Shown in pieces: positions 1 to 64,000 of a stretch of DNA of 64,000 bases. Every line of letters starts with the position of its first letter. The stretch's first letter is position 1. A program made the translations under genes and the position numbers. This DNA comes from Pseudomonadaceae bacterium (lineage in GTDB: Bacteria; Pseudomonadota; Gammaproteobacteria; Pseudomonadales; Azotimanducaceae): positions 62,001 through 126,000 of the forward strand of contig JANSXA010000003.1 in assembly GCA_024743175.1 (NCBI GenBank). The letters are read 5' to 3'. The notes beneath the pieces were generated by a model. The model made no database searches. It was not told the origin of the DNA and worked only from the letters and a program-made list of their open reading frames with translations.

Positions 1-1327
1 GCGAGATGAATTGGCAAATGTTCGACTGCTGTTCAATGCGCCGACTGACAACCCGGGCTGGTTCGATTCGAATATAGATCACCCTTTCGCCTTAGACTTC
101 GAAATTTTTATCGGCGACGTAGGACGTGCGTCGCATGACCGACTGCAGGCTAGTTATATACCTAATCTGTTTTCTTCCAGTTTTAAACATGTGGATGGGG
201 CACGCCCCGGCGTGAATCGTCCGCTTGTCGCTCTGGTGTCTTGTTCGCCACCCAACAAAGCGGGCTTCGTTCATTTTGGCGCCCATCATTGGACAAAACG
301 TAGTCTGATACGGCGTGCAGACCTGGTTATAGCCGAAATTGACGACACGCTGCTGCAGGTGCATGGTGACGTATATGCGCATGTCAGTGAGTTTGACTGC
401 TTTGTGAAGGGTGAAACCCAGATCATTGGGGGCGCGGAAATCGCGGCGGTTCTCGAACAAATCAAACCCGAATACCGTGACCAGATGGCTGCGCTGATTC
501 CAAAGATACCGCAGGAACGTTTGCGACTGGTCTATCCGCTGCTGGCAGCGATCGATCCTTAATCGCTTGAAAATCAGCTGGGACTCGGAGAACCCCCCGA
601 AGAATATGTTAGGATTGCGCGGCACCTCGCACCATTGATAGAGGACGGTGACTGTATACAGATTGGAGTGGGCGAACCTTCGAGCTTAATGGTCAAGTTG
701 GGTGTGTTTGACGACAAGAACGATCTGGGGGTGCATACGGAGCTTATCGCGCCGGGAACTGCTGGATTGGTGGAAAAGGGCATTGTCACAGGGCGCAGGA
801 AAAATCAGCTGGCAGGTATTGTGGCGGCAGCGGCTTGGACGGGTGGTAGTGACGAAGACTTTGCAATCATTGAAGACAATCCCACCTTTCAGTTGTTCGA
901 CCCGGAATTCATTCTGGATGTCCGTCGCATTGCGGCGAATGAGCGCCAGGTGTCAATTAATAACGCTTTGTCAGTGGATCTTACAGGGCAAATTAATGCA
1001 GAAACGGTATTCGGTGCACGCATGATTAATGGTACCGGTGGGCAACCCGAGAATCATATCGGTGCATTTCTGTCGAGTGGCGGCAGAGCAATAACGTTAC
1101 TGCCTTCAACCGCGTTAGACGGTGTCGTTTCCAGAATCGTACCGCAAATGGAAACAGGCTCGCTTGTAACGATACCGCGCTATTATGCTGATGTGATTGT
1201 TACTGAGCATGGGGTCGCGCACCTTACAGGCAAGAGTCATCGTGAGCGTGCAGAAGCGCTGATTAATGTTGCTCATCCGAATTTCCGCGGCGAACTCACC
1301 GATGCTGCGCGCAAATTTTTTGGCTAG
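1..1327 (+). pseudogene. Acetyl-CoA hydrolase/transferase family protein, 5' end outside window, interrupted by one in-frame stop
   Basis: The frame is open from base 2 to 1327 except for one TAA at 560-562. Both halves are in the same frame and resemble the acetyl-CoA hydrolase/4-hydroxybutyrate CoA-transferase family: the downstream half has a GVHTE motif (Glu codon 740-742, a plausible site for the glutamyl-CoA nucleophile) and C-terminal motifs GTGGQPENHIG, LPSTA and VTEHGVAHL. The family moves CoA between acyl groups. The N-terminus lies before the window. No other damage is visible, so this is either a very recent nonsense mutation or a base-call error. A second start around 635 could give only a fragment lacking the N-terminal domain. 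Confidence 0.8.
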
Positions 1328-1371
1328 CGTAGTGTTCTGAATGGCAGCGCGCAGAATGCCCCGCAGAGGGG

Positions 1372-2472
1372 CTATTTGTTGTCTGGGGTGCGCGGCGTAG
1401 TCGACTCGGCTTCAACAACACGCGCGCCGCGGAGCATGCCGATTAGTGCGTAGTTGCCTTCGTGGCACGCGTATTCGAACATAGGTGCAGTTGACTTCTG
1501 CATCGGGATATTCACCGTAAACGGTTGAGTGAACACCTCGGGTGCATCTATTGTATAAGAATACAGCAATGTCTCACCTTGCCTTGAAAAACGCTCTGTA
1601 AGCACAAAGCTTTCGCTGGATCCGACGGCCCCACTTCCAGCAGCATCGGCGATTGAGTTCGCAGGTATTTGAAAAATGGCTGTCTTGTCTGAAAAATTCC
1701 TGGTTCGCACGATCAATGTATCGTCTTTCCATTCGCCGCGTGCGTCCCCTGACCACAGCTTGAGTTGTGTCGGTAAATGAGGGCGACCGTCCATCGGGAT
1801 CACACGGGCGTTGTGGATCATTTCTGTCACCAGCAGAATGTGGTTGGGGGTCTGAACGATGCGAAGATTGTTGTTATATGCACTTGGTGACAACGGTGGA
1901 CCTGCATTGAATCCTGCGAGACAGCGTTCAGACAAGCCAAGAGATTCGGGACCTGCAGGACGAAACGTGCTCGGATCAGCGCTGTACGAAAACATGTCAC
2001 GAACCGGCGCAAGGCGTAGCCGGTTGTGTTCATCCAATTGTTTTTCAGCAGCTGCAGTTAAAGTTGGCAGCCGGCCGTTGGGCGGATCGACAATCAGGGA
2101 TGTGCGTAGATCGCCGGTGAGTTCTGTGCCCCAGTCGTACCAGATGTTGTTGTATGCACCTTCTATGTCCACGCTTTCGTTTTCGGCTCGATTATCGACG
2201 TCCAGACGCTGCAACACCGATGCGCGAAACGCCTGTGCTTCTTCGGGTGTCAATACGGCTTTGTCGCGAAGCTGTTCCGGGCGTTGAAATGGAGTAATGG
2301 TGCGAAAATCCCACAATCCTTCGATGCTTGGGTCACCCCAGTGCGTTACTGGCCCATCGGCCCCCCATGCTGTGCCGTGCCCTGAGACAAACAGTATGAG
2401 CGTGCAGAGGGTCATCGATATCAAGTGGTAGAAGGAGGTTAGCTTGCTTGGGTTATGAGTGCTCATCAGCAT
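1372..2472 (-). CDS. Exported protein of unknown function
   Basis: A 366-residue protein with an N-terminal signal peptide (hydrophobic run at about residues 15-33, likely cleavage after AWG). The mature part has no catalytic motif I recognise; it contains many Trp/Asp-rich turns, and its end has MFEYACHEGNYAL followed by LRGAR, which I remember from uncharacterised secreted proteins of marine proteobacteria and acidobacteria. Start may be 2472 or the second Met at 2466. It is divergent from the CaiB gene, and a regulon operator (2493-2506) lies 20 bases upstream of its start, so it probably responds to the same signal as the catabolic genes. Function unknown. Confidence 0.8.
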   Translation of the reverse strand: MLMSTHNPSKLTSFYHLISMTLCTLILFVSGHGTAWGADGPVTHWGDPSIEGLWDFRTITPFQRPEQLRDKAVLTPEEAQAFRASVLQRLDVDNRAENESVDIEGAYNNIWYDWGTELTGDLRTSLIVDPPNGRLPTLTAAAEKQLDEHNRLRLAPVRDMFSYSADPSTFRPAGPESLGLSERCLAGFNAGPPLSPSAYNNNLRIVQTPNHILLVTEMIHNARVIPMDGRPHLPTQLKLWSGDARGEWKDDTLIVRTRNFSDKTAIFQIPANSIADAAGSGAVGSSESFVLTERFSRQGETLLYSYTIDAPEVFTQPFTVNIPMQKSTAPMFEYACHEGNYALIGMLRGARVVEAESTTPRTPDNK

Positions 2473-2492
2473 TGAACTCCAAATAGAACAAT

Positions 2493-2506
2493 GTAAGTAT
2501 ACTTAG
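2493..2506. promoter_or_regulatory. Regulon operator 1 (GTAAGTATACTTAG)
   Basis: Near-perfect palindrome matching the island consensus GTAAGTATACTTAC at 13 of 14 positions. It sits in the divergent gap between the exported protein (start 2472) and the CaiB CoA-transferase (start 2594), where one repressor dimer could control both directions. Confidence 0.65.
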
Positions 2507-2593
2507 TTAAGGGATGGAATGCGCAAGTTTCTGTGCCGGGCTGCAGGACGGTAATCTCCCAGCGTTCATTTTTTGGATGTTTGAGAGAGGACG

Positions 2594-3757
2594 ATGATGA
2601 ATTCGGAATTACCCATATTGGACATTACCGTTGTGGAGCTTGGTACGAGCCTTGCGGCACCCTGGGCCGGTTTCATAATGGGTCAGATGGGCGCCACGGT
2701 AATCAAGGTCGAACAACCGGACGGCGGCGACCCGGCTCGTAGCTGGGGTCCGCCCATTGCAGACGAGACATCCGTGATATTTCAGGTTGCCAACAGGGGT
2801 AAGCATTCCGTGGTCCTGGATCTGACCAAGACCGCGGACCTTGAAGCTCTCAAAGAAATCGTCTGTCGCCGGGCGGATGTTTTTATTCAGAATCTTCGTC
2901 CCGGAGCAGTCGACAAACTGGGATTGGATGCGGGCACGCTGCTCGAAATGCATCCCGAACTGGTTTACTGCAATTTAGGCGCATAGGGCAGTGAGGGGCC
3001 ATTGGCTGATCGACCCGGTTATGATCCGTTGATTCAGGCGTTCAGCGGAATGGCTTCGGTCACAGGTCCTGAGGATGGAGAACCGTGTCGTGTGGGGGTG
3101 CCGGTGAACGATTTTGGGACGGGCATGTGGGCGGTGATGGGTGTGCAGGCAGGTCTGATGCGACGATCACGCACGGGCAAGGGCGGGCTGGTTGACGTTT
3201 CGCTGCTGGACACAGCTTTAGGTTATATGTCGCTTTCGTTAACGGCAGCTGCAATAACAGGCAAAGCTCAGGGACGTCACGGATTGGCGGGACCAGGAGG
3301 ACTTGTCCCCAACGAAGGATTTGAGACCGCAGATGGTGTTCTGATTATTACTGCCGGAACAGATGCACAATTTGCAAAACTGTGCGCTGTGCTTGATCAC
3401 CCGGAGTGGGCGCAGGACGAAAGATTCAACACTGCGGGTGGGCGTCATCGTCACGCATCGCTTTTGCGGGAACTCCTGAGCGCTTCGCTCGGCACGCGTA
3501 CGCGCGCCCAATGGATGGAGTTGCTGGATGCCCGGGGCGTGCCTAATTCTCCGGTTTTTGCACCGCTTGAGACGCTTGAGAACCCGCAAACCCAGGCTTG
3601 TGGAATGATACAGGCGGGTAGTGATGGCGGTGCGCCGCAAATCAGACTGCCGATTAAACTCGATGGAGAACGATTCTTGCGTTCGTCTCACGTGCCGAAA
3701 CCAGGCGAACACAATCATCTGTATTTAAACGGTGCAAATCCTGCCAATAAACGGTAG
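2594..3757 (+). pseudogene. CaiB/BaiF family CoA-transferase interrupted by one in-frame TAG
   Basis: Reading through the TAG at 2984-2986 gives about 387 residues, the normal length of class III CoA-transferases. The N-terminal part has the typical VVELGTSLAAPWAG and MGATVIKVEQP motifs. After the stop come ADRPGYDPLIQAFSG and VDVSLLDTALGYM, the latter holding the conserved Asp of the family. At the stop, relatives have an aromatic residue (a Tyr codon is one base away), so a point mutation is likely. It would have transferred CoA to a pathway acid. Start is ATG 2594 or 2597, after a purine-rich GAGAGAGG. Confidence 0.85.
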
Positions 3758-3765
3758 CCGCGAGA

Positions 3766-4986
3766 TCACGACAGCATCGAAATGGCAGGCCTTTTCCCCT
3801 GCAGCAGAGCTTCGCCGATCAGGCGCGCCTTGTAAGGCTTAGGATCGTGCAGCGTCAGCGTTCTCGCGTCCCGCCAGAAACGGTCCAGTCTTTGTTCTGC
3901 GAGCGTCGAGCGAGCACCAGTGGTCTGGAAAATGTCCTGACATACCCGCAGAGCGACTTCGGTAGAAACCACTTTGGCCTGTGCCACCAGCACTGCAGCC
4001 TGGGCACGCAGATCCGCGATCGCCTCGGTTGACAGGTCTTGTTGCAAAGCATCGTTTACTTTGTTGACCTTAAGTGCCGCCTGTGAAACCAGCGCTTCGG
4101 CGGCGGAAGCATAAGCCTGCAGGGTGCCGATTTCGGTGAGGATGTAGGGGTCTTCTACGGCGTGTGCCACATTGCTTTCCATCCACGGGCGCGCGTTGGT
4201 GCGGACGTATTCGGTGGCGCATGTCAGCGCGCCCTTTGCCATACCCACATACATGGCCGAGAAACCAAGCTGATAAATCGGGCCGATCACGCTGCTGTCT
4301 GGCAAGTTCAGTATGTCGATGCCATTCAGCAGATTGGCGTGCGGGACGTACAGATCTCTGAATTCGATACCGCCACTGCCTGTGCCTCCCTGGCCCATCG
4401 TGCTTCAGTTGTTCTGGATGGTGATACCCTGCGCATCCGCCGGTGTGATCGCCACACCAAGTGTGTCGTGATGACGACCAAATACCAGCAACAGATCTGC
4501 TGCTGGTGAGCCTGTGGTAAAGAACTTCCGGCCATTGATCGAGACGCCGTCCTCAGTGTCCTCAAACACTGTTTCAAATGTGTGCACTCGATTGGAGCCT
4601 TTCTCCGATGTGGCGTTGCCGATAAACAGGTCGTCATTTACGACGCGACTCAATACATTTGCGACTTGCTCCGGTGAGCCGAATTCGATGAGTGTGGAAA
4701 CCATGGCCGAATGTACAGCAAGGACTTGCGCAAGCGATGGGAAAGCTTCGGCAATCTGTTGGGTAATCGCTATGCTGCCCGCTGCGGTGGCGCCGAATCC
4801 GCCCAGCTTTTCCGGGACAGTCAGCTTCATGAATCCTGCCTCCTTGAGTGCCTTAATTTCCTGATGCGGGAATTCGCAGGCTTCGTCTCGCTCGGGGTAC
4901 GCTGCGGCGAAGTCTGGGAGCAGTTCGCCAAGCCTTGTTTTAAGTTCGCTCAGGTTATGGGCAGGTGATTTGGCTTGTTTGGTCAT
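3766..4986 (-). pseudogene. Acyl-CoA dehydrogenase/DszC-like flavoprotein interrupted by one in-frame TGA
   Basis: Both halves share a frame; the only interruption is TGA at 4407-4405. Read through, it is about 406 residues with acyl-CoA dehydrogenase N-terminal, middle and C-terminal domains. The stop falls in the middle domain just before STMGQGGTGSGG, where relatives carry Trp, one base from TGA. The C-terminal RFWRDARTLTLHDP is characteristic of the DszC/SfnB-type branch, so it may be a flavin monooxygenase rather than a dehydrogenase. Start ATG 4986 (MTKQ) is preferred over 5007. It follows the BVMO gene on the same strand and is probably co-transcribed from the operator at 6687. Confidence 0.85.
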
Positions 4987-5040
4987 GTTGCTATTCCCTG
5001 TGTGCACAAGTTTGAAGTTGAGGCTGGCTGCGCCTGAGGG

Positions 5041-6700
<1,660 letters not shown>

Positions 6701-6979
6701 AAATTTTATCAGAAACGAAGATGTACGTCATCCGTGAGTTACGGTTGAGACAGGGTCTGCGCCTGCAACATGCTTTGGCTCTACCGGCGGCAAAGCGTCC
6801 CGGGCACTCTTCCACCGGCGCTGGGGAAAGCAGAATTTTACAAATGCACGCCCCTGCCGTTATTTGAGTGGCATGTGTTCACCGCTGTCGAACCCGGATG
6901 GCATCGACTTCGGGGTCGTGCTTACGCCAGATCAGCACGGTCGGGCGTCCACCACATATTTCTGTGCGAAACCATGAAT

Positions 6980-6993
6980 GAAAGTATACTTAC
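6980..6993. promoter_or_regulatory. Regulon operator 3 (GAAAGTATACTTAC)
   Basis: 13 of 14 matches to the consensus. It lies 28 bases before ATG 7022 and a few bases after an alternative ATG at 6974, which argues that 7022 is the real start of the hydrolase. Confidence 0.65.
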
Positions 6994-7021
6994 CAAATCA
7001 GAAGCGTTTTGGGAGCGGGGT

Positions 7022-7915
7022 ATGAATGAGCAGGTCGAAGCCTTTAAAAGGCTGTTGGCGGAGAGTCTTGGCGGGCCTGGTGGCGAGCGCAGCGTCACTC
7101 AAATGCGTGAGGGCTATGAAGCGCTGGGCAACGCTTTCCCCCCGGGTGACGCCTGGCATTGCGATTCGGTCGACGCAGGTGGAGTAGCCGCTGAGCTCAG
7201 TCATTGCGGAGGGTCTGCACCGAATACCATGTTGTATCTCCATGGCGGTGGTTACGTAATTGGTTCATTAGCTACACATCGCGGGCTGGTCGCGAATATC
7301 GCCCGTGCAACCGTCGGCAAGGTGCTTGCGATCGATTATCGTCTGGCGCCTGAGCATCCCTTTCCGGCCGCAGTTGATGATGCGGTTTCAGCTTATCGAT
7401 GGCTGCTAAACAATAATCATGAGCCGCAAAATATATCGGTTGCCGGGGACAGTGCGGGCGGCGGACTCACTGTGGCAACATTGCTCAAGCTCAAACGTGA
7501 GGGATTGCCATTGCCCGCAGCTGGTATATGCATCAGTCCCTGGGTAGACATGGAGGCGGTCGGGGAGAGTATGGACCTCAAAGCATCGGTGGACCCAATG
7601 GTGCAGCGCGAAGGGCTGCTCGGTATGGCAGCCGCGTACCTAGCCGGGGCGTCTCCCAGGGATCCGCTGGTTGCACCAATTTACGGTGACCTGAAAGGAT
7701 TGCCACCACTACTCATTCAAGTCGGCACCGCGGAGACGCTATTGGATGATGCTCGGCGCTTAGCAACACGGGCAATTGCCGATGGGGTCGACGTCGACTA
7801 TCAGGAGTGGCCGGATATGATTCACGTTTTCCAGCACTTTGCGCCAATGATCAATGAGGGTTATGCAGCCATTGAGCGGATTGGTGCTTTTGTGCGCCAT
7901 CACACACATACGTGA
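7022..7915 (+). CDS. HSL-family alpha/beta hydrolase (esterase or lactonase)
   Basis: A 297-residue alpha/beta hydrolase of the bacterial hormone-sensitive-lipase family (family IV). The oxyanion motif HGGG is at residues 74-77, the nucleophile motif GDSAGG at 142-147 (Ser144), and the Asp and His in LLDDA and MIHVFQHF (His near 268). ATG 7022 is chosen because it follows GGGAGCGGGG and because the operator at 6980-6993 would lie inside the gene if ATG 6974 were used. Between a BVMO and a P450, it probably hydrolyses the ester or lactone that the BVMO forms. Substrate is inferred from context only. Confidence 0.88.
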   Translation: MNEQVEAFKRLLAESLGGPGGERSVTQMREGYEALGNAFPPGDAWHCDSVDAGGVAAELSHCGGSAPNTMLYLHGGGYVIGSLATHRGLVANIARATVGKVLAIDYRLAPEHPFPAAVDDAVSAYRWLLNNNHEPQNISVAGDSAGGGLTVATLLKLKREGLPLPAAGICISPWVDMEAVGESMDLKASVDPMVQREGLLGMAAAYLAGASPRDPLVAPIYGDLKGLPPLLIQVGTAETLLDDARRLATRAIADGVDVDYQEWPDMIHVFQHFAPMINEGYAAIERIGAFVRHHTHT

Positions 7916-7934
7916 TACACTTCTGTTAGTTAAT

Positions 7935-7948
7935 GTAAGCATAATTAC
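7935..7948. promoter_or_regulatory. Regulon operator 4 (GTAAGCATAATTAC)
   Basis: 12 of 14 matches, with both GTAA and TTAC ends intact. It lies 54 bases upstream of the P450 start at 8003. Confidence 0.6.
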
Positions 7949-8002
7949 TATGAGACAGGGGTCAAAAAGATTCCTTCAAGTTACAGCTAAGGAGAATTTG
8001 CC

Positions 8003-9295
8003 ATGAGCGAAGCATTAGACAATGAGCTCGAAAACTCTGTCATGGATCTGAGAGACACCATGCTTGGCCGCGATCCGGACACGATCCCCCTGGATGAGAT
8101 AGATGTGGCTCAGCCAGCGTTATTTCAGGCTGATGCATTCTGGCCCTTTTTCGACCGACTGCGAAAGGAAGATCCGGTTCATTACTGCAAAGAGTCGCAG
8201 TTTGGACCGTTCTGGTCGGTGACCAAGTTTAACGACATCATGGAGGTAGAAGGTAATCCCCGAGTTTACTCCTCCGCCGACGGCATCAGCATTGCGCCTG
8301 TAAACACCTCAGCTCTGCCGGTAGAAATGTTTATCGCCATGGATGAGCCGAAACACGGAGAACAGCGCAAGACCGTTCAGAACGTGGTTGCACCGAAAAA
8401 CCTGGCTGAGCTCGAACCACTGATCAAGGAGCGGGTCGGCACCATTCTGGATTCGCTGCCCGTTGGCGAAACGTTCAACTGGGTAGACAGGGTGTCGATC
8501 GAGTTGACCACGCAGATGCTGGCGACGCTGTTCGACTTTCCGTTTGAAGACCGGCGCAAGCTGACCTTTTGGTCTGATGTGGCGACTACTCAGCCGGGGC
8601 CGGAGGGTCTGGTGAAGACCGTCGAGGAGAGGCGTGACGTGTTACTCGATTGTCTCAAGGCGTTTACAGAGCTTTGGAATGATCGGGTCAATCAGCCGCC
8701 GCGAGGGGACCTTATTTCAATGCTCGCTCACGGGGAAGCAACCCGCAACATGCAACCGTATGAGTTTCTCGGCAACCTGATGCTACTGATCATCGGTGGC
8801 AATGACACAACACGAAATTCGATCTCGGGTGGGGTCCTGGCGTTGAATCAGAATCCCAATGAGTACGACAAACTGCGAGCAGACCCCGGGTTGATTGCCA
8901 GCATGGTGCCGGAAATTATTCGCTGGCAGACTCCCCTGACCTCTATGCGTAGAACCGTGACGGAAGACACCCAGTTACGGGGAAAGCAGTTCAAGAAAGG
9001 TGACAAGGTAATCATGTGGTACGTGTCGGGTAATCGCGACGAAGAAGTCATCGATCAGCCGTACGAATTCATCATCGATCGCGAGCGGCCACGCCATCAC
9101 TTGTCCTTCGGATTCGGGATACATCGTTGCATGGGTAATCGGCTTGCCGAAATGCAATTGCGTCTGCTGTGGGAGGGAATCATGGAGCGCTTCGACATGG
9201 TTGAAGTCGTCGGCGAACCGGTACGTAGTTTATCGACGTTGATCAAAGGCTACACAGATCTCCCAGTCAGACTTCACCCGAAAAAGGTGGCATGA
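8003..9295 (+). CDS. Cytochrome P450, CYP153-like
   Basis: A 430-residue soluble bacterial P450. The I-helix oxygen-activation motif GGNDTTRNS, the ExxR region (PEIIRWQTP follows it) and the haem-ligand loop FGFGIHRCMG (Cys near 376) are present. The stretches IPLDEIDVAQPALFQAD, MWYVSGNRDEEVI and RCMGNRLAEMQLR are what I recall of CYP153, which hydroxylates alkanes, cycloalkanes and terpenes at unactivated carbons. A strong GGAG ribosome site precedes ATG 8003. CYP153 genes usually travel with a ferredoxin and reductase; none is encoded in this window. Controlled by operator 4. Confidence 0.92.
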   Translation: MSEALDNELENSVMDLRDTMLGRDPDTIPLDEIDVAQPALFQADAFWPFFDRLRKEDPVHYCKESQFGPFWSVTKFNDIMEVEGNPRVYSSADGISIAPVNTSALPVEMFIAMDEPKHGEQRKTVQNVVAPKNLAELEPLIKERVGTILDSLPVGETFNWVDRVSIELTTQMLATLFDFPFEDRRKLTFWSDVATTQPGPEGLVKTVEERRDVLLDCLKAFTELWNDRVNQPPRGDLISMLAHGEATRNMQPYEFLGNLMLLIIGGNDTTRNSISGGVLALNQNPNEYDKLRADPGLIASMVPEIIRWQTPLTSMRRTVTEDTQLRGKQFKKGDKVIMWYVSGNRDEEVIDQPYEFIIDRERPRHHLSFGFGIHRCMGNRLAEMQLRLLWEGIMERFDMVEVVGEPVRSLSTLIKGYTDLPVRLHPKKVA

Positions 9296-9369
9296 AACGG
9301 AGTGGCCGGAAGTAGGACGCGACACACGCCAGCAGGGTCAGTCTTGCTGACCTGTGCTTCTGGGCCTGT

Positions 9370-10884
9370 TCAGCGAGTCAGTTCAAAATCGGCTAAATCC
9401 GGGTTCCCCAAAGCGGTACGAAACCGTTGCATCGACCATGGCCATGCGGCAGGTACACCATTATCATCCAGGTACCAACTTTTGCACCCGGACACCCATA
9501 CCGTATTCTTCGTTGCCTGTACTCGTTCCGCTTCGAATCGCTCAGCCGCCTCAGATTTAGGTGCAAATGCGGTATAATCGCCAGCCTGCATTTCATCCAG
9601 GAGTTTCATGAAAAAATCGAGTTGGATGTCTGCAACGTCAATCAGTGAAAAATTGCCGACTGGGCCATTGGGGCCATTGAGCATGACGAGGTTGGGAAAA
9701 TCCGGTGCGCATACCGATAAATAGGCAGATGGCCGATCGGCCCATGCTTCTTCAAGCGTTTTACCGTTGCGTCCAATGACCTCGATTGGACGCAGGAACT
9801 GATCGGCTTTAAAGCCCGTCGCGATTACCAGCACGTCCAGTTCATGTAATTTCCCGTCTGCGGTACGCACTCCGGCAGGTTCGATAGCGCTTATGGTTTC
9901 CGTCACCAATTCCGAGTCAGGATGTTGAATGGCATCGTAATACTTGTCGTCCATGATGAGTCTTTTACAGGCTGCCTGGTAGTTGGGCCGTAATTTTTCC
10001 CGCAACACCGAGTCGCTGACTTTGTTTTCGAGATGAGCCAGCGTGGCCGCTTGAATGTCGGCCAATGCCTGGGGATTTTCACCCACAACGGCTGAGGAAA
10101 AGCCATGTTCGAACATCTGCATCTGTTCAGCGCGAATCTTTTGCATCGCTTCCGGATTTTCGCGAAAGTATTGTTTTTCCTGTTCACTGTACGTTGGATT
10201 CGGACGCGGTAAGATCCATTGCGGCGTGCGCTGAAATTGAATCAGTTTTGCCACTTTGCCCGACAGGTCGCCAATAATCTGAATGGCACTGGAACCCGTA
10301 CCTATAATACCGACGCGCTGTCCTTCCAGTTTGACCGTATGGTCCCAACGCGCCGAGTGAAAGGTGGGGCCGGTAAATGTCTGCAGACCTGGGATATCAG
10401 GATAGGCAGGGTGGTGGAGTACGCCCGTTGCAGCAACGATGAAGTCGAACACGCCGCTCTGGCCATCTTTGCACTGTAGGTGCCACTTGTCGTCCTCAAA
10501 GCGCAATTGTGATATCTCTGCTTCGAACTGGACGTGCTTGGTTACGCCGTATTTTACCGCAACGTTTTCGAAGTACTCCAGGATCTCAGCGCCAGGTGAA
10601 CAGGTGTGAGACCACTCCGGATTGGGTTCAAATTCATAACAATAGGAGTGAGACGGTACGTCGCAAGCGATCCCAGGATAAGTATTTTCTCGCCATGTGC
10701 CGCCCAGACGTTTGGCTTTTTCATAGATTGTGAAGTTGTTGTAGCCGTTGCGTCGTAGCTTGATGGCGCTCAAAATTCCGGCCATACCACCGCCGATGAT
10801 TGCGATTTTGAGTTCGCTTCTGTTGGTTTCGTGTTTCAACGGGATCCTTTCATCTGGCGAAAAATCGTAGTCTATTATGGCCAT
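9370..10884 (-). CDS. Baeyer-Villiger-type flavin monooxygenase
   Basis: A 504-residue class B flavin monooxygenase with FAD motif GGGMAG (residues 31-36), fingerprint FTGPTFHSARWD (170-181) and a GTGSSA NADPH motif near 195. Family members convert ketones or aldehydes to esters or lactones. It ends close to the P450 stop in a tail-to-tail arrangement and has its own operator (10899-10912) 15 bases upstream. It is clearly different from the BVMO at 5041-6672, which suggests two distinct ketone substrates or two rings. Confidence 0.92.
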   Translation of the reverse strand: MAIIDYDFSPDERIPLKHETNRSELKIAIIGGGMAGILSAIKLRRNGYNNFTIYEKAKRLGGTWRENTYPGIACDVPSHSYCYEFEPNPEWSHTCSPGAEILEYFENVAVKYGVTKHVQFEAEISQLRFEDDKWHLQCKDGQSGVFDFIVAATGVLHHPAYPDIPGLQTFTGPTFHSARWDHTVKLEGQRVGIIGTGSSAIQIIGDLSGKVAKLIQFQRTPQWILPRPNPTYSEQEKQYFRENPEAMQKIRAEQMQMFEHGFSSAVVGENPQALADIQAATLAHLENKVSDSVLREKLRPNYQAACKRLIMDDKYYDAIQHPDSELVTETISAIEPAGVRTADGKLHELDVLVIATGFKADQFLRPIEVIGRNGKTLEEAWADRPSAYLSVCAPDFPNLVMLNGPNGPVGNFSLIDVADIQLDFFMKLLDEMQAGDYTAFAPKSEAAERFEAERVQATKNTVWVSGCKSWYLDDNGVPAAWPWSMQRFRTALGNPDLADFELTR

Positions 10885-10898
10885 TTCACATAAAAATA

Positions 10899-10912
10899 GA
10901 AAGCATGCTTAC
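10899..10912. promoter_or_regulatory. Regulon operator 5 (GAAAGCATGCTTAC)
   Basis: Matches the degenerate consensus GTAAGYATRCTTAC at 13 of 14 positions. It lies between the end of the NTF2-like gene and the BVMO start (10884), so the BVMO is probably its own transcription unit. Confidence 0.62.
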
Positions 10913-10926
10913 AATATCGTCGCCCT

Positions 10927-11358
10927 TCAGTTTCCCCAACCTTGGGTCAAAGGGACCATGTGAAAAGTGATGAATACTCGTTCCGAAAACTTCCAGGTCC
11001 CGTCGATTTTTTTGTAGGTGTCTCGATACCAACCTGCTGCTGTTATCGCAGTGCCGTCCCGCACCATGCGAATCTCAACGGAACACCGACCTTGCGCTTT
11101 GGTGGGGGTGAGGCTATCGATCACATGGTTCTGGATAAATGGAATCGGCGGATTGTCTGATAAGGCGGCGTAAAAGCTGCTGAGTTCTGCTGAACCGTCT
11201 ACGCGGCGTTCACCCATGACGAAGGCGCCATCGTCACAAAACAAAGCGGTTACCGCCGTGCCGTCTCCAGCCGCGATGCTGTGGCAGTACTCGGCAGTAA
11301 GCTCACGAATCGCTTCTCGGTCTTCCAGAGCATTGATCTTTTCTTCGAGCGTGGCCAT
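10927..11358 (-). CDS. NTF2/SnoaL-like protein
   Basis: A 143-residue single-domain protein of the cone-shaped NTF2-like fold: N-terminal helix with DREAIRELTAEYCHSIAAGD, FCDDGAFVMGERRVDG, and a C-terminal YRDTYKKIDGTWKFSER strand pair. Such proteins serve as small dehydratases, isomerases or cyclases on ring compounds. Start ATG 11358 follows GGAGAG and is preferred over 11382. It lies 82 bases downstream of the amidohydrolase on the same strand and is probably in that unit. The exact reaction cannot be told from sequence. Confidence 0.82.
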   Translation of the reverse strand: MATLEEKINALEDREAIRELTAEYCHSIAAGDGTAVTALFCDDGAFVMGERRVDGSAELSSFYAALSDNPPIPFIQNHVIDSLTPTKAQGRCSVEIRMVRDGTAITAAGWYRDTYKKIDGTWKFSERVFITFHMVPLTQGWGN

Positions 11359-11440
11359 AACGGCTCTCCTATCCATAAACATTCAGCAAAATGCCGGTCC
11401 CCGGGCAAATTCGCGTCACCCGCGTTCAGATTGCCTGTTG

Positions 11441-12574
11441 CTAGGCCGGGACTTTGTCTAATGGTAAATCGTAACATTCGATAATGTTGTCGCGCATAAT
11501 CCAGCGCTGCTGCTCGGCGGTTAGTCCGGATGCGTGCTTGGCCAGCATTTCCTGGGACCAGGGCCACGTTGCGTCACTGTGCGGAAAGTCGTTGGCCCAG
11601 ACCAGGCGCTTTGGATTCATCAGGTTGGCCACTTTAAAGGCTACCCAATCGTCCTGAAAGGTCAGCCAGACGTTCGAGTTGAGGTAGTCGCTCGGCATTT
11701 TCTCCAGGTTTTTGCCGCCACCCAGCCAGATGGCATGGCGTTCGTAGGCATGATCCATACGGTACGCATAGTGCGGTAGCCATCCGGCGTCAGCCTCGGC
11801 GGCGATAAACTTCAGGTTGGGATGTCTGTCGAAAACGCCACCCAGCACAAAAACGCCCATCACGTCCTGAACGCTGCGAATAATGCCTAGAAAACCGTTG
11901 GTTTTGTTGCCGCGCACTTTAGCGCTACTGCTGCGCGACGTGAGGATATGGAACGACAGGGGCATGTTAAGATCTACGGCGCATTCCCACAACGGATCGT
12001 AGATTGCATGATCGTAGTCTTCGTCCTGCGGTTCACCGGGCATCATCATGCCGACAAAACCTTTCTTCTTACAGTCCTCGAAATCCGCAATCATCTGTTC
12101 TACCGAGCTGCCCGAAGTCTGTCCAAGGCCAAACAGGCGCCCAGCGGGTGCATCCTCGACGTAAGCTGTCAGCCAATTGTTGTAAGCGTGCATGCAAGCG
12201 GTCTTATAGTCGTAGTCTTCATGGTTGCACAACACCATACCCACAGACGGATACAGAATCTCTGCAACAACGCCGTCACGCTCCTGGTCCGCAACGCGAT
12301 ATTTTGCGTTGGACCCGCTCTTGTGAAGCTGATCAAAAGTACACCCTTCACGCCGCTGGCCCAATTCTTCTGCTGACAGTCCTGCTGCGGCGACCAACCC
12401 CAGTGGAATAGTCGACTTCATACCGGGAATGACGTAAATATCGTTGCCAAGCTTATCCCTCTCTATAGTTGGCGCCCGATCGCGGTATTTTGGACTAATG
12501 TACTTTGCATAACAGTCAGCGGGTTCGACAATGTGAGAATCCGCAGAAATAAGTCCAAAACCCAGATTACTCAT
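11441..12574 (-). CDS. Amidohydrolase 2 family metal-dependent hydrolase or decarboxylase
   Basis: A 377-residue TIM-barrel enzyme of the amidohydrolase-related family (PF04909 type). Metal-site signatures are ADSHIVEP near the N-terminus, FHILTSR mid-protein and WANDFPHSDATWP near the C-terminus. Members include ACMSD-like decarboxylases and cyclic-diketone or lactone hydrolases. ATG 12574 is the start because operator 6 (12617-12630) would fall inside a longer frame. A close paralogue lies at 25693-26832. Its role is probably C-C or ester cleavage in the pathway; substrate unknown. Confidence 0.88.
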   Translation of the reverse strand: MSNLGFGLISADSHIVEPADCYAKYISPKYRDRAPTIERDKLGNDIYVIPGMKSTIPLGLVAAAGLSAEELGQRREGCTFDQLHKSGSNAKYRVADQERDGVVAEILYPSVGMVLCNHEDYDYKTACMHAYNNWLTAYVEDAPAGRLFGLGQTSGSSVEQMIADFEDCKKKGFVGMMMPGEPQDEDYDHAIYDPLWECAVDLNMPLSFHILTSRSSSAKVRGNKTNGFLGIIRSVQDVMGVFVLGGVFDRHPNLKFIAAEADAGWLPHYAYRMDHAYERHAIWLGGGKNLEKMPSDYLNSNVWLTFQDDWVAFKVANLMNPKRLVWANDFPHSDATWPWSQEMLAKHASGLTAEQQRWIMRDNIIECYDLPLDKVPA

Positions 12575-12616
12575 AAAAATTCCCTCAGCGCCCTGATCGG
12601 CGCAATAAATTGAATC

Positions 12617-12630
12617 ATAAGTATACTTAC
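12617..12630. promoter_or_regulatory. Regulon operator 6 (ATAAGTATACTTAC)
   Basis: 13 of 14 matches to the consensus, with a perfect core AAGTATACTT. Located 43 bases upstream of the amidohydrolase start at 12574. Confidence 0.66.
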
Positions 12631-12692
12631 GGCTCGAAATTGGGCAAGGGAGAGAGTCACGCATCACTGCAGCCGGCAACGGGCAGCGTTTG

Positions 12693-13556
12693 TCAGGGAT
12701 CAGAGTCCTGCGCTTTGAACCAGTACTCACCGCCCGTTGCAACGATCTTGCCCGCCGTAGGCGGAGCAAAATGTGTACCCAGGATGAGCGTTTCGTCGCC
12801 GTAGGCCTGTATGAAGTCGCGGCGGGTTCTTTCCGCGACATCTGACTGCACATCTGCGATGTCCTGCCAGCCGGGCTTGGCGAACTGCACCGGGTGGTGA
12901 AACAGATCCCCGGTGATAATGGCGCGCTCGCCGTTGGATTCGATCAAGACGCTGATATGACCGGGCGTGTGTCCCGGGGTAGGCACAACCCTGACTTGTT
13001 CAGTAATCACGTGGTCGGTTTCGATTAATTCAACCAGGTCTGATTCGATGATGGGGACAATGGAGTCGCTTTTTGCTTCGGCACCGAACGGGTCTTCCTC
13101 GTGCTCCCAGAAATGCCACTCCTCGCGTCCGATCAGATATTTTGCATTAGGAAATGTGGGTACCCAGGCTCCCTCAACCAGCATGGTGTTCCAGCCGACA
13201 TGATCGACGTGCAGGTGAGTGCAGAGGACGACGTCGACTGCTTCGCGTGCGGCTCCGACTGTGGTCAGGTCCGATAAAAAGCTGCTTTGTCTCTGATTCC
13301 AGTCAGGCATGGCCCGTGGTTTATCGTTGCCGATGCAGGTGTCTACGACGATGGTGGTATCGTCAGACTGGATTACGAAAGTGTGAATGCTCAATGGCAC
13401 TGTTGTATCGGAATTGAGAAAATGTGGCTTGAGCCAGCTGGCGAAGGGTGCCAGATTTTCAGGCGTCGCTTCGGGTATGAGAAATGCCAGGTCGATATTC
13501 TGCATGACGTCTACAACCCGCGTGATGCTAACGTGACCGATTTGCCATCTTTGCAC
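12693..13556 (-). CDS. Metallo-beta-lactamase-fold hydrolase
   Basis: A 287-residue metallo-beta-lactamase-fold enzyme with the metal motif THLHVDHVGWN and the third-histidine region TPGHTPGHIS, then ITGDLFHHPVQ. Overall layout resembles N-acyl-homoserine-lactone lactonases and related lactonases, so lactone opening after a BVMO is a reasonable guess. The start is GTG 13556, seven bases after an AGGAGA site. It has its own operator about 130 bases upstream (13686-13699). Confidence 0.88.
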   Translation of the reverse strand: MQRWQIGHVSITRVVDVMQNIDLAFLIPEATPENLAPFASWLKPHFLNSDTTVPLSIHTFVIQSDDTTIVVDTCIGNDKPRAMPDWNQRQSSFLSDLTTVGAAREAVDVVLCTHLHVDHVGWNTMLVEGAWVPTFPNAKYLIGREEWHFWEHEEDPFGAEAKSDSIVPIIESDLVELIETDHVITEQVRVVPTPGHTPGHISVLIESNGERAIITGDLFHHPVQFAKPGWQDIADVQSDVAERTRRDFIQAYGDETLILGTHFAPPTAGKIVATGGEYWFKAQDSDP

Positions 13557-13685
13557 GCTCCAGTCTCCTTTTCGTTCGATGATTCAATGCATGGATCCCA
13601 ACAGGGTGTGGTCACTCAATCGAGTTGTCACCCATGGCATGAGTGGTCCGGCGTAGTCCAACACGATTCTCTAACAAGCTAAATT

Positions 13686-13699
13686 GTAAGTAAACTTAT
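13686..13699. promoter_or_regulatory. Regulon operator 7 (GTAAGTAAACTTAT)
   Basis: 12 of 14 matches to the consensus. Lies in the gap between the TetR gene end (13728) and the metallo-hydrolase start (13556); both are on the minus strand, so it most likely controls the hydrolase. Confidence 0.58.
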
Positions 13700-13727
13700 T
13701 ATTTTGGCGTGTATTTGACCAGATTCG

Positions 13728-14351
13728 TCACGCAGAGGCATTCTTTAGTGGGCGAGAGGAACCGATACCGTGAAAGAGCATGCGGCAGACTTGTTGCGCG
13801 ATGGCCTCGATAGACGTTTTGTCGGGTTGGTACCACTCGACCGACCAGTTTAAAGCGCCCATGAGCAACATTCGTAACAGGGCGAGATCAATGTCTGCGG
13901 CCAGTGCGCCTTCTTGTTGCGCCTGGCGCAGAATTTTCCGCCATAGATCAGCATAGGCTTTGCGTAGTTTGATGTGGTGCTGATGTACTTCGTCCGGCAC
14001 TTGACCAAAATTACGAATGTTGGTCGAGGTGTAGTCGCCATTCTTCAACAGCAGAATCAGATGTGCATGCACAGCACTCAGGATTCTCTGTTCGGCGGAT
14101 ACATCTGCCGCAAGTTCCTTTTGACTTTTAAGCACGCCAGCGTGGACTTCGCGAATACCCTTATCCAGCACTTCTTCCATGAGTTTTGCTTTGGATTCAA
14201 AATGATAATACAAGCTTCCTGTTTGCATATCCGCTGCTTCGGCAATGTCCTTTAACGTCGTAGCAGCGTAGCCCCGAAGGCGAAAAGTGAGTGCCGCTGC
14301 GTCAAGTATTTTTGCGCGGGTACGGGCCGACTTGGTATTGCTTCCGGTCAT
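13728..14351 (-). CDS. TetR family transcriptional regulator
   Basis: A 207-residue regulator. The N-terminal helix-turn-helix has TTLKDIAEAADMQTGSLYYHF at about residues 31-51, and the helical C-terminal ligand domain ends with MLLMGALNWSVEWY, as in TetR repressors of acyl-CoA or aromatic catabolism. It is divergent from the BadI-like operon, the usual arrangement for a local repressor. It is also the only TetR gene in the window and so a candidate binder of the nine shared operators, although no good copy of that palindrome is seen in its own promoter. Confidence 0.93.
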   Translation of the reverse strand: MTGSNTKSARTRAKILDAAALTFRLRGYAATTLKDIAEAADMQTGSLYYHFESKAKLMEEVLDKGIREVHAGVLKSQKELAADVSAEQRILSAVHAHLILLLKNGDYTSTNIRNFGQVPDEVHQHHIKLRKAYADLWRKILRQAQQEGALAADIDLALLRMLLMGALNWSVEWYQPDKTSIEAIAQQVCRMLFHGIGSSRPLKNASA

Positions 14352-14362
14352 TCAGTTATGGC

Positions 14363-14403
14363 CACTAATATATCCTTGCCTAAGATCTGAAATCTAATTA
14401 GTG
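14363..14403. promoter_or_regulatory. Candidate operator: inverted CACTAAT / ATTAGTG
   Basis: CACTAAT (14363-14369) and its inverse ATTAGTG (14397-14403) flank a 27-base A/T-rich spacer in the divergent gap between the TetR gene and the BadI-like gene. It could be the regulator's own site and differs from the GTAAGTATACTTAC operators. No functional evidence beyond position and symmetry. Confidence 0.3.
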
Positions 14404-14432
14404 TTAGAAAAAATGTCCAGCACCAAGTCGTT

Positions 14433-14462
14433 GCGCAGAAGGGCAGTGCGCAGAAAGGCAGT
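14433..14462 (+). repeat. Two tandem 15-bp copies of GCGCAGAARGGCAGT
   Basis: Direct repeat at 14433-14447 and 14448-14462 differing at one base, in the leader just before the ribosome site of the BadI-like gene. Probably a small duplication; a regulatory role is possible but unsupported. Confidence 0.6.
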
Positions 14463-14499
14463 GCTGAGTATGAGACCAGATGGTTAACCAGGGGGATTG

Positions 14500-15291
14500 A
14501 TGGATTACACAGATATACTGCATGAAGAGCGTGAGGGTGTTGCAACCATCACCATTAATCGGCCGGAGGTATACAACGCCTTTCGTCCACGGACTTGTGT
14601 CGAATTGATCAACGCGTTTCTAGACGCAGGATGGAATTCTGATATCGGCGCTATTGTGTTAACCGGAGCCGGTCCAAAGGCATTCTGCACAGGCGGTGAC
14701 CAATCTGATCATGATGGCTCCTATGGTGACAAAGACGCGCGCGGCACCATCGGTATGCCAGTTGAGGAACTTCACTCGGTACTGCGAGATGTGCCGAAAC
14801 CTGTTATTGCTAAAGTGCGAGGCTACGCGATTGGTGGCGGCAATGTTCTCGCGACCATTTGCGATATGACGCTTGCCGCGGACAGCGCGATCTTTGGACA
14901 GGTCGGTCCAAAGATGGGTTCAGTTGATCCCGGGTTCGGCACTGCCTACCTGGCTCGGGTTGTTGGGGAGAAGAAAGCGCGGGAAATCTGGTATATGTGC
15001 CGTCGCTATTCAGCGACTGAGGCGCTTGAAATGGGCCTAGTGAATGCCATTTTTCCTGAAGAAGAGCTGGACGCTGCAGTGGATGCCTGGTGTGCGGAAC
15101 TTGTGGAGCGCAGTCCTACGGCAATTGCCATAGCGAAGCGTTCTTTTAACGCGGATAGCGATAACATACGCGGTATTGGTGGATTAGGTATGCAGGCGCT
15201 GAAACTCTATTACGATACAGCTGAGTCGAAAGAGGGTGTGCAAGCGTTGAACGAAAAACGGCCCCCTGAATTTCGCAAGCACCTTTCCTGA
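14500..15291 (+). CDS. badI: 2-ketocyclohexanecarboxyl-CoA hydrolase (BadI-like)
   Basis: A 263-residue crotonase-fold protein. The stretches FCTGGDQSDHDG, GYAIGGGNVLATICD, GQVGPKMGSVDPGFGTAYL and KKAREIWYMCRRYSA match what I recall of Rhodopseudomonas BadI, which cleaves the ring of 2-ketocyclohexanecarboxyl-CoA to pimeloyl-CoA; MenB-type enzymes are the nearest alternative. ATG 14500 follows a GGGGGA site. It heads a tight plus-strand operon with the AliB-like dehydrogenase, a Rieske oxygenase, a hydratase and a BadH-like dehydrogenase, which supports the assignment. The divergent TetR gene probably regulates it. Confidence 0.85.
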   Translation: MDYTDILHEEREGVATITINRPEVYNAFRPRTCVELINAFLDAGWNSDIGAIVLTGAGPKAFCTGGDQSDHDGSYGDKDARGTIGMPVEELHSVLRDVPKPVIAKVRGYAIGGGNVLATICDMTLAADSAIFGQVGPKMGSVDPGFGTAYLARVVGEKKAREIWYMCRRYSATEALEMGLVNAIFPEEELDAAVDAWCAELVERSPTAIAIAKRSFNADSDNIRGIGGLGMQALKLYYDTAESKEGVQALNEKRPPEFRKHLS

Positions 15292-15300
15292 GCGCCTGGC

Positions 15301-16458
15301 GTGGATTTTTCCTTTTCCGAAGAACAAGACGCGATTCGCGATACCGTGCGCAGATTTGCCCAGGAACGGTTGGCGCCTGCCTATCACCAACGTGAAGTCG
15401 AGGGCAAAGTGTCTCGGGAGCTGGTACTTGAAATGGGCCAGCTGGGCTTGATTGGGGCAGACTTACCTGAAACATCAGGTGGTCCTGGATTGAGCAGTTT
15501 GACCGCTGGGATTATCGTGGAAGAAATTTCTCGCGGTGACATTAACGTCGGCTACGTGCAGTTGCTGGCTTCACTCATGGGATCGATCATTGCGACGCAC
15601 GCGACCCCGGAGATTGCGCAACTTGCGGTACCCAGAATATGTTCAGGCGAATCGATTGTTGCTCTGGGTCTGACCGAGCCTCGCGGTGGGTCGGATGCCG
15701 CGCACTTAACGGTGCGGGCGGACAAACAAGGTGATGTCTATGTCATTTCCGGTGAGAAGACTTCGATTTCAATGGTCAATCAGGCAGATCATATTCTTTT
15801 GTTGGCGCGTACCAATCAGAGCAAGGACGGCGCCGGTGGGGTGTCAGCATTTTTTGTACCCATGGACAAAGCCGGGATTTCGTACGCTTGCTTTGACGAT
15901 GTAGGCTCAAAAGCAGTCGGTCGGGGTTCGGTACATTTTGACAACGTTGAAATAGAACCTGAATATCTCGTTGGAGAACAGGGCAAGGGATTTGCGCAAG
16001 TGATGCAGGGTTTTGACTATTCCCGGGCGCTCATAGGCTTACAGGTGCTGGGCCCTGCCTTGCAGTCACTGGAGGAGACCTGGGCGTACAGTACACAACG
16101 CGAAGCGTTTGGAAATCCAATCGCGAAATACCAGGGAGTGACCGAGCCTCTTGCCGAGAGCGAAACGTTACTCGAAGCTGCACGTTTGCTCTGTTACAAA
16201 ACCTTATGGCTTCGTGACAACAACTTGCCGCATACGGCTGAAGCAGCGATGTGCAAATGGTGGGCGCCGGAAACCGCATTTAAGGCGATTCATCGTTGCT
16301 TGTTGACCCACGGGCACAGCGGCTACAGCACCGACCTGCCTCACCAGCAACGCCTGCGCGATGTGATGGGTTTGCAGATTGGTGATGGCACACAACAAAT
16401 TCAGAAGATGATTATCGCGCGAGAAAAAGTGGGTCGGGTTGCGGTGCCCTATGCGTGA
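15301..16458 (+). CDS. aliB: Cyclohexanecarboxyl-CoA dehydrogenase-like (AliB/BadJ type)
   Basis: A 385-residue acyl-CoA dehydrogenase with full three-domain layout: FAD/substrate motif LTEPRGGSDAAHL, middle motif GSKAVGRGSVHFDNVEIEPE, and C-terminal LTHGHSGYSTDLPHQQRLRD followed by GLQIGDGTQQIQKM. The phrase MQGFDYSRALIGLQ and the HGHSGYS region fit cyclohexanecarboxyl-CoA dehydrogenases, which introduce the first ring double bond. GTG start 15301, nine bases after the BadI-like stop, with no strong ribosome site, suggesting coupled translation. The CoA ligase (AliA) normally found nearby is absent from this window. Confidence 0.82.
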   Translation: MDFSFSEEQDAIRDTVRRFAQERLAPAYHQREVEGKVSRELVLEMGQLGLIGADLPETSGGPGLSSLTAGIIVEEISRGDINVGYVQLLASLMGSIIATHATPEIAQLAVPRICSGESIVALGLTEPRGGSDAAHLTVRADKQGDVYVISGEKTSISMVNQADHILLLARTNQSKDGAGGVSAFFVPMDKAGISYACFDDVGSKAVGRGSVHFDNVEIEPEYLVGEQGKGFAQVMQGFDYSRALIGLQVLGPALQSLEETWAYSTQREAFGNPIAKYQGVTEPLAESETLLEAARLLCYKTLWLRDNNLPHTAEAAMCKWWAPETAFKAIHRCLLTHGHSGYSTDLPHQQRLRDVMGLQIGDGTQQIQKMIIAREKVGRVAVPYA

Positions 16459-16479
16459 GATTAAGTAAGGTAACAAGCC

Positions 16480-17670
16480 ATGAAGCATGCTGAGCAAGTT
16501 GCGCAGGCCCGGAAACTGTTCCGCTATCTGGATGAAAAGTCGACCAGCTTGTCAGAGAACATCTATCGCAACAGCGTGTCTGATTACATCTGCGAGGACC
16601 AGGCGAAGCTGGAACAGGAATTGTTTTTCAGACGCTATCCTCTGCTGGTGGGTCTAAGTGATGAGATTCGTCAGCCTGGAGATTACCTGACAGATGACTT
16701 TTCCGGTCTGCCATTACTCGTCACGCGAGACGCAGACGGACAAGTGAAGGCGTTTATGAACGTATGCCGCCATCGCGGTTCGCGCCTGGTGGTGGGGCGG
16801 GGAAGTGGCAAAAGTAAGTTCAGTTGTCCCTATCACGCGTGGTGCTATGGACTCGATGGTGCCCTGAGTTCCATACCTTTTGACTCTGCCTTTGAAGATG
16901 TTGATCGTGCGACGCATGGCCTAAGAGCTTTGCCGGTCGTCGAAAAATACGGCATGGTCTGGGTGCTGCCGACACCTGAATCGCCTTTGAATATAGATGA
17001 ACACCTCGCCGGAATGGCGCAGGATCTGGACGCTTTCGACTTCAGTACCTACAGTCACTTCGAAACCCGCACGTTGCAGGCCAACATGAACTGGAAGCTG
17101 GTCGTAGACACATTCCTGGAAACCTATCACCTTAATGTTCTACACAAACGTACGATTGCCCCCATTCTGCATAGCAATCTCGCTACTTTCGATGCGATGG
17201 GAGATAACTTGCGGATGATTGCAGCGCGCAAAACTATCTCGTCCTTGCGCGAGGCACCGGAAGCAGAGTGGGATCTGGTCAAGCATTCAGCCATGGTGTA
17301 TGTCCTGTTCCCCAATACGGTAGTGGTACAACAGGGGGATCATCTGGAAACCTGGCGTGTCTATCCAGATGGCAGGCCGAACAAGTCGAAGATGCATGTT
17401 TCGTTGTACACACCAGAACCAGCTGTAACAGAAAAAGCAAAGGCATATTGGAACAAGAACATGGATCTGTTGATGGCAACAGTCCTGGAGGAGGATTTCC
17501 CGCTGGCGCAAAACGCTCAGAAGGATTTTTCCAGTGGTGCCCAGGAGGCCATTACATTTGGACGCAATGAACCCGCCCTGGCGCACTTCCATACGCGCAT
17601 TCGTGCGGCACTTGCTCGCGCTGGTCAAGAGCAGTTGGATGCCATGGAGACTGGGGTCATCGGATTATGA
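16480..17670 (+). CDS. Rieske ring-hydroxylating oxygenase, large subunit
   Basis: A 396-residue Rieske non-haem iron oxygenase. The [2Fe-2S] ligands are in CRHRG (Cys96, His98) and CPYHAWCYG (Cys116, His119). The mononuclear iron site lies in the following domain: NWKLVVDTFLETYHLNVLH, near 200-220. No small subunit or reductase is adjacent. It sits inside a cyclohexanecarboxyl-CoA operon between the dehydrogenase and the hydratase, and its stop overlaps the next start (ATGA), so it belongs to this pathway. That placement is unusual; it may hydroxylate the ring or a ring substituent before or during CoA-dependent degradation. Confidence 0.9.
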   Translation: MKHAEQVAQARKLFRYLDEKSTSLSENIYRNSVSDYICEDQAKLEQELFFRRYPLLVGLSDEIRQPGDYLTDDFSGLPLLVTRDADGQVKAFMNVCRHRGSRLVVGRGSGKSKFSCPYHAWCYGLDGALSSIPFDSAFEDVDRATHGLRALPVVEKYGMVWVLPTPESPLNIDEHLAGMAQDLDAFDFSTYSHFETRTLQANMNWKLVVDTFLETYHLNVLHKRTIAPILHSNLATFDAMGDNLRMIAARKTISSLREAPEAEWDLVKHSAMVYVLFPNTVVVQQGDHLETWRVYPDGRPNKSKMHVSLYTPEPAVTEKAKAYWNKNMDLLMATVLEEDFPLAQNAQKDFSSGAQEAITFGRNEPALAHFHTRIRAALARAGQEQLDAMETGVIGL

Positions 17671-18425
17671 GGTTGCACAGCGTCGAATACGAAATCAAGG
17701 GTGCTGTGGCGTTGGTGACTCTGGATGAGCCAGCTAAATTGAATGCCCTGAGTGTTGGGATTCGCGAAGGCTTGACCGAGGCGCTGACGACAGCGGACGA
17801 TGATCCGCAAGTTCGGGTGGTGGTGATTACGGGTGCAGGTGAAAGGGCATTTTGCGCGGGCGCCGATATCAGTGGATTTGAGTTCAGTACGGTTTATGCC
17901 AAAAACTTTATGAATGAAGTGATCGATGTCCTGGCGGCACCGGAAAATATCTCGAAACCAGTCATTGCTGCGGTAAATGGCTTGGCGCTTGGCGGTGGCT
18001 GCGAAATAGCCATTGCCTGCGATTTTGTTATTGCCTCCGAGCAGGCACAGTTTGGCGTGCCGGAAATCAAGCTTGGGTTGCTGCCTGGTTTCGCCATTGT
18101 GCGACTCAATGCATTAGTTGGGCGTCAGATGGCAAAGTATCTCACCATGCTTGGCGAGCCCATTTCTGCTCATGAGGCACATGAGTTGGGACTCGTGCTG
18201 AGAATCGTACCGCACGATCAACTATTGCAGCGCGCGTTTGAACTTGCCGAAAAGTTGGCAAATCAGCCGCAAATGGCGATTCGTTACGCGAAAGAGATAT
18301 TCAATCGAGAACTGGGTGGGAGCGATATCAATTATGCAAAAAGCGTGATGCCCTTTTTATTTCTTGACGATGATGCACGAGAAGGAGTGGCTGCTTTTCG
18401 TGAGAAACGCGAACCCAGATTTTGA
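17667..18425 (+). CDS. Enoyl-CoA hydratase/isomerase family protein, candidate ring hydratase (BadK position)
   Basis: A 252-residue crotonase-fold protein with oxyanion motifs AFCAGADISG and GLALGGGCEIAIACD and the acid-bearing segment FGVPEIKLGLLPG. The usual GAGGTQR loop is replaced by GFAIVR, and the second glutamate typical of hydratases is not evident, so the reaction may differ from simple hydration. By position it would hydrate cyclohexene-carboxyl-CoA between the AliB-like and BadH-like steps. Its ATG overlaps the Rieske gene stop. Confidence 0.82.
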   Translation: MRLHSVEYEIKGAVALVTLDEPAKLNALSVGIREGLTEALTTADDDPQVRVVVITGAGERAFCAGADISGFEFSTVYAKNFMNEVIDVLAAPENISKPVIAAVNGLALGGGCEIAIACDFVIASEQAQFGVPEIKLGLLPGFAIVRLNALVGRQMAKYLTMLGEPISAHEAHELGLVLRIVPHDQLLQRAFELAEKLANQPQMAIRYAKEIFNRELGGSDINYAKSVMPFLFLDDDAREGVAAFREKREPRF

Positions 18426-18475
18426 ATTTGTCAGGGACGGATACATGTTACGCGTATTGAATGGGGAGGTGGGCC

Positions 18476-19273
18476 TTGGACCTTGGTTTTAGCAGAAAAT
18501 CTGTCGTAATTACCGGCGGGGCTTCCAATATTGGCCGCGCGATATCATTGGGTTTTGCGCGTGAAGGCGCAAATATCACGATCGCTGAAATTGATCTTAA
18601 GCAAGCTGAAACTGTGGCAGAAGAAGCGCGCACAGCGGGCGCAGGTTCCGTACAGATTGTATCGTGTGATGTGACAGATATTGTGCAGGTAGAGGCATTG
18701 TTTGCTGCGGCAAACACTGCGCATGGTGCCGTCGATGTGCTTGTTAATAACGTCGGATGGGATGACCTTATGTTTTTTACCCAGACAACACCCGAATTGT
18801 GGCAGAAAATAATACAGGTCAACTTCGTAGGGGTTCTGAACTGTACGCGTACAGCATTGACAGAGATGTTAGCCAACAAGAATGGCAGTATTGTGTCAAT
18901 AAGCTCTGATGCAAGTCGTCAGGGAGAGTCCCGCGAGGCGGTATATGGGGGCATGAAAGCAGCCGTTAACAGCTTTATGAAGACCATCGCAAAGGAGAAC
19001 GGTCGTTTTGGCGTGCGATGTAATGTGGTGTGTCCGGGCGTAACCATACCTGAGGAGACTGGTGAGGTCGGCGTTAACAGTATGTGGGCAGACAAAGACG
19101 CCATGTTTACTGAAGATCAAATTGCCACAATTGCAAAGTCGCTGCCTTTACGAAAGTTAGGCAGGCCTGAAGATGTGGCTAACGCAGTACTGTTTCTTGC
19201 GTCAAATGAAGTTGCGGGCCATGTGACCGGGCAGGTCCTGAGTGTCAGCGGCGGCTATTCCATGATTGGATGA
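18476..19273 (+). CDS. badH: SDR, 2-hydroxycyclohexanecarboxyl-CoA dehydrogenase-like (BadH type)
   Basis: A 265-residue short-chain dehydrogenase with NAD motif TGGASNIGR near residue 14, NNVGW, and catalytic Ser and YGGMK (YxxxK). The segments VNNVGWDDLMFFTQT, ISSDASRQGESREAVYGG and QVLSVSGGYSM resemble BadH, which oxidises 2-hydroxycyclohexanecarboxyl-CoA to the keto form that BadI opens. The start is taken as TTG 18476 because GGGGAGG lies just upstream and the protein then begins MDLGFSRKSVVITGG; a GTG or ATG further up would lack spacing. Last intact gene of the ring-degradation operon. Confidence 0.75.
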   Translation: MDLGFSRKSVVITGGASNIGRAISLGFAREGANITIAEIDLKQAETVAEEARTAGAGSVQIVSCDVTDIVQVEALFAAANTAHGAVDVLVNNVGWDDLMFFTQTTPELWQKIIQVNFVGVLNCTRTALTEMLANKNGSIVSISSDASRQGESREAVYGGMKAAVNSFMKTIAKENGRFGVRCNVVCPGVTIPEETGEVGVNSMWADKDAMFTEDQIATIAKSLPLRKLGRPEDVANAVLFLASNEVAGHVTGQVLSVSGGYSMIG

Positions 19274-19518
19274 TCTGGCGCCCGGGTGGTCCGATTCCAG
19301 ATGAAACGACGGTCCTGAGTTTTTGTCATTTTCTGGGAGCATACGTATTGGGCGTAAGCTGTTTGCCGATATTAATAGCCCCTTGGACAAGCAGGGGTGA
19401 AGTTGCGGGAAGGCGCCAGACAAGAAAAGAGAAATCAGGCGCTGATTTCAAGCTGGACTTTCATATGCTTGACGCCACCAATGAATCCAGAGCGAAGTCG
19501 TTGTGCTTCTTCTACTAA

Positions 19519-19752
19519 TTCGATGTGTTTGGCGAGTTTGGGGCGCTCTACGATGAGTCTTTGTATCAAGACAAACGAAATTGGCAGAAAGGATTTCTGA
19601 GTTCTTTTGTAGGCATCACTGGGGGCGGCTCTGCTAACATACCGAAAAGTATTATCAGTGAACGAGGGCTTGGCATGCTGCGCGAACCCCTTGTCAAATA
19701 CGAAGATGGCCAGTGGAAACTGCCCGCGAAGAAAGACCAAGACAGGCGATAG
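19519..19752 (+). pseudogene. C-terminal remnant of an acyl-CoA dehydrogenase
   Basis: About 77 codons in frame to TAG 19752 read as the end of an acyl-CoA dehydrogenase: [40 protein letters not shown]. The last part corresponds to the C-terminal FAD/CoA motif of that family. Upstream, the same frame is closed by TAA 19516-19518, and the preceding 245 bases encode nothing like the missing N-terminal and middle domains. The gene therefore seems to have lost about 300 residues by deletion. The downstream thiolase gene is intact. Confidence 0.65.
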
Positions 19753-19766
19753 CTGAAGGAGGTGAA

Positions 19767-20933
19767 GTGAAGTGGGGAAATGAAGCCGCAATTGTCGGTA
19801 TTGCTGAAACGAATTATACCAAGGGCACACAACGAACCGCTGTAGATTTGATGTTAGAGGCAGCAAGATCTGCGATCGCAGATGCGGGTCTGACTCCTGC
19901 TGATATTGATGGCATGGTACCGCCGCCAATTATTACAACATCGGAAGAGCTTGCGGCGAATCTGGGTGTACCTGTTCTGCATTACGCGGCGACCGTTCAT
20001 ATGGGTGGTGCAAGTCCAACTGCAGCCATACAGAATGCATCTGTCGCAATTGCCGCAGGTCTGGCCGAGACGGTACTGATTGTGCTTGGATGGAATGGTT
20101 ATTCTGCTTTGCGCCCAAAACCTGGTCAGCCTCGCAGCCGGCCGATAGGCATATCTGCCATGTCGGCAACCATGAAAGATTTTTATATTCCGTTTGGCGT
20201 TATGTTACCGGTACAAATGTATGCCTGGCTGGCTACACGCCATAAAGAGCTTTTTCAAATTCCGGATGAAGCCACTGGTGAAGTCGCAGTTGCATGCAGG
20301 AAACACGCGCAGCTTAATGAGCGGGCATTCATGTATGATCGCTCTCTGTCGATGGAGCAGTACCTGGACAGCCGCATGGTTTCCGATCCGTTTCGACTCA
20401 ATGACTGTTGTTTGGAGACCGATGGGGCGTGTGCAATCGTACTGACTTCGGCTGAGCGAGCCAAAGACCTGCCGCATGATCCTGTGTATGTTATGGCAGC
20501 CGCCGAAGGTCATCCTTACCCTGCTGATGATATTCCGTCTAGAGAGGATCCATTTAAAATCGGGTTGAGCTATGCGGCGCCACGCGCCTTTGACATGGCC
20601 GGGATAAAACCAACTGACGTTGATTTTTTGCAGGTGTATGACTGTTTCACCTATGTCGTCCTATTGCAGTTAGAGGCGATGGGGTTTTCTGAACGCGGTG
20701 GTATCTACGACTTTGTTAAAGATGGTCAAATTCAACTGGGAGGTAAATTTCCACTAAACACCCATGGTGGGCTGCTTAGTGAAGCGCACGTGTGGGGTCT
20801 CAATCATGCCGTAGAGGCGACGCGTCAATTACGTCATGACGCGGGAGACCGTCAGGTTGAGGGTGCAGAAATTGGGCTGGTCACGGGATGGGGAGACCTG
20901 GGTGATGGCAGCATAGCGATACTTAGGAGATAA
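19767..20933 (+). CDS. Thiolase-fold protein, Ltp2-like (probable aldol lyase subunit)
   Basis: A 388-residue thiolase-superfamily protein of the sterol-carrier/lipid-transfer branch. [17 protein letters not shown] near the C-terminus and [11 protein letters not shown] are typical of Ltp-type proteins. At the position of the thiolase nucleophile the sequence reads [10 protein letters not shown], with no cysteine, so normal thiolysis is unlikely. Ltp2 proteins of steroid side-chain pathways, paired with a DUF35 partner, act as retro-aldol lyases; a DUF35 gene follows 2 bases later. GTG 19767 is the start, after GAAGGAGG. Function by analogy. Confidence 0.85.
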
Positions 20934-20935
20934 CA

Positions 20936-21340
20936 ATGAGCGAATGGCCCATACCGAAACCCATTGATCCAATCAACGCTGAATTCTGGCATGTTTGCCA
21001 GGATGGGGTGTTACGGTTTCAGCGCTGCACGGCATGTGATCGTTTCAGGCATTTACCGCGTTATATGTGTGCCAGTTGCGGCAGCACCGACTACGAGTGG
21101 TCTGCGGTGGAACCGCGTGGTTCGCTCTATTCATGGACAGTGACACATCAGGTTTTTCACGCAAATTTCGCTGTACCCTTTATTGCCGCCGTTGTTGAGT
21201 TTTCCGAAGGCGTGCGCCTTATGAGTCAGTTGGTTGGTGCGGAAGCGGGTCAACTGGAACTCGGACTGTCAGTTGACGTTGAATTTCACGTGGTGTCTGA
21301 TGAATTTCAAACGCCGGTTTTCAAATTAGCGACTCGTTAG
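20936..21340 (+). CDS. DUF35 OB-fold/zinc-ribbon partner protein
   Basis: A 134-residue protein with an N-terminal rubredoxin-like zinc ribbon (CTACDRFRHLPRYMCASC, about residues 32-49) and a C-terminal OB-fold. Such proteins bind acyl-CoA and pair with thiolase-like enzymes; in the Ltp2-ChsH2 aldolase the DUF35 domain completes the active site. It starts 2 bases after the thiolase stop, fitting a two-subunit complex. An ordinary thiolase-associated role cannot be excluded. Confidence 0.88.
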   Translation: MSEWPIPKPIDPINAEFWHVCQDGVLRFQRCTACDRFRHLPRYMCASCGSTDYEWSAVEPRGSLYSWTVTHQVFHANFAVPFIAAVVEFSEGVRLMSQLVGAEAGQLELGLSVDVEFHVVSDEFQTPVFKLATR

Positions 21341-21353
21341 TTTCGAGGTACCC

Positions 21354-22040
21354 ATGAAATTTGGTCTCTTTGTTTATTGCACAGTCGGTCGACGTCTGGA
21401 GCTTGAAGCGGGCATGGCTGGGCGTAAACCGGAACTTTATCATCGGATACTAACGGAGTTGGTCTGGTGCGCGGCTATCAGTCGCGGTGGGTCGAAAACT
21501 ATAAAGTGCAGCCACAGCTAAAAGCGGTTGGGCCGTGGAACAAAGATGGTCCGGAAGATGAACTCAATAGAGCCTACTTTGCGGAATTTGTGGAGGTTGT
21601 TGGTAAAGCACTTCACAGTGGTACGTTTTCACATCAGGGTGACTTTTGGCAATTTCCGCTGGTGGGGTATGTTAATCCTCATGAGCATCCGCACTGCTAA
21701 GTTCTGGGCTAAGTATAAGGGTCGTCCCATTGTTCTTGCGGACGATAGAGATTTTCTGCAAGCGCTGTGGCGGGAGTGGGAAGAGGAAGCCAAATTGCAC
21801 GGGCACGATGTACACCCGGGTGAACAAGCCTGTTGGGGCGGGTTAATGATTTGCGCGGAAACCGATGCTAAAGCGCAAAAACTGTATGAGGACATGGCTT
21901 GGTTCTGGAAAACCTGGGCCAGCCCATTTGGTCAAGGCGTGCCACAACTGCTGGTTGGTAGTCCGGAGACACTGAACAAGCAGATTGAGAAAGATTCAAA
22001 TTGGTTTAACTATACTTTGGGTGGAGAGACAACCAGATGA
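21354..22040 (+). pseudogene. LLM-class flavin-dependent monooxygenase broken by two internal deletions
   Basis: Three fragments of a luciferase-like monooxygenase lie in different frames. Residues MKFGLFVYCTVGRR to RILTE are read from ATG 21354 to about 21458. GLVRGYQSRWVENYKVQPQ to VNPHEHP follow in a second frame (about 21455-21690), closed at 21700. RTAKFWAKYKG to GGETTR finish in a third frame to TGA 22040. The total, about 229 codons, is well short of the 350-400 usual for the family; about 90 residues appear lost at the first junction and tens more at the second. The last fragment overlaps the next gene's ATG, showing the original operon layout. Confidence 0.8.
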
Positions 22041-22522
22041 CCTCGTTACGCACAGTTGGGTTGGGTATCGCTTATGATGAACTACAGGTTGGTGATCAGT
22101 TTCGTACCCTGGCGCGTACTCTGACTGAAACAGATCTGGTTAATTTCATCAACACCACGGGCATGGTTGAAGTTCTCTTTACAGATGTAGAGTACGCCAA
22201 GACACATGCGCCACAGGGTGGGCGGTTGGTGCCGGGGGCTCTGGTCTACGCTGTAGCGGAAGGACTGTTAGTTCAGGCGACTTTGCAGCGCACCGGTCTT
22301 GCATTTCTAAGCATGAATTTCGAAATCCTGAAACCTACGTTTGTGGGTGATACGGTGCATGTAGAGGTTGAAGTTTTAGAGTGTCGAGCCACATCTAAAA
22401 CACCGGACAGAGGGTTGGTGCGTACCAGGAACAATATCGTCAATCAGCATGAAGAGGTGGTTATCTCGTATGCACCGTTGCGTATGGCTGCCAGTACAAA
22501 GCTGCGGGATCGTGATGCATAG
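22037..22522 (+). CDS. MaoC-like hot-dog dehydratase
   Basis: A 161-residue hot-dog-fold protein of the MaoC-like enoyl-CoA hydratase group. After ELQVGDQFRTLARTLTETD comes the substrate loop with GGRLVPGALVYAVAEGL, then MNFEILKPTFVGDTVHVEVEV, the standard second half. Such proteins hydrate enoyl-CoA intermediates. The Asp/His pair of classical hydratases is not obvious in the central helix, so it may be one half of a heteromer or a binding partner. Its ATG overlaps the stop of the broken LLM gene. Confidence 0.8.
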   Translation: MTSLRTVGLGIAYDELQVGDQFRTLARTLTETDLVNFINTTGMVEVLFTDVEYAKTHAPQGGRLVPGALVYAVAEGLLVQATLQRTGLAFLSMNFEILKPTFVGDTVHVEVEVLECRATSKTPDRGLVRTRNNIVNQHEEVVISYAPLRMAASTKLRDRDA

Positions 22523-22531
22523 GGGAACATA

Positions 22532-23410
22532 TTGAATCGTCGTTATCGTTCGGTTTTTCGGCAAGATTTGTTCGATGGCCAACGGATATTGGTAACCGGG
22601 GGCGGGTCGGGGATAGGCCGCTGCATTGCTCACGAGTTGGCCAGCGTCGGTGCCACAGTTCTAATTGTTGGTCGTACAGCAGCCAAGCTGGAAAGTGTTG
22701 TTGATGAGATTGAGCAAGACGGAGGCGAGGCGGAGTTCCTGGTTTGTGATGTGCGGGACGAAGAAATGGTTGAGTCCGTGATCAATCAGTTTGTTCTGTC
22801 AGCACCTGTAGACGGGCTTGTTAACTGTGCGGGGGGACAATTTCCGGCTCTGCTTGAGGAAATGTCAGTAAAGGGTTTCGAAGCGGTTGTGCGCAATAAT
22901 CTAACTTCTGCATTTGTCGTTTCCAAGATTTTGTATGAGGCATGCCTTCGCCGTCGTGGCGGTGTGATTGTCAACATTACGGCAGATCATGTTGGTGGTA
23001 TGCCATTGATGGGCCACAGTGGAGCGGCACGAGCCGGGGTGGAAAATCTCACTGCCACGGCGGCGCTGGAGTGGGCTGAAAACGGGGTGCGCGTAAATGC
23101 GGTTGCGCCGGGTTACATTGAGTCAAGTGGCTTTGACACCTATACAGATGAGCGAATGATCGCTGCGTTAAAGTCGTTTGCGAAGCGCACGCCTTTAGGG
23201 AGATTGGGGTGTGAGGCAGAGGTCAGTGCCGCTGTTTGTTTCTTACTGAGCGAAGCTGCAGCGTTCATAACCGGCCAGGTTTGGCGGGTAGATGGAGGCT
23301 TTGGCCTGAATACTAATACACCAATGTTGGAAAGGTCAGATCCAAAGTCTCAGGTCGCCTTTAATGGGTTTCATCGCAGTGTCCGGCCATCTGTTACATT
23401 TCAGAGTTGA
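22532..23410 (+). CDS. SDR, 2-enoyl-CoA reductase-like (PECR/DECR type)
   Basis: A 292-residue short-chain dehydrogenase starting at TTG 22532 after AGGGGA. NADP motif TGGGSGIGR is near residue 27. The usual YxxxK is replaced by HSGAARAG, the pattern of peroxisomal trans-2-enoyl-CoA reductase (PECR), followed by NLTATAALEWAENGVRVNAVAPG. It therefore probably reduces a C=C bond of an enoyl-CoA rather than a ketone. Last gene of the plus-strand thiolase operon; its end faces the MarR gene. Confidence 0.82.
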   Translation: MNRRYRSVFRQDLFDGQRILVTGGGSGIGRCIAHELASVGATVLIVGRTAAKLESVVDEIEQDGGEAEFLVCDVRDEEMVESVINQFVLSAPVDGLVNCAGGQFPALLEEMSVKGFEAVVRNNLTSAFVVSKILYEACLRRRGGVIVNITADHVGGMPLMGHSGAARAGVENLTATAALEWAENGVRVNAVAPGYIESSGFDTYTDERMIAALKSFAKRTPLGRLGCEAEVSAAVCFLLSEAAAFITGQVWRVDGGFGLNTNTPMLERSDPKSQVAFNGFHRSVRPSVTFQS

Positions 23411-23460
23411 GCCAGCCGGTGTAGTGTTTTAACAGCACCCCACACCTGCGCTGAGCAGCC

Positions 23461-23931
23461 TTAGCTATCGCTGGTTAGATCCTGCAGATTGCCTTTTATC
23501 TTACCTAGAACTCTTTTCGTAGTTTGTAGATCCTTCGCATTCAGCGACGCCATACTTTTCGAATACAATCTGTGCGCTATAACCTGCATGTCGGGGATGA
23601 GCTTGCGCGCGTTGCGCGTGAGGAACACCCGCTTGATGCGCTTATCGCTGGAGTCTTCGCTGCGAGAAACCAGATCTTTACTCTCCATACGATCTATCAG
23701 ACCGCTCATTGCCATGCGCCCAACCCCAATATACTCGCACAAGTCTGCTTGCGTGATGCCTGGAAAGCGGGTCACACAGGCCAGGACGCGCGCTTGTGGT
23801 CTGGTGAGTCCTAAAGGTGCCATGAGCTGGGCATAAGCGTTGGTAAATTCACGTGCGACCTCATAGACAAGAAAACCCATATCTTCGCCGTCTATATGAT
23901 CTGAGATGGCGACAATCTCACGCTTACTCAT
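23461..23931 (-). CDS. MarR family transcriptional regulator
   Basis: A 156-residue winged-helix regulator. The recognition region is GITQADLCEYIGVGRMAMSGLIDRM, and the wing holds SRSEDSSDKRIKRVFLT. ATG 23931 is chosen because a GAGGAG site lies just upstream; 23973 is the longer alternative. It lies downstream of two hydratase genes on the same strand and probably senses a pathway acyl-CoA or acid. No obvious palindrome identifies its target. Confidence 0.9.
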   Translation of the reverse strand: MSKREIVAISDHIDGEDMGFLVYEVAREFTNAYAQLMAPLGLTRPQARVLACVTRFPGITQADLCEYIGVGRMAMSGLIDRMESKDLVSRSEDSSDKRIKRVFLTRNARKLIPDMQVIAHRLYSKSMASLNAKDLQTTKRVLGKIKGNLQDLTSDS

Positions 23932-24074
23932 ACTGCTCCTCGGTGCATCGTCGGTTCTTCTTGTATCGATCAATTATGAAGCGCCGGATTGTACATAGTG
24001 TGGTGTTCGAAATAAAATTTCCCCTCGCGCGCGTTTGTGAGGCTCTGATCCGTAAATTTAAGATGGAAGGAGTA

Positions 24075-24887
24075 CTAGTTCCCAGTGAATTTGCCTGCTC
24101 GCCTTTCCGATACTGCTCGCACACCTTCAGCGGCATCTTGTGTGCGTAGCAGCCAGTTTTGTTCAGATAACTCTCTATCGGTCGCATTGCGCACAGCTTC
24201 TGCAAAATTTCCGCGGAGTGTCTCCCGGACCGACATCACCGCCTGAGGGGCTGCGCCAGCAATTTGAGCTGCTTTTAACTGCGCCACAGGGCGTACCTCT
24301 GCTTGATCGACGAACTGATCGAGCAAACCGATTGCAAATGCTTCTTCTCCTGTAACCCGGCGACCTGTGTAGAACATATCGTAGGCACTTTGCTGGCCGA
24401 CAATTCTCGGTAATGTAAAGCTGAGGCCGAATCCAGGATGAATACCCAGTTGAGTGAAATTGGCCGCCATCCTGGTTTGTGGACATCCCACACGCAAATC
24501 TGCAACCAGGGCTAAGCCAAGCCCGCCACCGATGGCAGCGCCATGTATCGCGGCAACGATAGGCTTTTTAGTAGCAAACAAGCGCACGGCTTGTTCGTAT
24601 AAATGACCACTTAACCCGCTGCCTTTATCCAAGTTTCCTAAGCCCGCGGGATTGGCGCCGTTTTTCCCGCCTTGAAAATCTGCACCCGCACAGAACGCTT
24701 TACCGCTGGCACAAAGCAAGATTGCGCGGCACGCCGCGGTATCATCTAGTGTTTCGAAAGCTTCTGCGAGCCCCATCAGCATTTCCATGTCGAAAAAGTT
24801 GTAATCGCCGTTGGTGAGCTCGACAGTGGCAACATGGTCATCGTCTAATGCGACTTTTAGTTTTGGCTTGGATGTGGCCTCAGGCAT
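24075..24887 (-). CDS. Enoyl-CoA hydratase/isomerase family protein
   Basis: A 270-residue crotonase-fold protein with oxyanion motifs AFCAGADFQGG and GAAIGGGLGLALVADLR. Beyond the second motif the sequence reads TQLGIHPGFGLSFTLPR, so the first hydratase glutamate is replaced by Gln, and an isomerase, hydrolase or non-standard activity is possible. It lies 2 bases downstream of another hydratase gene in the same unit (amidohydrolase, hydratase, this gene). Confidence 0.87.
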   Translation of the reverse strand: MPEATSKPKLKVALDDDHVATVELTNGDYNFFDMEMLMGLAEAFETLDDTAACRAILLCASGKAFCAGADFQGGKNGANPAGLGNLDKGSGLSGHLYEQAVRLFATKKPIVAAIHGAAIGGGLGLALVADLRVGCPQTRMAANFTQLGIHPGFGLSFTLPRIVGQQSAYDMFYTGRRVTGEEAFAIGLLDQFVDQAEVRPVAQLKAAQIAGAAPQAVMSVRETLRGNFAEAVRNATDRELSEQNWLLRTQDAAEGVRAVSERRAGKFTGN

Positions 24888-24889
24888 AG

Positions 24890-25696
24890 TTATTTTCCCC
24901 GGTACACTGCTTTTCGCTTCTCCATGAACGCTTTAGGACCTTCAATTGCGTCCTCAGTGCGCATAATGCGTGCGGATATTTCGGTTTCGATAGGAAAGGC
25001 TTGTTCAAGCGCCAGGCCACTGGTTCGAATGACTGCTTCTTTGCACGCAGCGACAGCTAGTGGGCCGTTTTCGGCTATTCGCCCGGCGACCTCTGCAGCC
25101 CGCGATTGAAGATTTTCGGCTGCGACAATCTCATTGATCAAACCAATGCGCAGTGCTTCTTCAGCAGGCATACGCTCCCCCAATAGCAATATTTCCATAG
25201 CTTTGCAGTAGGGAATCTGTCTTGCCAATCTGACCAGTGAGCCGCCTCCGGGAACAATGCCGCGGGAAACTTCGGTTAATCCGAATTCCGCAGTTGGTGC
25301 TGAGATGCGGAAGTCAGTTGCCTGTAATATTTCGGTGCCACCGGCCAGGGCGAATCCGTTCACAGCGGCTACCACAGGTTTGTACAACTCGAAATCGCGT
25401 AACAATGCAATTTGCATGAGTGAGCGGTCTTTGATCAGAGCTTCATCGAACTCATCGTCAGGCTCTCGAGCGCGTGAAAAAAGTGGTATCAGTAAGCCCA
25501 GATCGGCACCGGCGCAGAACGCCTTGTCACCCGTTCCAGTAAGAATCGCGACGCGCATATTGTCGTCGCCTCGGAAATCTCGCCAAGCATTTGCCATTTC
25601 CACGATCATTTGCGGGCTCAGCGCGTTGCGTCTTTCAGGTCGGTTCAGGGTGAGATAGGCAACACCGCCTCGTTTTTCATAGAGCAGATGTGTCAT
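24890..25696 (-). CDS. Enoyl-CoA hydratase
   Basis: A 268-residue crotonase-fold protein with oxyanion motifs AFCAGADLGLL and GFALAGGTEIL. Both acid positions of a true hydratase can be seen, Glu in LTEVSRGIVPGGG and in KAMEILLLGERM. It probably performs the hydration step of a beta-oxidation round. Its ATG overlaps the stop of the upstream amidohydrolase (4-base ATGA overlap), so translation is coupled. Confidence 0.9.
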   Translation of the reverse strand: MTHLLYEKRGGVAYLTLNRPERRNALSPQMIVEMANAWRDFRGDDNMRVAILTGTGDKAFCAGADLGLLIPLFSRAREPDDEFDEALIKDRSLMQIALLRDFELYKPVVAAVNGFALAGGTEILQATDFRISAPTAEFGLTEVSRGIVPGGGSLVRLARQIPYCKAMEILLLGERMPAEEALRIGLINEIVAAENLQSRAAEVAGRIAENGPLAVAACKEAVIRTSGLALEQAFPIETEISARIMRTEDAIEGPKAFMEKRKAVYRGK

Positions 25697-26832
25697 GGCG
25701 TCATCCGCCAGCTTTCGTTGCCCGCGGGCAGGTTGAACAGCGTTGCGGTATTGTCGCGCAAGATGGCTTGTAGTTGATCATCGTTCAGCTTGGCGGTTTG
25801 GTCCGCAATTAATGCCAATGACTCTGGCCATGTTGAATCTGTATGAGGAAAATCACTGGCCCAGAGCAGATGCTTGTAGTCGATCATATGCAGGGATTCA
25901 AAGGCGGTGCGATCATCCTGAAAGGTCGCCCAGACATTATTTTTCACGTATTCGCTTGGGAGTTGTGACAAACCTTTTATAATGCCGTCTTCGGCATGAA
26001 TTTTGGCGGCGTGGTCCATGCGGTGCATGTAATGAGGTATCCAGCCAGCATCACTTTCCGCAACCACAAGTTTTAAATTTGGATGTCGCTCGAACACGCC
26101 ACCAAGCACCATCAAACCGACGATGTCCTGTACTGCGCGAATTATGCCTAGAAAGCTATTCATCGCATGACCGCGGGGTTTTACGTGCAGGCTTCCAGCA
26201 CGCCCTGTGAGGATATGAAAACAGACGGGCAGGTCGAGGTCAGTTGCACACTCCCATAGTGCGTCATAGTCGGGGTGGTCGTAATCTTCGTGGATGGGGT
26301 CTCCTGGCATCATCATGCCGACCATGTTCATCTCCTTAGCTTTGCGAAAATCAGCGATTGCTGAATCGACACTCAGGACTGCCGTTTGAGCCAGACCGAA
26401 AATGCGCGTGGGTGCATCCGCACACATGCTCTGTAACCATTGATTGTAGGCTTGCATGCAGGCATTTTTGTAGAGGGGGTCCTTGTGCATGCATAGTCCC
26501 ATGCCCACGGAGGCATAGATAATCTCAGCAGCCAACCCGTCCTGATCCATGAAAGGTACCCGTGCAGGTCCGTCGTACGCAGCTTTGCGAATGTCGCTGA
26601 AACGAATCTTCTTTGCGCGGTCGAAACGTTCTCGGACACCAAACCCGGCGCCATCAATGAAGCCCAGTGCAATAGGTTTTTTCATGCCCGGAATAACAAA
26701 CGCCTCGGTACCATCCTCCTGTTCTACGATACGTGGCGCGTCTTCACGATATTTTGGCTCAATAAAATCGACATAGCAGTTGGGTGGTTCGCAGATATGA
26801 CCATCTGCTGAAATAATGCCTGCGGGAATCAC
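25693..26832 (-). CDS. Amidohydrolase 2 family protein, paralogue of 11441-12574
   Basis: A 379-residue TIM-barrel metal hydrolase/decarboxylase. The order of motifs ISADGHICEP, VIPGMKKPIALG, YASVGMGLCMHKD, FHILTGRAG and WASDFPHTDSTWP parallels the enzyme at 11441-12574 throughout, so the two are paralogues. It leads the unit amidohydrolase, hydratase, hydratase, and operator 8 lies about 110 bases upstream. A similar C-C or ester cleavage on a different intermediate is inferred; substrate unknown. Confidence 0.88.
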   Translation of the reverse strand: MIPAGIISADGHICEPPNCYVDFIEPKYREDAPRIVEQEDGTEAFVIPGMKKPIALGFIDGAGFGVRERFDRAKKIRFSDIRKAAYDGPARVPFMDQDGLAAEIIYASVGMGLCMHKDPLYKNACMQAYNQWLQSMCADAPTRIFGLAQTAVLSVDSAIADFRKAKEMNMVGMMMPGDPIHEDYDHPDYDALWECATDLDLPVCFHILTGRAGSLHVKPRGHAMNSFLGIIRAVQDIVGLMVLGGVFERHPNLKLVVAESDAGWIPHYMHRMDHAAKIHAEDGIIKGLSQLPSEYVKNNVWATFQDDRTAFESLHMIDYKHLLWASDFPHTDSTWPESLALIADQTAKLNDDQLQAILRDNTATLFNLPAGNESWRMTP

Positions 26833-26942
26833 TTGCGGCCTCCTTGTGGTTCAGGTCGTGCTGGAACTTCATTAGTTTTGTGGCGCATGCCCGAGGCATT
26901 CCTTGCAGCTCGGCTGGATTCTTTATTACATAAATGAGCATA

Positions 26943-26956
26943 GTAAACAAGCTTAC
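26943..26956. promoter_or_regulatory. Regulon operator 8 (GTAAACAAGCTTAC)
   Basis: Both outer half-sites GTAA and TTAC are intact; the centre is more divergent (10 of 14 to consensus). Located upstream of the amidohydrolase start at 26832. Confidence 0.5.
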
Positions 26957-27000
26957 AGTAATGTGATCAGGAGGAATTTGGTAGGCAATGTTGCGGGGTC

Positions 27001-27244
27001 TTAGTAGATGCCAGTGCAGTGTTCTAGCAAGCCGTTTCCGGCAGCCAAACTGGTGTCTTTTAACATGGCAGCAGCAATTCCCTGGTCGTGAAACGTCCCT
27101 ATGTCTTCGTCGTATCGACCATCGATACCTATGACAGACATGTGCTCACCTTCCATGCTGAACAGGGGGGGGGGTCGCTTCGCGGATTGCAGACGCATCA
27201 CCGGCAACAACGACAACATCGTCGGCAAAACGCCCGTCTCTCAT
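27001..27244 (-). pseudogene. Frameshifted N-terminal remnant of an SDR
   Basis: An ATG at 27244 overlaps the nitronate monooxygenase stop (ATGA). The frame reads MRDGRFADDVVVVAGDASAI, like the first strand and cofactor loop of an SDR, but the glycine motif is degenerate. At a run of ten C (plus-strand G 27165-27174) the frame breaks; the sequel continues one frame over as LFSMEGEHMSVIGIDGRYD, matching the next SDR strand, to TAA 27001. The rest of the SDR (Tyr/Lys site) is missing. About 80 residues remain. Confidence 0.6.
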
Positions 27245-28365
27245 GAAACGTCCGGCAACAAACCGTTCATGCGATCGCTGGTCTCTAGGTATTCCTCTAC
27301 TAACTGCATGACGACATCGCGTGCATTCATGACATGATTGAGTCGTCCAACGATTTGTCCAACTGGCACAAACATCAGTTCCCTGGATTGCTCTGGAAAG
27401 CGGCGCATGCGTTTCATGGCATTACCAACAGCCATCATCTGCATGGGTGCATCGAGTGATTGTGGGTTGTTGCCGGCATCCCAAGCTTCGGTCCAGGCAT
27501 TTTTCAGCATCCTCACTGGTTTGCCGGTGACGCTCGCTGAACGTATAGTTTCGTTGCTATTCGCCGCAAGTAGCAGTTCTTTTTCGATCGGCGTGGTGGC
27601 GGCCTCGGCAACGGTAAGCCATAGCGAACCACACCATACTCCCTGGGTACCCATAGCAAGCGCTGCATACATTTGGCGTCCAGAGCCAATTCCGCCTGCT
27701 GCTATAACTGGTATGTCTCCGGCAACGTCGACGACCTCAGGCCACAACACCATGCTGCCAATTTCTCCTGTGTGCCCGCCGCCTTCGCCGCCTTGCGCGA
27801 TGATAAAATCCAGGCCGGCGTCGACATGCATTTTTGCATGTCTCGGCGACCCGCAGAGGGCGCCAACCATGCGACCGCTGTCTTGAATTTGTCTGATTAT
27901 TTCAGGTGGTGGTGTTCCCAGCGCGTTGGCGATTAGTTTTACATTGTCGTGTTGAAGGGCGATGTCTACGAGTGGCGCTGATGTGGCTTCAGTCATCGAG
28001 AGGCGGTCTGTCGTCTTACCTTCGTTGTTCAGTCGCGGCACGCCATGCGCGTCGAGCAGTTCGTCTGCAAAGTCTCGATGTCCCTGGGGAATTGCTGCAC
28101 TGATCATGGTGCGCAGTTTTTCTTCATCCTTTTCGTCCTGGCCCTGATATTTGTTGGGAATAATGACGTCCACGCCATATGGCCGATCGCCGACATGTTC
28201 ATCTATCCAGTCCAGCTCGATGGCCAGTTGCTCTGGACGGAAACCGACTGCGCCCAAAACGCCGATACCCCCGGCATTGGTGACGGCGGCGACAACGTCG
28301 CGACAATGCGTAAAAGCAAAAATTGGAAAATCGATGCCGAGCTTCTTACATAGATCAGTTTGCAT
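27241..28365 (-). CDS. Nitronate monooxygenase family FMN enzyme
   Basis: A 374-residue TIM-barrel flavoprotein of the NMO/2-nitropropane dioxygenase family: N-terminal KLGIDFPIFAFTH, NAGGIGVLGAVG, central IAQGGEGGGHTGEIG with the active-site His, and AAGGIGSGRQMYAALAMG for FMN phosphate binding. In catabolic clusters such proteins often act as FMN-dependent enoyl reductases or oxygenases rather than on nitronates. It is coupled to the SDR remnant downstream; operator 9 lies about 100 bases upstream. Confidence 0.87.
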   Translation of the reverse strand: MQTDLCKKLGIDFPIFAFTHCRDVVAAVTNAGGIGVLGAVGFRPEQLAIELDWIDEHVGDRPYGVDVIIPNKYQGQDEKDEEKLRTMISAAIPQGHRDFADELLDAHGVPRLNNEGKTTDRLSMTEATSAPLVDIALQHDNVKLIANALGTPPPEIIRQIQDSGRMVGALCGSPRHAKMHVDAGLDFIIAQGGEGGGHTGEIGSMVLWPEVVDVAGDIPVIAAGGIGSGRQMYAALAMGTQGVWCGSLWLTVAEAATTPIEKELLLAANSNETIRSASVTGKPVRMLKNAWTEAWDAGNNPQSLDAPMQMMAVGNAMKRMRRFPEQSRELMFVPVGQIVGRLNHVMNARDVVMQLVEEYLETSDRMNGLLPDVS

Positions 28366-28745
28366 TTCGTTCCTCTTTTAATTGATTCAGATAATTGATT
28401 TGGTCATGTACCAAGCACGCTAGGGCATCGCCTGGACGATCCATGTCAATGTCGTGTTTGAAAGTACGCATGCTTATCATATGTGGTGTGGGAGAGAGAT
28501 GAAAGCATCAAGCTTGGGTCTTCGTCGCCCCCATGAATGTGATCCTGGCGCGGACCTCTACAGAGATTTGCGTCATCCGTGGCGAGAGGCTGCTGGCAAC
28601 CCGTGTGCCCGGGTCGTCCAGCTGCTGCTGGGTCGAATTTCGAACACGACACCAGGTTTCTTAGGGTTGTTTTGGTAGGAACGGGAACTCGAGTGCCAGT
28701 GCAGGCATCTGCTACACTGGCAAATTGTTTTTTGAAGCCGTATCT
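28366..28745. other. Intergenic stretch with operator and no recognisable gene
   Basis: About 380 bases between divergent genes. It holds operator 9 and an imperfect TTGGT...ACCAA palindrome at 28400-28414 close to the nitronate monooxygenase start. Short open frames exist on both strands (for example 28501-28677 plus), but none shows a known motif or a clear ribosome site. It marks the border between the damaged catabolic island and the more ordinary genes. Confidence 0.5.
28464..28477. promoter_or_regulatory. Regulon operator 9 (GTACGCATGCTTAT)
   Basis: 12 of 14 matches to the degenerate consensus GTAAGYATRCTTAC. It lies about 100 bases upstream of the nitronate monooxygenase start and is the rightmost copy found. 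Confidence 0.5.
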
Positions 28746-30614
28746 ATGATCTATCGAGTTGTGTTTGCATGCCGTCTGCGCGCTGTCTTGTTTGCTGCAA
28801 TGCTGATTTCTGCCGCAGGCATGGCTGCTGAACGGGCAGACAATTTTGTGCTGCTCGATCACGCTGGCTCAGCCCACGAGTTGTATTATGGTGATTCGGC
28901 TGCTGCCGTGCTCCTGGTCGCTCACAGCAGTAGCTGTCCGCTGGATACCGAGGTGTTGCAAACGCTCAAAAACGTCCAGCCGGAACTGAAAATTCTGTTG
29001 ATCAATTCAACGGACAGTCGGGCTGAGATCGCCCGAGCCGCTGCACAGGACGGCATTGATCTGCCCATCCTTCACGATCACGCACAGATTATTGCACCCT
29101 CGCTGGGATTCGATCAGGTCGGTGATGCCGTTTTAGTTGACACCTCGGGCTGGCAGATCAGTTATCAGGGTGATGTTGGGTCTGCCTTGTTAAACGAGCT
29201 GGTAGCCCAGCCGGGGGCAATCACCAGTGTTCAAGGCCCTGCGCCGGTGGGTTGTAGGTTAAACCTGCCGGTGAATGAGCAGGTTGCCGATTATGCGTCT
29301 GAGATAGTGCCGATACTGCAGAACAACTGCATGGCCTGTCATGTGGAAGGTGGCATAGGACCGTGGGCAATGAGTGAATACGCCATGATTCAAGGGTTTG
29401 CGCCGATGATCCGCGAGGTGGTGCGAGTAAAACGCATGCCGCCATGGCACGCGGACCCGGCTGTTGGGCATTGGCAGCACAGTGCCGCCATGTCCGATAA
29501 TGATACGCAGACGCTGATTAACTGGATTGAAGCCGGGGCGCCTCGCGGCACGGCAGACGACCCGCTGCTCGCGGAGCGTCAGCAAACGCCACAATGGCCC
29601 CTGGGAGAACCCGATCTGATGCTGGAGATACCAACGTTTGATATTCCGGCAACCGGGGTGGTTGATTATCAGTTTCCAGTTGTGGCCAACCCGCTGGACC
29701 GTGATGTCTGGGTTGAAGCCGCCACCATTGTGCCTGGCGATACCCGTGTGGTGCATCACGTGCTGATGGGTTCTGCTGAACAGGCACCGGCGGAAAGTGA
29801 CCGTGAAAGCGTTTTTCAGAATTACATCATGGGTTATGCGCCGGGCAACGAATCGGCTCATATGCCGGCAGGCACCGGTGTGTTTGTACCCGTCGGTGGG
29901 GTTTACCAGTTCCAGATGCACTACACACCCGTTGGTGTTGCCACAACGGATACCACCAGGGTTGCGTTGTATTTTGCCGACGAACCGCCGGCGAATTTTC
30001 TGCGCCAGCAGGTGGTTCTGAATCCGCGGCTTAAAATACCCGCAAACACCGCTGATCATGTTGAGACCGCATACTTTGAATTCTGGGAAGACGCTACAAT
30101 CTATTCGTTGGTGCCGCATTCACACTATCGCGGCACAGCCTCGACCTTTGTGCTGGAATACCCTGATGGCAGCAGTGAAACCATATTGTCTGTACCAAAC
30201 TACGACTTCAACTGGCAGCGTACTTACAGTTTTGTTGAGCCTAAGGCGGTGCCTCAAGGCACTCGCATCGTGCACAGCACGGTGTATGACAATTCCTCTG
30301 CAAATCCGGCCAACCCGGATCCAGAGCGCGAAGTGCCCTGGGGGCTGCAGTCCCACGATGAAATGTTATACGGCTCCGTCAGCTTCAGTTGGGACAAAGA
30401 ACGTTCAGATGCGCCGATACACAGTAATTTAACCGCGGGAAGTGCCCAGTTCATTGGTTTCATGGATAAAGACAAAGACGGTAAGCTGGCCAAGACAGAA
30501 TTACCGGATGGTCTGCGCAAGCGTCTTGGTTGGTTCAAGTGGTGGTTCGTCGATACCAACTTTGACGGTGGATTGGATCTGGCAGAGATAGAAGAAATGT
30601 TCTCCGGCAACTAA
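28746..30614 (+). CDS. Exported redoxin / cytochrome c / copper monooxygenase-like multidomain protein
   Basis: A roughly 622-residue exported protein. After a signal peptide (residues 1-28) comes a peroxiredoxin-like domain with HSSSCPLDTEV, then one haem-binding CMACH motif (CxxCH) in a short cytochrome segment with RVKRMPPWHADP. A large domain follows with VVHHVLMG and FQMHYTPVG, histidine patterns of copper type II ascorbate-dependent monooxygenases. Two EF-hand-like calcium loops end it (DKDKDGKLAKTE and DTNFDGGLDLAE). Periplasmic oxidation is likely, but substrate and metal use are unproven. Start 28746 is the ATG in front of the signal peptide. Confidence 0.82.
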   Translation: MIYRVVFACRLRAVLFAAMLISAAGMAAERADNFVLLDHAGSAHELYYGDSAAAVLLVAHSSSCPLDTEVLQTLKNVQPELKILLINSTDSRAEIARAAAQDGIDLPILHDHAQIIAPSLGFDQVGDAVLVDTSGWQISYQGDVGSALLNELVAQPGAITSVQGPAPVGCRLNLPVNEQVADYASEIVPILQNNCMACHVEGGIGPWAMSEYAMIQGFAPMIREVVRVKRMPPWHADPAVGHWQHSAAMSDNDTQTLINWIEAGAPRGTADDPLLAERQQTPQWPLGEPDLMLEIPTFDIPATGVVDYQFPVVANPLDRDVWVEAATIVPGDTRVVHHVLMGSAEQAPAESDRESVFQNYIMGYAPGNESAHMPAGTGVFVPVGGVYQFQMHYTPVGVATTDTTRVALYFADEPPANFLRQQVVLNPRLKIPANTADHVETAYFEFWEDATIYSLVPHSHYRGTASTFVLEYPDGSSETILSVPNYDFNWQRTYSFVEPKAVPQGTRIVHSTVYDNSSANPANPDPEREVPWGLQSHDEMLYGSVSFSWDKERSDAPIHSNLTAGSAQFIGFMDKDKDGKLAKTELPDGLRKRLGWFKWWFVDTNFDGGLDLAEIEEMFSGN

Positions 30615-30648
30615 CCGCTGGAGAGATTCAATATTGGGGGAGAGAGGC

Positions 30649-30918
30649 ATGTCGGAGTCTGCAGCAAAAACAGACGCGAAAGGTTATTGGTCAGCAACAC
30701 TTAGGCTGACTGCGACGTTACTGTTCATCTGGTTTGCCTGTTCCTACGGAGCAGGCATCGTCTTTCGAGACTTTCTTGATCAGTTTTCAATCGGCGGTGC
30801 GCCTCTGGGGTTCTGGTTTGCTCAGCAGGGTGCCATCTACTTTTTTGTGGCGCTGGTCTTTTATTACTGCTGGGCAATGAAACGGTTAGAGAAAAAGTAT
30901 CGCGTGGAGGCTCAGTAA
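30649..30918 (+). CDS. DUF4212 small subunit of a sodium:solute symporter
   Basis: An 89-residue membrane protein with two transmembrane helices (about residues 20-42 and 55-78) and the motif SIGGAPLGFWFAQQGAIY, typical of DUF4212. Such proteins accompany VC_2705-type acetate/organic-anion symporters. ATG 30649 follows GGGGGAGAGAGG. Its TAA overlaps the symporter ATG (TAATG), so the two are translationally coupled. Confidence 0.92.
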   Translation: MSESAAKTDAKGYWSATLRLTATLLFIWFACSYGAGIVFRDFLDQFSIGGAPLGFWFAQQGAIYFFVALVFYYCWAMKRLEKKYRVEAQ

Positions 30919-32702
30919 TGGATCAGACCACGTGGAGCTTTGTGTTTGTCGGCGTCACTTTTGCACTGTATATCGGCATTGCGATCTGGTCTCGTGCCGG
31001 GTCTACCGACGACTTTTATGTTGCTGGACATGATGTGAATCCGGTTCTGAATGGTATGGCAACGGCTGCAGACTGGATGTCCGCAGCTTCATTTCTGTCC
31101 ATGGCCGGGTTAATTGCTTTCCTGGGTTACGGTGGTTCTGTGTACCTTATGGGTTGGACCGGCGGTTATGTGCTGCTGGCGCTGTTGCTGGCGCCGTTCC
31201 TGCGCGAATTCGGAAAATTCACCGTGCCGGATTTTGTTGGTGACCGATATTATTCGTCGTTTGCACGGGTGGTTGCCGTTATCTGTGCGCTGTTTGTTTC
31301 CTTCACCTATATCGCCGGACAGATGAAAGGTGTTGGTGTGGCTTTCTCCGGTTTCCTCGGTATCCAGTATGAGTGGGGTATCGTCATAGGTATGGTCATT
31401 GTATTTTTCTATGCGGTGCTGGGTGGCATGAAAGGCATTACCTACACTCAGGTGGCCCAGTATTGTGTGCTGATCTTTGCTTACACCGTACCCGCAATCT
31501 TCATATCTCTGATCATCACCGATAATCCGATTCCTCAGCTGGGTTTTATCGGGAATGTGAAAGGCACCGATGTGTCGATGCTCGACAAGCTGAATCAGGT
31601 GGTCAGTGACCTGGGGTTTCTTGAATACACCTCAACCAGCAAATCGATGTTTGATGTGTTCTGTATCACTGCTGCGCTGATGTTCGGCACGGCTGGGTTG
31701 CCTCATGTCATCATCCGCTTTTTCACAGTGCGCAACCCCGGCGCGGCGCGCATCTCTGCCGGCTATGCGCTTGTGTTTATCGCTTTGTTGTACACCACCG
31801 CACCGGCGGTGGGTGCCTTTGCGCGCCTGAATTTTGTTGAAACGGTCAACGAAGCAACTTACATCAGCGACGAGAACTATGAGGCTGCGGCGACGGCGAT
31901 CATTGCGCAGGGTGGGACACCGGTTCCACAGTGGTTCAAATCCTGGGAACAGACAGGTCTGGTGGGTTTTGAAGACAAAAACAACGACGGCCTGATGCAG
32001 ATTCGCGGTCCGGCAGCGCCGGATGGTCTGGCCAACGAGGTTGATGCAAACAACGATATTTTTGTCCTGGCTAATCCGGAAATTGCGCAACTACCAGGTT
32101 GGGTGATCGGTCTGGTGGTGGCCGGTGGGCTCGCAGCTGCGCTCTCCACCGCTGCAGGTTTGTTAATGGTGATCTCTTCCGCTGTCAGCCACGATCTGTG
32201 TCGAAGGACGCTGTTTAAACAGATGAGTGATACTACCGAACTACGGGTCGCGCGTGTTTCAGCAGCCGGGGCGGTGCTCGCAGCGGGTCTGTTAGGTCTG
32301 TTTGCCAGCCAGCTGGGTTTTGTTGCGCAGGTGGTGGCGTTTGCCTTTGGGCTGGCCGCCGCATCGTTGTTTCCGATCATCTTTCTAGGCATATTCTGGA
32401 AACGTATGAATAAAGAAGGTGCAATTGCCGCAATGTTGACGGGTCTGGTGAGTACTTTCGGCTATATCTACTTTTTCAAATTTGGCGGTGGTACCCCGGA
32501 GCAGTGGCTGCTTGGTGTGTCGCCAGAAGGCATCGGCTTTGTCTTCATGTGGCTGGCCTTGGGTGTCGGTATTGTTGTTGCTCTGATGACACCTGCGCCG
32601 TCCCAGGACATTCAGGATCTGGTAGAAGATATTCGTGTGCCGGGTAACCGGCTTGACCACGGCATTGCCGACAGCGGTATGCATCCAATTGACAATACCT
32701 AA
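30918..32702 (+). CDS. Sodium:solute symporter, VC_2705-type (acetate/organic acid permease)
   Basis: A 594-residue inner-membrane transporter of the SSS family with about 13 hydrophobic helices. Signatures are STDDFYVAGHDVNPVLNG at the first loop, TAADWMSAASFLSMAG, and GTAGLPHVIIRFFTV in the middle. A long hydrophilic insertion (residues about 315-385) contains EF-hand-like DKNNDGLMQ. The DUF4212 partner gene immediately upstream defines the subfamily. Likely substrates are acetate or other short carboxylates; not determined. Confidence 0.92.
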   Translation: MDQTTWSFVFVGVTFALYIGIAIWSRAGSTDDFYVAGHDVNPVLNGMATAADWMSAASFLSMAGLIAFLGYGGSVYLMGWTGGYVLLALLLAPFLREFGKFTVPDFVGDRYYSSFARVVAVICALFVSFTYIAGQMKGVGVAFSGFLGIQYEWGIVIGMVIVFFYAVLGGMKGITYTQVAQYCVLIFAYTVPAIFISLIITDNPIPQLGFIGNVKGTDVSMLDKLNQVVSDLGFLEYTSTSKSMFDVFCITAALMFGTAGLPHVIIRFFTVRNPGAARISAGYALVFIALLYTTAPAVGAFARLNFVETVNEATYISDENYEAAATAIIAQGGTPVPQWFKSWEQTGLVGFEDKNNDGLMQIRGPAAPDGLANEVDANNDIFVLANPEIAQLPGWVIGLVVAGGLAAALSTAAGLLMVISSAVSHDLCRRTLFKQMSDTTELRVARVSAAGAVLAAGLLGLFASQLGFVAQVVAFAFGLAAASLFPIIFLGIFWKRMNKEGAIAAMLTGLVSTFGYIYFFKFGGGTPEQWLLGVSPEGIGFVFMWLALGVGIVVALMTPAPSQDIQDLVEDIRVPGNRLDHGIADSGMHPIDNT

Positions 32703-32723
32703 GCAATATTCAGGAGAAATTTG

Positions 32724-33599
32724 ATGTGTGATGACCTAACAGTTAATGAAAGTGAAAAATATCTGGCGGGCAAAGGTATCAGCCGTCGCCAGTTCGGTAC
32801 CCTCGCTGCAGGTGCAGCGCTGATGGCTGTGCTGCCACCGGTGGCCAATGCGCTGGCCGTGACCGGCAATGATGTTGTGGTGACAACACCGGATGGCGAA
32901 GCGGATTGTTTCTTTGTACATCCCTCTGCCGGTGCTCATGCGGCCGTGATCATCTGGCCCGATGTTCTGGGTTTGCGTCCCGCATTTAAACAGATGGGCA
33001 CGCGTCTGGCGGAATCAGGTTATGCGGTTCTGGTGGTGAATCCGTATTACCGCAAAGCCAGCGCGCCGGTCGTTGGCGAGGGCGCTTCGTTCCAGGACGC
33101 AGCTACGCGGGAAGTGGTCATGCCTTATGCTCGGAGTCTGACCCCGGAAACCAACGTGATCGATGCTGGCGCCTTTATCTCGTACCTGGATGCTCAGCCC
33201 GCGGTGGATACCGACCGCGGTATAGGCACCACCGGATATTGTATGGGCGGCCCGATGACCATGCGGACTGCGGCTGCGTACCCGGACAGGATTGCCGCAG
33301 GCGGAGCGTTTCACGCCGGGCGCCTGGTGACTGACTCTCCTGACAGTCCACATCTGCTGGTACCCAAAATGTCTGCACAGTACTTATTTGCAGTCGCCGA
33401 GAACGATGATGAGCGAGAGCCTGAAACCAAAAATATCATCGCTGAGGCGTTCGAGGACGCTGGCCTGCAAGCCGAAATTGAAGTCTACGACGGCGCCATG
33501 CATGGCTGGTGTGTACCGGATTCGCGGGTCTATAACGAAGCTCAGGCCGAGCGTGCCTGGAGCCGCCTGTTGAACCTGTTCAGCACCGCATTAGCGTAA
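32724..33599 (+). CDS. Tat-exported dienelactone hydrolase family protein
   Basis: A 291-residue alpha/beta hydrolase. Residues 1-45 form a Tat signal (ISRRQFGTLAAGAALM). The nucleophile elbow is GYCMGG, so cysteine as in dienelactone hydrolases; the Asp is in the VAENDDE loop and the His in MHGWCVPD. Export of a DLH is less common than the cytoplasmic form. It lies 22 bases downstream of the symporter and may be co-transcribed. ATG 32724 follows an AGGAGA site. Confidence 0.88.
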   Translation: MCDDLTVNESEKYLAGKGISRRQFGTLAAGAALMAVLPPVANALAVTGNDVVVTTPDGEADCFFVHPSAGAHAAVIIWPDVLGLRPAFKQMGTRLAESGYAVLVVNPYYRKASAPVVGEGASFQDAATREVVMPYARSLTPETNVIDAGAFISYLDAQPAVDTDRGIGTTGYCMGGPMTMRTAAAYPDRIAAGGAFHAGRLVTDSPDSPHLLVPKMSAQYLFAVAENDDEREPETKNIIAEAFEDAGLQAEIEVYDGAMHGWCVPDSRVYNEAQAERAWSRLLNLFSTALA

Positions 33600-33679
33600 C
33601 GCGAGACATCCTGAATCAGTTGCAGTTGCAAGGTCATCGCGCAACCCCTTAGACTGCAAATGACTTTGAAGCAGCCTGT

Positions 33680-33862
33680 CACGCTTCTCAGTCATAATTG
33701 AGGGGGGATGTCCGGGAAATCAGTGAAATTCTGATACTGGCCTCGCAACGGTAATTCGAGTTATGCCTGTTCAGCAGTGCCACTGTGCTTTTTTGCATGG
33801 GAAGGCGAACAGGCGGGAATTTATTCCCGCTCATCAGTCCGTAGACCGATCCTTTCTTCATG
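33680..33862 (+). ncRNA. Cobalamin (B12) riboswitch
   Basis: The leader shows the order of conserved B12-riboswitch elements: CCGGGAA (about 33712-33718), GTGAAATTC, the B12 box CGCAACGG TAA (about 33744-33754), a stem GCGGGAAtttaTTCCCGC (33813-33830), and AGTCCGTAGACC (33836-33847) closing the junction. It ends some 45 bases before the BtuB start, so ligand binding would control translation or termination there. Element boundaries are approximate. Confidence 0.85.
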
Positions 33863-33907
33863 ACTACACATGCCCGCTCGAGGTGCAGCGGCTAATGGAG
33901 AAAATCG

Positions 33908-35812
33908 ATGAATGTCATTAAGAATGCTGCACTGCTCAGCGTGCTCGCTGCGCTTGCCTTGCCGGTCTCTGGATCTGAAGAAATTGATGAAGAATTGCTG
34001 GTTGTAGGGTCGCGTCTACCCACTGAAACCTACAAGGTGGGTCGGGCGGTATCTGTTTTGAACGAAGTAGATATCCGCAATCTGGGTTTTCAATATGCGG
34101 CAGATTTGCTGCGCTTTGTACCCGGGGTTGCGGTCAGCCGCAGCGGCGGTTACGGCGGCATTACACAGTTGCGTATCCGAGGTTCTGAGTCCAATCACTC
34201 TGTGATTCTGATTGATGGTATTGATGCCTCAGCGGCAGGCACCGGTGAGTTCGATATATCCGCTTTGCTGACAGCCGATATCCAGCGGATTGAGGTTTTG
34301 CGGGGTCCTCAGGGTGGCCTGTATGGCTCCAACGCGCTGGGCGGTGTGATCAATATTGTTACACAGCGACCGCTGGACGGTTTGGCGCTGTACTCTGAGC
34401 TTGAGGCAGGGGGCAATCACAGCCGCCAGGCAGCAGTTTCTCTCACCGGCGGCAACCAGAAAGTCCAGGGGCGACTGACCTATGTACAGCGTCAATCCGA
34501 AATCGATATATCTGAGGATGATTCCCGGGGTGGCGAAGACGACAAAGACGACAACCAGACCCTGAGTGGGCAGTTGGTTGCCAGCGTGACAGAGCAGCTG
34601 ACATTGCAGGGGTTTGGTCGTTATACCGAAAAACAGACGGATAGTGATGGCTTTGATTTCACCGGTGGACCGCAGCAGGGGTTGCCGATAGACAACAACA
34701 GCTTCTCTGACAGCAAGGATCTGACGCTTGGATTAACCGCCAAACTTGAACTTCTGGAGGGCCGGTCTACAAGCCGACTATCGCTGGCTCATACAGACAC
34801 AGAACTCGATGGCGGCGACTTCGGCAACGAATCAGACCGAGACGTGATCAGCCTGGACAGCAGCCGGATCTGGCCTGCATCTGGTGACCTGGTGCAGCGT
34901 TCAACTGTATTTGTGCAGTTTGAGGAAGAAAGTTTCAGAAACCTGTTGCCATCAGACCCCAGTCAGATAGCTACCCAGAAGCGGGATATGCTGGGGTATG
35001 GACTTGAACATCGTGTCGCGATCAACGATAAGCTGTTCATCAACGGTTCACTGCGCTTTGAAAACAACGATAAGTTTGAGGACGCGACCACATACGCACT
35101 GGATGTCTCTTATCGGTTCAGTGAGTCAGGCAGCCGCTTACATGCCAGTTACGGCGCAGCGGTAACCAATCCAACTTTTTTCGAGCAGTTCGGCTTCGTG
35201 CCGGATACGTTTGTTGGCAACCCGGCTCTTGAGCCGGAACAATCGAAAGGTTGGGATGCCGGGATTGCACAGGTTATGTTTGATGGCGCCCTGGTTTTCG
35301 ATCTGACGTACTTTGAAGCAGACCTGGACGATGAGATAGCCAGCAGCTTCCCAAGCGTGATCAACCTCACGAGTAAAAGTGATCGTCAGGGTGTTGAGCT
35401 GAGCGCCGATTGGCAGCCTTCAGAACAAGTGTCGCTGAACGCAAACTATACCTATACCGATGCCGAGGAGCCTGCAGGTATCGAAGTTCGGCGTCCTGAG
35501 CACATGGCCAGTCTCAATGTGGCGTACGCGACGCTTGATGATCGCTTAAACCTTGCTGCAAGTGCGGTTTACAACGGCAATTCGTTTGATAGTGATTTTC
35601 GCAACTTCTTCACCAACGGCTTTATAGCTGAGCGCACAGAGATTGATCGTCACACGACGGTGAACACCAATGTGAGTTATGCATTCAGCGAAGCGTTGGA
35701 AGTTTACCTCCGCATAGAAAATCTGTTTGATGAAGATAACAGCGACCAGATTGGGTATGCCTCACCGGGCCGCACAGCGTTTGCTGGTCTGCGTTACCGT
35801 TTTGCGCGTTAG
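33908..35812 (+). CDS. btuB: TonB-dependent vitamin B12 receptor BtuB
   Basis: A 634-residue outer-membrane receptor: signal peptide (1-22), TonB-box-like EELLVVGSRLP, plug domain with LRIRGSESNHSVILIDGIDAS and VLRGPQGGLYGSNALGGVINIVTQ, and a beta-barrel ending in FAGLRYRF. The riboswitch directly upstream identifies the ligand class as cobalamin and implies repression when B12 is plentiful. No btuCDF genes are adjacent. Confidence 0.9.
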   Translation: MNVIKNAALLSVLAALALPVSGSEEIDEELLVVGSRLPTETYKVGRAVSVLNEVDIRNLGFQYAADLLRFVPGVAVSRSGGYGGITQLRIRGSESNHSVILIDGIDASAAGTGEFDISALLTADIQRIEVLRGPQGGLYGSNALGGVINIVTQRPLDGLALYSELEAGGNHSRQAAVSLTGGNQKVQGRLTYVQRQSEIDISEDDSRGGEDDKDDNQTLSGQLVASVTEQLTLQGFGRYTEKQTDSDGFDFTGGPQQGLPIDNNSFSDSKDLTLGLTAKLELLEGRSTSRLSLAHTDTELDGGDFGNESDRDVISLDSSRIWPASGDLVQRSTVFVQFEEESFRNLLPSDPSQIATQKRDMLGYGLEHRVAINDKLFINGSLRFENNDKFEDATTYALDVSYRFSESGSRLHASYGAAVTNPTFFEQFGFVPDTFVGNPALEPEQSKGWDAGIAQVMFDGALVFDLTYFEADLDDEIASSFPSVINLTSKSDRQGVELSADWQPSEQVSLNANYTYTDAEEPAGIEVRRPEHMASLNVAYATLDDRLNLAASAVYNGNSFDSDFRNFFTNGFIAERTEIDRHTTVNTNVSYAFSEALEVYLRIENLFDEDNSDQIGYASPGRTAFAGLRYRFAR

Positions 35813-35833
35813 CAATCTGTGTGGGGGCTGGCC

Positions 35834-37408
35834 TCAAGACCAGGCTGATGCGTCCAGGATCAGCTGTGCATCCAGTCCTGGCCTTTTGTTGTTGGTGACA
35901 GGAATAACAAACAGGCACTGGCCTGCTGGCCCTGGCTGCGCATCAACCTGTTTGTAGGTGCTTTCCGGGCTGTTTGTCGCGTACTTCAGCTTCCAGTTGC
36001 CATCGTCGCCAGGAGGTGCAATTTCGATGAACAGTTTCTGCCTTAAAAAACTGATCCCGTCAAAGTGTTCGTCCAGCCACCATTTTCGATCCACCTCAAA
36101 ACGGTCGGTAAAAACCCCAAGCTCAATGGCAAATGCCATATATTTCATGCGCTTGTTGATCAGCAGATGTTTGCGCAGGAACGATGAAAACAGCGCAACG
36201 GTATCCGGTCTGAATTTTTTCCGCCTGGTGTAAAAGCGACTCAGCTGCCGTCGCACAGCAGAGTTTTCGCTGAATTTGCGCCGGGTCAGATTCCAACCCC
36301 GACCCCCGCGCACCGAGACCACCGTTTCGAAATACAGGTTCGCGTTAACAGATTTGTTATCCCGCTGCGCCTGCTCGATCTTTCGTGGCAGCGTCAGGCT
36401 GTTGATTTCCAGTTTGCCATCGATTCTTGTGTCTCCGAACAGAAACCGATGCAGATTCTGATAGCCGTCTTCCGAATTCACCAGCCCGACGGGACCGCCG
36501 TGCGCGCGGTGCACGTGTGCGCGCGGAGATCCGCGGGTGTAAGCGTTTTTTATCCGCACCAGCCCGTCACTCATGGCGCCAACTGCTGCGGCGGAAAGCG
36601 GTACGTCGTAATCAGATTCGTTGGTCCCGATCAGCGCAAACAGCCGCTCAGCTGGAAACTTCCCATTCAAGCTGTTGACAGGCTTGTTGCCGTGGTTGCT
36701 GGCAAAGCCCAGGTACTTCGCCATGTTAGGGCGGTAGAAATTGTTGATGTCGTATAACCCGACATTAATGCGATTGCCAAGGCCCTGCAGTTCGATGCCA
36801 TTGTGCGGTGTGCCGTAGGTGAACACTTTATCAACGGGCAGTTTTTTCGGGTTGAACTTTGCGCCTTGTCTGGCCGGCAGTACTTTCTGCAGATAACTGC
36901 GCACCACCAGGCCACCCATTGAGTGTGCAACGATAAATACTTTAAAGGTGCTACCATAGTTGGCGCCGACGCGTTTGCCATAATCTCCGTACAGATTGCG
37001 CAGGCGTTCAATCAGGTCATACAGACCGGACGCCAGCGACTCAACTTCATCCCGTTGACCGTCGCCGAAGTTTTCGCTGGCCTGTTCGTAGTAGCGGTAC
37101 ACCCAAAGGGCTCTGCCGGGGTCTTTGAGACCTGCCAGGTCTTCTGCAGTCTGTGGTTCCCGGCCATTCTGATACACATCGCTGTACCCGCATTGAGTCA
37201 CCAGTCGTATCACCGGTGACTCAAAGTAGAACGGCACAAGGTCATCCCCCACCCCCTGGCGCAACAGGGTTGAGCCGTTTTCGAATCCCGAGAAGGGCTC
37301 GTTGACCGCCTGTTCAATGTCAGCGTCGCGCATGGCAAAGCCACGCACAAAAATTATCGGGTAGAAGTGGGTGTTTTCGTCGCGCGAATAGTAGGGATTT
37401 GTCATCAC
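35834..37408 (-). CDS. Lipase-like alpha/beta hydrolase
   Basis: A 524-residue protein with a lipase core: IIFVRGFAM, and the nucleophile elbow AHSMGGLVVRSY near residue 190, followed by TYGTPHNGIEL. This is the PGAP1/lecithin-acyltransferase-like arrangement. The C-terminal 200 residues are basic and show no motif I know. No signal peptide is seen. It ends 21 bases from btuB, tail to tail. Substrate unknown. Confidence 0.8.
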   Translation of the reverse strand: MMTNPYYSRDENTHFYPIIFVRGFAMRDADIEQAVNEPFSGFENGSTLLRQGVGDDLVPFYFESPVIRLVTQCGYSDVYQNGREPQTAEDLAGLKDPGRALWVYRYYEQASENFGDGQRDEVESLASGLYDLIERLRNLYGDYGKRVGANYGSTFKVFIVAHSMGGLVVRSYLQKVLPARQGAKFNPKKLPVDKVFTYGTPHNGIELQGLGNRINVGLYDINNFYRPNMAKYLGFASNHGNKPVNSLNGKFPAERLFALIGTNESDYDVPLSAAAVGAMSDGLVRIKNAYTRGSPRAHVHRAHGGPVGLVNSEDGYQNLHRFLFGDTRIDGKLEINSLTLPRKIEQAQRDNKSVNANLYFETVVSVRGGRGWNLTRRKFSENSAVRRQLSRFYTRRKKFRPDTVALFSSFLRKHLLINKRMKYMAFAIELGVFTDRFEVDRKWWLDEHFDGISFLRQKLFIEIAPPGDDGNWKLKYATNSPESTYKQVDAQPGPAGQCLFVIPVTNNKRPGLDAQLILDASAWS

Positions 37409-37415
37409 TGTTGCT

Positions 37416-38873
37416 TCAGCTGGTCAGTCCTGGCGGTGGTACAAAGCCACCTATCTCTTCCGCCAACAGGCGGGTAAAGGCGATGCAGGTATGATCCTGA
37501 TAGGGTCCGCTGACCGCCTGCAATCCAATCGGCAGCCCCTGCTCTGATGGACCGGTGGGAAACGCCGTGCTGGGCAGATAACTGGCGATGATCAGCCCGG
37601 CCCAGAACAGCGGCTCAAAATAAGGTCGCTCAACACCGTCGACGTTGAGGGTGCGCTGCTCAAAAGGTCTGTGATCATGCGGAAACGCCGGTACTGTCAT
37701 CTGTGGACAGACTAAAATATCCCAGTCGCTGAAAAAGCTGTCCCAGGCGAGGCGCATCTTTTCGCGGCGGAAATTGTGCCGAATCCAGTCGCCATGCAGC
37801 ATGACGCTGGCGCGCGCATTGATGGCGTCTGCCGAGCCATCTGCCGGGTCGAGGCTGGCCACATAGGCCTGGGTTTCAGCGATCTGGTCAGCAGTTTTGC
37901 CTGCAGACATCACCGCGGTCAGCAGACTCTGGTAGGTGGCATGGGCTGCGCGCAGATCGAAAGCTGGTCGTGCGGTATCACTGACCGTGGCACCGGCTTT
38001 GGCCAGCACGTCGGCAACCTGCTGGACGCGGTCAGCGGTTTCCCGCGTCACAGGGGCCATATCATCGGTATGCCAGATGGCAACTTTTAAATCTCCCAGT
38101 GATCTGATCTCTCGCCGCGGCAGGTTAAGCTGCCAGCCGATGGATTCACGTGTGGTGGGACCTGCCATGATATCCAGACCCAGCGACAGGTCTTCTGCAG
38201 ATCTTGCCAGTGGTCCGCTGACGGCCAGATCGGAGTCGGGTACGCCGGGAAACAGCTCATGTCCCGACAGTGGCACAATCCCCCAGGTAGGCTTGTGGCC
38301 ATATACACCACAGAAATGTGCCGGTGTACGAATCGAACCGCCGATGTCTGATCCCGCCTCCAGAGCCGAAAATCCGGCGGCCAATGCCGCTGCGCTGCCT
38401 CCGGAGGAGCCGCCGGGGACACGCTGGGTATCCCAGGGGTTGTTAGTGGTGCCATAAATGCTGTTGTAACTCTGGAAATCAGCCAGATCCTGGGGCACAT
38501 TAGTTTTACCAAGAAATATTGCGCCCGCAGAGCGAAAGCGTTGTACGGCCAAACCGTCTGCACTGGACACATTGTCTTTGAATGCTTCTATGCCCCAGGT
38601 GCTGGGGGTGTCTGCCATGACGTACGACTCTTTAATGGTCATCGGTACGCCGTGTAGTGGCCCCAGAGGCGCACCGCTTGCCTGCCTGGCATCCGCGGCG
38701 TCCGCGTCAGCGCGTGCTCGGTCAAAGGTGCGAACCGGGACGGCGTTAATCTCAGCGTCATGGGTTTCGATGCGGGTGATGTAGTGCTCCGTCAGTTCCC
38801 GTGCGCTGATGTCTTTTGCTGCAATTCGGCTTGCAAGTTCGGTAGCCGTAGCAAACGTGATATCCAATGCCAT
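37416..38873 (-). CDS. Amidase (amidase signature family)
   Basis: A 485-residue amidase-signature enzyme. The catalytic Lys is in TIKESYVMAD, and the Gly/Ser-rich core GGSSGGSAAALAAG with GSDIGGSIRTPAHFCG supplies the cis-Ser and nucleophilic Ser. C-terminal GLPIGLQAVSGPYQDH is also standard. It hydrolyses amides or acts as a GatA-like transferase; length and lone context favour a catabolic amidase. It starts close to the lipase gene (7 bases apart), so the two may be one unit. Confidence 0.92.
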   Translation of the reverse strand: MALDITFATATELASRIAAKDISARELTEHYITRIETHDAEINAVPVRTFDRARADADAADARQASGAPLGPLHGVPMTIKESYVMADTPSTWGIEAFKDNVSSADGLAVQRFRSAGAIFLGKTNVPQDLADFQSYNSIYGTTNNPWDTQRVPGGSSGGSAAALAAGFSALEAGSDIGGSIRTPAHFCGVYGHKPTWGIVPLSGHELFPGVPDSDLAVSGPLARSAEDLSLGLDIMAGPTTRESIGWQLNLPRREIRSLGDLKVAIWHTDDMAPVTRETADRVQQVADVLAKAGATVSDTARPAFDLRAAHATYQSLLTAVMSAGKTADQIAETQAYVASLDPADGSADAINARASVMLHGDWIRHNFRREKMRLAWDSFFSDWDILVCPQMTVPAFPHDHRPFEQRTLNVDGVERPYFEPLFWAGLIIASYLPSTAFPTGPSEQGLPIGLQAVSGPYQDHTCIAFTRLLAEEIGGFVPPPGLTS

Positions 38874-38990
38874 GCGATTGTACTCCCCAGTGCAGGTGTG
38901 AGTACCTGATACTAGAGTAATGCGCTACGCCAGCGCAAAGGCCGATCATGGCACATCAGGATCTCGGCTCACAAACGTCTTGAAACCGGT

Positions 38991-39545
38991 TCAGTCCCAG
39001 CTCTGTGGTACCTTGCGAACCTTGCTTACATCGTATCCTTGCGCAGCAGCGATATCCAACAGCCTGTTGTATTCGGCGTCTTCGATCTGCGGGGTGCGGG
39101 CCATGATCCACAGATAGTCGCGCGCGGTACGGCCGATGATGGTGCTCTGGTACTCAGGGTCAACATAGACCACGATGTATTCGGCTTTGATGGGCCAGAT
39201 AAATTGCATGCCCCAGATCGCATTTGAAGGATCTTCACGGACAAATCCGGTGGGATTGTATTCTTTGCGCTTGCCGTCAAAGCCGTCCGCGTTGAAGCTG
39301 AAGGTGGTGTCTATAGTGTGTTCATCTTTGCGCTTGTAGCTCTCTACCGCGTTATAAGCGTTGCGTTCAATCAGGGTGGGGATATTGCCGATGACGTACC
39401 AGTCCCCCATGAATTGATCAAGGTCGACGTAGTCGGCTGATCGTATCGGATTTTCCGGCGCGCTGCTCTGACAGGCAGCCAGCAGTCCACTGATAAGTGC
39501 CACGGTGATGATCCTCCTGATGATTGGATTAATGCGCCATTGCAT
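38991..39545 (-). CDS. blc: Lipocalin outer-membrane lipoprotein (Blc-like)
   Basis: A 184-residue lipoprotein: signal with lipobox LLAAC near residue 24, lipocalin GDWYVIGNIPTLIERNAYNAVE at the first strand, and YLWIMARTP near the end. Bacterial lipocalins bind fatty acids or lysophospholipids at the outer membrane. Its start overlaps the DUF6134 gene end by 17 bases on the same strand, which suggests coupled expression. Confidence 0.92.
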   Translation of the reverse strand: MQWRINPIIRRIITVALISGLLAACQSSAPENPIRSADYVDLDQFMGDWYVIGNIPTLIERNAYNAVESYKRKDEHTIDTTFSFNADGFDGKRKEYNPTGFVREDPSNAIWGMQFIWPIKAEYIVVYVDPEYQSTIIGRTARDYLWIMARTPQIEDAEYNRLLDIAAAQGYDVSKVRKVPQSWD

Positions 39546-40305
39546 TGGTCAGCCTCGATGGCGCATCTGTGGATGGTTGAGCGGTCTGCTGACGGTTTGG
39601 CGTGCCCTGCGCGGGCAGTCTGGTGGCTTCATAGCGCAAGGTACGATCACCCTTTGCCGGCGTTTCCAGAGCGAGCCAGCGATAATCATCAGCGGCGTAC
39701 CACAGCTGGATGGTTTGTTCGTCCAGTTCCAGGGCGTAACGGTTGGCCTGCAGGGTTTCTCCGGCGACGGTAATTTGCTCACTGTCCAGTTCGGTGACTT
39801 TGACGGGCTCCAGCTTGCCGGTTTGTGCATTGACCAGAGCATCTTCTTCAAGCAGCGCAGGATTCCAGTAAGCGAAGCTCATGGGACAGGCTGCGAATGT
39901 ATTGGTGTCCTGTTTTGTTTTCACAACGAACTGCTGATCTTCAGTAGATGCCTCTACCTCCAGATTTTTGCCATTATCATTGGTTTGAGAGGACAGCCCT
40001 ACCAGACAATCGCCTTGCCAGAATTCTGTATTGGTGTGCTGATAGGTGTAGGCGTTGAAAAACAGAAATTTCACGTTGAAGTCTGCGTCGATTTCTACGG
40101 TTTTTCCGGCCCCTTTGGGATTCGGGAAAGTGGTGTCAGTCGTGGGCATTGGGTCATTGCGCTGTTCCTGCCGAACGATAAAGCTATGCTCGCCAATTTT
40201 CTGCTGATCGAGCAGCACGTCAAAGTGCCAGCGCTGTTCGGCAGGGGTTGCAGCATGCGCGGTGGCGCTCAGGGCCAGTAAACCGGCGATAACAGAATAT
40301 TTGGT
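39529..40305 (-). CDS. DUF6134 family exported protein with no standard in-frame start
   Basis: From GTG 40218 the frame codes 229 residues with GEHSFIVR, DFNVKFLFFNAYTYQHTN and SYRYE-like beta segments of DUF6134. Upstream the same frame continues as a clear signal peptide (SVIAGLLALSATAHA, then ATPAEQRW) back to a stop at about 40337, but without ATG, GTG or TTG in front of it. A neighbouring frame has ATG TTG TTG just there, so one base seems missing near the start, or an unusual start is used. Export plus the lipocalin neighbour suggest a lipid or envelope role. Confidence 0.65.
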   Translation of the reverse strand, partial: TKYSVIAGLLALSATAHAATPAEQRWHFDVLLDQQKIGEHSFIVRQEQRNDPMPTTDTTFPNPKGAGKTVEIDADFNVKFLFFNAYTYQHTNTEFWQGDCLVGLSSQTNDNGKNLEVEASTEDQQFVVKTKQDTNTFAACPMSFAYWNPALLEEDALVNAQTGKLEPVKVTELDSEQITVAGETLQANRYALELDEQTIQLWYAADDYRWLALETPAKGDRTLRYEATRLPAQGTPNRQQTAQPSTDAPSRLTNAMAH

Positions 40306-40437
40306 CGCAACAACATGTTCCTCTGGCTCAGATTAGATCCAATAGTGCCAGTAGCTGTGTCAACGCGGCGTTAGGATTGCGTGAGCACTGCGTCAAGGTT
40401 ATGACAGGATAAGTTGCTGATTTTTAAAGGGTTAGTT

Positions 40438-41544
40438 TCATCCGTACTTGATTTGATAGTCGTCACGGTAAAGCTTGAAGGTGGCCGGCTGCTGTAAAAA
40501 CGCAAGCCAGCCGATGCGTTCGGCCAGTGCCTGGGCACGCCTTTGATCCTTATCCTCCATTGCCGCATAAACCTCATTGATCCGTTGCGCTTTCCAGGCG
40601 CTGAAGGTTGACGAGCCTCGTTGCAACTCACCGTCTTCAAAATGCAGCGTGAAGGGCCCTAACGCTCCGTTGCAGACATCACCGGGTGTTAACTCAGCAA
40701 CAACCTCAGCTGCGTTTTTTAACGTGTGTTGTGCGAATTCAGCGCCAACTGGCCCAATCGCTTCCAGGTAGGTTATAAACGCATCGCTCAGGGCGAGGTC
40801 ACCTTCCGCCGAAGCGCTGCAGGCTGCATGCAGGTTGTCGAGGTAGTAACACAGATCCGGGGTTTGTGATTTAAGAAAATCCATGGCATCACCGTGGTCC
40901 CGATAGTGATGAGCGTAGTAACCGGTGAACAGGCAGAAGTCGATGAGGCTCGGGCGTGACCCGAAAGCGTATTGAGTCGGGCCGACGGCCTGGTTCAAAA
41001 GTCGGCTGGTCTTCTTGAAGAGATTCTCCACCATGGCCTGTCCGGGCGCTTCGCTGATCCCCAGTCGCGGCAGGTAAGACATCATCTGAGCGGCTACTTT
41101 TTCTCCCATCTGCATGGCTGCCTCTCCGCGTAATCCCGCGCTGCCGCCAATGTGTCGGCCAAACTCACTGATAACAAAAGCTTTGGAACGCGGGTCATTC
41201 CAACGGCTGTGCATGGCGGTGGTAACCCACAACTCATCCATGATGAATTCGATGATGCGGGTGACAAGCATCAGAACAGGGTCCTCAGGGAAAACCGGAC
41301 GGGCGGGATGAGCCGTTTCCAGTTGGTCAATAATTGCAGTCGTGTCCTGCAGTATTTCGCCACCAGGGGTTTCGACCACCGGAATCATGACCTTGTGCGT
41401 CGTTGCAGCGATGCGTTGGGACAGATCTCTGCTGTCGTAGGTCTCGACAAAGGCAATATGCTTGTAGCTTAGATAGGCTCGGGTTTTCGCTGAATAGTAC
41501 GAGAACATCGTGCCGTGGTGCAGGTAAGGCTTATCCGCTTGCAT
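40438..41544 (-). CDS. Glutathione S-transferase family protein
   Basis: A 368-residue protein with an N-terminal thioredoxin-like GST domain (MFSYYSAKTRAYLSYKHI, then VPVVETPGGEILQDTTAI with the Ser/Thr glutathione site) and a long helical C-terminal domain including SRPSLIDFCLFTGYYAHHY. About 100 residues longer than a typical GST because of an extra C-terminal module after residue 250. Detoxification of electrophiles is the family role; substrate unknown. Confidence 0.85.
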   Translation of the reverse strand: MQADKPYLHHGTMFSYYSAKTRAYLSYKHIAFVETYDSRDLSQRIAATTHKVMIPVVETPGGEILQDTTAIIDQLETAHPARPVFPEDPVLMLVTRIIEFIMDELWVTTAMHSRWNDPRSKAFVISEFGRHIGGSAGLRGEAAMQMGEKVAAQMMSYLPRLGISEAPGQAMVENLFKKTSRLLNQAVGPTQYAFGSRPSLIDFCLFTGYYAHHYRDHGDAMDFLKSQTPDLCYYLDNLHAACSASAEGDLALSDAFITYLEAIGPVGAEFAQHTLKNAAEVVAELTPGDVCNGALGPFTLHFEDGELQRGSSTFSAWKAQRINEVYAAMEDKDQRRAQALAERIGWLAFLQQPATFKLYRDDYQIKYG

Positions 41545-41703
41545 GGGTTGCTCCAGATCAGGCAGCTGTTTTCAGGTTACCGTTTTGAGGTGTCCGGTTT
41601 GTTAAGCCGGCGTTCAGGTGCACAGACTACATTGGCGCAACTGATTTAACAGCGCTTTGCGGTTACCTCAGCAAAATAAGATAACGTCAAATTGGAGAGA
41701 CGG

Positions 41704-42285
41704 ATGAAATTTACAGAATTACCCAGAATTGGGTTGGTTGCTCTTGCGGTCAGTGTCAGCGCCCCGGTGCTGGCAGATCAGAGCATGAATTATAACTATA
41801 TTGAAGGCTCGTATATCGATACTGAAATAGACAACGGCCTGGACGTTGATGGAGACGGTTTTGGTCTGAGCGGCTCGGTAGAACTTGGCTCAAACTACTT
41901 TCTGACCGCCAGCTACTCGGCCCAGGAATTTGACTTCGGTGTCGACCTGGATCAGAAATCAATTGGCTTCGGCGGCTTTATGGGGTTGTCCGATAGTGTC
42001 GACCTGGTGGGCAGCATCAACTATGTGGACGCTGAAATTGACACGCGTTTTGGCAGCGCTGACGACAGCGGTTTTGGTCTGGGTGTCGGTTTACGCGCCA
42101 GGGTAGCGCCAAACGTGGAGCTTGAAGGCGGTATCAACTATGTTGATCTCGATGAAAGTGGCGATGATACATCGCTGGCTCTGGGGGGACGGTACTACCT
42201 GACTGAAGCCTTCGCGCTTGGTGCAGGTGTCAGCTTTGGTGACGATGTAACCAGCTGGAATCTTGGCGCTCGCTTCGAGTTTTAA
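41704..42285 (+). CDS. Small outer-membrane beta-barrel protein
   Basis: A 193-residue protein: signal peptide cut after VLA, then alternating hydrophobic beta strands with repeated G-F-G-L-G turns (GFGLSGSVELG, GFGLGVGLRARV) and a C-terminal aromatic FEF, the hallmark of outer-membrane barrels. Likely eight strands, porin-like. ATG 41704 follows GGAGAG. A stem-loop follows the stop. Confidence 0.85.
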   Translation: MKFTELPRIGLVALAVSVSAPVLADQSMNYNYIEGSYIDTEIDNGLDVDGDGFGLSGSVELGSNYFLTASYSAQEFDFGVDLDQKSIGFGGFMGLSDSVDLVGSINYVDAEIDTRFGSADDSGFGLGVGLRARVAPNVELEGGINYVDLDESGDDTSLALGGRYYLTEAFALGAGVSFGDDVTSWNLGARFEF

Positions 42286-42330
42286 GACCTTTTGCAAGAG
42301 CGAAGACTGGCCACAAGTTGCGCCGCAAAA

Positions 42331-42360
42331 CAGTCCCGGTAACACAAGTTATCGGGACTG
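42331..42360 (+). terminator. Stem-loop after the outer-membrane barrel gene
   Basis: CAGTCCCGGTAA and TTATCGGGACTG pair over 12 positions with one G-T wobble around a six-base loop, 45 bases after the stop. The downstream T-tract is weak (CTTGGTTG), so it may stabilise the 3' end as well as terminate. Confidence 0.55.
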
Positions 42361-42426
42361 CTTGGTTGCACTGTGCCCTGAGGGTTAAAATGCGCGGGTT
42401 CTTCAGCAACGATTTGTGAGCGCAAC

Positions 42427-44055
42427 TTGACCAGCACTTTTTTGGGTAAATCTATTTCCGGTCCGTTTACGATGCCATCGGGCATTGTGTCCACCGCAAC
42501 CTCAATTATTGAGTACATGTTTACCCATGTCCCTGAAGTAGGCGTCCTGACCACTAAAAGTATTGGCTTCGAGCCGCGCCTGGGGAACCGTGAACCCATA
42601 CTGAGTCAGTACGCGCCCGGGTGTTTTGTTAACGCGGTTGGATTAACTAATCCCGGCGCCGAGCACAGTGCACAACTGTTCGCCAGGCTCGTCGTTCCTG
42701 CAGACAAGTTTCTGCTCACCTCTATCTTTGGTGGCAGTGTGGAAGAGTTTGTTGCGGTGGCGGAACTTCTCGCACCTTTCAGCGATGGACTTGAGCTCAA
42801 TCTTTCCTGCCCGCATGCCCAGGGATATGGCATGGCGATGGGACAGGATCCAGAAATGGTATATGAAATTACGGCTGCCGTGAAAGCCGCCGTGTCGATA
42901 CCAGTGGTACCCAAGCTTACCCCCAACACCGATAACATAGCCGCCATTGCGCGTGCTGCGGTGGATGCCGGTGCTGATGCGCTGTGTGCGATTAATACCC
43001 TAGGTCCCGGCTACTTCTCTGCCCATGGCAGTCCCGTGCTGAGTAACGAAATGGGCGGTATGTCCGGCAAGGGTGTGTTACCGATCGCGCTCAAATGCGT
43101 GCGTGAAATTGTTTCGGAAGTAGATGTTCCGGTGATCGGTTGCGGTGGTCTGTCCAGTGCAGCGGACATCGAGGCGATGGCTGATGCGGGCGCGAGTATC
43201 TTTGGTGTGGGCTCAGCCCTTGTCGGTATGACCTCGCAACAGATCAGCGAGTATTTTGCAGCCCTGGGCAAAGACCGCGTAGCACGCACAAAACATGCTG
43301 AATCGCTGGTGCAATACGACGTCGACATGGACTTCACCCCGGTGACGCTGGTAAGCAATGAAAAAGTGACAGACGATATTTCGATTCTGACGTTTGACCA
43401 TAAGGTCAATGTTCAACCTGGAGAATTCATCTTCCTGTGGGTGCCCGGAGTAGGTGAAAAGCCTTTCTCTGCGTTAACTGACGACCCTTTCTCGCTGGTG
43501 GTGATTGACCTCGGCCAGTTCACTCATCATCTCATGTCAATGGAGCCGGGCGCCCAGGCCTATGTCCGTGGGCCACATGGCATACCCGCAAAACCGCCGC
43601 AGGATGCGCGCATTGTTGCCGTTGCCGGGGGCACAGGTCTGGCAGCCGTTTATCAGCTGGCACGGGATTTTGGCAACGCGGACATTTTTGTGGGTGCCAG
43701 AACTGCCGAACGGCTTTATTTCCAGGCGCAATGTGCAGAGGCGGCGCGATTACATGTTGCCACCGATGATGGCAGCGCGGGTTTTCACGGGCTCGTGACC
43801 CAGTTGCTGGATGACCACCTGGCAGGTTTGTGCCAGCAGGAATTGGATACGCTGGTTTTTTATAACTGTGGTCCGGCGCCGATGGTGCACGCAGCTGTTG
43901 CGGTGCAACAGAAATACTGTCGCCCAGAACAGATTTTCAGCGCCATCGATTATCTGACCAAATGTGGTGTGGGTATCTGTGGAGCCTGTGCCACGCCAGA
44001 TGGCAGGCGGCTGTGTGTCGACGGACCGTTTATCAGTGTAGACGCGGCAAGTTAG
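42427..44055 (+). CDS. pyrD: Dihydroorotate dehydrogenase fused to a PyrK-type electron-transfer subunit
   Basis: A 542-residue protein. The first about 300 residues are a class 1 dihydroorotate dehydrogenase barrel (GPFTMPSGIVST, LNLSCPHAQGYG, PKLTPNTDNIA, VIGCGGLSSAADIEAM). The rest is a ferredoxin-reductase-like PyrK part with an FAD-binding segment, NAD-binding AVAGGTGLAAVY, and a C-terminal [2Fe-2S] cluster (CGVGICGACATP, then the last Cys in RLCVDG). In class 1B enzymes these are two genes, so here one chain could pass electrons to NAD. The start is TTG 42427 with a poor ribosome site. Confidence 0.85.
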   Translation: MTSTFLGKSISGPFTMPSGIVSTATSIIEYMFTHVPEVGVLTTKSIGFEPRLGNREPILSQYAPGCFVNAVGLTNPGAEHSAQLFARLVVPADKFLLTSIFGGSVEEFVAVAELLAPFSDGLELNLSCPHAQGYGMAMGQDPEMVYEITAAVKAAVSIPVVPKLTPNTDNIAAIARAAVDAGADALCAINTLGPGYFSAHGSPVLSNEMGGMSGKGVLPIALKCVREIVSEVDVPVIGCGGLSSAADIEAMADAGASIFGVGSALVGMTSQQISEYFAALGKDRVARTKHAESLVQYDVDMDFTPVTLVSNEKVTDDISILTFDHKVNVQPGEFIFLWVPGVGEKPFSALTDDPFSLVVIDLGQFTHHLMSMEPGAQAYVRGPHGIPAKPPQDARIVAVAGGTGLAAVYQLARDFGNADIFVGARTAERLYFQAQCAEAARLHVATDDGSAGFHGLVTQLLDDHLAGLCQQELDTLVFYNCGPAPMVHAAVAVQQKYCRPEQIFSAIDYLTKCGVGICGACATPDGRRLCVDGPFISVDAAS

Positions 44056-44097
44056 GGTAAAATACGACACTCCAAGCCTTTGGGTTTGGGCGGAATT

Positions 44098-45279
44098 TCA
44101 GATCGACAGGTCTTTCAGGTTGTAGTTTTTGATAACCCGCGCGTAGGTTTCTTCGCTGAAGCGCAGGCTGTCTTCATGTCCAGCCAGAGGCTGGTAATGA
44201 TAACGGCGTTGTTCCGGATAGTGTTGTGCGCGGGCATCAATGGCGACGCCAATGACACTCGCGCGCTCGAAGATGCGCTGCTCATCATAAACTTCCCGGC
44301 TGCTCTGGCTGAGTGCCCCGGTAGCTCCCAGTACCGACGAGCGACGGTGAAAACCAAACGTTAAAGAGATGCGCGTGTTATCAGAGCTGTTGGCAAAAGA
44401 GCCATGCAACAGTTGCCGGTTAACAACGGTGACATCTCCGGGTGTGCAGGTCAGAGGCACCGCGCCAGGCAGTTGCTCTGAGCCATTGTTCTCAGCGACT
44501 TTCTTTGTGATGTCAATTTTGCCGAGTTTGTGTGTCCCGGGCATCACCCATAAGCAGTTGTATGGGGTGCACGTATAAAGCTGAACCTGGAAATTAAAGC
44601 CGTGAATGCCTTCATCCCAGTTTTCAGCCTGCCAGTGTGTCACACCGTCCTGATGCCAGGAAACGGCCCCACCTAAACCAGCCTGTTTGACAAAAATGGC
44701 ATCGTTGTAAGGCACAAAATCTTCGCCATTGATGGCGGCAGCAATACTCAGCAGGTCCGCGTGACCGTAAAGGCGAAGCCCGGAAGGCATGCTCTGACAC
44801 ATGCCGGAAATCAGGTAGACGGTCTCGTCTGGTGCGTTGGATGCGGCCACAGGTTCAGTCATTTTGGTCGGGTGGCGACCATTAAGCAGCGTGGTCCCTC
44901 CCCAGGGGTCACTCAATGGCTTGGCAAAAGTATAAGTCGGTCGGGTAAAGTCGCTGCCGAATGCAGGCCTGCCCTGGGCGTCGGTGGTAGCGTGTTGTCC
45001 GGTAGGAGCGCGTGCCAGGAGAACGTTGATATCCCGCCTTAAAGCGTCTATCTCCTCATCAGCAATGACATTGGTGAAGGTGTAGAAGCCATGTTGCCAG
45101 TAGGCTTGCAGAATCTCGGGGTGGAGTTGAAGATCGTCCGTATAACGTACCGGTCCTCGATTGCCCAGCCTCTGACTGTTTGCAATGCCGGCGCTGACAT
45201 AGTCCGTCAGGCTGGCGTGATGTGCAGCTGCGCTAAGTGGTTCCGCTGGCGACGCAACGCTGGTGTCTGTTGTATTCAC
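44098..45279 (-). CDS. Phytanoyl-CoA dioxygenase (PhyH) family protein
   Basis: A 393-residue Fe(II)/2-oxoglutarate dioxygenase. VSWHQDGVTHW carries the HxD iron ligands, and the second half has VVNRQLLHGSFANSSDNTRISL with the distal His and the 2-oxoglutarate-binding Arg. Family members hydroxylate acyl-CoA or small molecules. It lies on the same strand as, and 32 bases downstream of, the double CoA-transferase, so it may act on that enzyme's acyl-CoA product. Confidence 0.88.
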   Translation of the reverse strand: MNTTDTSVASPAEPLSAAAHHASLTDYVSAGIANSQRLGNRGPVRYTDDLQLHPEILQAYWQHGFYTFTNVIADEEIDALRRDINVLLARAPTGQHATTDAQGRPAFGSDFTRPTYTFAKPLSDPWGGTTLLNGRHPTKMTEPVAASNAPDETVYLISGMCQSMPSGLRLYGHADLLSIAAAINGEDFVPYNDAIFVKQAGLGGAVSWHQDGVTHWQAENWDEGIHGFNFQVQLYTCTPYNCLWVMPGTHKLGKIDITKKVAENNGSEQLPGAVPLTCTPGDVTVVNRQLLHGSFANSSDNTRISLTFGFHRRSSVLGATGALSQSSREVYDEQRIFERASVIGVAIDARAQHYPEQRRYHYQPLAGHEDSLRFSEETYARVIKNYNLKDLSI

Positions 45280-45311
45280 AGCTGATTCTCTCCCGCAACC
45301 TGACTCTGTAT

Positions 45312-47753
45312 TTACCCCTCCTGCCAGGTTACACCTTGCCGAGCGAAATTTTCAATCTGAGTTTGACTGTAACCAAGTGTTTCGAGGATCTCGATATTAT
45401 GCGCACCAGGTAGAGGTGCACTACCTAACGATTGAGTTTTTCCGTTGAATTTGACCATCGGCCCGTGTCGGAAGTAGTCACCCCATTGAGGATGTACTGC
45501 AGGGGCGATGAAACCGCAGGTCCTGACCTGCGCGTCGTTGAGCCAGAATGTATTGGGCGCGTCTCCGCTTGCAGCTACGCAGGCGACTCCGGCGGGCGCC
45601 AGTAACGCCTGCCAGAAGCCGGCATCATGATGGCTGAACAGATCACTCAACTGTGCGGTAAGTCGCGCATCATCAGCCTGCCAGTCTATGTCTGCTGTAT
45701 ATCCAATATCGGCATCTTTCAGGGTCTGGGCAAATTTTGTTTTTTCGTTTTCGTTCACCAGCGCGAGAAACACCCATTGGTTTTCTGCGCAGGCGTACAA
45801 ACGGTAGGTGGGCGTCAGACCGTGGAGCCCTTCATCGGGCTGCAGGCGCGGTGGTTTGTCAGGGTAATCGCAAAAATCGTCATGATTGGCATACGCATTG
45901 GCACCAAACATGTCGATGAGAATCTGCTGTCCTGTACCGTTAACCTGACGTGCACAGAGCCCGAGCAGCACAGAACTCGTGACTACCATTGCGGTATTCG
46001 GGTCTGGGTTGACCTCGTTTGCCCGCATTAACCGGCTGGTCCAGAGACGGATATTCTCAATATCCTGGAGTGTATCGGGCACATGTTCGCCCATCTGATA
46101 CATCACGCCACCCATAGCCGCGCCTGGGATCGGATGTGTGCTGGGGCGTAAGGCGCTGGGTCCATCCGGCCCATAACCGTTACACTGCAGGTAGATCAGG
46201 CCCGGATTCAGGGCGGCAAGCGTTGCGTAGTCGATACCCAGACGTTCTGGTACGCCGGGACGATAGTTGTGAATAACGATGTCGGCGTGGGCAACCAGCT
46301 GGTGGACAATTTTCTGTCCCTCAGCAGATTTCATATTGAGACTGATGCTCTGTTTGCCGGGGTTCACCCGAGCGGAACCGATGCCGGATAACATACCCCT
46401 GAACGGGTCCCCGCCCACCTGTTCTACCTTGATGACAGTGGCACCCATGTCGGCCAGGAATGAAGCGCCCAGCGGCGCGGCGATGATGGTGGCGATTTCA
46501 ATCACCTTGATGCCGGCAAGCGGCAGACCTGAATCCTGTTTCTCCTCAGGCTGCGGGCGCGGTGAGTCAAGCCATTGCGCGATCAATACCTCGGTAGACG
46601 ATGCGCCGGGTTTTAAACCCGGTGTGGCGGGTGTTTCAGTCAGGCGCGCCAGGGGGCCTAATTGCCTGTGGCCTTGTGTGGTTTCGATGACGTGTCCGTT
46701 AGCCACAATGTCCGGATCGTCGAGCGCCTCCTGTGTTGTCTGGTAGATACCGGCCACCACGCCGCCATCTTCTATCAGTTGTGACATCCATTGGTTTGCT
46801 GTGCGCTCGGAAATACGGGTCAGCATGCGATCGCGAAACGCTTCGTGTTTGTCTTTGTCTTTCAGCAACAGCTGTTTAGGGTTGAAGTCAGGGTCAGCAA
46901 CAATGTCTATCAGATCAGTGGCGATCAGGAAGTTATCAAACAGATGCGGCAGCAGGTTGCCGAACTGCATCCAGCGGCCGTCAGCAGCCTGAGCGGGATG
47001 ATAAAACAGGCTCGGCAGCGGCAGGTCCTCGGTTGGTGCTGCAAGTGCCGGCAGCAGGTCCGGGAATCGTTCGCGAAACTGTCCTCCCAGCATGGGGCCC
47101 TGTTCATAGGCCAGCATGCCCTGCAGGATGCTTGTTTCGATAAGCTGGCCCTGATGAGAATTGCGACTGGCATACAGGGCAGCAAGGATGCCGCTGACAG
47201 CCGCTTGAACACAGGCATGAATACCTACCTGCAATGCGGAAAATACGGGCCCTGGTCGCTCCACGATACCGCTGAACATCTGCATTCTGCCGCAGTAGGC
47301 AGCCACCACATGTTCGTATCCCGGACAGTCTGCCATTGGACCGTCGCCGCCAAATCCAGTGACATGACAGAAATGCAGGTGCGGATGCTGTTTGTGGATC
47401 TGTTCCGGGTGCAGGTTGGCGGCGCGCAGACTCGCAGGGCGCCAGTTGCACAGGAATACGTCAGCCCCGTTCAACAGTTGCTGCAGTTTGCCGTGTTCCT
47501 CTGCGCTGCTCAGATTTAGGGCAAGCGTATGTTTGCCACGATGCCACATACTGGCGGCAGGTAGTTGTTCCTGTACGGAAATTTGTGGCGATGGAATGCG
47601 AATCACTTCCGCACCAAAATCCGCCAGGATCATACCCGCAAGCCCTGTTGTCGGACCGCTGCCCAGTTCGACCACACGTACGCCTGTCAGTGCAGCAGGC
47701 GTGGTGTTGCGCTTGCTTTTGTCGGCGGGTTCCGCCTCAACGTCATCTGTCAT
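45312..47753 (-). CDS. Tandem CaiB/BaiF CoA-transferase (two domains in one chain)
   Basis: About 813 residues forming two CaiB-type class III CoA-transferase units. The first has VRVVELGSGPTTGLAGMI and CNWRPASLRAANLHPEQI; the second has IKVIEIATIIAAPLGASF, MGATVIKVEQVGGDP and HNYRPGVPERLGIDY. Transferases of this family act as interlocked dimers, so the fusion could be an internal pseudo-dimer. ATG 47753 begins the charged leader MTDDVEAEP; 47783 is a less likely longer start. Confidence 0.87.
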   Translation of the reverse strand: MTDDVEAEPADKSKRNTTPAALTGVRVVELGSGPTTGLAGMILADFGAEVIRIPSPQISVQEQLPAASMWHRGKHTLALNLSSAEEHGKLQQLLNGADVFLCNWRPASLRAANLHPEQIHKQHPHLHFCHVTGFGGDGPMADCPGYEHVVAAYCGRMQMFSGIVERPGPVFSALQVGIHACVQAAVSGILAALYASRNSHQGQLIETSILQGMLAYEQGPMLGGQFRERFPDLLPALAAPTEDLPLPSLFYHPAQAADGRWMQFGNLLPHLFDNFLIATDLIDIVADPDFNPKQLLLKDKDKHEAFRDRMLTRISERTANQWMSQLIEDGGVVAGIYQTTQEALDDPDIVANGHVIETTQGHRQLGPLARLTETPATPGLKPGASSTEVLIAQWLDSPRPQPEEKQDSGLPLAGIKVIEIATIIAAPLGASFLADMGATVIKVEQVGGDPFRGMLSGIGSARVNPGKQSISLNMKSAEGQKIVHQLVAHADIVIHNYRPGVPERLGIDYATLAALNPGLIYLQCNGYGPDGPSALRPSTHPIPGAAMGGVMYQMGEHVPDTLQDIENIRLWTSRLMRANEVNPDPNTAMVVTSSVLLGLCARQVNGTGQQILIDMFGANAYANHDDFCDYPDKPPRLQPDEGLHGLTPTYRLYACAENQWVFLALVNENEKTKFAQTLKDADIGYTADIDWQADDARLTAQLSDLFSHHDAGFWQALLAPAGVACVAASGDAPNTFWLNDAQVRTCGFIAPAVHPQWGDYFRHGPMVKFNGKTQSLGSAPLPGAHNIEILETLGYSQTQIENFARQGVTWQEG

Positions 47754-47888
47754 CGCCACTGGACCTTGAAAGTTACAGGTCATACAGCGTAAATACTCAG
47801 CTGCTGCAACGCCAGCCCGTGTGAGGTGCTGTTGTGGTGAGTGTAGATGTTACACTCCGCGCCAATTGAGTCTGACTACACCCGCTTA

Positions 47889-48815
47889 ATGCCTATGCTT
47901 CAACGATTTACCCGCAATGTTTTTTCACTGACGCGTGCTGCCTTCGTCTGTGGCCTGATCGCAGTCAGCCTGATGCCGAAAGTTAACGCTGCCGCCTATT
48001 CGTTGCCGAATGACAACAACAGTCTGCTGGGTGCGGTGAAACAGGTGCAGTTGGTTTATGAAGACACCTTTGCCATCGTCGCACGCCGAGCCGGGGTTGG
48101 CTTCACCGGATTACAGCGGGCCAATCCAGGCATAGATGAATGGCTGCCCGGTGCGGGTGTATCCCTGGAGTTGCCCACCTCGATGCTTTTACCCGCATCC
48201 CCGCGGGAAGGCGTTGTGATCAACCTTGCTGAGCTGCGCATGTATTTCTTCACTGAGTCGACAGAGCAGGTGTTTGTGTATCCGATAGGTATTGGCAGCG
48301 AAGGGCGGGAGACGCCGCTGATGCAGACGTCGGTGGTGGGCAAAATTGAAAATCCGGTCTGGTATCCACCGCAATCCGTTCGCGATCGTCACGCTGCGGA
48401 AGGAGACATATTGCCGCGGGTGGTGCCGCCTGGCCCCGACAATCCTCTGGGTCCGTTTGCTATTCAGCTGGCGCGCTCGGGCTACTTTATCCACGGTACA
48501 AACGCGCCGATAGGCGTGGGCCAGAGAGTTTCGTCAGGGTGTATCCGTATGTACAACAATCACGTGGCGAGCCTTGTGGCAACGTTACCTAATCGAACCA
48601 TTGTACGCGTCATTGACCAACCCTATAAAGCCGGTTGGCATGGAGATGACCTGTACCTGGAAGCGCATCCGCCGTTGGAAGGCGCTTTAGACCATAGTCA
48701 GGCGGTCGCAGCGGTTATTGCAGCAACAAACGATCGAGATGCGGATGTCGACTGGGGCAGGGTAGTTGAAGTAGCACGTACAGGCAGTGGCCTGCCTGTA
48801 CGTATTACACGTTAG
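47889..48815 (+). CDS. L,D-transpeptidase (YkuD domain)
   Basis: A 308-residue periplasmic enzyme: hydrophobic signal segment, a LysM-like region (VYEDTFAIVARRAGVGFTGL), then a YkuD domain with FIHGTNAPIGVGQRVSSGCIRM, which holds the catalytic HGT and SSGCIR motif with Cys. It cross-links or modifies peptidoglycan. It precedes the alanine-zipper lipoprotein gene tail to tail; these enzymes can attach Lpp to the wall, so the pairing may be meaningful. Confidence 0.93.
   Translation: MPMLQRFTRNVFSLTRAAFVCGLIAVSLMPKVNAAAYSLPNDNNSLLGAVKQVQLVYEDTFAIVARRAGVGFTGLQRANPGIDEWLPGAGVSLELPTSMLLPASPREGVVINLAELRMYFFTESTEQVFVYPIGIGSEGRETPLMQTSVVGKIENPVWYPPQSVRDRHAAEGDILPRVVPPGPDNPLGPFAIQLARSGYFIHGTNAPIGVGQRVSSGCIRMYNNHVASLVATLPNRTIVRVIDQPYKAGWHGDDLYLEAHPPLEGALDHSQAVAAVIAATNDRDADVDWGRVVEVARTGSGLPVRITR
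48776..48803. terminator. Perfect 11-bp stem-loop at the end of the L,D-transpeptidase gene
   Basis: ACGTACAGGCA and TGCCTGTACGT flank a six-base loop. The stem lies inside the last codons of the transpeptidase gene and faces the convergent lipoprotein gene, so it could serve both strands. No T-run follows, so true terminator activity is uncertain. Confidence 0.4.
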
Positions 48816-48819
48816 CGGA

Positions 48820-49101
48820 TTACTTTCCGCCGCAGCACTCACTTTCCATGCGGCTCAAACGCTCCGCAGTTTCAGTAGCGGTGTCCATCGCTTGACGTGC
48901 CATGCGCTGAGCGTCGCTGATGTCTGAAGCGCTCGCAGAAGCACTTGAGCTGGCTGACCGGGCTGTTTCCAGCGCTTGATCGGCTGTGCTGGCGACACTG
49001 GAAAGCTGGTTCTCTAATGCCGTCAGTCGGTCTTCGGTGGCACTGGACGCGCAGCCGGAAATCGCAATAAGAGCAATAGAAATTAAAATAAGCTGTTTCA
49101 T
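48820..49101 (-). CDS. Lpp/OprI-like alanine-zipper lipoprotein
   Basis: A 93-residue lipoprotein: signal with lipobox AISGC (Cys near 19), then alanine/serine heptads (TADQALETARSASSSASAS, AQRMARQAMDTATETAERL) forming a coiled coil, like Lpp and OprI. The C-terminal residues are CCGGK; a terminal Lys is the wall-attachment residue in Lpp. ATG 49101 is chosen because the signal peptide begins there. Confidence 0.85.
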   Translation of the reverse strand: MKQLILISIALIAISGCASSATEDRLTALENQLSSVASTADQALETARSASSSASASASDISDAQRMARQAMDTATETAERLSRMESECCGGK

Positions 49102-49257
49102 TAAAGACCTCTGTCTATCAGGTGGAATGGGGATCATACGCTGAAGTTTATCCAGTCTGTAGGGTTTAATCACAAGAGATATTAGGTGTTTCTGCTTATG
49201 GACTAACTTACAGTACAAATTTAGGTTCGTTGTTCTCATGAAAGGTGGATGGAAATT

Positions 49258-50757
49258 ATGAATGTTGCAGTAAAAGACGCCGCGATGGTGGTGGATGCAG
49301 GCTATTTTGATGTGCTGGTTATTGGGGCCGGGATTTCCGGCATAGATGCAGCACACTATATGCAAACCGAGTGTCCAGAGAAGTCTTTTACCCTGCTTGA
49401 AACTCAGGATTCGTTTGGCGGCACCTGGAACACGCACAAATATCCCGGGATCCGCTCAGACAGCGATCTGTTCACCTTTGGCTACAAATGGAAACCCTGG
49501 GTTGGTGCACCCATCGCCACGGCAGAAGAGATCCTCAAATATCTTGATGAAGTGCTCGATGAGGAAGATATACGCCGCCACATTCAGTACCAGATAAAAG
49601 TCACAGACGCCAGCTGGTCCAGTGAAACAAAGCTCTGGACGGTCTACGCGGACAACCTGGCGAGTGGCGAGCGACTGCGCTTTACCACTAATTTCATGTG
49701 GATGTGCCAGGGTTATTATCGTCACGCTAAAGGATATACGCCGGAATGGGAAGGCATGGACGACTATGAAGGTGAAATAGTTCACCCACAAACCTGGCCT
49801 GAGGATCTCGATTACAAAGACAAACACGTGCTGGTGATTGGCTCTGGCGCTACCGCAGCAACGGTTGTCCCTGCTATGGCGGCTGACTGTAAACACATCA
49901 CCATGCTGCAGCGTTCACCAACCTTTTTTATCCCGGCACCTAACCGCAATGAAACCGCCGAGATGTTGCGTGAGCTCGACGTGCCGGATGAGTGGACCCA
50001 CGAAATTGTACGGCGCAAGGTGCTGTTCGATCAGCAGGAGATAACCCGTCGCTCGTTTGAAGAGCCCGAGGGTTTGCGCAGCGAGTTGATCGGCGCGGCC
50101 AAAGAGTATCTTGGTGAAGATTTCGATATTGCTACCCACTTCACCCCCAGCTATCGCCCCTGGCAACAGAGAATTGCCTTCCTGCCTGACGGTGACCTGT
50201 TTCAGGGTTTGCGCCAGGGTCAGGCGACGGTAGTGACTGATCAGATCGAGCGATTCACGAAAAAAGGCGTGCTGCTGAAATCTGGTGATGAAATCTCTGC
50301 CGACATTATTGTCACCGCAACCGGTTTTAATCTGTGTGTACTCGGTGATATCAATTTTGTCGTTGACGATAAAGAAGTCGACTTTGCCGACACGGTCACC
50401 TACCGCGGCATGATGTTTACTGGTGTACCAAACCTGGCGTGGGTGTTTGGCTATTTCCGTGCCAGCTGGACCCTGCGTGCCGATCTGATTGCTGAACTGG
50501 TCTGTCGTATGTTCAACAAAATGGATGAGCAGGGTGCGCAGATGGTGATGCCGACGTTACGGCCTGAAGAGCACAACATGCCTCGTCTCCCCTGGATCGA
50601 TCCGGATAATTTCAATCCGGGTTATCTGATGCGCAGCCTGCATGAGATGCCAAAACAGGGCGATCGGGAACCCTGGATATTCACGCAGGATTACTGGAGC
50701 GAAAAAGATGAATTCCCAGCTGCGGATCTCGACGACGGCACACTGATTTACACCTGA
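49258..50757 (+). CDS. Flavin-containing monooxygenase, EtaA-like
   Basis: A 499-residue FAD/NADPH monooxygenase with GAGISG near residue 24, GGTWNTHKYPGIRSDSD (FAD site), GSGATA for NADPH and ATGFN near 360. The shape is that of EtaA/4-hydroxyacetophenone-type BVMOs; the fingerprint region reads YEGEIVHPQTWP, slightly reduced. ATG 49258, nine bases inside a longer frame, lies after GGTGGATGG. A terminator hairpin follows the gene. Confidence 0.9.
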   Translation: MNVAVKDAAMVVDAGYFDVLVIGAGISGIDAAHYMQTECPEKSFTLLETQDSFGGTWNTHKYPGIRSDSDLFTFGYKWKPWVGAPIATAEEILKYLDEVLDEEDIRRHIQYQIKVTDASWSSETKLWTVYADNLASGERLRFTTNFMWMCQGYYRHAKGYTPEWEGMDDYEGEIVHPQTWPEDLDYKDKHVLVIGSGATAATVVPAMAADCKHITMLQRSPTFFIPAPNRNETAEMLRELDVPDEWTHEIVRRKVLFDQQEITRRSFEEPEGLRSELIGAAKEYLGEDFDIATHFTPSYRPWQQRIAFLPDGDLFQGLRQGQATVVTDQIERFTKKGVLLKSGDEISADIIVTATGFNLCVLGDINFVVDDKEVDFADTVTYRGMMFTGVPNLAWVFGYFRASWTLRADLIAELVCRMFNKMDEQGAQMVMPTLRPEEHNMPRLPWIDPDNFNPGYLMRSLHEMPKQGDREPWIFTQDYWSEKDEFPAADLDDGTLIYT

Positions 50758-50776
50758 GTGGATTCTTTCCTGTCAG

Positions 50777-50799
50777 CAGCGGCGCCTCAGGCGCCGCTG
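50777..50799 (+). terminator. Rho-independent terminator after the EtaA-like gene
   Basis: A 10-bp perfect GC stem (CAGCGGCGCC / GGCGCCGCTG) with loop TCA, then GTTTTG. On the other strand the loop is the TGA stop of the convergent DUF4389 gene, so the hairpin spans that gene's last codons. Confidence 0.8.
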
Positions 50800-51236
50800 G
50801 GTTTTGTAGGGTTGTCGTCTGTCTCAGTGCCGGCCTGAGTATCTGGCGCAGTGTTATCTGGCTCAACCTCTGCTGCAGGCTGTTCAACATCTTCAGGCTC
50901 AACAACCGGTTGCACGGTTTGTTCAGGTTCCATGTCAGCAGACCAGGGTGTGTCGCCGGGTTCAACATCAGGCCAGTCATTGAATGGAAATGGCAGGTAT
51001 TCACTGTTGAAGGTTGCGAACTGCAGAATGTCATACATGTAAGCGCTGAGATTTGCACCGAAGGTATGCAGAGACTCATTCACCCGGCCGGTGACCAGCG
51101 CGCATAGAAACTGGAACACTGAAATAATGATTAACAGAGTCTCGCCGATGGAATAGGCGACGACCATGATAATCATGTATAGCGCGCGCACCCAGATGCT
51201 GCGGTCGGCTAACCGGTTTTTAGTTTCCTGTTCCAT
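50787..51236 (-). CDS. DUF4389 membrane protein
   Basis: A 149-residue protein with two transmembrane helices (about residues 17-46) flanking the signature FQFLCALVTGRVNESLHTFG, then LSAYMYDILQFATFNSEYLPFPF, which is DUF4389. The C-terminal third is low-complexity, rich in Glu, Pro and Val. Function unknown. Its stop codon sits in the loop of the neighbouring terminator. Confidence 0.88.
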   Translation of the reverse strand: MEQETKNRLADRSIWVRALYMIIMVVAYSIGETLLIIISVFQFLCALVTGRVNESLHTFGANLSAYMYDILQFATFNSEYLPFPFNDWPDVEPGDTPWSADMEPEQTVQPVVEPEDVEQPAAEVEPDNTAPDTQAGTETDDNPTKPSGA

Positions 51237-51488
51237 AGTGTGCCTCGATCAGTTGGAGTATTAGTTACTCACTTGTGAAGCAAGATTGGTACCAGAAGTA
51301 AATTATCAATAAAAACAATAGCTTAAGAAAATCGCTTTGGTGTGCGAAAAGAGTTCTGGCGAATTTGACCAAGTGTTGAATCAACTTTTACACGCGTCAT
51401 CCTGCATCGGGGCTTCTAAGCTATCGTACTACTTTGATATAGTTGACCTAACACTAAGTAGCCACGAAACAGCCCCTGGGAGAGAATG

Positions 51489-53297
51489 ATGAGTGCAGAT
51501 CAAGAGGCCCGTAACGAATTAGGTTTTGATCCTGACGCCTTGCGTGAGAAGTACCGCATCGAGCGGGATAAACGCCTGCGTGAAGACGGTAATGATCAGT
51601 ACGTCGAGGTGAAAGGTCAGTTCAGCCACTATGTTGAAGACCCTTATATTGCTGAGCGTATTCAACGCGAACCCCTGACTGACGAAGTTGATGTTGCCAT
51701 TATCGGCGGCGGTTTTGGTGGCCTGCTGGCGGGTGTTCGATTGCGTCAGGCGGGTGTGGAAAACATTCGTATGATCGAAAAAGCCGATGAATTCGGCGGC
51801 ACCTGGTACTGGAACCGATACCCTGGTGCGGCGTGTGATATTGAGTCTTACGTCTATCTGCCGCTGCTGGAAGAAACCGGTTACATCCCACCGAAGAAGT
51901 ATGTTGAAGGTGCGGACATCATGGCTTACAGCCAGCAGATCGCTAAGCAGTGGAACCTGTATGACGACGTTTGTTTTCAAACGGAAGTACAGGAATTGCG
52001 CTGGGACGAGGCTGCCCAGCGCTGGATCATTAAGACTAATCAGGGCGATGTCATGAAAGCGCGTTTTGTAATTTCGTCTAATGGTCCGCTGAACCGTCCC
52101 AAATTGCCTGGCATTGAAGGCATTGACAGTTATCAGGGCCACACCTTCCATACCAGCCGTTGGGATTATGCGTATACCGGCGGCGACGCGCACGGCAACC
52201 TGACCGGTTTGAAAGATAAGCGCGTGGGCATAATCGGAACCGGTGCAACGGCGGTGCAGTGCGTTCCGCATCTCGGCGCAGCGGCAAAAGAGCTGTTTGT
52301 TTTTCAGCGGACACCTTCTTCAATCGATGAACGCAATGACAAGCCTACAGACGAAGAATGGGTGAAAAGCCTGAAGCCAAACTGGCACCAGGAACGCATG
52401 GACAATTTCAATACGCTGGTCTCAGGTGGCGTAACCAGCGAGGACCTGGTGAACGATGGCTGGACTGAAATCATTCGTAATCTGCTGTTGATGATTCGCA
52501 ACGAAGACGAGCCGGATATGTCCATGGAAGCGATCATGGAAAAAATGGAGCTGGCAGATTTTCAGAAGATGGAATCTATTCGTTCGCGCGTTGAGGCGAT
52601 TGTTGAAGATCCTGAAACCGCGGAACATTTAAAACCATACTATCGACAATTCTGTAAGCGGCCTTGTTTTCACGACGACTATCTACCAACATTTAATCGC
52701 GAAAACGTTCATCTGATTGACACTGAGGGTAGAGGCATTGACCGCATCACACCAAAAGGCATCGTCGCCAATGGTGTGGAATACGAGCTGGACTGCATTA
52801 TTTTTGGTACCGGTTTTGAAGTGGGCACCGAGTACACGCGCCGCTGCGGCTACGAAACTTATGGACGGGAGGGTAAAAGCCTCAGTCAGCACTGGGAAAG
52901 CGGCGCGCGCACCTATCACGGTCTGCACAGCCACGGTTTCCCCAACAGTTTTATGATGGGGACTTTGCAGACTGCGTTTACGGCCAATTACCCTCATTCG
53001 TTGAACGAACAGGCAAAACACATTGCCTATATCGTTGATCAGTGTCTCGAAGGTAACCATCAGGTTGTTGAGGCGACAGAAGAAGCAGAGCAGGAGTGGG
53101 TTGATACCATTGTTTCGCTGGCTCGTATGAACGAGAAGTTCCTGGCTGACTGCACGCCAGGTTACTACAACAATGAAGGTAAGCCGACGGATCGTTCGCA
53201 GCAGAATACCTCGTATGGGGCTGGTCCCGTAGCCTTCTTCAAGCTGCTGGAAGACTGGCGCGATGAAGGCATGATGAGTGGCTTGCAGCTCAAGTGA
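51489..53297 (+). CDS. Baeyer-Villiger monooxygenase, cyclohexanone-monooxygenase type
   Basis: A 602-residue class B monooxygenase with the long N-terminal extension common in cyclopentadecanone/steroid types. FAD motif GGGFGG near 78, GGTWYWNRYPGAACDIESY, the fingerprint YQGHTFHTSRWDY near 215-227, and NADPH motif GTGATA. ATG 51489 follows GGGAGAGA. Ketone to ester or lactone chemistry is expected. It has none of the regulon operators upstream, unlike the two left-side BVMOs. Confidence 0.93.
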   Translation: MSADQEARNELGFDPDALREKYRIERDKRLREDGNDQYVEVKGQFSHYVEDPYIAERIQREPLTDEVDVAIIGGGFGGLLAGVRLRQAGVENIRMIEKADEFGGTWYWNRYPGAACDIESYVYLPLLEETGYIPPKKYVEGADIMAYSQQIAKQWNLYDDVCFQTEVQELRWDEAAQRWIIKTNQGDVMKARFVISSNGPLNRPKLPGIEGIDSYQGHTFHTSRWDYAYTGGDAHGNLTGLKDKRVGIIGTGATAVQCVPHLGAAAKELFVFQRTPSSIDERNDKPTDEEWVKSLKPNWHQERMDNFNTLVSGGVTSEDLVNDGWTEIIRNLLLMIRNEDEPDMSMEAIMEKMELADFQKMESIRSRVEAIVEDPETAEHLKPYYRQFCKRPCFHDDYLPTFNRENVHLIDTEGRGIDRITPKGIVANGVEYELDCIIFGTGFEVGTEYTRRCGYETYGREGKSLSQHWESGARTYHGLHSHGFPNSFMMGTLQTAFTANYPHSLNEQAKHIAYIVDQCLEGNHQVVEATEEAEQEWVDTIVSLARMNEKFLADCTPGYYNNEGKPTDRSQQNTSYGAGPVAFFKLLEDWRDEGMMSGLQLK

Positions 53298-53330
53298 CCG
53301 CCAGCCAGCGGAGTTTGAATTGAAAAGTTC

Positions 53331-54680
53331 ATGACGCCTGGCCACGCGGACCTGTGGTTCCTACCCCTGGGTGGTTGTGGCGAAATAGGTATGAACATGA
53401 ACCTGTATGGCCATGACGGGCAGTGGTTGATGGTTGACTGTGGGGTGACATTTGCGCAACCAGGCGCTGTTGAACCCCATGTGCAGATGGCTGATCCGTC
53501 GTTTATTGAGGCGCAGCAGGAAAACCTCAGCGGCCTGCTTATCACCCATGCCCATGAAGATCATATTGGTGCTGTTGCCCATCTGTGGTCGCAGCTGCGG
53601 TGCCCCGTATACCTGACTGAGTTCAGTGCGGCCATTCTGCGTCGTAAGCTGGCAGAGCATGATCTGCTCGATCAGGTGCCTCTGCATATTGTTGCTCCGG
53701 GCGGACATCTGCAGTTGGGTGGGTTCGATATTCAGTGGCTTAACCTGACCCATTCCACACCTCAGTCCCAGGCGCTGCTTATCCAGACTCAGGCCGGTTC
53801 GATACTGCACACAGGTGATTGGAAAATTGACCTGGATCCGGTGGTGGGTCCGCCGATCATCCGCGCAGATTTTGCCGCTCTGGCAGAAGAAGGCGTGTTG
53901 GCCATGGTCTGTGATTCTACAAATGCTCTGAATCCAGGACACTCCATCAGTGAGGGCGATCTGTTTGAAGGGCTGAAAACGTTGGCTGCAGATGCCCCTG
54001 GCAGGGTGGTGGTGGGATGTTTTGGCAGCAATATAGCCCGCCTGCATACACTGGTGTCGGTCGCTGCCGAAACCGGGCGTTATGCCGGGGTGCTGGGCAG
54101 GTCTTTGAATAACTATCTGCAGGCGGCGCGCCAGGCCCGGCTATGGGATAAAAAGCTGTCTGTCATAGATGCTTCACATCTGGGTTACCTGCCGGCGGAA
54201 GAAGTGCTGGCAATTGCCACCGGCAGTCAGGGTGAAAGCGGTGCTGCGTTGTCGAGGCTGGCTGCAGATACACACCCTGATCTGTCGCTGCAACCGGGTG
54301 ACACGGTTATTCTCAGCGCGCGGGTGATTCCTGGCAACGAGATTGCGCTGGCCGCCTTGTTGGACCGGTTGCGCAACCGGGGTGTGCATGTCGTCAGTGA
54401 CGAAAGCCTCAATTTCCCCATCCATGCCTCGGGGCACCCCTGTCAGGATGAACTGGCTGATATGTATAGCTGGGTAAAACCAAAGATTGCGATCCCCGTG
54501 CATGGCGAGCCACAGCATATGGCTGCCAACGCGCAGCTGGCGGGGCGCAGCGGTGTGCCGCGCAGCTTCACCGGAGAGAACGGTGACCTGTTTATGCTGG
54601 CGCCTGTTCCGGGGATGCGTCGGGGTTTTGCCGGGGTGGGGCGTCTGGGGTATGACCGCGGGCGTCTAACAAAGATCTGA
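53331..54680 (+). CDS. RNase J-like metallo-beta-lactamase/beta-CASP protein
   Basis: A 449-residue protein with FLPLGGCGEIGMNMNLYG and the metal motif THAHEDHIG (about residues 73-81), then HTGDWKIDLDPV and CDSTNALNPGHSISE, and a beta-CASP region ending HASGHPCQDEL and VHGEPQHMAANA. It matches RNase J but lacks the C-terminal domain (RNase J is about 550 residues). RNA processing is the family role. Its last 89 bases overlap the transporter gene on the other strand. Confidence 0.88.
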   Translation: MTPGHADLWFLPLGGCGEIGMNMNLYGHDGQWLMVDCGVTFAQPGAVEPHVQMADPSFIEAQQENLSGLLITHAHEDHIGAVAHLWSQLRCPVYLTEFSAAILRRKLAEHDLLDQVPLHIVAPGGHLQLGGFDIQWLNLTHSTPQSQALLIQTQAGSILHTGDWKIDLDPVVGPPIIRADFAALAEEGVLAMVCDSTNALNPGHSISEGDLFEGLKTLAADAPGRVVVGCFGSNIARLHTLVSVAAETGRYAGVLGRSLNNYLQAARQARLWDKKLSVIDASHLGYLPAEEVLAIATGSQGESGAALSRLAADTHPDLSLQPGDTVILSARVIPGNEIALAALLDRLRNRGVHVVSDESLNFPIHASGHPCQDELADMYSWVKPKIAIPVHGEPQHMAANAQLAGRSGVPRSFTGENGDLFMLAPVPGMRRGFAGVGRLGYDRGRLTKI

Positions 54681-56067
54681 TTTCACTGTGTCGTGCGCGG
54701 CTGAGCGTGATTTTGCGCGAAAAGAAATAGGGCACCAGTAAAGACAAGGCAATACATGGACCCATCACTATGCCCAGGTTGAAGATGATATCTGCCTCTA
54801 CGGTACCTGGTGCCGCCCCTACCGGTAAACGGATCAGATCAATAACAACGCCGCCGACAAGACTGCCAAACCCGGTAACAAACTTTATGGAAAAGCCCTG
54901 TGCGGCAAAGAAAACCCCTTCCTGCCGCTTGTGTGTCAGATATTCCTGTTCATCTGTAATGTCGGCAATAACCGATGCAGAGACGGTTTGAAACCAGATC
55001 ACCAGTGCTGAAGAAATGCCCACTTGAGCGGTTACTATATAGAAAATTGCATCTGTTCCGTTGCTCGGAATCCAATCCAGCAATCGGCCGGGAATCAACC
55101 ACAGCGTGTTAATCACCAGACCGATGATGCAGATGTTCAGCACGGTCTGCTTTTCAATACGCTCGTTCAGCCAGTTCATCATCAGCGTCATGACAGCGAT
55201 GGGTACAACAACCAGCAGCGTGAGTACAGCCAGTTGGGCTGTGGTGAATTCCCAGAAGTACGTGTTCAGGTGTGTGCCCAGTGCGCCATTCAATCCGGTA
55301 GCAACACCCAGCGTTAACATGACAAAGAACAGGTATTTGAAATTGCTGTTCTTAAAGGCGATGGTTAAATCTTCAGCTAACTGTTTGAGTGAGAAGGCAT
55401 TGCCAACGTTGGCCTGAGGTAAAAAGGGGATGCGCTTGCGGGTTACCACCAGGACCAGTGTAGTGAAAATGGCCACCACGGCAAAAGACACCGTTCCCCA
55501 TAGGTGATAGTTGGCCGTAATCAATCGTCCATCAACACCCTCACTGGTATCAAATACAAAATACCAGGCACCGGCGGTGAGTAGAATACCAGCCAGCCAG
55601 CCAAAAAGAGTGCGCGCGCCGGCGATTTTAGAGCGCTCAAGGTAGTCGTTGGAGAGTTCTGCGCCCAGGGCGAGATAAGGCACGGTGAAAAGCGTTATGA
55701 AGGTGCGCAGCGCAATACATACGCCCAACATCCAGAGGAAAAGACCCATCTGCCCCAGGCCTTCCGGCACGCTGAATAAAAGGTAAAGTGAAGCCGCTAA
55801 TGGAATGCCGCTGGCGGCCATCAGGGGATGACGGCGTCCCCAGCGGCTACGCAAATTATCTGAAAACGAGCCAATAATCGGGTCTGTAAGGGCATCCCAG
55901 GCCAGAGCAATGAATAACACTACCCCGGCGAGGGTGCCGCTCAATCCAACTACGCTGACGTAGTAGAAGAGAACAAATGAGCCAAATGCCACATCTTTCG
56001 TTGTGAACGATAAGACCCCAGTGGCGTAACCTAATCGCGTCCAACGAGTAACGGCAGGTGTCGACAT
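54592..56067 (-). CDS. GPH/MFS-type sodium- or proton-coupled transporter
   Basis: A 491-residue membrane protein with about 12 hydrophobic helices. DALTDPIIGSFSDNLRSRWGRRHPLM after the second helix is the cation-binding signature of the glycoside-pentoside-hexuronide family. Substrate unknown; sugars or similar organic solutes are usual. The C-terminal about 30 residues (proline-rich, after SRARHSEIRSLLDARGH) are encoded in the overlap with the RNase J-like gene. Confidence 0.9.
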   Translation of the reverse strand: MSTPAVTRWTRLGYATGVLSFTTKDVAFGSFVLFYYVSVVGLSGTLAGVVLFIALAWDALTDPIIGSFSDNLRSRWGRRHPLMAASGIPLAASLYLLFSVPEGLGQMGLFLWMLGVCIALRTFITLFTVPYLALGAELSNDYLERSKIAGARTLFGWLAGILLTAGAWYFVFDTSEGVDGRLITANYHLWGTVSFAVVAIFTTLVLVVTRKRIPFLPQANVGNAFSLKQLAEDLTIAFKNSNFKYLFFVMLTLGVATGLNGALGTHLNTYFWEFTTAQLAVLTLLVVVPIAVMTLMMNWLNERIEKQTVLNICIIGLVINTLWLIPGRLLDWIPSNGTDAIFYIVTAQVGISSALVIWFQTVSASVIADITDEQEYLTHKRQEGVFFAAQGFSIKFVTGFGSLVGGVVIDLIRLPVGAAPGTVEADIIFNLGIVMGPCIALSLLVPYFFSRKITLSRARHSEIRSLLDARGHTPDAPPRQNPDASPEQAPA

Positions 56068-56124
56068 AGGCTCATGGCGATATCAAAAATGATAGTCGAC
56101 TATATCGAATAAAAGAGCCGAAAC

Positions 56125-56685
56125 CTACCCAGCTTTTGACAGGCTTTCGGTCTCCGGGTGGTCTTTCAACCAGGCCAGCACGTTGTCAGCATCGGACACT
56201 TCGAAGGGGTCTGTTGCACAGTTGTCTTCGAAACCAGGCTCGATGAACATCTGCTCAATTTCGCCGTTATTGACAACCATGGCATAACGCCAGGATCGAG
56301 GCCCAAAGCCCAGGTTTCCCTTGTCGACCAGCATGCCCATTTTACGGGTGAATTCGCCGTTGCCGTCAGGCAGCATTTTGACCTTTTCGGCGCCCAGGTG
56401 GCGACCCCACTGATACATGACAAATGCATCGTTCACAGACAGGCAGTAGATGTCGTCTACACCCTGGGCTTTGAAGTCGTCATACAGCGCTTCGTAGCGC
56501 GGCAGATGAGTTGTTGAACAGGTCGGTGTGAAGGCACCGGGCAGCGCGAGGACAACAATTCTTCGGTTCTCGAAGATCTCGTAAGCGCTGACTTCCTGCC
56601 AGCGGAAGGGGTTGTCTCCGCCGATAGATTCGTCGCGCACACGGGTCTTGAAGGTCGCGTTTGGTACGTGGTTGTTTGAGTACAT
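56125..56685 (-). CDS. Peroxiredoxin, Prx5 type
   Basis: A 186-residue thiol peroxidase. LPGAFTPTCSTTHLP carries the peroxidatic Cys near residue 60, with a second Cys further on (EDNCATDPFEV). The short form, without a C-terminal glutaredoxin domain, reduces hydroperoxides. It stands alone on the minus strand between the SDR and transporter genes. Confidence 0.93.
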   Translation of the reverse strand: MYSNNHVPNATFKTRVRDESIGGDNPFRWQEVSAYEIFENRRIVVLALPGAFTPTCSTTHLPRYEALYDDFKAQGVDDIYCLSVNDAFVMYQWGRHLGAEKVKMLPDGNGEFTRKMGMLVDKGNLGFGPRSWRYAMVVNNGEIEQMFIEPGFEDNCATDPFEVSDADNVLAWLKDHPETESLSKAG

Positions 56686-56789
56686 ATTCCTGTCTCTTCC
56701 GTAGTGATTTGAGAGACATGATAGCGCCCGCGCAAAATAGTTCTAATTGATTATTTTTATCTGAATGATAGAGATTAACAATCGATAAA

Positions 56790-57569
56790 TCAGGCGGATA
56801 ATCCGCCGTCGATAACCAGTTCCGTGCCTGTGATATATCTCGACTCGTCACTGGCCAGAAACAGCACGCCATTGGCGATATCCAGCGGATAGCCGACCTC
56901 ACCGGTAGGCACGCCCAGCGTTGCCATGGCTTCAACATCGACTGCGTTCTCACCTTCTTCCAGGAATTCGGGATTAACCTTGGTCCAGATTGGTGTATCG
57001 ATGACGCCGGGATGCACCGAATTCACCCGGATCGGCCAGCGGGATTGGGCACACTCCAGAGCAACTCCCTTGGTCAGCAGACGTACGCCGCCTTTGGTTG
57101 CGTTGTAAGCCGCCAGGTTAGCAGCGCCCTTCAGGCCGGCAACGGAAGACATGTTTATGATTGAGCCGCTACCGGAGTCGCGCATTGCCGGAATAGCATG
57201 TTTTATGCCGAGAAAAACACCATCAAGATTGATGGCCTGTTGGCGCTGCCAGTCTTCCAGGGCCATCTCTACGATACTACCGCCAATACCTATGCCAGCG
57301 TTATTGACCAGAATGTGCAGGCCACCATGACGCGCCACCGTTTGCTCGACAACATTTACCCAATCACTTTCAAGGGTGACGTCGTGTTCCATAAACTCAG
57401 CCTTGGCGCCGGTTTTAACAATGCTCGCCACGGTCTGTTCACCCAGGGTTGTATCGATATCGGTGACGACAACCGTGGCACCCTCTGCGCTCAGACGTTC
57501 GGCACAGCCTCGCCCAATACCTGATGCCCCGCCAGTGATAATGGCTACTTTTCCAGCAATTCTACCCAT
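56790..57569 (-). CDS. Short-chain dehydrogenase/reductase
   Basis: A 259-residue classical SDR with TGGASGIGRG near residue 13, NNAGIG, and catalytic Ser and YNATK, then PIRVNSVHPGVIDTPIW. NAD(P)-dependent oxidation of an alcohol or hydroxy-acyl substrate. It lies 21 bases downstream of the sugar-dehydrogenase gene on the same strand, so possibly one unit. Confidence 0.92.
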   Translation of the reverse strand: MGRIAGKVAIITGGASGIGRGCAERLSAEGATVVVTDIDTTLGEQTVASIVKTGAKAEFMEHDVTLESDWVNVVEQTVARHGGLHILVNNAGIGIGGSIVEMALEDWQRQQAINLDGVFLGIKHAIPAMRDSGSGSIINMSSVAGLKGAANLAAYNATKGGVRLLTKGVALECAQSRWPIRVNSVHPGVIDTPIWTKVNPEFLEEGENAVDVEAMATLGVPTGEVGYPLDIANGVLFLASDESRYITGTELVIDGGLSA

Positions 57570-57590
57570 ATTCCTCTCCCTGTCGTTGTT

Positions 57591-59153
57591 CTAAGGTGCC
57601 GCAGCAGTGGCCTGCTGCTCCAACAGTGCAGGACTGACCCGCACAATTCTGCCACCACTGGCGTGTTCTAAAAGCAGCAGAATGTGGCCATTGTGGTCTA
57701 CTTCGATATCCCGCACGCGTGCCAGATCCTTGATCAGCAGTTCCTGCTCAACCAGTTTATTGTCCTCTATTTTCATGCGATACACGTCAGCGGCTTTGAG
57801 GGACCCGATCAGAAACTGGTGTTTCCAGGCTGGAAAGGCGTCTGCCTCGTAGAGTACAAAGCTGGATACGGCAGGTGAGGGCGTTAAGTCTACGATGGGT
57901 TGATCAATATCTTTGAGCTCCAACTCGATGCCCTGTTTCGTGCCCCAGCTGACCTGTGAACCGTTGTAATTCTGGCCTTTGGAAAAGGCGGGCCAGCCAT
58001 AGTTGTGCCCCGGCAGGAGCAGGTTGACCTCGTCACCTCCGCGGGGTCCATGCTCAGTTTCCCAGAGCTTTCGTTCTATCGGGTCAAATTCCAAACCCTG
58101 GGGTGAGCGGTGACCGTAACTCCATATGGCTTTGTTGGCAGTAGGGTGATTTATAAAAGGATTATCTGCGGGTATCCGTCCATCATCATGCAGGCGAAGA
58201 ATTTTTCCGTGGGGTGCGCTCAGGTCCTGAATCAGGTCAATACTCTGCATACCGATGCTGAGGAAGACAAAACCATCCGGGTCAAAGGCTATTCTGCCGC
58301 CGGCGGCAACGTCCGAAGCGGGGGAGTAGTGAGCCAGGTCAGCTTTCCAGATAGTTTCTTCGTCCACCCAGCGGTTGTTTTCTATGCGGCCTCTGACAAG
58401 TGCATTCATGGAAACCGGGCGCTGCATCTCTATGCTGATGTCATTACAGCCTTCACAACGATCGGTGTAGTGCAGATAGACCCAGCCATTGTTCGCATAG
58501 TTCGGGTGCAGGGCGACATCCAGCAACCACCCCATACCATACTCCAGACCGCCTCCGCCTTTGCGCGCATCTCCAAACGTTGCAGGTGTGCCTGTAATCA
58601 GTGGAGATAAGCTGCCGTCGACACCTACGATCCGTAACCCACGCATTTTTTCTGTGACCAGAATCTGTCCGTCCGGCGTGGGTGCAATAGAAAACGGCAG
58701 CGGATCGATGTGGTCAGCAACCGTTGTGAAGACAAAGTTGTGATATTCACTGGGTTGTACGGCGGTGGGAATGCGCAGTTCGCTGTCAATTTTGAAATCG
58801 GAATACAATAAACCGCTGCGGTTCTCAGATATCCATAAGGCCAGACTTTTGATCTGCTCGTGTGTCAGGATATCCTGCCAGGCGGGCATGCCCTGGGTGG
58901 GAAAACCGTCGCTGATGCTGGTGATCAGCTGTTCCACCTCTTGTCCATGTTTGAGCTCAACACCGAGTAGTGGCGCGCCCTGGGCAGCACCCTCGAGTTG
59001 CGCGCCGTGGCACACTGCGCAGTTGGCAGCGTACAAATCACCAAATTCTGAACCCGCCTCGGCCGCATACAGTTGGTAGGGGCTGATCACACCCAGAAGC
59101 GCAATCAACAGCGGTACAAAGCCAGTCATTGGCTTGCGTGCAAAATTTCTCAT
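57591..59153 (-). CDS. Cytochrome c-PQQ glucose/sugar dehydrogenase fusion
   Basis: About 520 residues: signal peptide, an N-terminal cytochrome c domain with CAVCH and the Met ligand in GMPAW, then a six-bladed PQQ-dependent sugar dehydrogenase (YliI/soluble GDH type) with RDIEVD-type blades, HGPRGGDEVNLLLPGHNYGWP and VTEKMRG. The fused cytochrome would take electrons directly from PQQ. ATG 59153 begins the signal peptide; earlier Met codons belong to a non-coding extension. Confidence 0.9.
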   Translation of the reverse strand: MRNFARKPMTGFVPLLIALLGVISPYQLYAAEAGSEFGDLYAANCAVCHGAQLEGAAQGAPLLGVELKHGQEVEQLITSISDGFPTQGMPAWQDILTHEQIKSLALWISENRSGLLYSDFKIDSELRIPTAVQPSEYHNFVFTTVADHIDPLPFSIAPTPDGQILVTEKMRGLRIVGVDGSLSPLITGTPATFGDARKGGGGLEYGMGWLLDVALHPNYANNGWVYLHYTDRCEGCNDISIEMQRPVSMNALVRGRIENNRWVDEETIWKADLAHYSPASDVAAGGRIAFDPDGFVFLSIGMQSIDLIQDLSAPHGKILRLHDDGRIPADNPFINHPTANKAIWSYGHRSPQGLEFDPIERKLWETEHGPRGGDEVNLLLPGHNYGWPAFSKGQNYNGSQVSWGTKQGIELELKDIDQPIVDLTPSPAVSSFVLYEADAFPAWKHQFLIGSLKAADVYRMKIEDNKLVEQELLIKDLARVRDIEVDHNGHILLLLEHASGGRIVRVSPALLEQQATAAAP

Positions 59154-59224
59154 GATGTTCCCCTCTCCTGCAGGAAGACTACCGCTTCCGGAGAGGTGTG
59201 CCAATCATGAGCAGGTTGCATTTT

Positions 59225-60436
59225 TTACAGGTGTTGTGTGAAAAACGAGGTTGTTTCGTTCACAGCCTGAGCGGTGAGTTCGGCTTCGTTACTGAACAGC
59301 CCCAGGCCATGATCTGCCCCTTCAACAACGTAGATCTGGCGGGAAGAGGCACGGGTCGCCTTTTTGTAGACAGCTTGCGGTACAGCAGGCTTGACCACCT
59401 GATCGAGGCTGCCATACAGAACAAACATATCGCCACTGAACTCATTGACTGCAGAACTGGGTCTGGAGTTTTCAATATCGGTGAAAAATTGCCGGCCGAG
59501 AAGCTGTTGCTGTCCCCATGCTGTGGTGAAAGGCACGGCGCCATCGTCTTCAGCGCGGGCTTTCATCTGCGCGTAAGAGGACTGACCGCCTAACGCATTG
59601 ATCATAGAGCTTGCGCCATCCGTGGCTGCCGGTGCCCACAGCGCCATGGTTTTAACCGGTGTTGTCTGGCTGTAGAGCAAAGCCAGGCGGCCGCCCATGC
59701 TGAACCCCAGTAAACCGATGCGTGTCGGGTCAATATCCAGTTCAGATTGTGCGTATCGGTGTGCGGACTCAATGTCCGCCAACATATTAGTTAAGTTGTT
59801 TTGAGAGAAAGATTCTCGACTGTCTCCGCAGCCGGGAAAATCCATACGCACGCTGGCAATTCCCCGTTCGGCCAGGACCTCGGCCACCTGAGTAAAGCCG
59901 CCCGCTTCATGGCGCGTACCGCCATGACCGTGAATGAGAATCACCAGCGGTAGTGGCTTTTTGCGCGCAGCGGGCTGCACCAGAGTAATGGGAATAGAGG
60001 TGTTTCTCGATTCAATCCATAAGTCGCGGCTCCGCTCGACTGGCTTTGCTGTAAAGCAGTCGAAACTCAAAGGGTGTCTGACACGTGTTGCTACATTCTG
60101 CAGCAGGCAGACTTCCTGGATTGTGATCAGCTGAAACCTGGGCGGGGGTTCGATACTGCGGCCGCTGGCGATTTTCCCCTGAGGTGTATTGGCAAGCGCG
60201 GGTGCCAGAACAAGAATCGGGCTGTCCTGAAATGCACTTGCGGATAACAGCGGTGCTGCGTTCAGGCCTAAATCCTGCTGAATGACGCCTGCAACTTCCT
60301 GGATCTGGTTGTCATTCAGCTCTTCGATATAAGCCGCCTGATAGTCCTCAGGCGCAACCTGGCAGGCCGAAACGAGCAGCCCCACGCACAACAGGCTCAC
60401 ACACCGCAGGCACGCAACCCACCGCAGAGCGCTCAT
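59225..60436 (-). CDS. Lipoprotein alpha/beta hydrolase
   Basis: About 403 residues from ATG 60436: lipoprotein signal with lipobox VSAC, a 100-residue spacer, then an alpha/beta hydrolase with VILIHGHGGTRHE (oxyanion), LLGFSMGGRLAL (nucleophile Ser) and VVEGADHGLG (His). The ATG overlaps the protease stop by four bases (ATGA), indicating coupled translation. An outer-membrane esterase or peptidase is the likely role. Confidence 0.87.
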   Translation of the reverse strand: MSALRWVACLRCVSLLCVGLLVSACQVAPEDYQAAYIEELNDNQIQEVAGVIQQDLGLNAAPLLSASAFQDSPILVLAPALANTPQGKIASGRSIEPPPRFQLITIQEVCLLQNVATRVRHPLSFDCFTAKPVERSRDLWIESRNTSIPITLVQPAARKKPLPLVILIHGHGGTRHEAGGFTQVAEVLAERGIASVRMDFPGCGDSRESFSQNNLTNMLADIESAHRYAQSELDIDPTRIGLLGFSMGGRLALLYSQTTPVKTMALWAPAATDGASSMINALGGQSSYAQMKARAEDDGAVPFTTAWGQQQLLGRQFFTDIENSRPSSAVNEFSGDMFVLYGSLDQVVKPAVPQAVYKKATRASSRQIYVVEGADHGLGLFSNEAELTAQAVNETTSFFTQHL

Positions 60437-62007
60437 CTGTCGATGACCATGCCGGGCATCCGGTCTCGTTTCTGCAAGGCTATGCCACCCGAGGGCTGCA
60501 GGCTGAGCGCTTTGGTTCTGCTGCTGGCTGTGCGAACCGGAACCACACACTGTCCGGTGGCAATGTAGTCCAGCGCTGTACTCAGACGAGCTTCAGTTGG
60601 GTCTCCCAGTGCTCGACTGTAATCGTCAGCCACTTCACAGCCACGTACTTCAACAGTTTCAACGGGGTTTTCACTGGGGATAAAGCCGTCTGCGTAATCA
60701 CCAAACCCGAGTGCATTAACGCCGCGGAACTGGATGGTGAAGTAGGTCGTGCCGCAGTTGTCGGTGGGATAAAACCCATACGGCTTGCCGCAGGTGGTTT
60801 CGCCGATGAGAATCACTTCGACGTTGATTCCGCGCAGCCCGTTGATGATGGCTTCACTGGCTGAACAGGTATCTGCGCTGGACAGAATAAATACCCGGTT
60901 CAAGTTAATACTGGGCAGCGGATTACCCGCGGCTAACGAAAATCCCTGGGTCACCTCATGGAATGCGGTAGGTGCCAGTGCTTGGCCTGTCACGGGGTTA
61001 ATGGTGGGGTATTTGTCGTTAAACTGGGTTTCATCAAAGGTGCGCCCGGATGCCGCAGAAGGGCCGGCAACCATGTAGCTGAGCTGGTTGGCAATATCCA
61101 GAAAGCCGCCGCCGTTGTAACGCAGATCAAGAATCAGATCGGTAACGCCTGCGGTCTCAAAGTCTTCAATCGCGGCGACCAGGGCTGCCTCTGCAGGTGC
61201 GATATGGGTGGTGAACAACAGATAGCCAACAGGGCCACTGCTGGTCTGAAATACGTCGGTTACCGGAGTCGGGTTCTGGGTGATTGACGCTGAAACAAGG
61301 TCTACGTCACGCACGTTGCTCTCGTCAAAGTCCGATATGCGCAGCCGGGTGCTGTTACCGGTACTGGATGGGAACAGACCTTCGTTTAAGACATCTACAC
61401 CAGCCTGTGTATTGTCGTTAACTGCATCTACTCCGTCGACCAGCAAGATCCTGGAACCGCGAGTGATGCCTGCCTGATCAGCAGGCGAGCTTGGCTCAAC
61501 AAACGCAACAACAATTTCTCGCGGGGGCGTGGCCCTGATCAGAATGAACTCAGCACCATATCCGGCACTGACGCCAGACTGGCTCAGTGCCTGCCAGGCT
61601 TCGGTGTCAAAGGTGAAATGAAACTGATCCTTGCGCGCCCCGGAAGGTGTCAGTTCGTTCGTCTGCATCAGGTCGAAGTAATCGAGGGGGTCATCAAATG
61701 TTTGCGGATCAATATCTACAATTTCGTCATACCAGAGGTATAAATCGTGGCTCCAGGCGCGCAGCCACTCATTTTCGTCAAAAGCGTTACCCTGGGTATC
61801 GTTAAATCCGCCGCTGTTGCGCGGATTAAGACAGATGTTGGCAAAAAGGTCCGGGTCGCTGAAAATGCCGCGTTCAAAATCTGTTTGCGCGCTAGGGGGT
61901 GGAGGAGGAGGGGTGCCGCCGCCATTGCCACCACCACCACCGCCGCCACCGCCACAGGCGCTGAGGGCGAGGGAGACGGATACAAGCAAAACAACTTTGA
62001 ACAACAT
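60433..62007 (-). CDS. S41-family peptidase lipoprotein with PDZ domain
   Basis: About 524 residues: lipoprotein signal (LSAC), a Gly/Pro linker (nine Gly, Asn, three Gly, six Pro), a PDZ domain with SSPADQAGITRGSRIL, and an S41 protease core with FILSSADTCSASEAI (catalytic Ser) and GETTCGKPYG (Lys). It resembles tail-specific proteases of the periplasm. ATG 62007 is used because the signal starts there. It is co-translated with the downstream hydrolase, suggesting they act on the same envelope substrate. Confidence 0.88.
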   Translation of the reverse strand: MLFKVVLLVSVSLALSACGGGGGGGGGNGGGTPPPPPPSAQTDFERGIFSDPDLFANICLNPRNSGGFNDTQGNAFDENEWLRAWSHDLYLWYDEIVDIDPQTFDDPLDYFDLMQTNELTPSGARKDQFHFTFDTEAWQALSQSGVSAGYGAEFILIRATPPREIVVAFVEPSSPADQAGITRGSRILLVDGVDAVNDNTQAGVDVLNEGLFPSSTGNSTRLRISDFDESNVRDVDLVSASITQNPTPVTDVFQTSSGPVGYLLFTTHIAPAEAALVAAIEDFETAGVTDLILDLRYNGGGFLDIANQLSYMVAGPSAASGRTFDETQFNDKYPTINPVTGQALAPTAFHEVTQGFSLAAGNPLPSINLNRVFILSSADTCSASEAIINGLRGINVEVILIGETTCGKPYGFYPTDNCGTTYFTIQFRGVNALGFGDYADGFIPSENPVETVEVRGCEVADDYSRALGDPTEARLSTALDYIATGQCVVPVRTASSRTKALSLQPSGGIALQKRDRMPGMVIDR

Positions 62008-62045
62008 ATGAGCCTGCCGGTTTCTGATTTTGAATGGGTTGTGGT

Positions 62046-63101
62046 TTATGTGCGTCCGATCGCTTGTTCGGATAATGTCAGCGCTCGATCGATGCGGTTG
62101 CGCATTTCTTCGAGGTCTATGCCTTCCGTACTTTTCTTGCCTTCGCAATAGCGTGCATAAACACCGTGCACAATTGCTGCAGTTTTCCAGCGATTGAAGG
62201 CAGTGTAGTAATTCAATCGAGATAAATCTCGACCGGTTTTTTCAGCATAACGGTCTGCCAGCTCAGTTCGCGTCGGAAAGCCGGGCGGCGCCGTCGCGGC
62301 TTCCGGTGGAATCGGCTCTGCATCTGTCGGATCCGGCCAGGCATTTAATGCATAGGCAAGATCAGCCAACGGATCTCCTAAGGTGGAAATCTCCCAGTCT
62401 ACAACTGCCGCAATGGTGTGATCCGGGCCAATCAGAACGTTGTGCAGACCATAGTCTCCATGTACCACGCGTGCAGGCCCCTGGTCGGGCATATGGTCCA
62501 AGAAGTACTGCTGCAACTCATGCGCACGTGGGTCGTCGTAATCTGCCGGCTCAACGGATGAGGTCCATGACCGATACCAGGTCTTGAGCTGGCGCCCGAC
62601 GTAATTCTCTTTTTTACCCAGCTCGCTCAGCCCGACTTCGTCTGGGTCTACTGCGTGCAGTTGTGCCAGGACATCGATAAACGACAAAGCCATTTTACGG
62701 CGCTGTGATTCAGGCACCCACTGACGTGTATCGTCGGAGGTGTAAAGGGGGTGTCCATTAACGTGGCCCATGACATAGAACCAGGCTCCCGTCACTTCCG
62801 GATCTTCACAGAAACCGTAGGCGGCGGGCACCGGCACGTCGGTTTTCCCCAGCGCAGAGATCAGTGCCCATTCCCTCGACATGTCATGGGCTTTAGGCAA
62901 CAGCTGCCCCTGGGGCGGGCGCCGGATAACGGCAAGTGCACCGCGGCTGTCTTCCAGTTGATAGGTTAAGTTGGAATGCCCGCCTTCAAGGCGGGTCCAT
63001 TTGAACGGAGGTTGAAGGTCAGCCACGTGCTGGCGAATCCAGTCTTCCACCGCGCCAACGTTATAACCCTCCGGGTGAGTTTCTGCTTGAGTCTCTGTCA
63101 T
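62046..63101 (-). CDS. Phosphotransferase family protein (ACAD10/APH-like)
   Basis: A 351-residue kinase-fold protein. VVHGDYGLHNVLIG (catalytic HxD...N) and AAVVDWEISTLGDPLADLAY are as in the phosphotransferase half of ACAD10/ACAD11, which phosphorylates 4-hydroxyacyl-CoA. It lies 9 bases downstream of an acyl-CoA dehydrogenase gene, the bacterial equivalent of that pairing. Role in 4-hydroxy acid degradation is inferred. Confidence 0.9.
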   Translation of the reverse strand: MTETQAETHPEGYNVGAVEDWIRQHVADLQPPFKWTRLEGGHSNLTYQLEDSRGALAVIRRPPQGQLLPKAHDMSREWALISALGKTDVPVPAAYGFCEDPEVTGAWFYVMGHVNGHPLYTSDDTRQWVPESQRRKMALSFIDVLAQLHAVDPDEVGLSELGKKENYVGRQLKTWYRSWTSSVEPADYDDPRAHELQQYFLDHMPDQGPARVVHGDYGLHNVLIGPDHTIAAVVDWEISTLGDPLADLAYALNAWPDPTDAEPIPPEAATAPPGFPTRTELADRYAEKTGRDLSRLNYYTAFNRWKTAAIVHGVYARYCEGKKSTEGIDLEEMRNRIDRALTLSEQAIGRT

Positions 63102-63110
63102 GATGTGGCG

Positions 63111-64000
63111 CTACCAGAGATCATATTTTTGCAGTTCCGCACGCCCAACCACCATGTGGTGTACTTCATCAGGGCCATCAGCAAAGCGCAGGTGCCGCAT
63201 ATCTGTATACAGGCCGGCCAGCGGGGTCCATTGGGACACACCGGCAGCGCCGTGAATCTGAATCGCCTGGTCAATAATCTCACAGACTTTTTCCGGCACC
63301 ATGGCTTTCACAGCGCTGACATAAACACGGGCTTCTTTATTACCCAATACGTCCATCGCTTTAGCGGCCTGCAGTACAGATAAACGCATGGCGTTTATCT
63401 CGATCCGCGCACGGGAGATCATCTCAATGTTTTTGCCCAGCTTGGCGATAGGTTTTCCGAATGCAGTCCGGCTGCCGGCACGTTTAACCAGCAGTTCCAG
63501 CGCCAGTTCCGCTTTACCGATGGAACGCATGCAGTGGTGAATACGGCCAGGCCCGAGACGCAGCTGAGAGATCTCAAAACCACGTCCTTCACCCAGCAGG
63601 ATGTTTTCTTTCGGTACCCGCACGTTGTTGAACTTCAGGTGCATGTGACCCCGGGGTGCATGGTCTTCACCAAAAACTTCCATGCCACCGAGAATTTCAA
63701 CTCCGGGTGTATCGATGGGCACCAGAATCTGTGATTGCTGGCGGCTGGGCGCTGCATCCGGGCTGGTTTTAACCATGGTGATCATGATCTTGCAACGTGG
63801 GTCGCCAGCGCCGGAGATGTAGTATTTCTCGCCGTTGATCACCCACTCATCACCCTCAAGCACTGCACTGGTACTGATATTTTTTGCATCAGAAGAGGGC
63901 AGCGCAGGCTCGGTCATCGCGTAAGCAGAGCGGATCTCACCGTCAAGCAGCGGTTGCAGCCACTGTTTCTTCTGTGCTTCGGTGCCTACCCGTTCCAGTA
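63111..64000 (-). CDS. Acyl-CoA dehydrogenase, ACAD10/11-type, 5' end outside window
   Basis: At least 295 residues, open to the right edge. AYAMTEPALPSSDAKN and WVINGEKYYISGAGDPRCK are the FAD-domain motifs; GRGFEISQLRLGPGRIHHCMR and the C-terminal IQIHGAAGVSQWTPLAGLY with RFADGPDEVH complete the family pattern. The length so far and the adjacent phosphotransferase indicate the ACAD10/11 type. The N-terminal domain lies beyond 64000. Confidence 0.92.
   Translation of the reverse strand, partial: LERVGTEAQKKQWLQPLLDGEIRSAYAMTEPALPSSDAKNISTSAVLEGDEWVINGEKYYISGAGDPRCKIMITMVKTSPDAAPSRQQSQILVPIDTPGVEILGGMEVFGEDHAPRGHMHLKFNNVRVPKENILLGEGRGFEISQLRLGPGRIHHCMRSIGKAELALELLVKRAGSRTAFGKPIAKLGKNIEMISRARIEINAMRLSVLQAAKAMDVLGNKEARVYVSAVKAMVPEKVCEIIDQAIQIHGAAGVSQWTPLAGLYTDMRHLRFADGPDEVHHMVVGRAELQKYDLW

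Follow-up and report, generated by a model that had tools for sequence, protein, structure and literature searches.

Island gene content

Upstream of many genes in one region of the window (the whole stretch of DNA analysed, 64,000 nucleotides) lies a repeated 14-bp palindrome, and the locus raises the question of whether these sites mark one regulon and, if so, which protein reads them. The surrounding gene groups look made for the breakdown of a carbon compound. Genes and units are listed below.

1372..2472, minus strand, presumed exported protein, no Pfam or NCBIfam family at E<=0.001
2594..3757, plus strand, CaiB-type CoA-transferase with an in-frame TAG (ORFs 2594-2986 and 3002-3757)
3766..5007, minus strand, acyl-CoA dehydrogenase with an in-frame TGA (ORFs 4405-5007 and 3766-4398)
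5041..6672, minus strand, Baeyer-Villiger monooxygenase 1 (BVMO1; 6jdk, 780 bits)
7022..7915, plus strand, alpha/beta hydrolase (Abhydrolase_3)
8003..9295, plus strand, cytochrome P450, CYP153-like (7ant, 578 bits; CYP153A7 3rwl, 562 bits)
9370..10884, minus strand, FMO/BVMO-like monooxygenase 2 (BVMO2; family search)
10927..11382, minus strand, SnoaL-like protein (family search)
11441..12574, minus strand, amidohydrolase (Amidohydro_2)
12693..13556, minus strand, metallo-beta-lactamase-fold hydrolase (family search)
13728..14351, minus strand, TetR-family regulator, KstR2-related (KstR2 4w97, 2.3e-14)
14497..23410, plus strand, ten-gene unit ECH-ACAD-Rieske-ECH-SDR-thiolase-DUF35-(no family)-MaoC-SDR, no operator above background
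23461..23931, minus strand, MarR-family regulator, proposed operator reader (156 aa from ATG 23931)
24075..26832, minus strand, amidohydrolase (PtmU3/DitZ-related) and two enoyl-CoA hydratases
27241..28365, minus strand, nitronate monooxygenase-like flavoprotein (family search)

The sequence-only reading had named no regulator; the island holds two candidates, the TetR and MarR proteins. The MarR gene lies 143 nt after the amidohydrolase-ECH-ECH unit.

Operator sites

The consensus of the island sites is GTAnGYAWRCnTAC, composed of two 7-bp half-sites. Direct pattern matching found all nine sites at the positions given by the sequence-only reading, with 10-13 of 14 bases matching. They are listed without strand; ranks refer to the matrix trained on other genomes (see below).

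2493..2506, putative operator GTAAGTATACTTAG, 1 mismatch, between the exported-protein gene (1372-2472, minus) and the CaiB gene (2594, plus); 19.7 bits, leave-one-out 17.1
6687..6700, possible operator GTTGTTATACTTAC, 3 mismatches, one good half-site, 14 nt ahead of the BVMO1 start; doubtful, rank 168
6980..6993, putative operator GAAAGTATACTTAC, 1 mismatch, 28 nt ahead of the likely alpha/beta hydrolase start (7022)
7935..7948, putative operator GTAAGCATAATTAC, 2 mismatches, 54 nt ahead of the P450 start (8003); rank 5
10899..10912, putative operator GAAAGCATGCTTAC, 3 mismatches, 14 nt ahead of the BVMO2 start (10884, minus); rank 4
12617..12630, putative operator ATAAGTATACTTAC, 1 mismatch, 42 nt ahead of the amidohydrolase start (12574, minus); rank 8
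13686..13699, putative operator GTAAGTAAACTTAT, 2 mismatches, 129 nt ahead of the metallo-beta-lactamase-fold hydrolase (GTG 13556, minus); rank 15
26943..26956, putative operator GTAAACAAGCTTAC, 4 mismatches, 110 nt ahead of the amidohydrolase-ECH-ECH unit (26832, minus); rank 6
28464..28477, putative operator GTACGCATGCTTAT, 4 mismatches, 98 nt ahead of the nitronate monooxygenase-like gene (28365, minus); rank 2

Placement just upstream of transcription unit heads was borne out, with gaps of 14-129 nt to the nearest proposed start codon within the window, although the gap at 6980 depends on ATG 7022 being chosen over the in-frame ATGs 6974 and 6770, and site 6687 is doubtful. Beyond the left edge of the window, strong sites were also found at C9:57506 (4.5 kb away) and C9:46060 (15.9 kb away). 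Site 13686 is located downstream of the TetR stop codon. A sigma-70 promoter scan of 2300-14600 was uninformative (9 matches vs 8.4 expected); two minus-strand matches (12647-12620 and 7965-7938) overlap operators. None of five literal operator strings occurred in any paper of the literature library searched.

Clustering and matrix scans

At up to 3 mismatches the window holds 7 matches vs 0.63 expected, a number reached in none of 100 shuffles. Across the whole genome (4.72 Mb) the same threshold gave 51 places, below the 144 of the reversed-pattern control, so that the abundance of the palindrome is not raised genome-wide while its clustering is. All five genome places at up to 2 mismatches fall within window positions 2493-13686 (first 14 kb). 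The refined pattern GTAAGYAWRCTTAC behaved similarly: at up to 2 mismatches there were 44 forward matches genome-wide, below the control count of 56, and at up to 1 mismatch nine of 12 distinct places lay within C9:46060-88943 (43 kb, about 0.9% of the genome), the remaining three falling inside stop-to-stop open frames.

A weight matrix of the kind that the sequence-only reading had suggested was trained on 11 sites (nine in the window and two to its left) and applied to 124 kb of the contig. The training sites scored 12.4-21.2 bits and the next-best position 10.8 (window 42907, within ORF 42427-44055), which is also the best position in the right 35 kb, where no convincing site had been claimed or was found. 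Leave-one-out scores were 13.9-20.3 for ten sites; the separation did not extend to site 6687, whose leave-one-out score of 7.0 makes it weak alone. The regulon had also been described as island-wide, which is too broad because no position in the ten-gene operon 14497-23410 rises above background (the best, at 10.0 bits, is within its acyl-CoA dehydrogenase gene); the shared operator at about ten catabolic units stands.

None of 57 other genomes had a motif excess like that of the window's own genome (18 motif vs 7 control matches, both strands summed); slight excesses over control occurred in G052 (10 vs 6), G022 (5 vs 2), G048 (5 vs 3), and G044 and G015 (one more each).

Comparison of MarR and TetR homologue loci

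The best NCBIfam models for the MarR protein are MarR-family regulators (SlyA model, 7.9e-14), and 57 distinct solved sequences, mostly named MarR/SlyA-type, were matched at E<=0.001, which places it by sequence in the MarR family (winged helix-turn-helix, MarR type). It scored 51.8 bits against the NCBIfam cut-off of 120 for the SlyA equivalog. Five weaker MarR paralogues are encoded elsewhere in the genome. The matrix placed no operator site directly ahead of the MarR gene.

Homologue loci were sampled for both regulators. The MarR sample comprised 12 of the 13 genome places with a homologue, together with 11 of the 24 plasmid records obtained at 1e-12; several of the remaining plasmids were near-identical Sphingobium records, and identity was only 29-40%. 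At 1e-20, no additional MarR homologue turned up in a phylum-based draw of 398 genomes, and the weakest genome place (G317, represented by the 3.4-kb L056 only) had no operator match. For TetR, all six other genomes found and six of 274 plasmid records were used, and a scan of genome contigs added 11 distant loci.

A motif was trained on 300-nt upstream pieces of seven MarR homologues with the window sequence excluded. A uniform-background search of MarR upstream regions had returned a GC-rich artefact, and a Markov background was used instead. The resulting palindromic motif, GTAaGCATGCtTAC, had a log-likelihood of 50.5 vs 20.2-21.6 in four random-piece controls, which were run with 60 restarts vs 150. 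When 123,987 positions were ranked by its matrix, ten of the 11 island sites came within the first 15, and ranks one to six were all filled by sites. This cross-prediction was not blind, since both this training set and the 14-locus set were chosen after the island-matrix matches were known; two of 500 column-permuted matrices also placed ten sites in the top 15. The other five of the first 15 ranks went to 42907, 15882 and three positions to the left of the window. Scores on this matrix were lower (11.3-13.5 bits) for sites whose centre is TATA or TAAA. The 14-homologue set, run without a control, gave GTAtGCatGCaTAC; its six best positions were again sites, and eight of 11 sites came within the top 15. 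L104 was left out as a near copy of L102, and L107-L111, L121, L122 and L124 were also outside this set.

Clustering, position and this cross-genome prediction together make it well supported that a shared operator heads about ten catabolic transcription units. That the sites are chance matches or artefacts of promoter composition is hardly credible: the genome-wide count below its reversed control would suit such an origin, but close matches cluster ahead of genes in one island and are recovered by a matrix trained on other genomes.

With a matrix built from the island sites only, palindromic matches of at least 11 bits were present in 13 of 23 MarR-homologue loci vs two of 23 TetR-homologue loci (1/12 in the first set, 1/11 in the second; Fisher p 0.0006), a p-value that, like the next, is optimistic because a single bacterial family supplies nine of the 23 MarR loci; the 11-bit cut-off was set after the scores were seen. 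At the positions of the base-contacting SlyA residues Ser62, Val64 and Arg65, as given in the excerpted text of PMC4737184, the window MarR has Ala, Ser and Gly. Matches were found in 12 of 15 MarR loci with small residues at the Val64 and Arg65 positions vs one of eight others (p 0.003); the small-residue loci lacking a match were L087 (10.5 bits), L088 and L120, and the matching locus of the other group was L122. Matches of at least 10 bits within 400 nt ahead of the aligned MarR start occurred in eight of 23 loci (L101-L106, Diaphorobacter L118 and L122), those of L118 lying 146-191 nt ahead; the other 15 had no match near the MarR start. Around the MarR gene of Tistrella, three matches fall in gaps between units annotated as divergent.

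It is doubtful that the TetR protein is instead the reader of the palindrome and the repressor of these units, in a KstR2-like manner. Its gene is the nearest to the densest sites, and its relative KstR2 controls catabolic genes through a half-site, CAAG, that resembles TAAG (PMC3068626, excerpted). Of the two TetR loci with island-type matches, L126 has its match (12.6 bits) inside a stretch annotated as coding, and L038 has one of 14.4 bits that lies about 6 kb away from a TetR of 27% identity. Against this stand the locus counts above and the scan of 12 TetR loci (243 kb) with the relatives' matrix, which gave a single, non-palindromic match. Four of these loci carry the exact KstR2-type box AnCAAGnnCTTGnT, with a spacing two bases shorter. 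The region upstream of the TetR gene has no GTAAG site and carries a different imperfect palindrome, TCTAATTAGTGTTAGA, at 14393.

No match to the KstR2-type box with up to 1 mismatch occurs at any operator site or ahead of the TetR gene; there are matches at 14422 (2 mismatches) and, within the acyl-CoA dehydrogenase gene, at 4717 (1 mismatch). The exact box was present in none of the six TetR loci at 40-43% identity (L091-L094, L125, L126). TetR homologues yielded a KstR2-like motif, AgCAAGCGCTTGcT, both with a uniform background (12 loci) and with a Markov background (ten loci). A second subset of eight loci gave CGTagaATtctACG, of which the best match ahead of the window TetR has 6 mismatches. 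The TetR protein is probably a separate switch, perhaps with the adjoining operon 14497-23410 as its target.

A reader encoded elsewhere in the genome is quite unlikely. Co-location is no proof of pairing, the MarR paralogues offer candidates, and six scanned island proteins have no Pfam family in a scan that covered part of the open frames; yet close sites concentrate in the island carrying the MarR gene, the scanned island proteins include no third regulator, and the motif was predicted from homologues of the island MarR.

Proposed regulation and related systems

The evidence points to the MarR protein rather than the nearer TetR as the reader, and we infer its binding, repression, inducer and feedback. 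The palindrome is probably read by the island MarR, which would repress about ten catabolic units until an intermediate releases it. A winged-helix MarR dimer would bind the palindromic operator, itself predicted from co-occurrence, ahead of the start codons at the spacings given above. When bound it most likely represses the units for two BVMO-type oxygenases, the CYP153-like P450, esterase, amidohydrolases, CoA-transferase, hydratases and alcohol dehydrogenase. Release would be caused by an intermediate of the pathway, most likely an acyl-CoA, and the MarR gene, which follows a site-headed unit, may be under feedback control by read-through.

We lean slightly towards a broader reading, in which GTAnGYAWRCnTAC is read by an undescribed clade of Proteobacteria MarR regulators, recognisable by small residues (A/S/T, G/S and G/S) where the recognition helix contacts bases, and this clade controls islands for acyl-CoA-based ring or terpenoid catabolism as cluster-wide regulons. 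Here one signal would connect unstudied amidohydrolases, BVMOs and a CYP153-like P450. About ten scattered units of uncertain role are thereby grouped into one predicted regulon with a likely regulator; the short operator matrix could locate similar catabolic clusters in other bacteria, and the inducer would point to the pathway substrate.

Release by a CoA thioester is proposed by analogy with BadR and CouR, catabolic MarR repressors that respond to acyl-CoAs in the excerpts of PMC9795900 and PMC4737184. BadR (Aromatoleum sp. CIB, Rhodopseudomonas palustris) represses an alicyclic acyl-CoA catabolic cluster from palindromic operators, with cyclohexane carboxyl-CoA as effector in strain CIB; its operator, CAATnnATTG / CAAN4TTG in that source, differs from the island consensus, the proteins being compared by description (PMC9795900). 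CouR (Rhodococcus jostii RHA1) has boxes at four catabolic promoters and is released by p-coumaroyl-CoA, but the box excerpted is cATTGA-5-TCAATg (PMC4737184); CouR entry 5cyv (so named in PMC5487221) is a weak match to the window MarR (E 6.5e-9). The KstR2 regulon, whose regulator is related to the window TetR (4w97), likewise has a 14-bp palindrome at a small number of divergent promoters in an acyl-CoA catabolic island, with the differently spaced operator described above (PMC3068626, excerpted). The best solved relative of the window MarR is SlyA (3q5f, E 6.6e-13), and the SlyA consensus excerpted from PMC5797941, TTAGCAAGCTAA, has the centre AGCAAGCT in common with site C9:46060.

Palindromic sites and gene context

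The nine 14-bp palindromic candidate operators proposed in the sequence-only reading (at 2493, 6687, 6980, 7935, 10899, 12617, 13686, 26943 and 28464) were borne out, each matching 10 to 13 of the 14 bases of GTAAGTATACTTAC. Searching the window with GTAAGTATACTTAC at up to three mismatches returned seven of the nine and no other match (0.63 expected; 0 of 100 shuffles reached seven). Across the whole genome (4.72 Mb), no overall enrichment was found at three mismatches (51 places versus 144 with the reversed control); five places had two mismatches or fewer, all within 2493-13686 of the window. A refined pattern, GTAAGYAWRCTTAC, was found at 12 distinct genomic places with at most one mismatch, nine of them inside contig positions 46060-88943 and the other three all within stop-to-stop open frames. 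Two additional strong sites, at contig positions 46060 and 57506, lie left of the window because the window covers contig positions 62001-126000.

A symmetrised matrix built from the 11 sites (the island matrix) was run across 124 kb of the contig. The sites scored 12.4-21.2 bits, and the next-best position, at 42907 in an open frame, scored 10.8 bits. Leave-one-out scores were 13.9-20.3 for ten sites and only 7.0 for site 6687, which is therefore regarded as no more than a possible operator. Within the window, the sites stood 14 to 129 nt away from the closest proposed start codon, and the genes headed by sites encode an exported protein of no family with CaiB, two BVMO-type enzymes, an alpha/beta hydrolase, a P450, two amidohydrolases, a metallo-beta-lactamase-fold hydrolase and an NMO-like enzyme; left of the window, sites head two gene pairs, amidohydrolase with SDR and alcohol dehydrogenase with MaoC. 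In the matrix scan no site above background belonged to the ten-gene operon (14497-23410), whose top score of 10.0 bits fell within its own acyl-CoA dehydrogenase gene; the regulon thus does not span the whole island, contrary to the claim.

Three genes near operators carry in-frame stops, which may reflect island decay or sequence error:
2594-3757 (+), CaiB, TAG
3766-5007 (-), acyl-CoA dehydrogenase, TGA
about 4150-4756 of L011 (contig part left of the window), SDR, TGA near the start of the frame, seen by eye

No Pfam family was found for the open frames at 28725-30614 (629 aa) and 11-562 (183 aa).

Candidate regulators

The island proteins that were scanned include two regulators:
13728-14351 (-), TetR, from Pfam
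23461-23931 (-), MarR/SlyA-like protein with ATG at 23931, from NCBIfam and solved structures

The regions surrounding 23 MarR-homologue and 12 TetR-homologue genes were compared, together with 11 further distant TetR loci. Nine of the 23 MarR loci, with for example the palindromes GTACGCATGCGTAC, GTAAGTATGCGTAC and GTATGCATGCATAC, had a best island-matrix match that at most one of 40 shuffles equalled; so did one of the 12 TetR loci, where the match was not palindromic. Matches of at least 10 bits lay within 400 nt upstream of the aligned MarR start in 8 of 23 loci. With the island-only matrix, palindromic matches of at least 11 bits occurred in one of the 12 TetR loci and one of the 11 distant ones.

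The base-contacting residues described for SlyA, Ser62, Val64 and Arg65 (PMC4737184), are replaced by Ala, Ser and Gly in the window MarR protein. With the island-only matrix, palindromic matches of at least 11 bits were found in 12 of the 15 MarR loci where small residues occupy the second and third of these positions, versus one of eight others (p 0.003), and in 13 of 23 MarR loci versus 2 of 23 TetR loci (p 0.0006), both p-values being optimistic because nine of the 23 MarR loci come from one family and the cut was set once scores were known.

The chief rival reading is that the window TetR, not MarR, reads the sites. An island-type match was present at one TetR-homologue locus of the 40-43% identity group (L126), inside annotated coding sequence. 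Four of the 12 TetR-homologue loci carry an exact copy of AnCAAGnnCTTGnT, described as the KstR2 operator (PMC3068626).

Exact KstR2-type boxes near TetR homologues (four genomes, same order)
L114, 10072
L115, 10201
L116, 9488
L117, 11064

These boxes hint at KstR2-like regulation outside actinobacteria; none was found as an exact match in the six TetR-homologue loci with 40-43% identity. Upstream of the window TetR lies a different imperfect palindrome, TCTAATTAGTGTTAGA, at 14393-14408, in the stretch that separates the TetR gene from the divergent ten-gene operon. It is a candidate TetR operator; the search that gave it returned two matches where 0.65 were expected, a number reached by 21 of 100 shuffles. 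Given the boxes and this palindrome, TetR is taken as a separate switch, while still the chief rival to MarR.

Cross-prediction from MarR homologues

Pieces of 300 nt upstream of seven MarR homologues, window sequence excluded, were searched for palindromic motifs against a Markov background; with a uniform background, an earlier search had been misled by GC-rich sequence. The seven-homologue motif was GTAaGCATGCtTAC (log-likelihood 50.5, versus 20.2-21.6 in four random-piece controls with fewer restarts); the 14-homologue motif, which has no control counterpart, was GTAtGCatGCaTAC. The cross-prediction is not blind, since both training sets were picked after the island-matrix matches of the loci were known. 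Over 123,987 positions, the seven-locus matrix placed ten of the 11 island sites in its top 15, the other five being non-site positions, and ranked site 6687 at 168; two of 500 column-permuted palindromic matrices placed ten sites as high. The 14-locus matrix placed eight of 11 there. At a threshold of 13 bits, the seven-locus matrix gave 21 matches (18 palindromic) when scanned over 17 of the 23 MarR loci (298 kb), among them the seven that supplied training pieces, and one match, not palindromic, over the 12 TetR loci (243 kb).

At L119, the MarR-homologue locus of Tistrella mobilis pTM1, palindromes of the same type occur at 773, 6492 and 14988, between annotated divergent units around the MarR gene, and this 20-kb acyl-CoA catabolic cluster appears to be a parallel regulon. 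Catabolic MarR regulons are well known as a class. Five literal operator strings were absent, as exact text, from the literature searched, and may be in print elsewhere or in other notation; there is a reasonable chance that the operators form a distinct clade.

Proposed mechanism and substrate

MarR dimers are described as placing one recognition helix on each half of a palindromic site, and the characterised regulators as mostly repressors (PMC4737184, PMC5487221). The predicted MarR dimer would occupy palindromes near start codons and repress the genes they head, a mode that the site positions fit, and would be released by an acyl-CoA intermediate. That inducer is a guess by analogy, made because BadR of strain CIB (PMC9795900) and CouR (PMC4737184), each governing an acyl-CoA catabolic cluster, are described as released by CoA thioesters. 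The substrate may be an alicyclic or terpenoid compound, as suggested by the CYP153-like P450, a BVMO near 6jdk (a solved structure) and an amidohydrolase with PtmU3 and DitZ among its relatives.

The island and its immediate surroundings hold five TonB-dependent receptors, which might take up a substrate of low solubility; four are encoded to the left of the window (contig parts L011 and L012):
L011 6664-9543
L011 11116-14106
L012 13698-16574
L012 16840-19722
window 33908-35812
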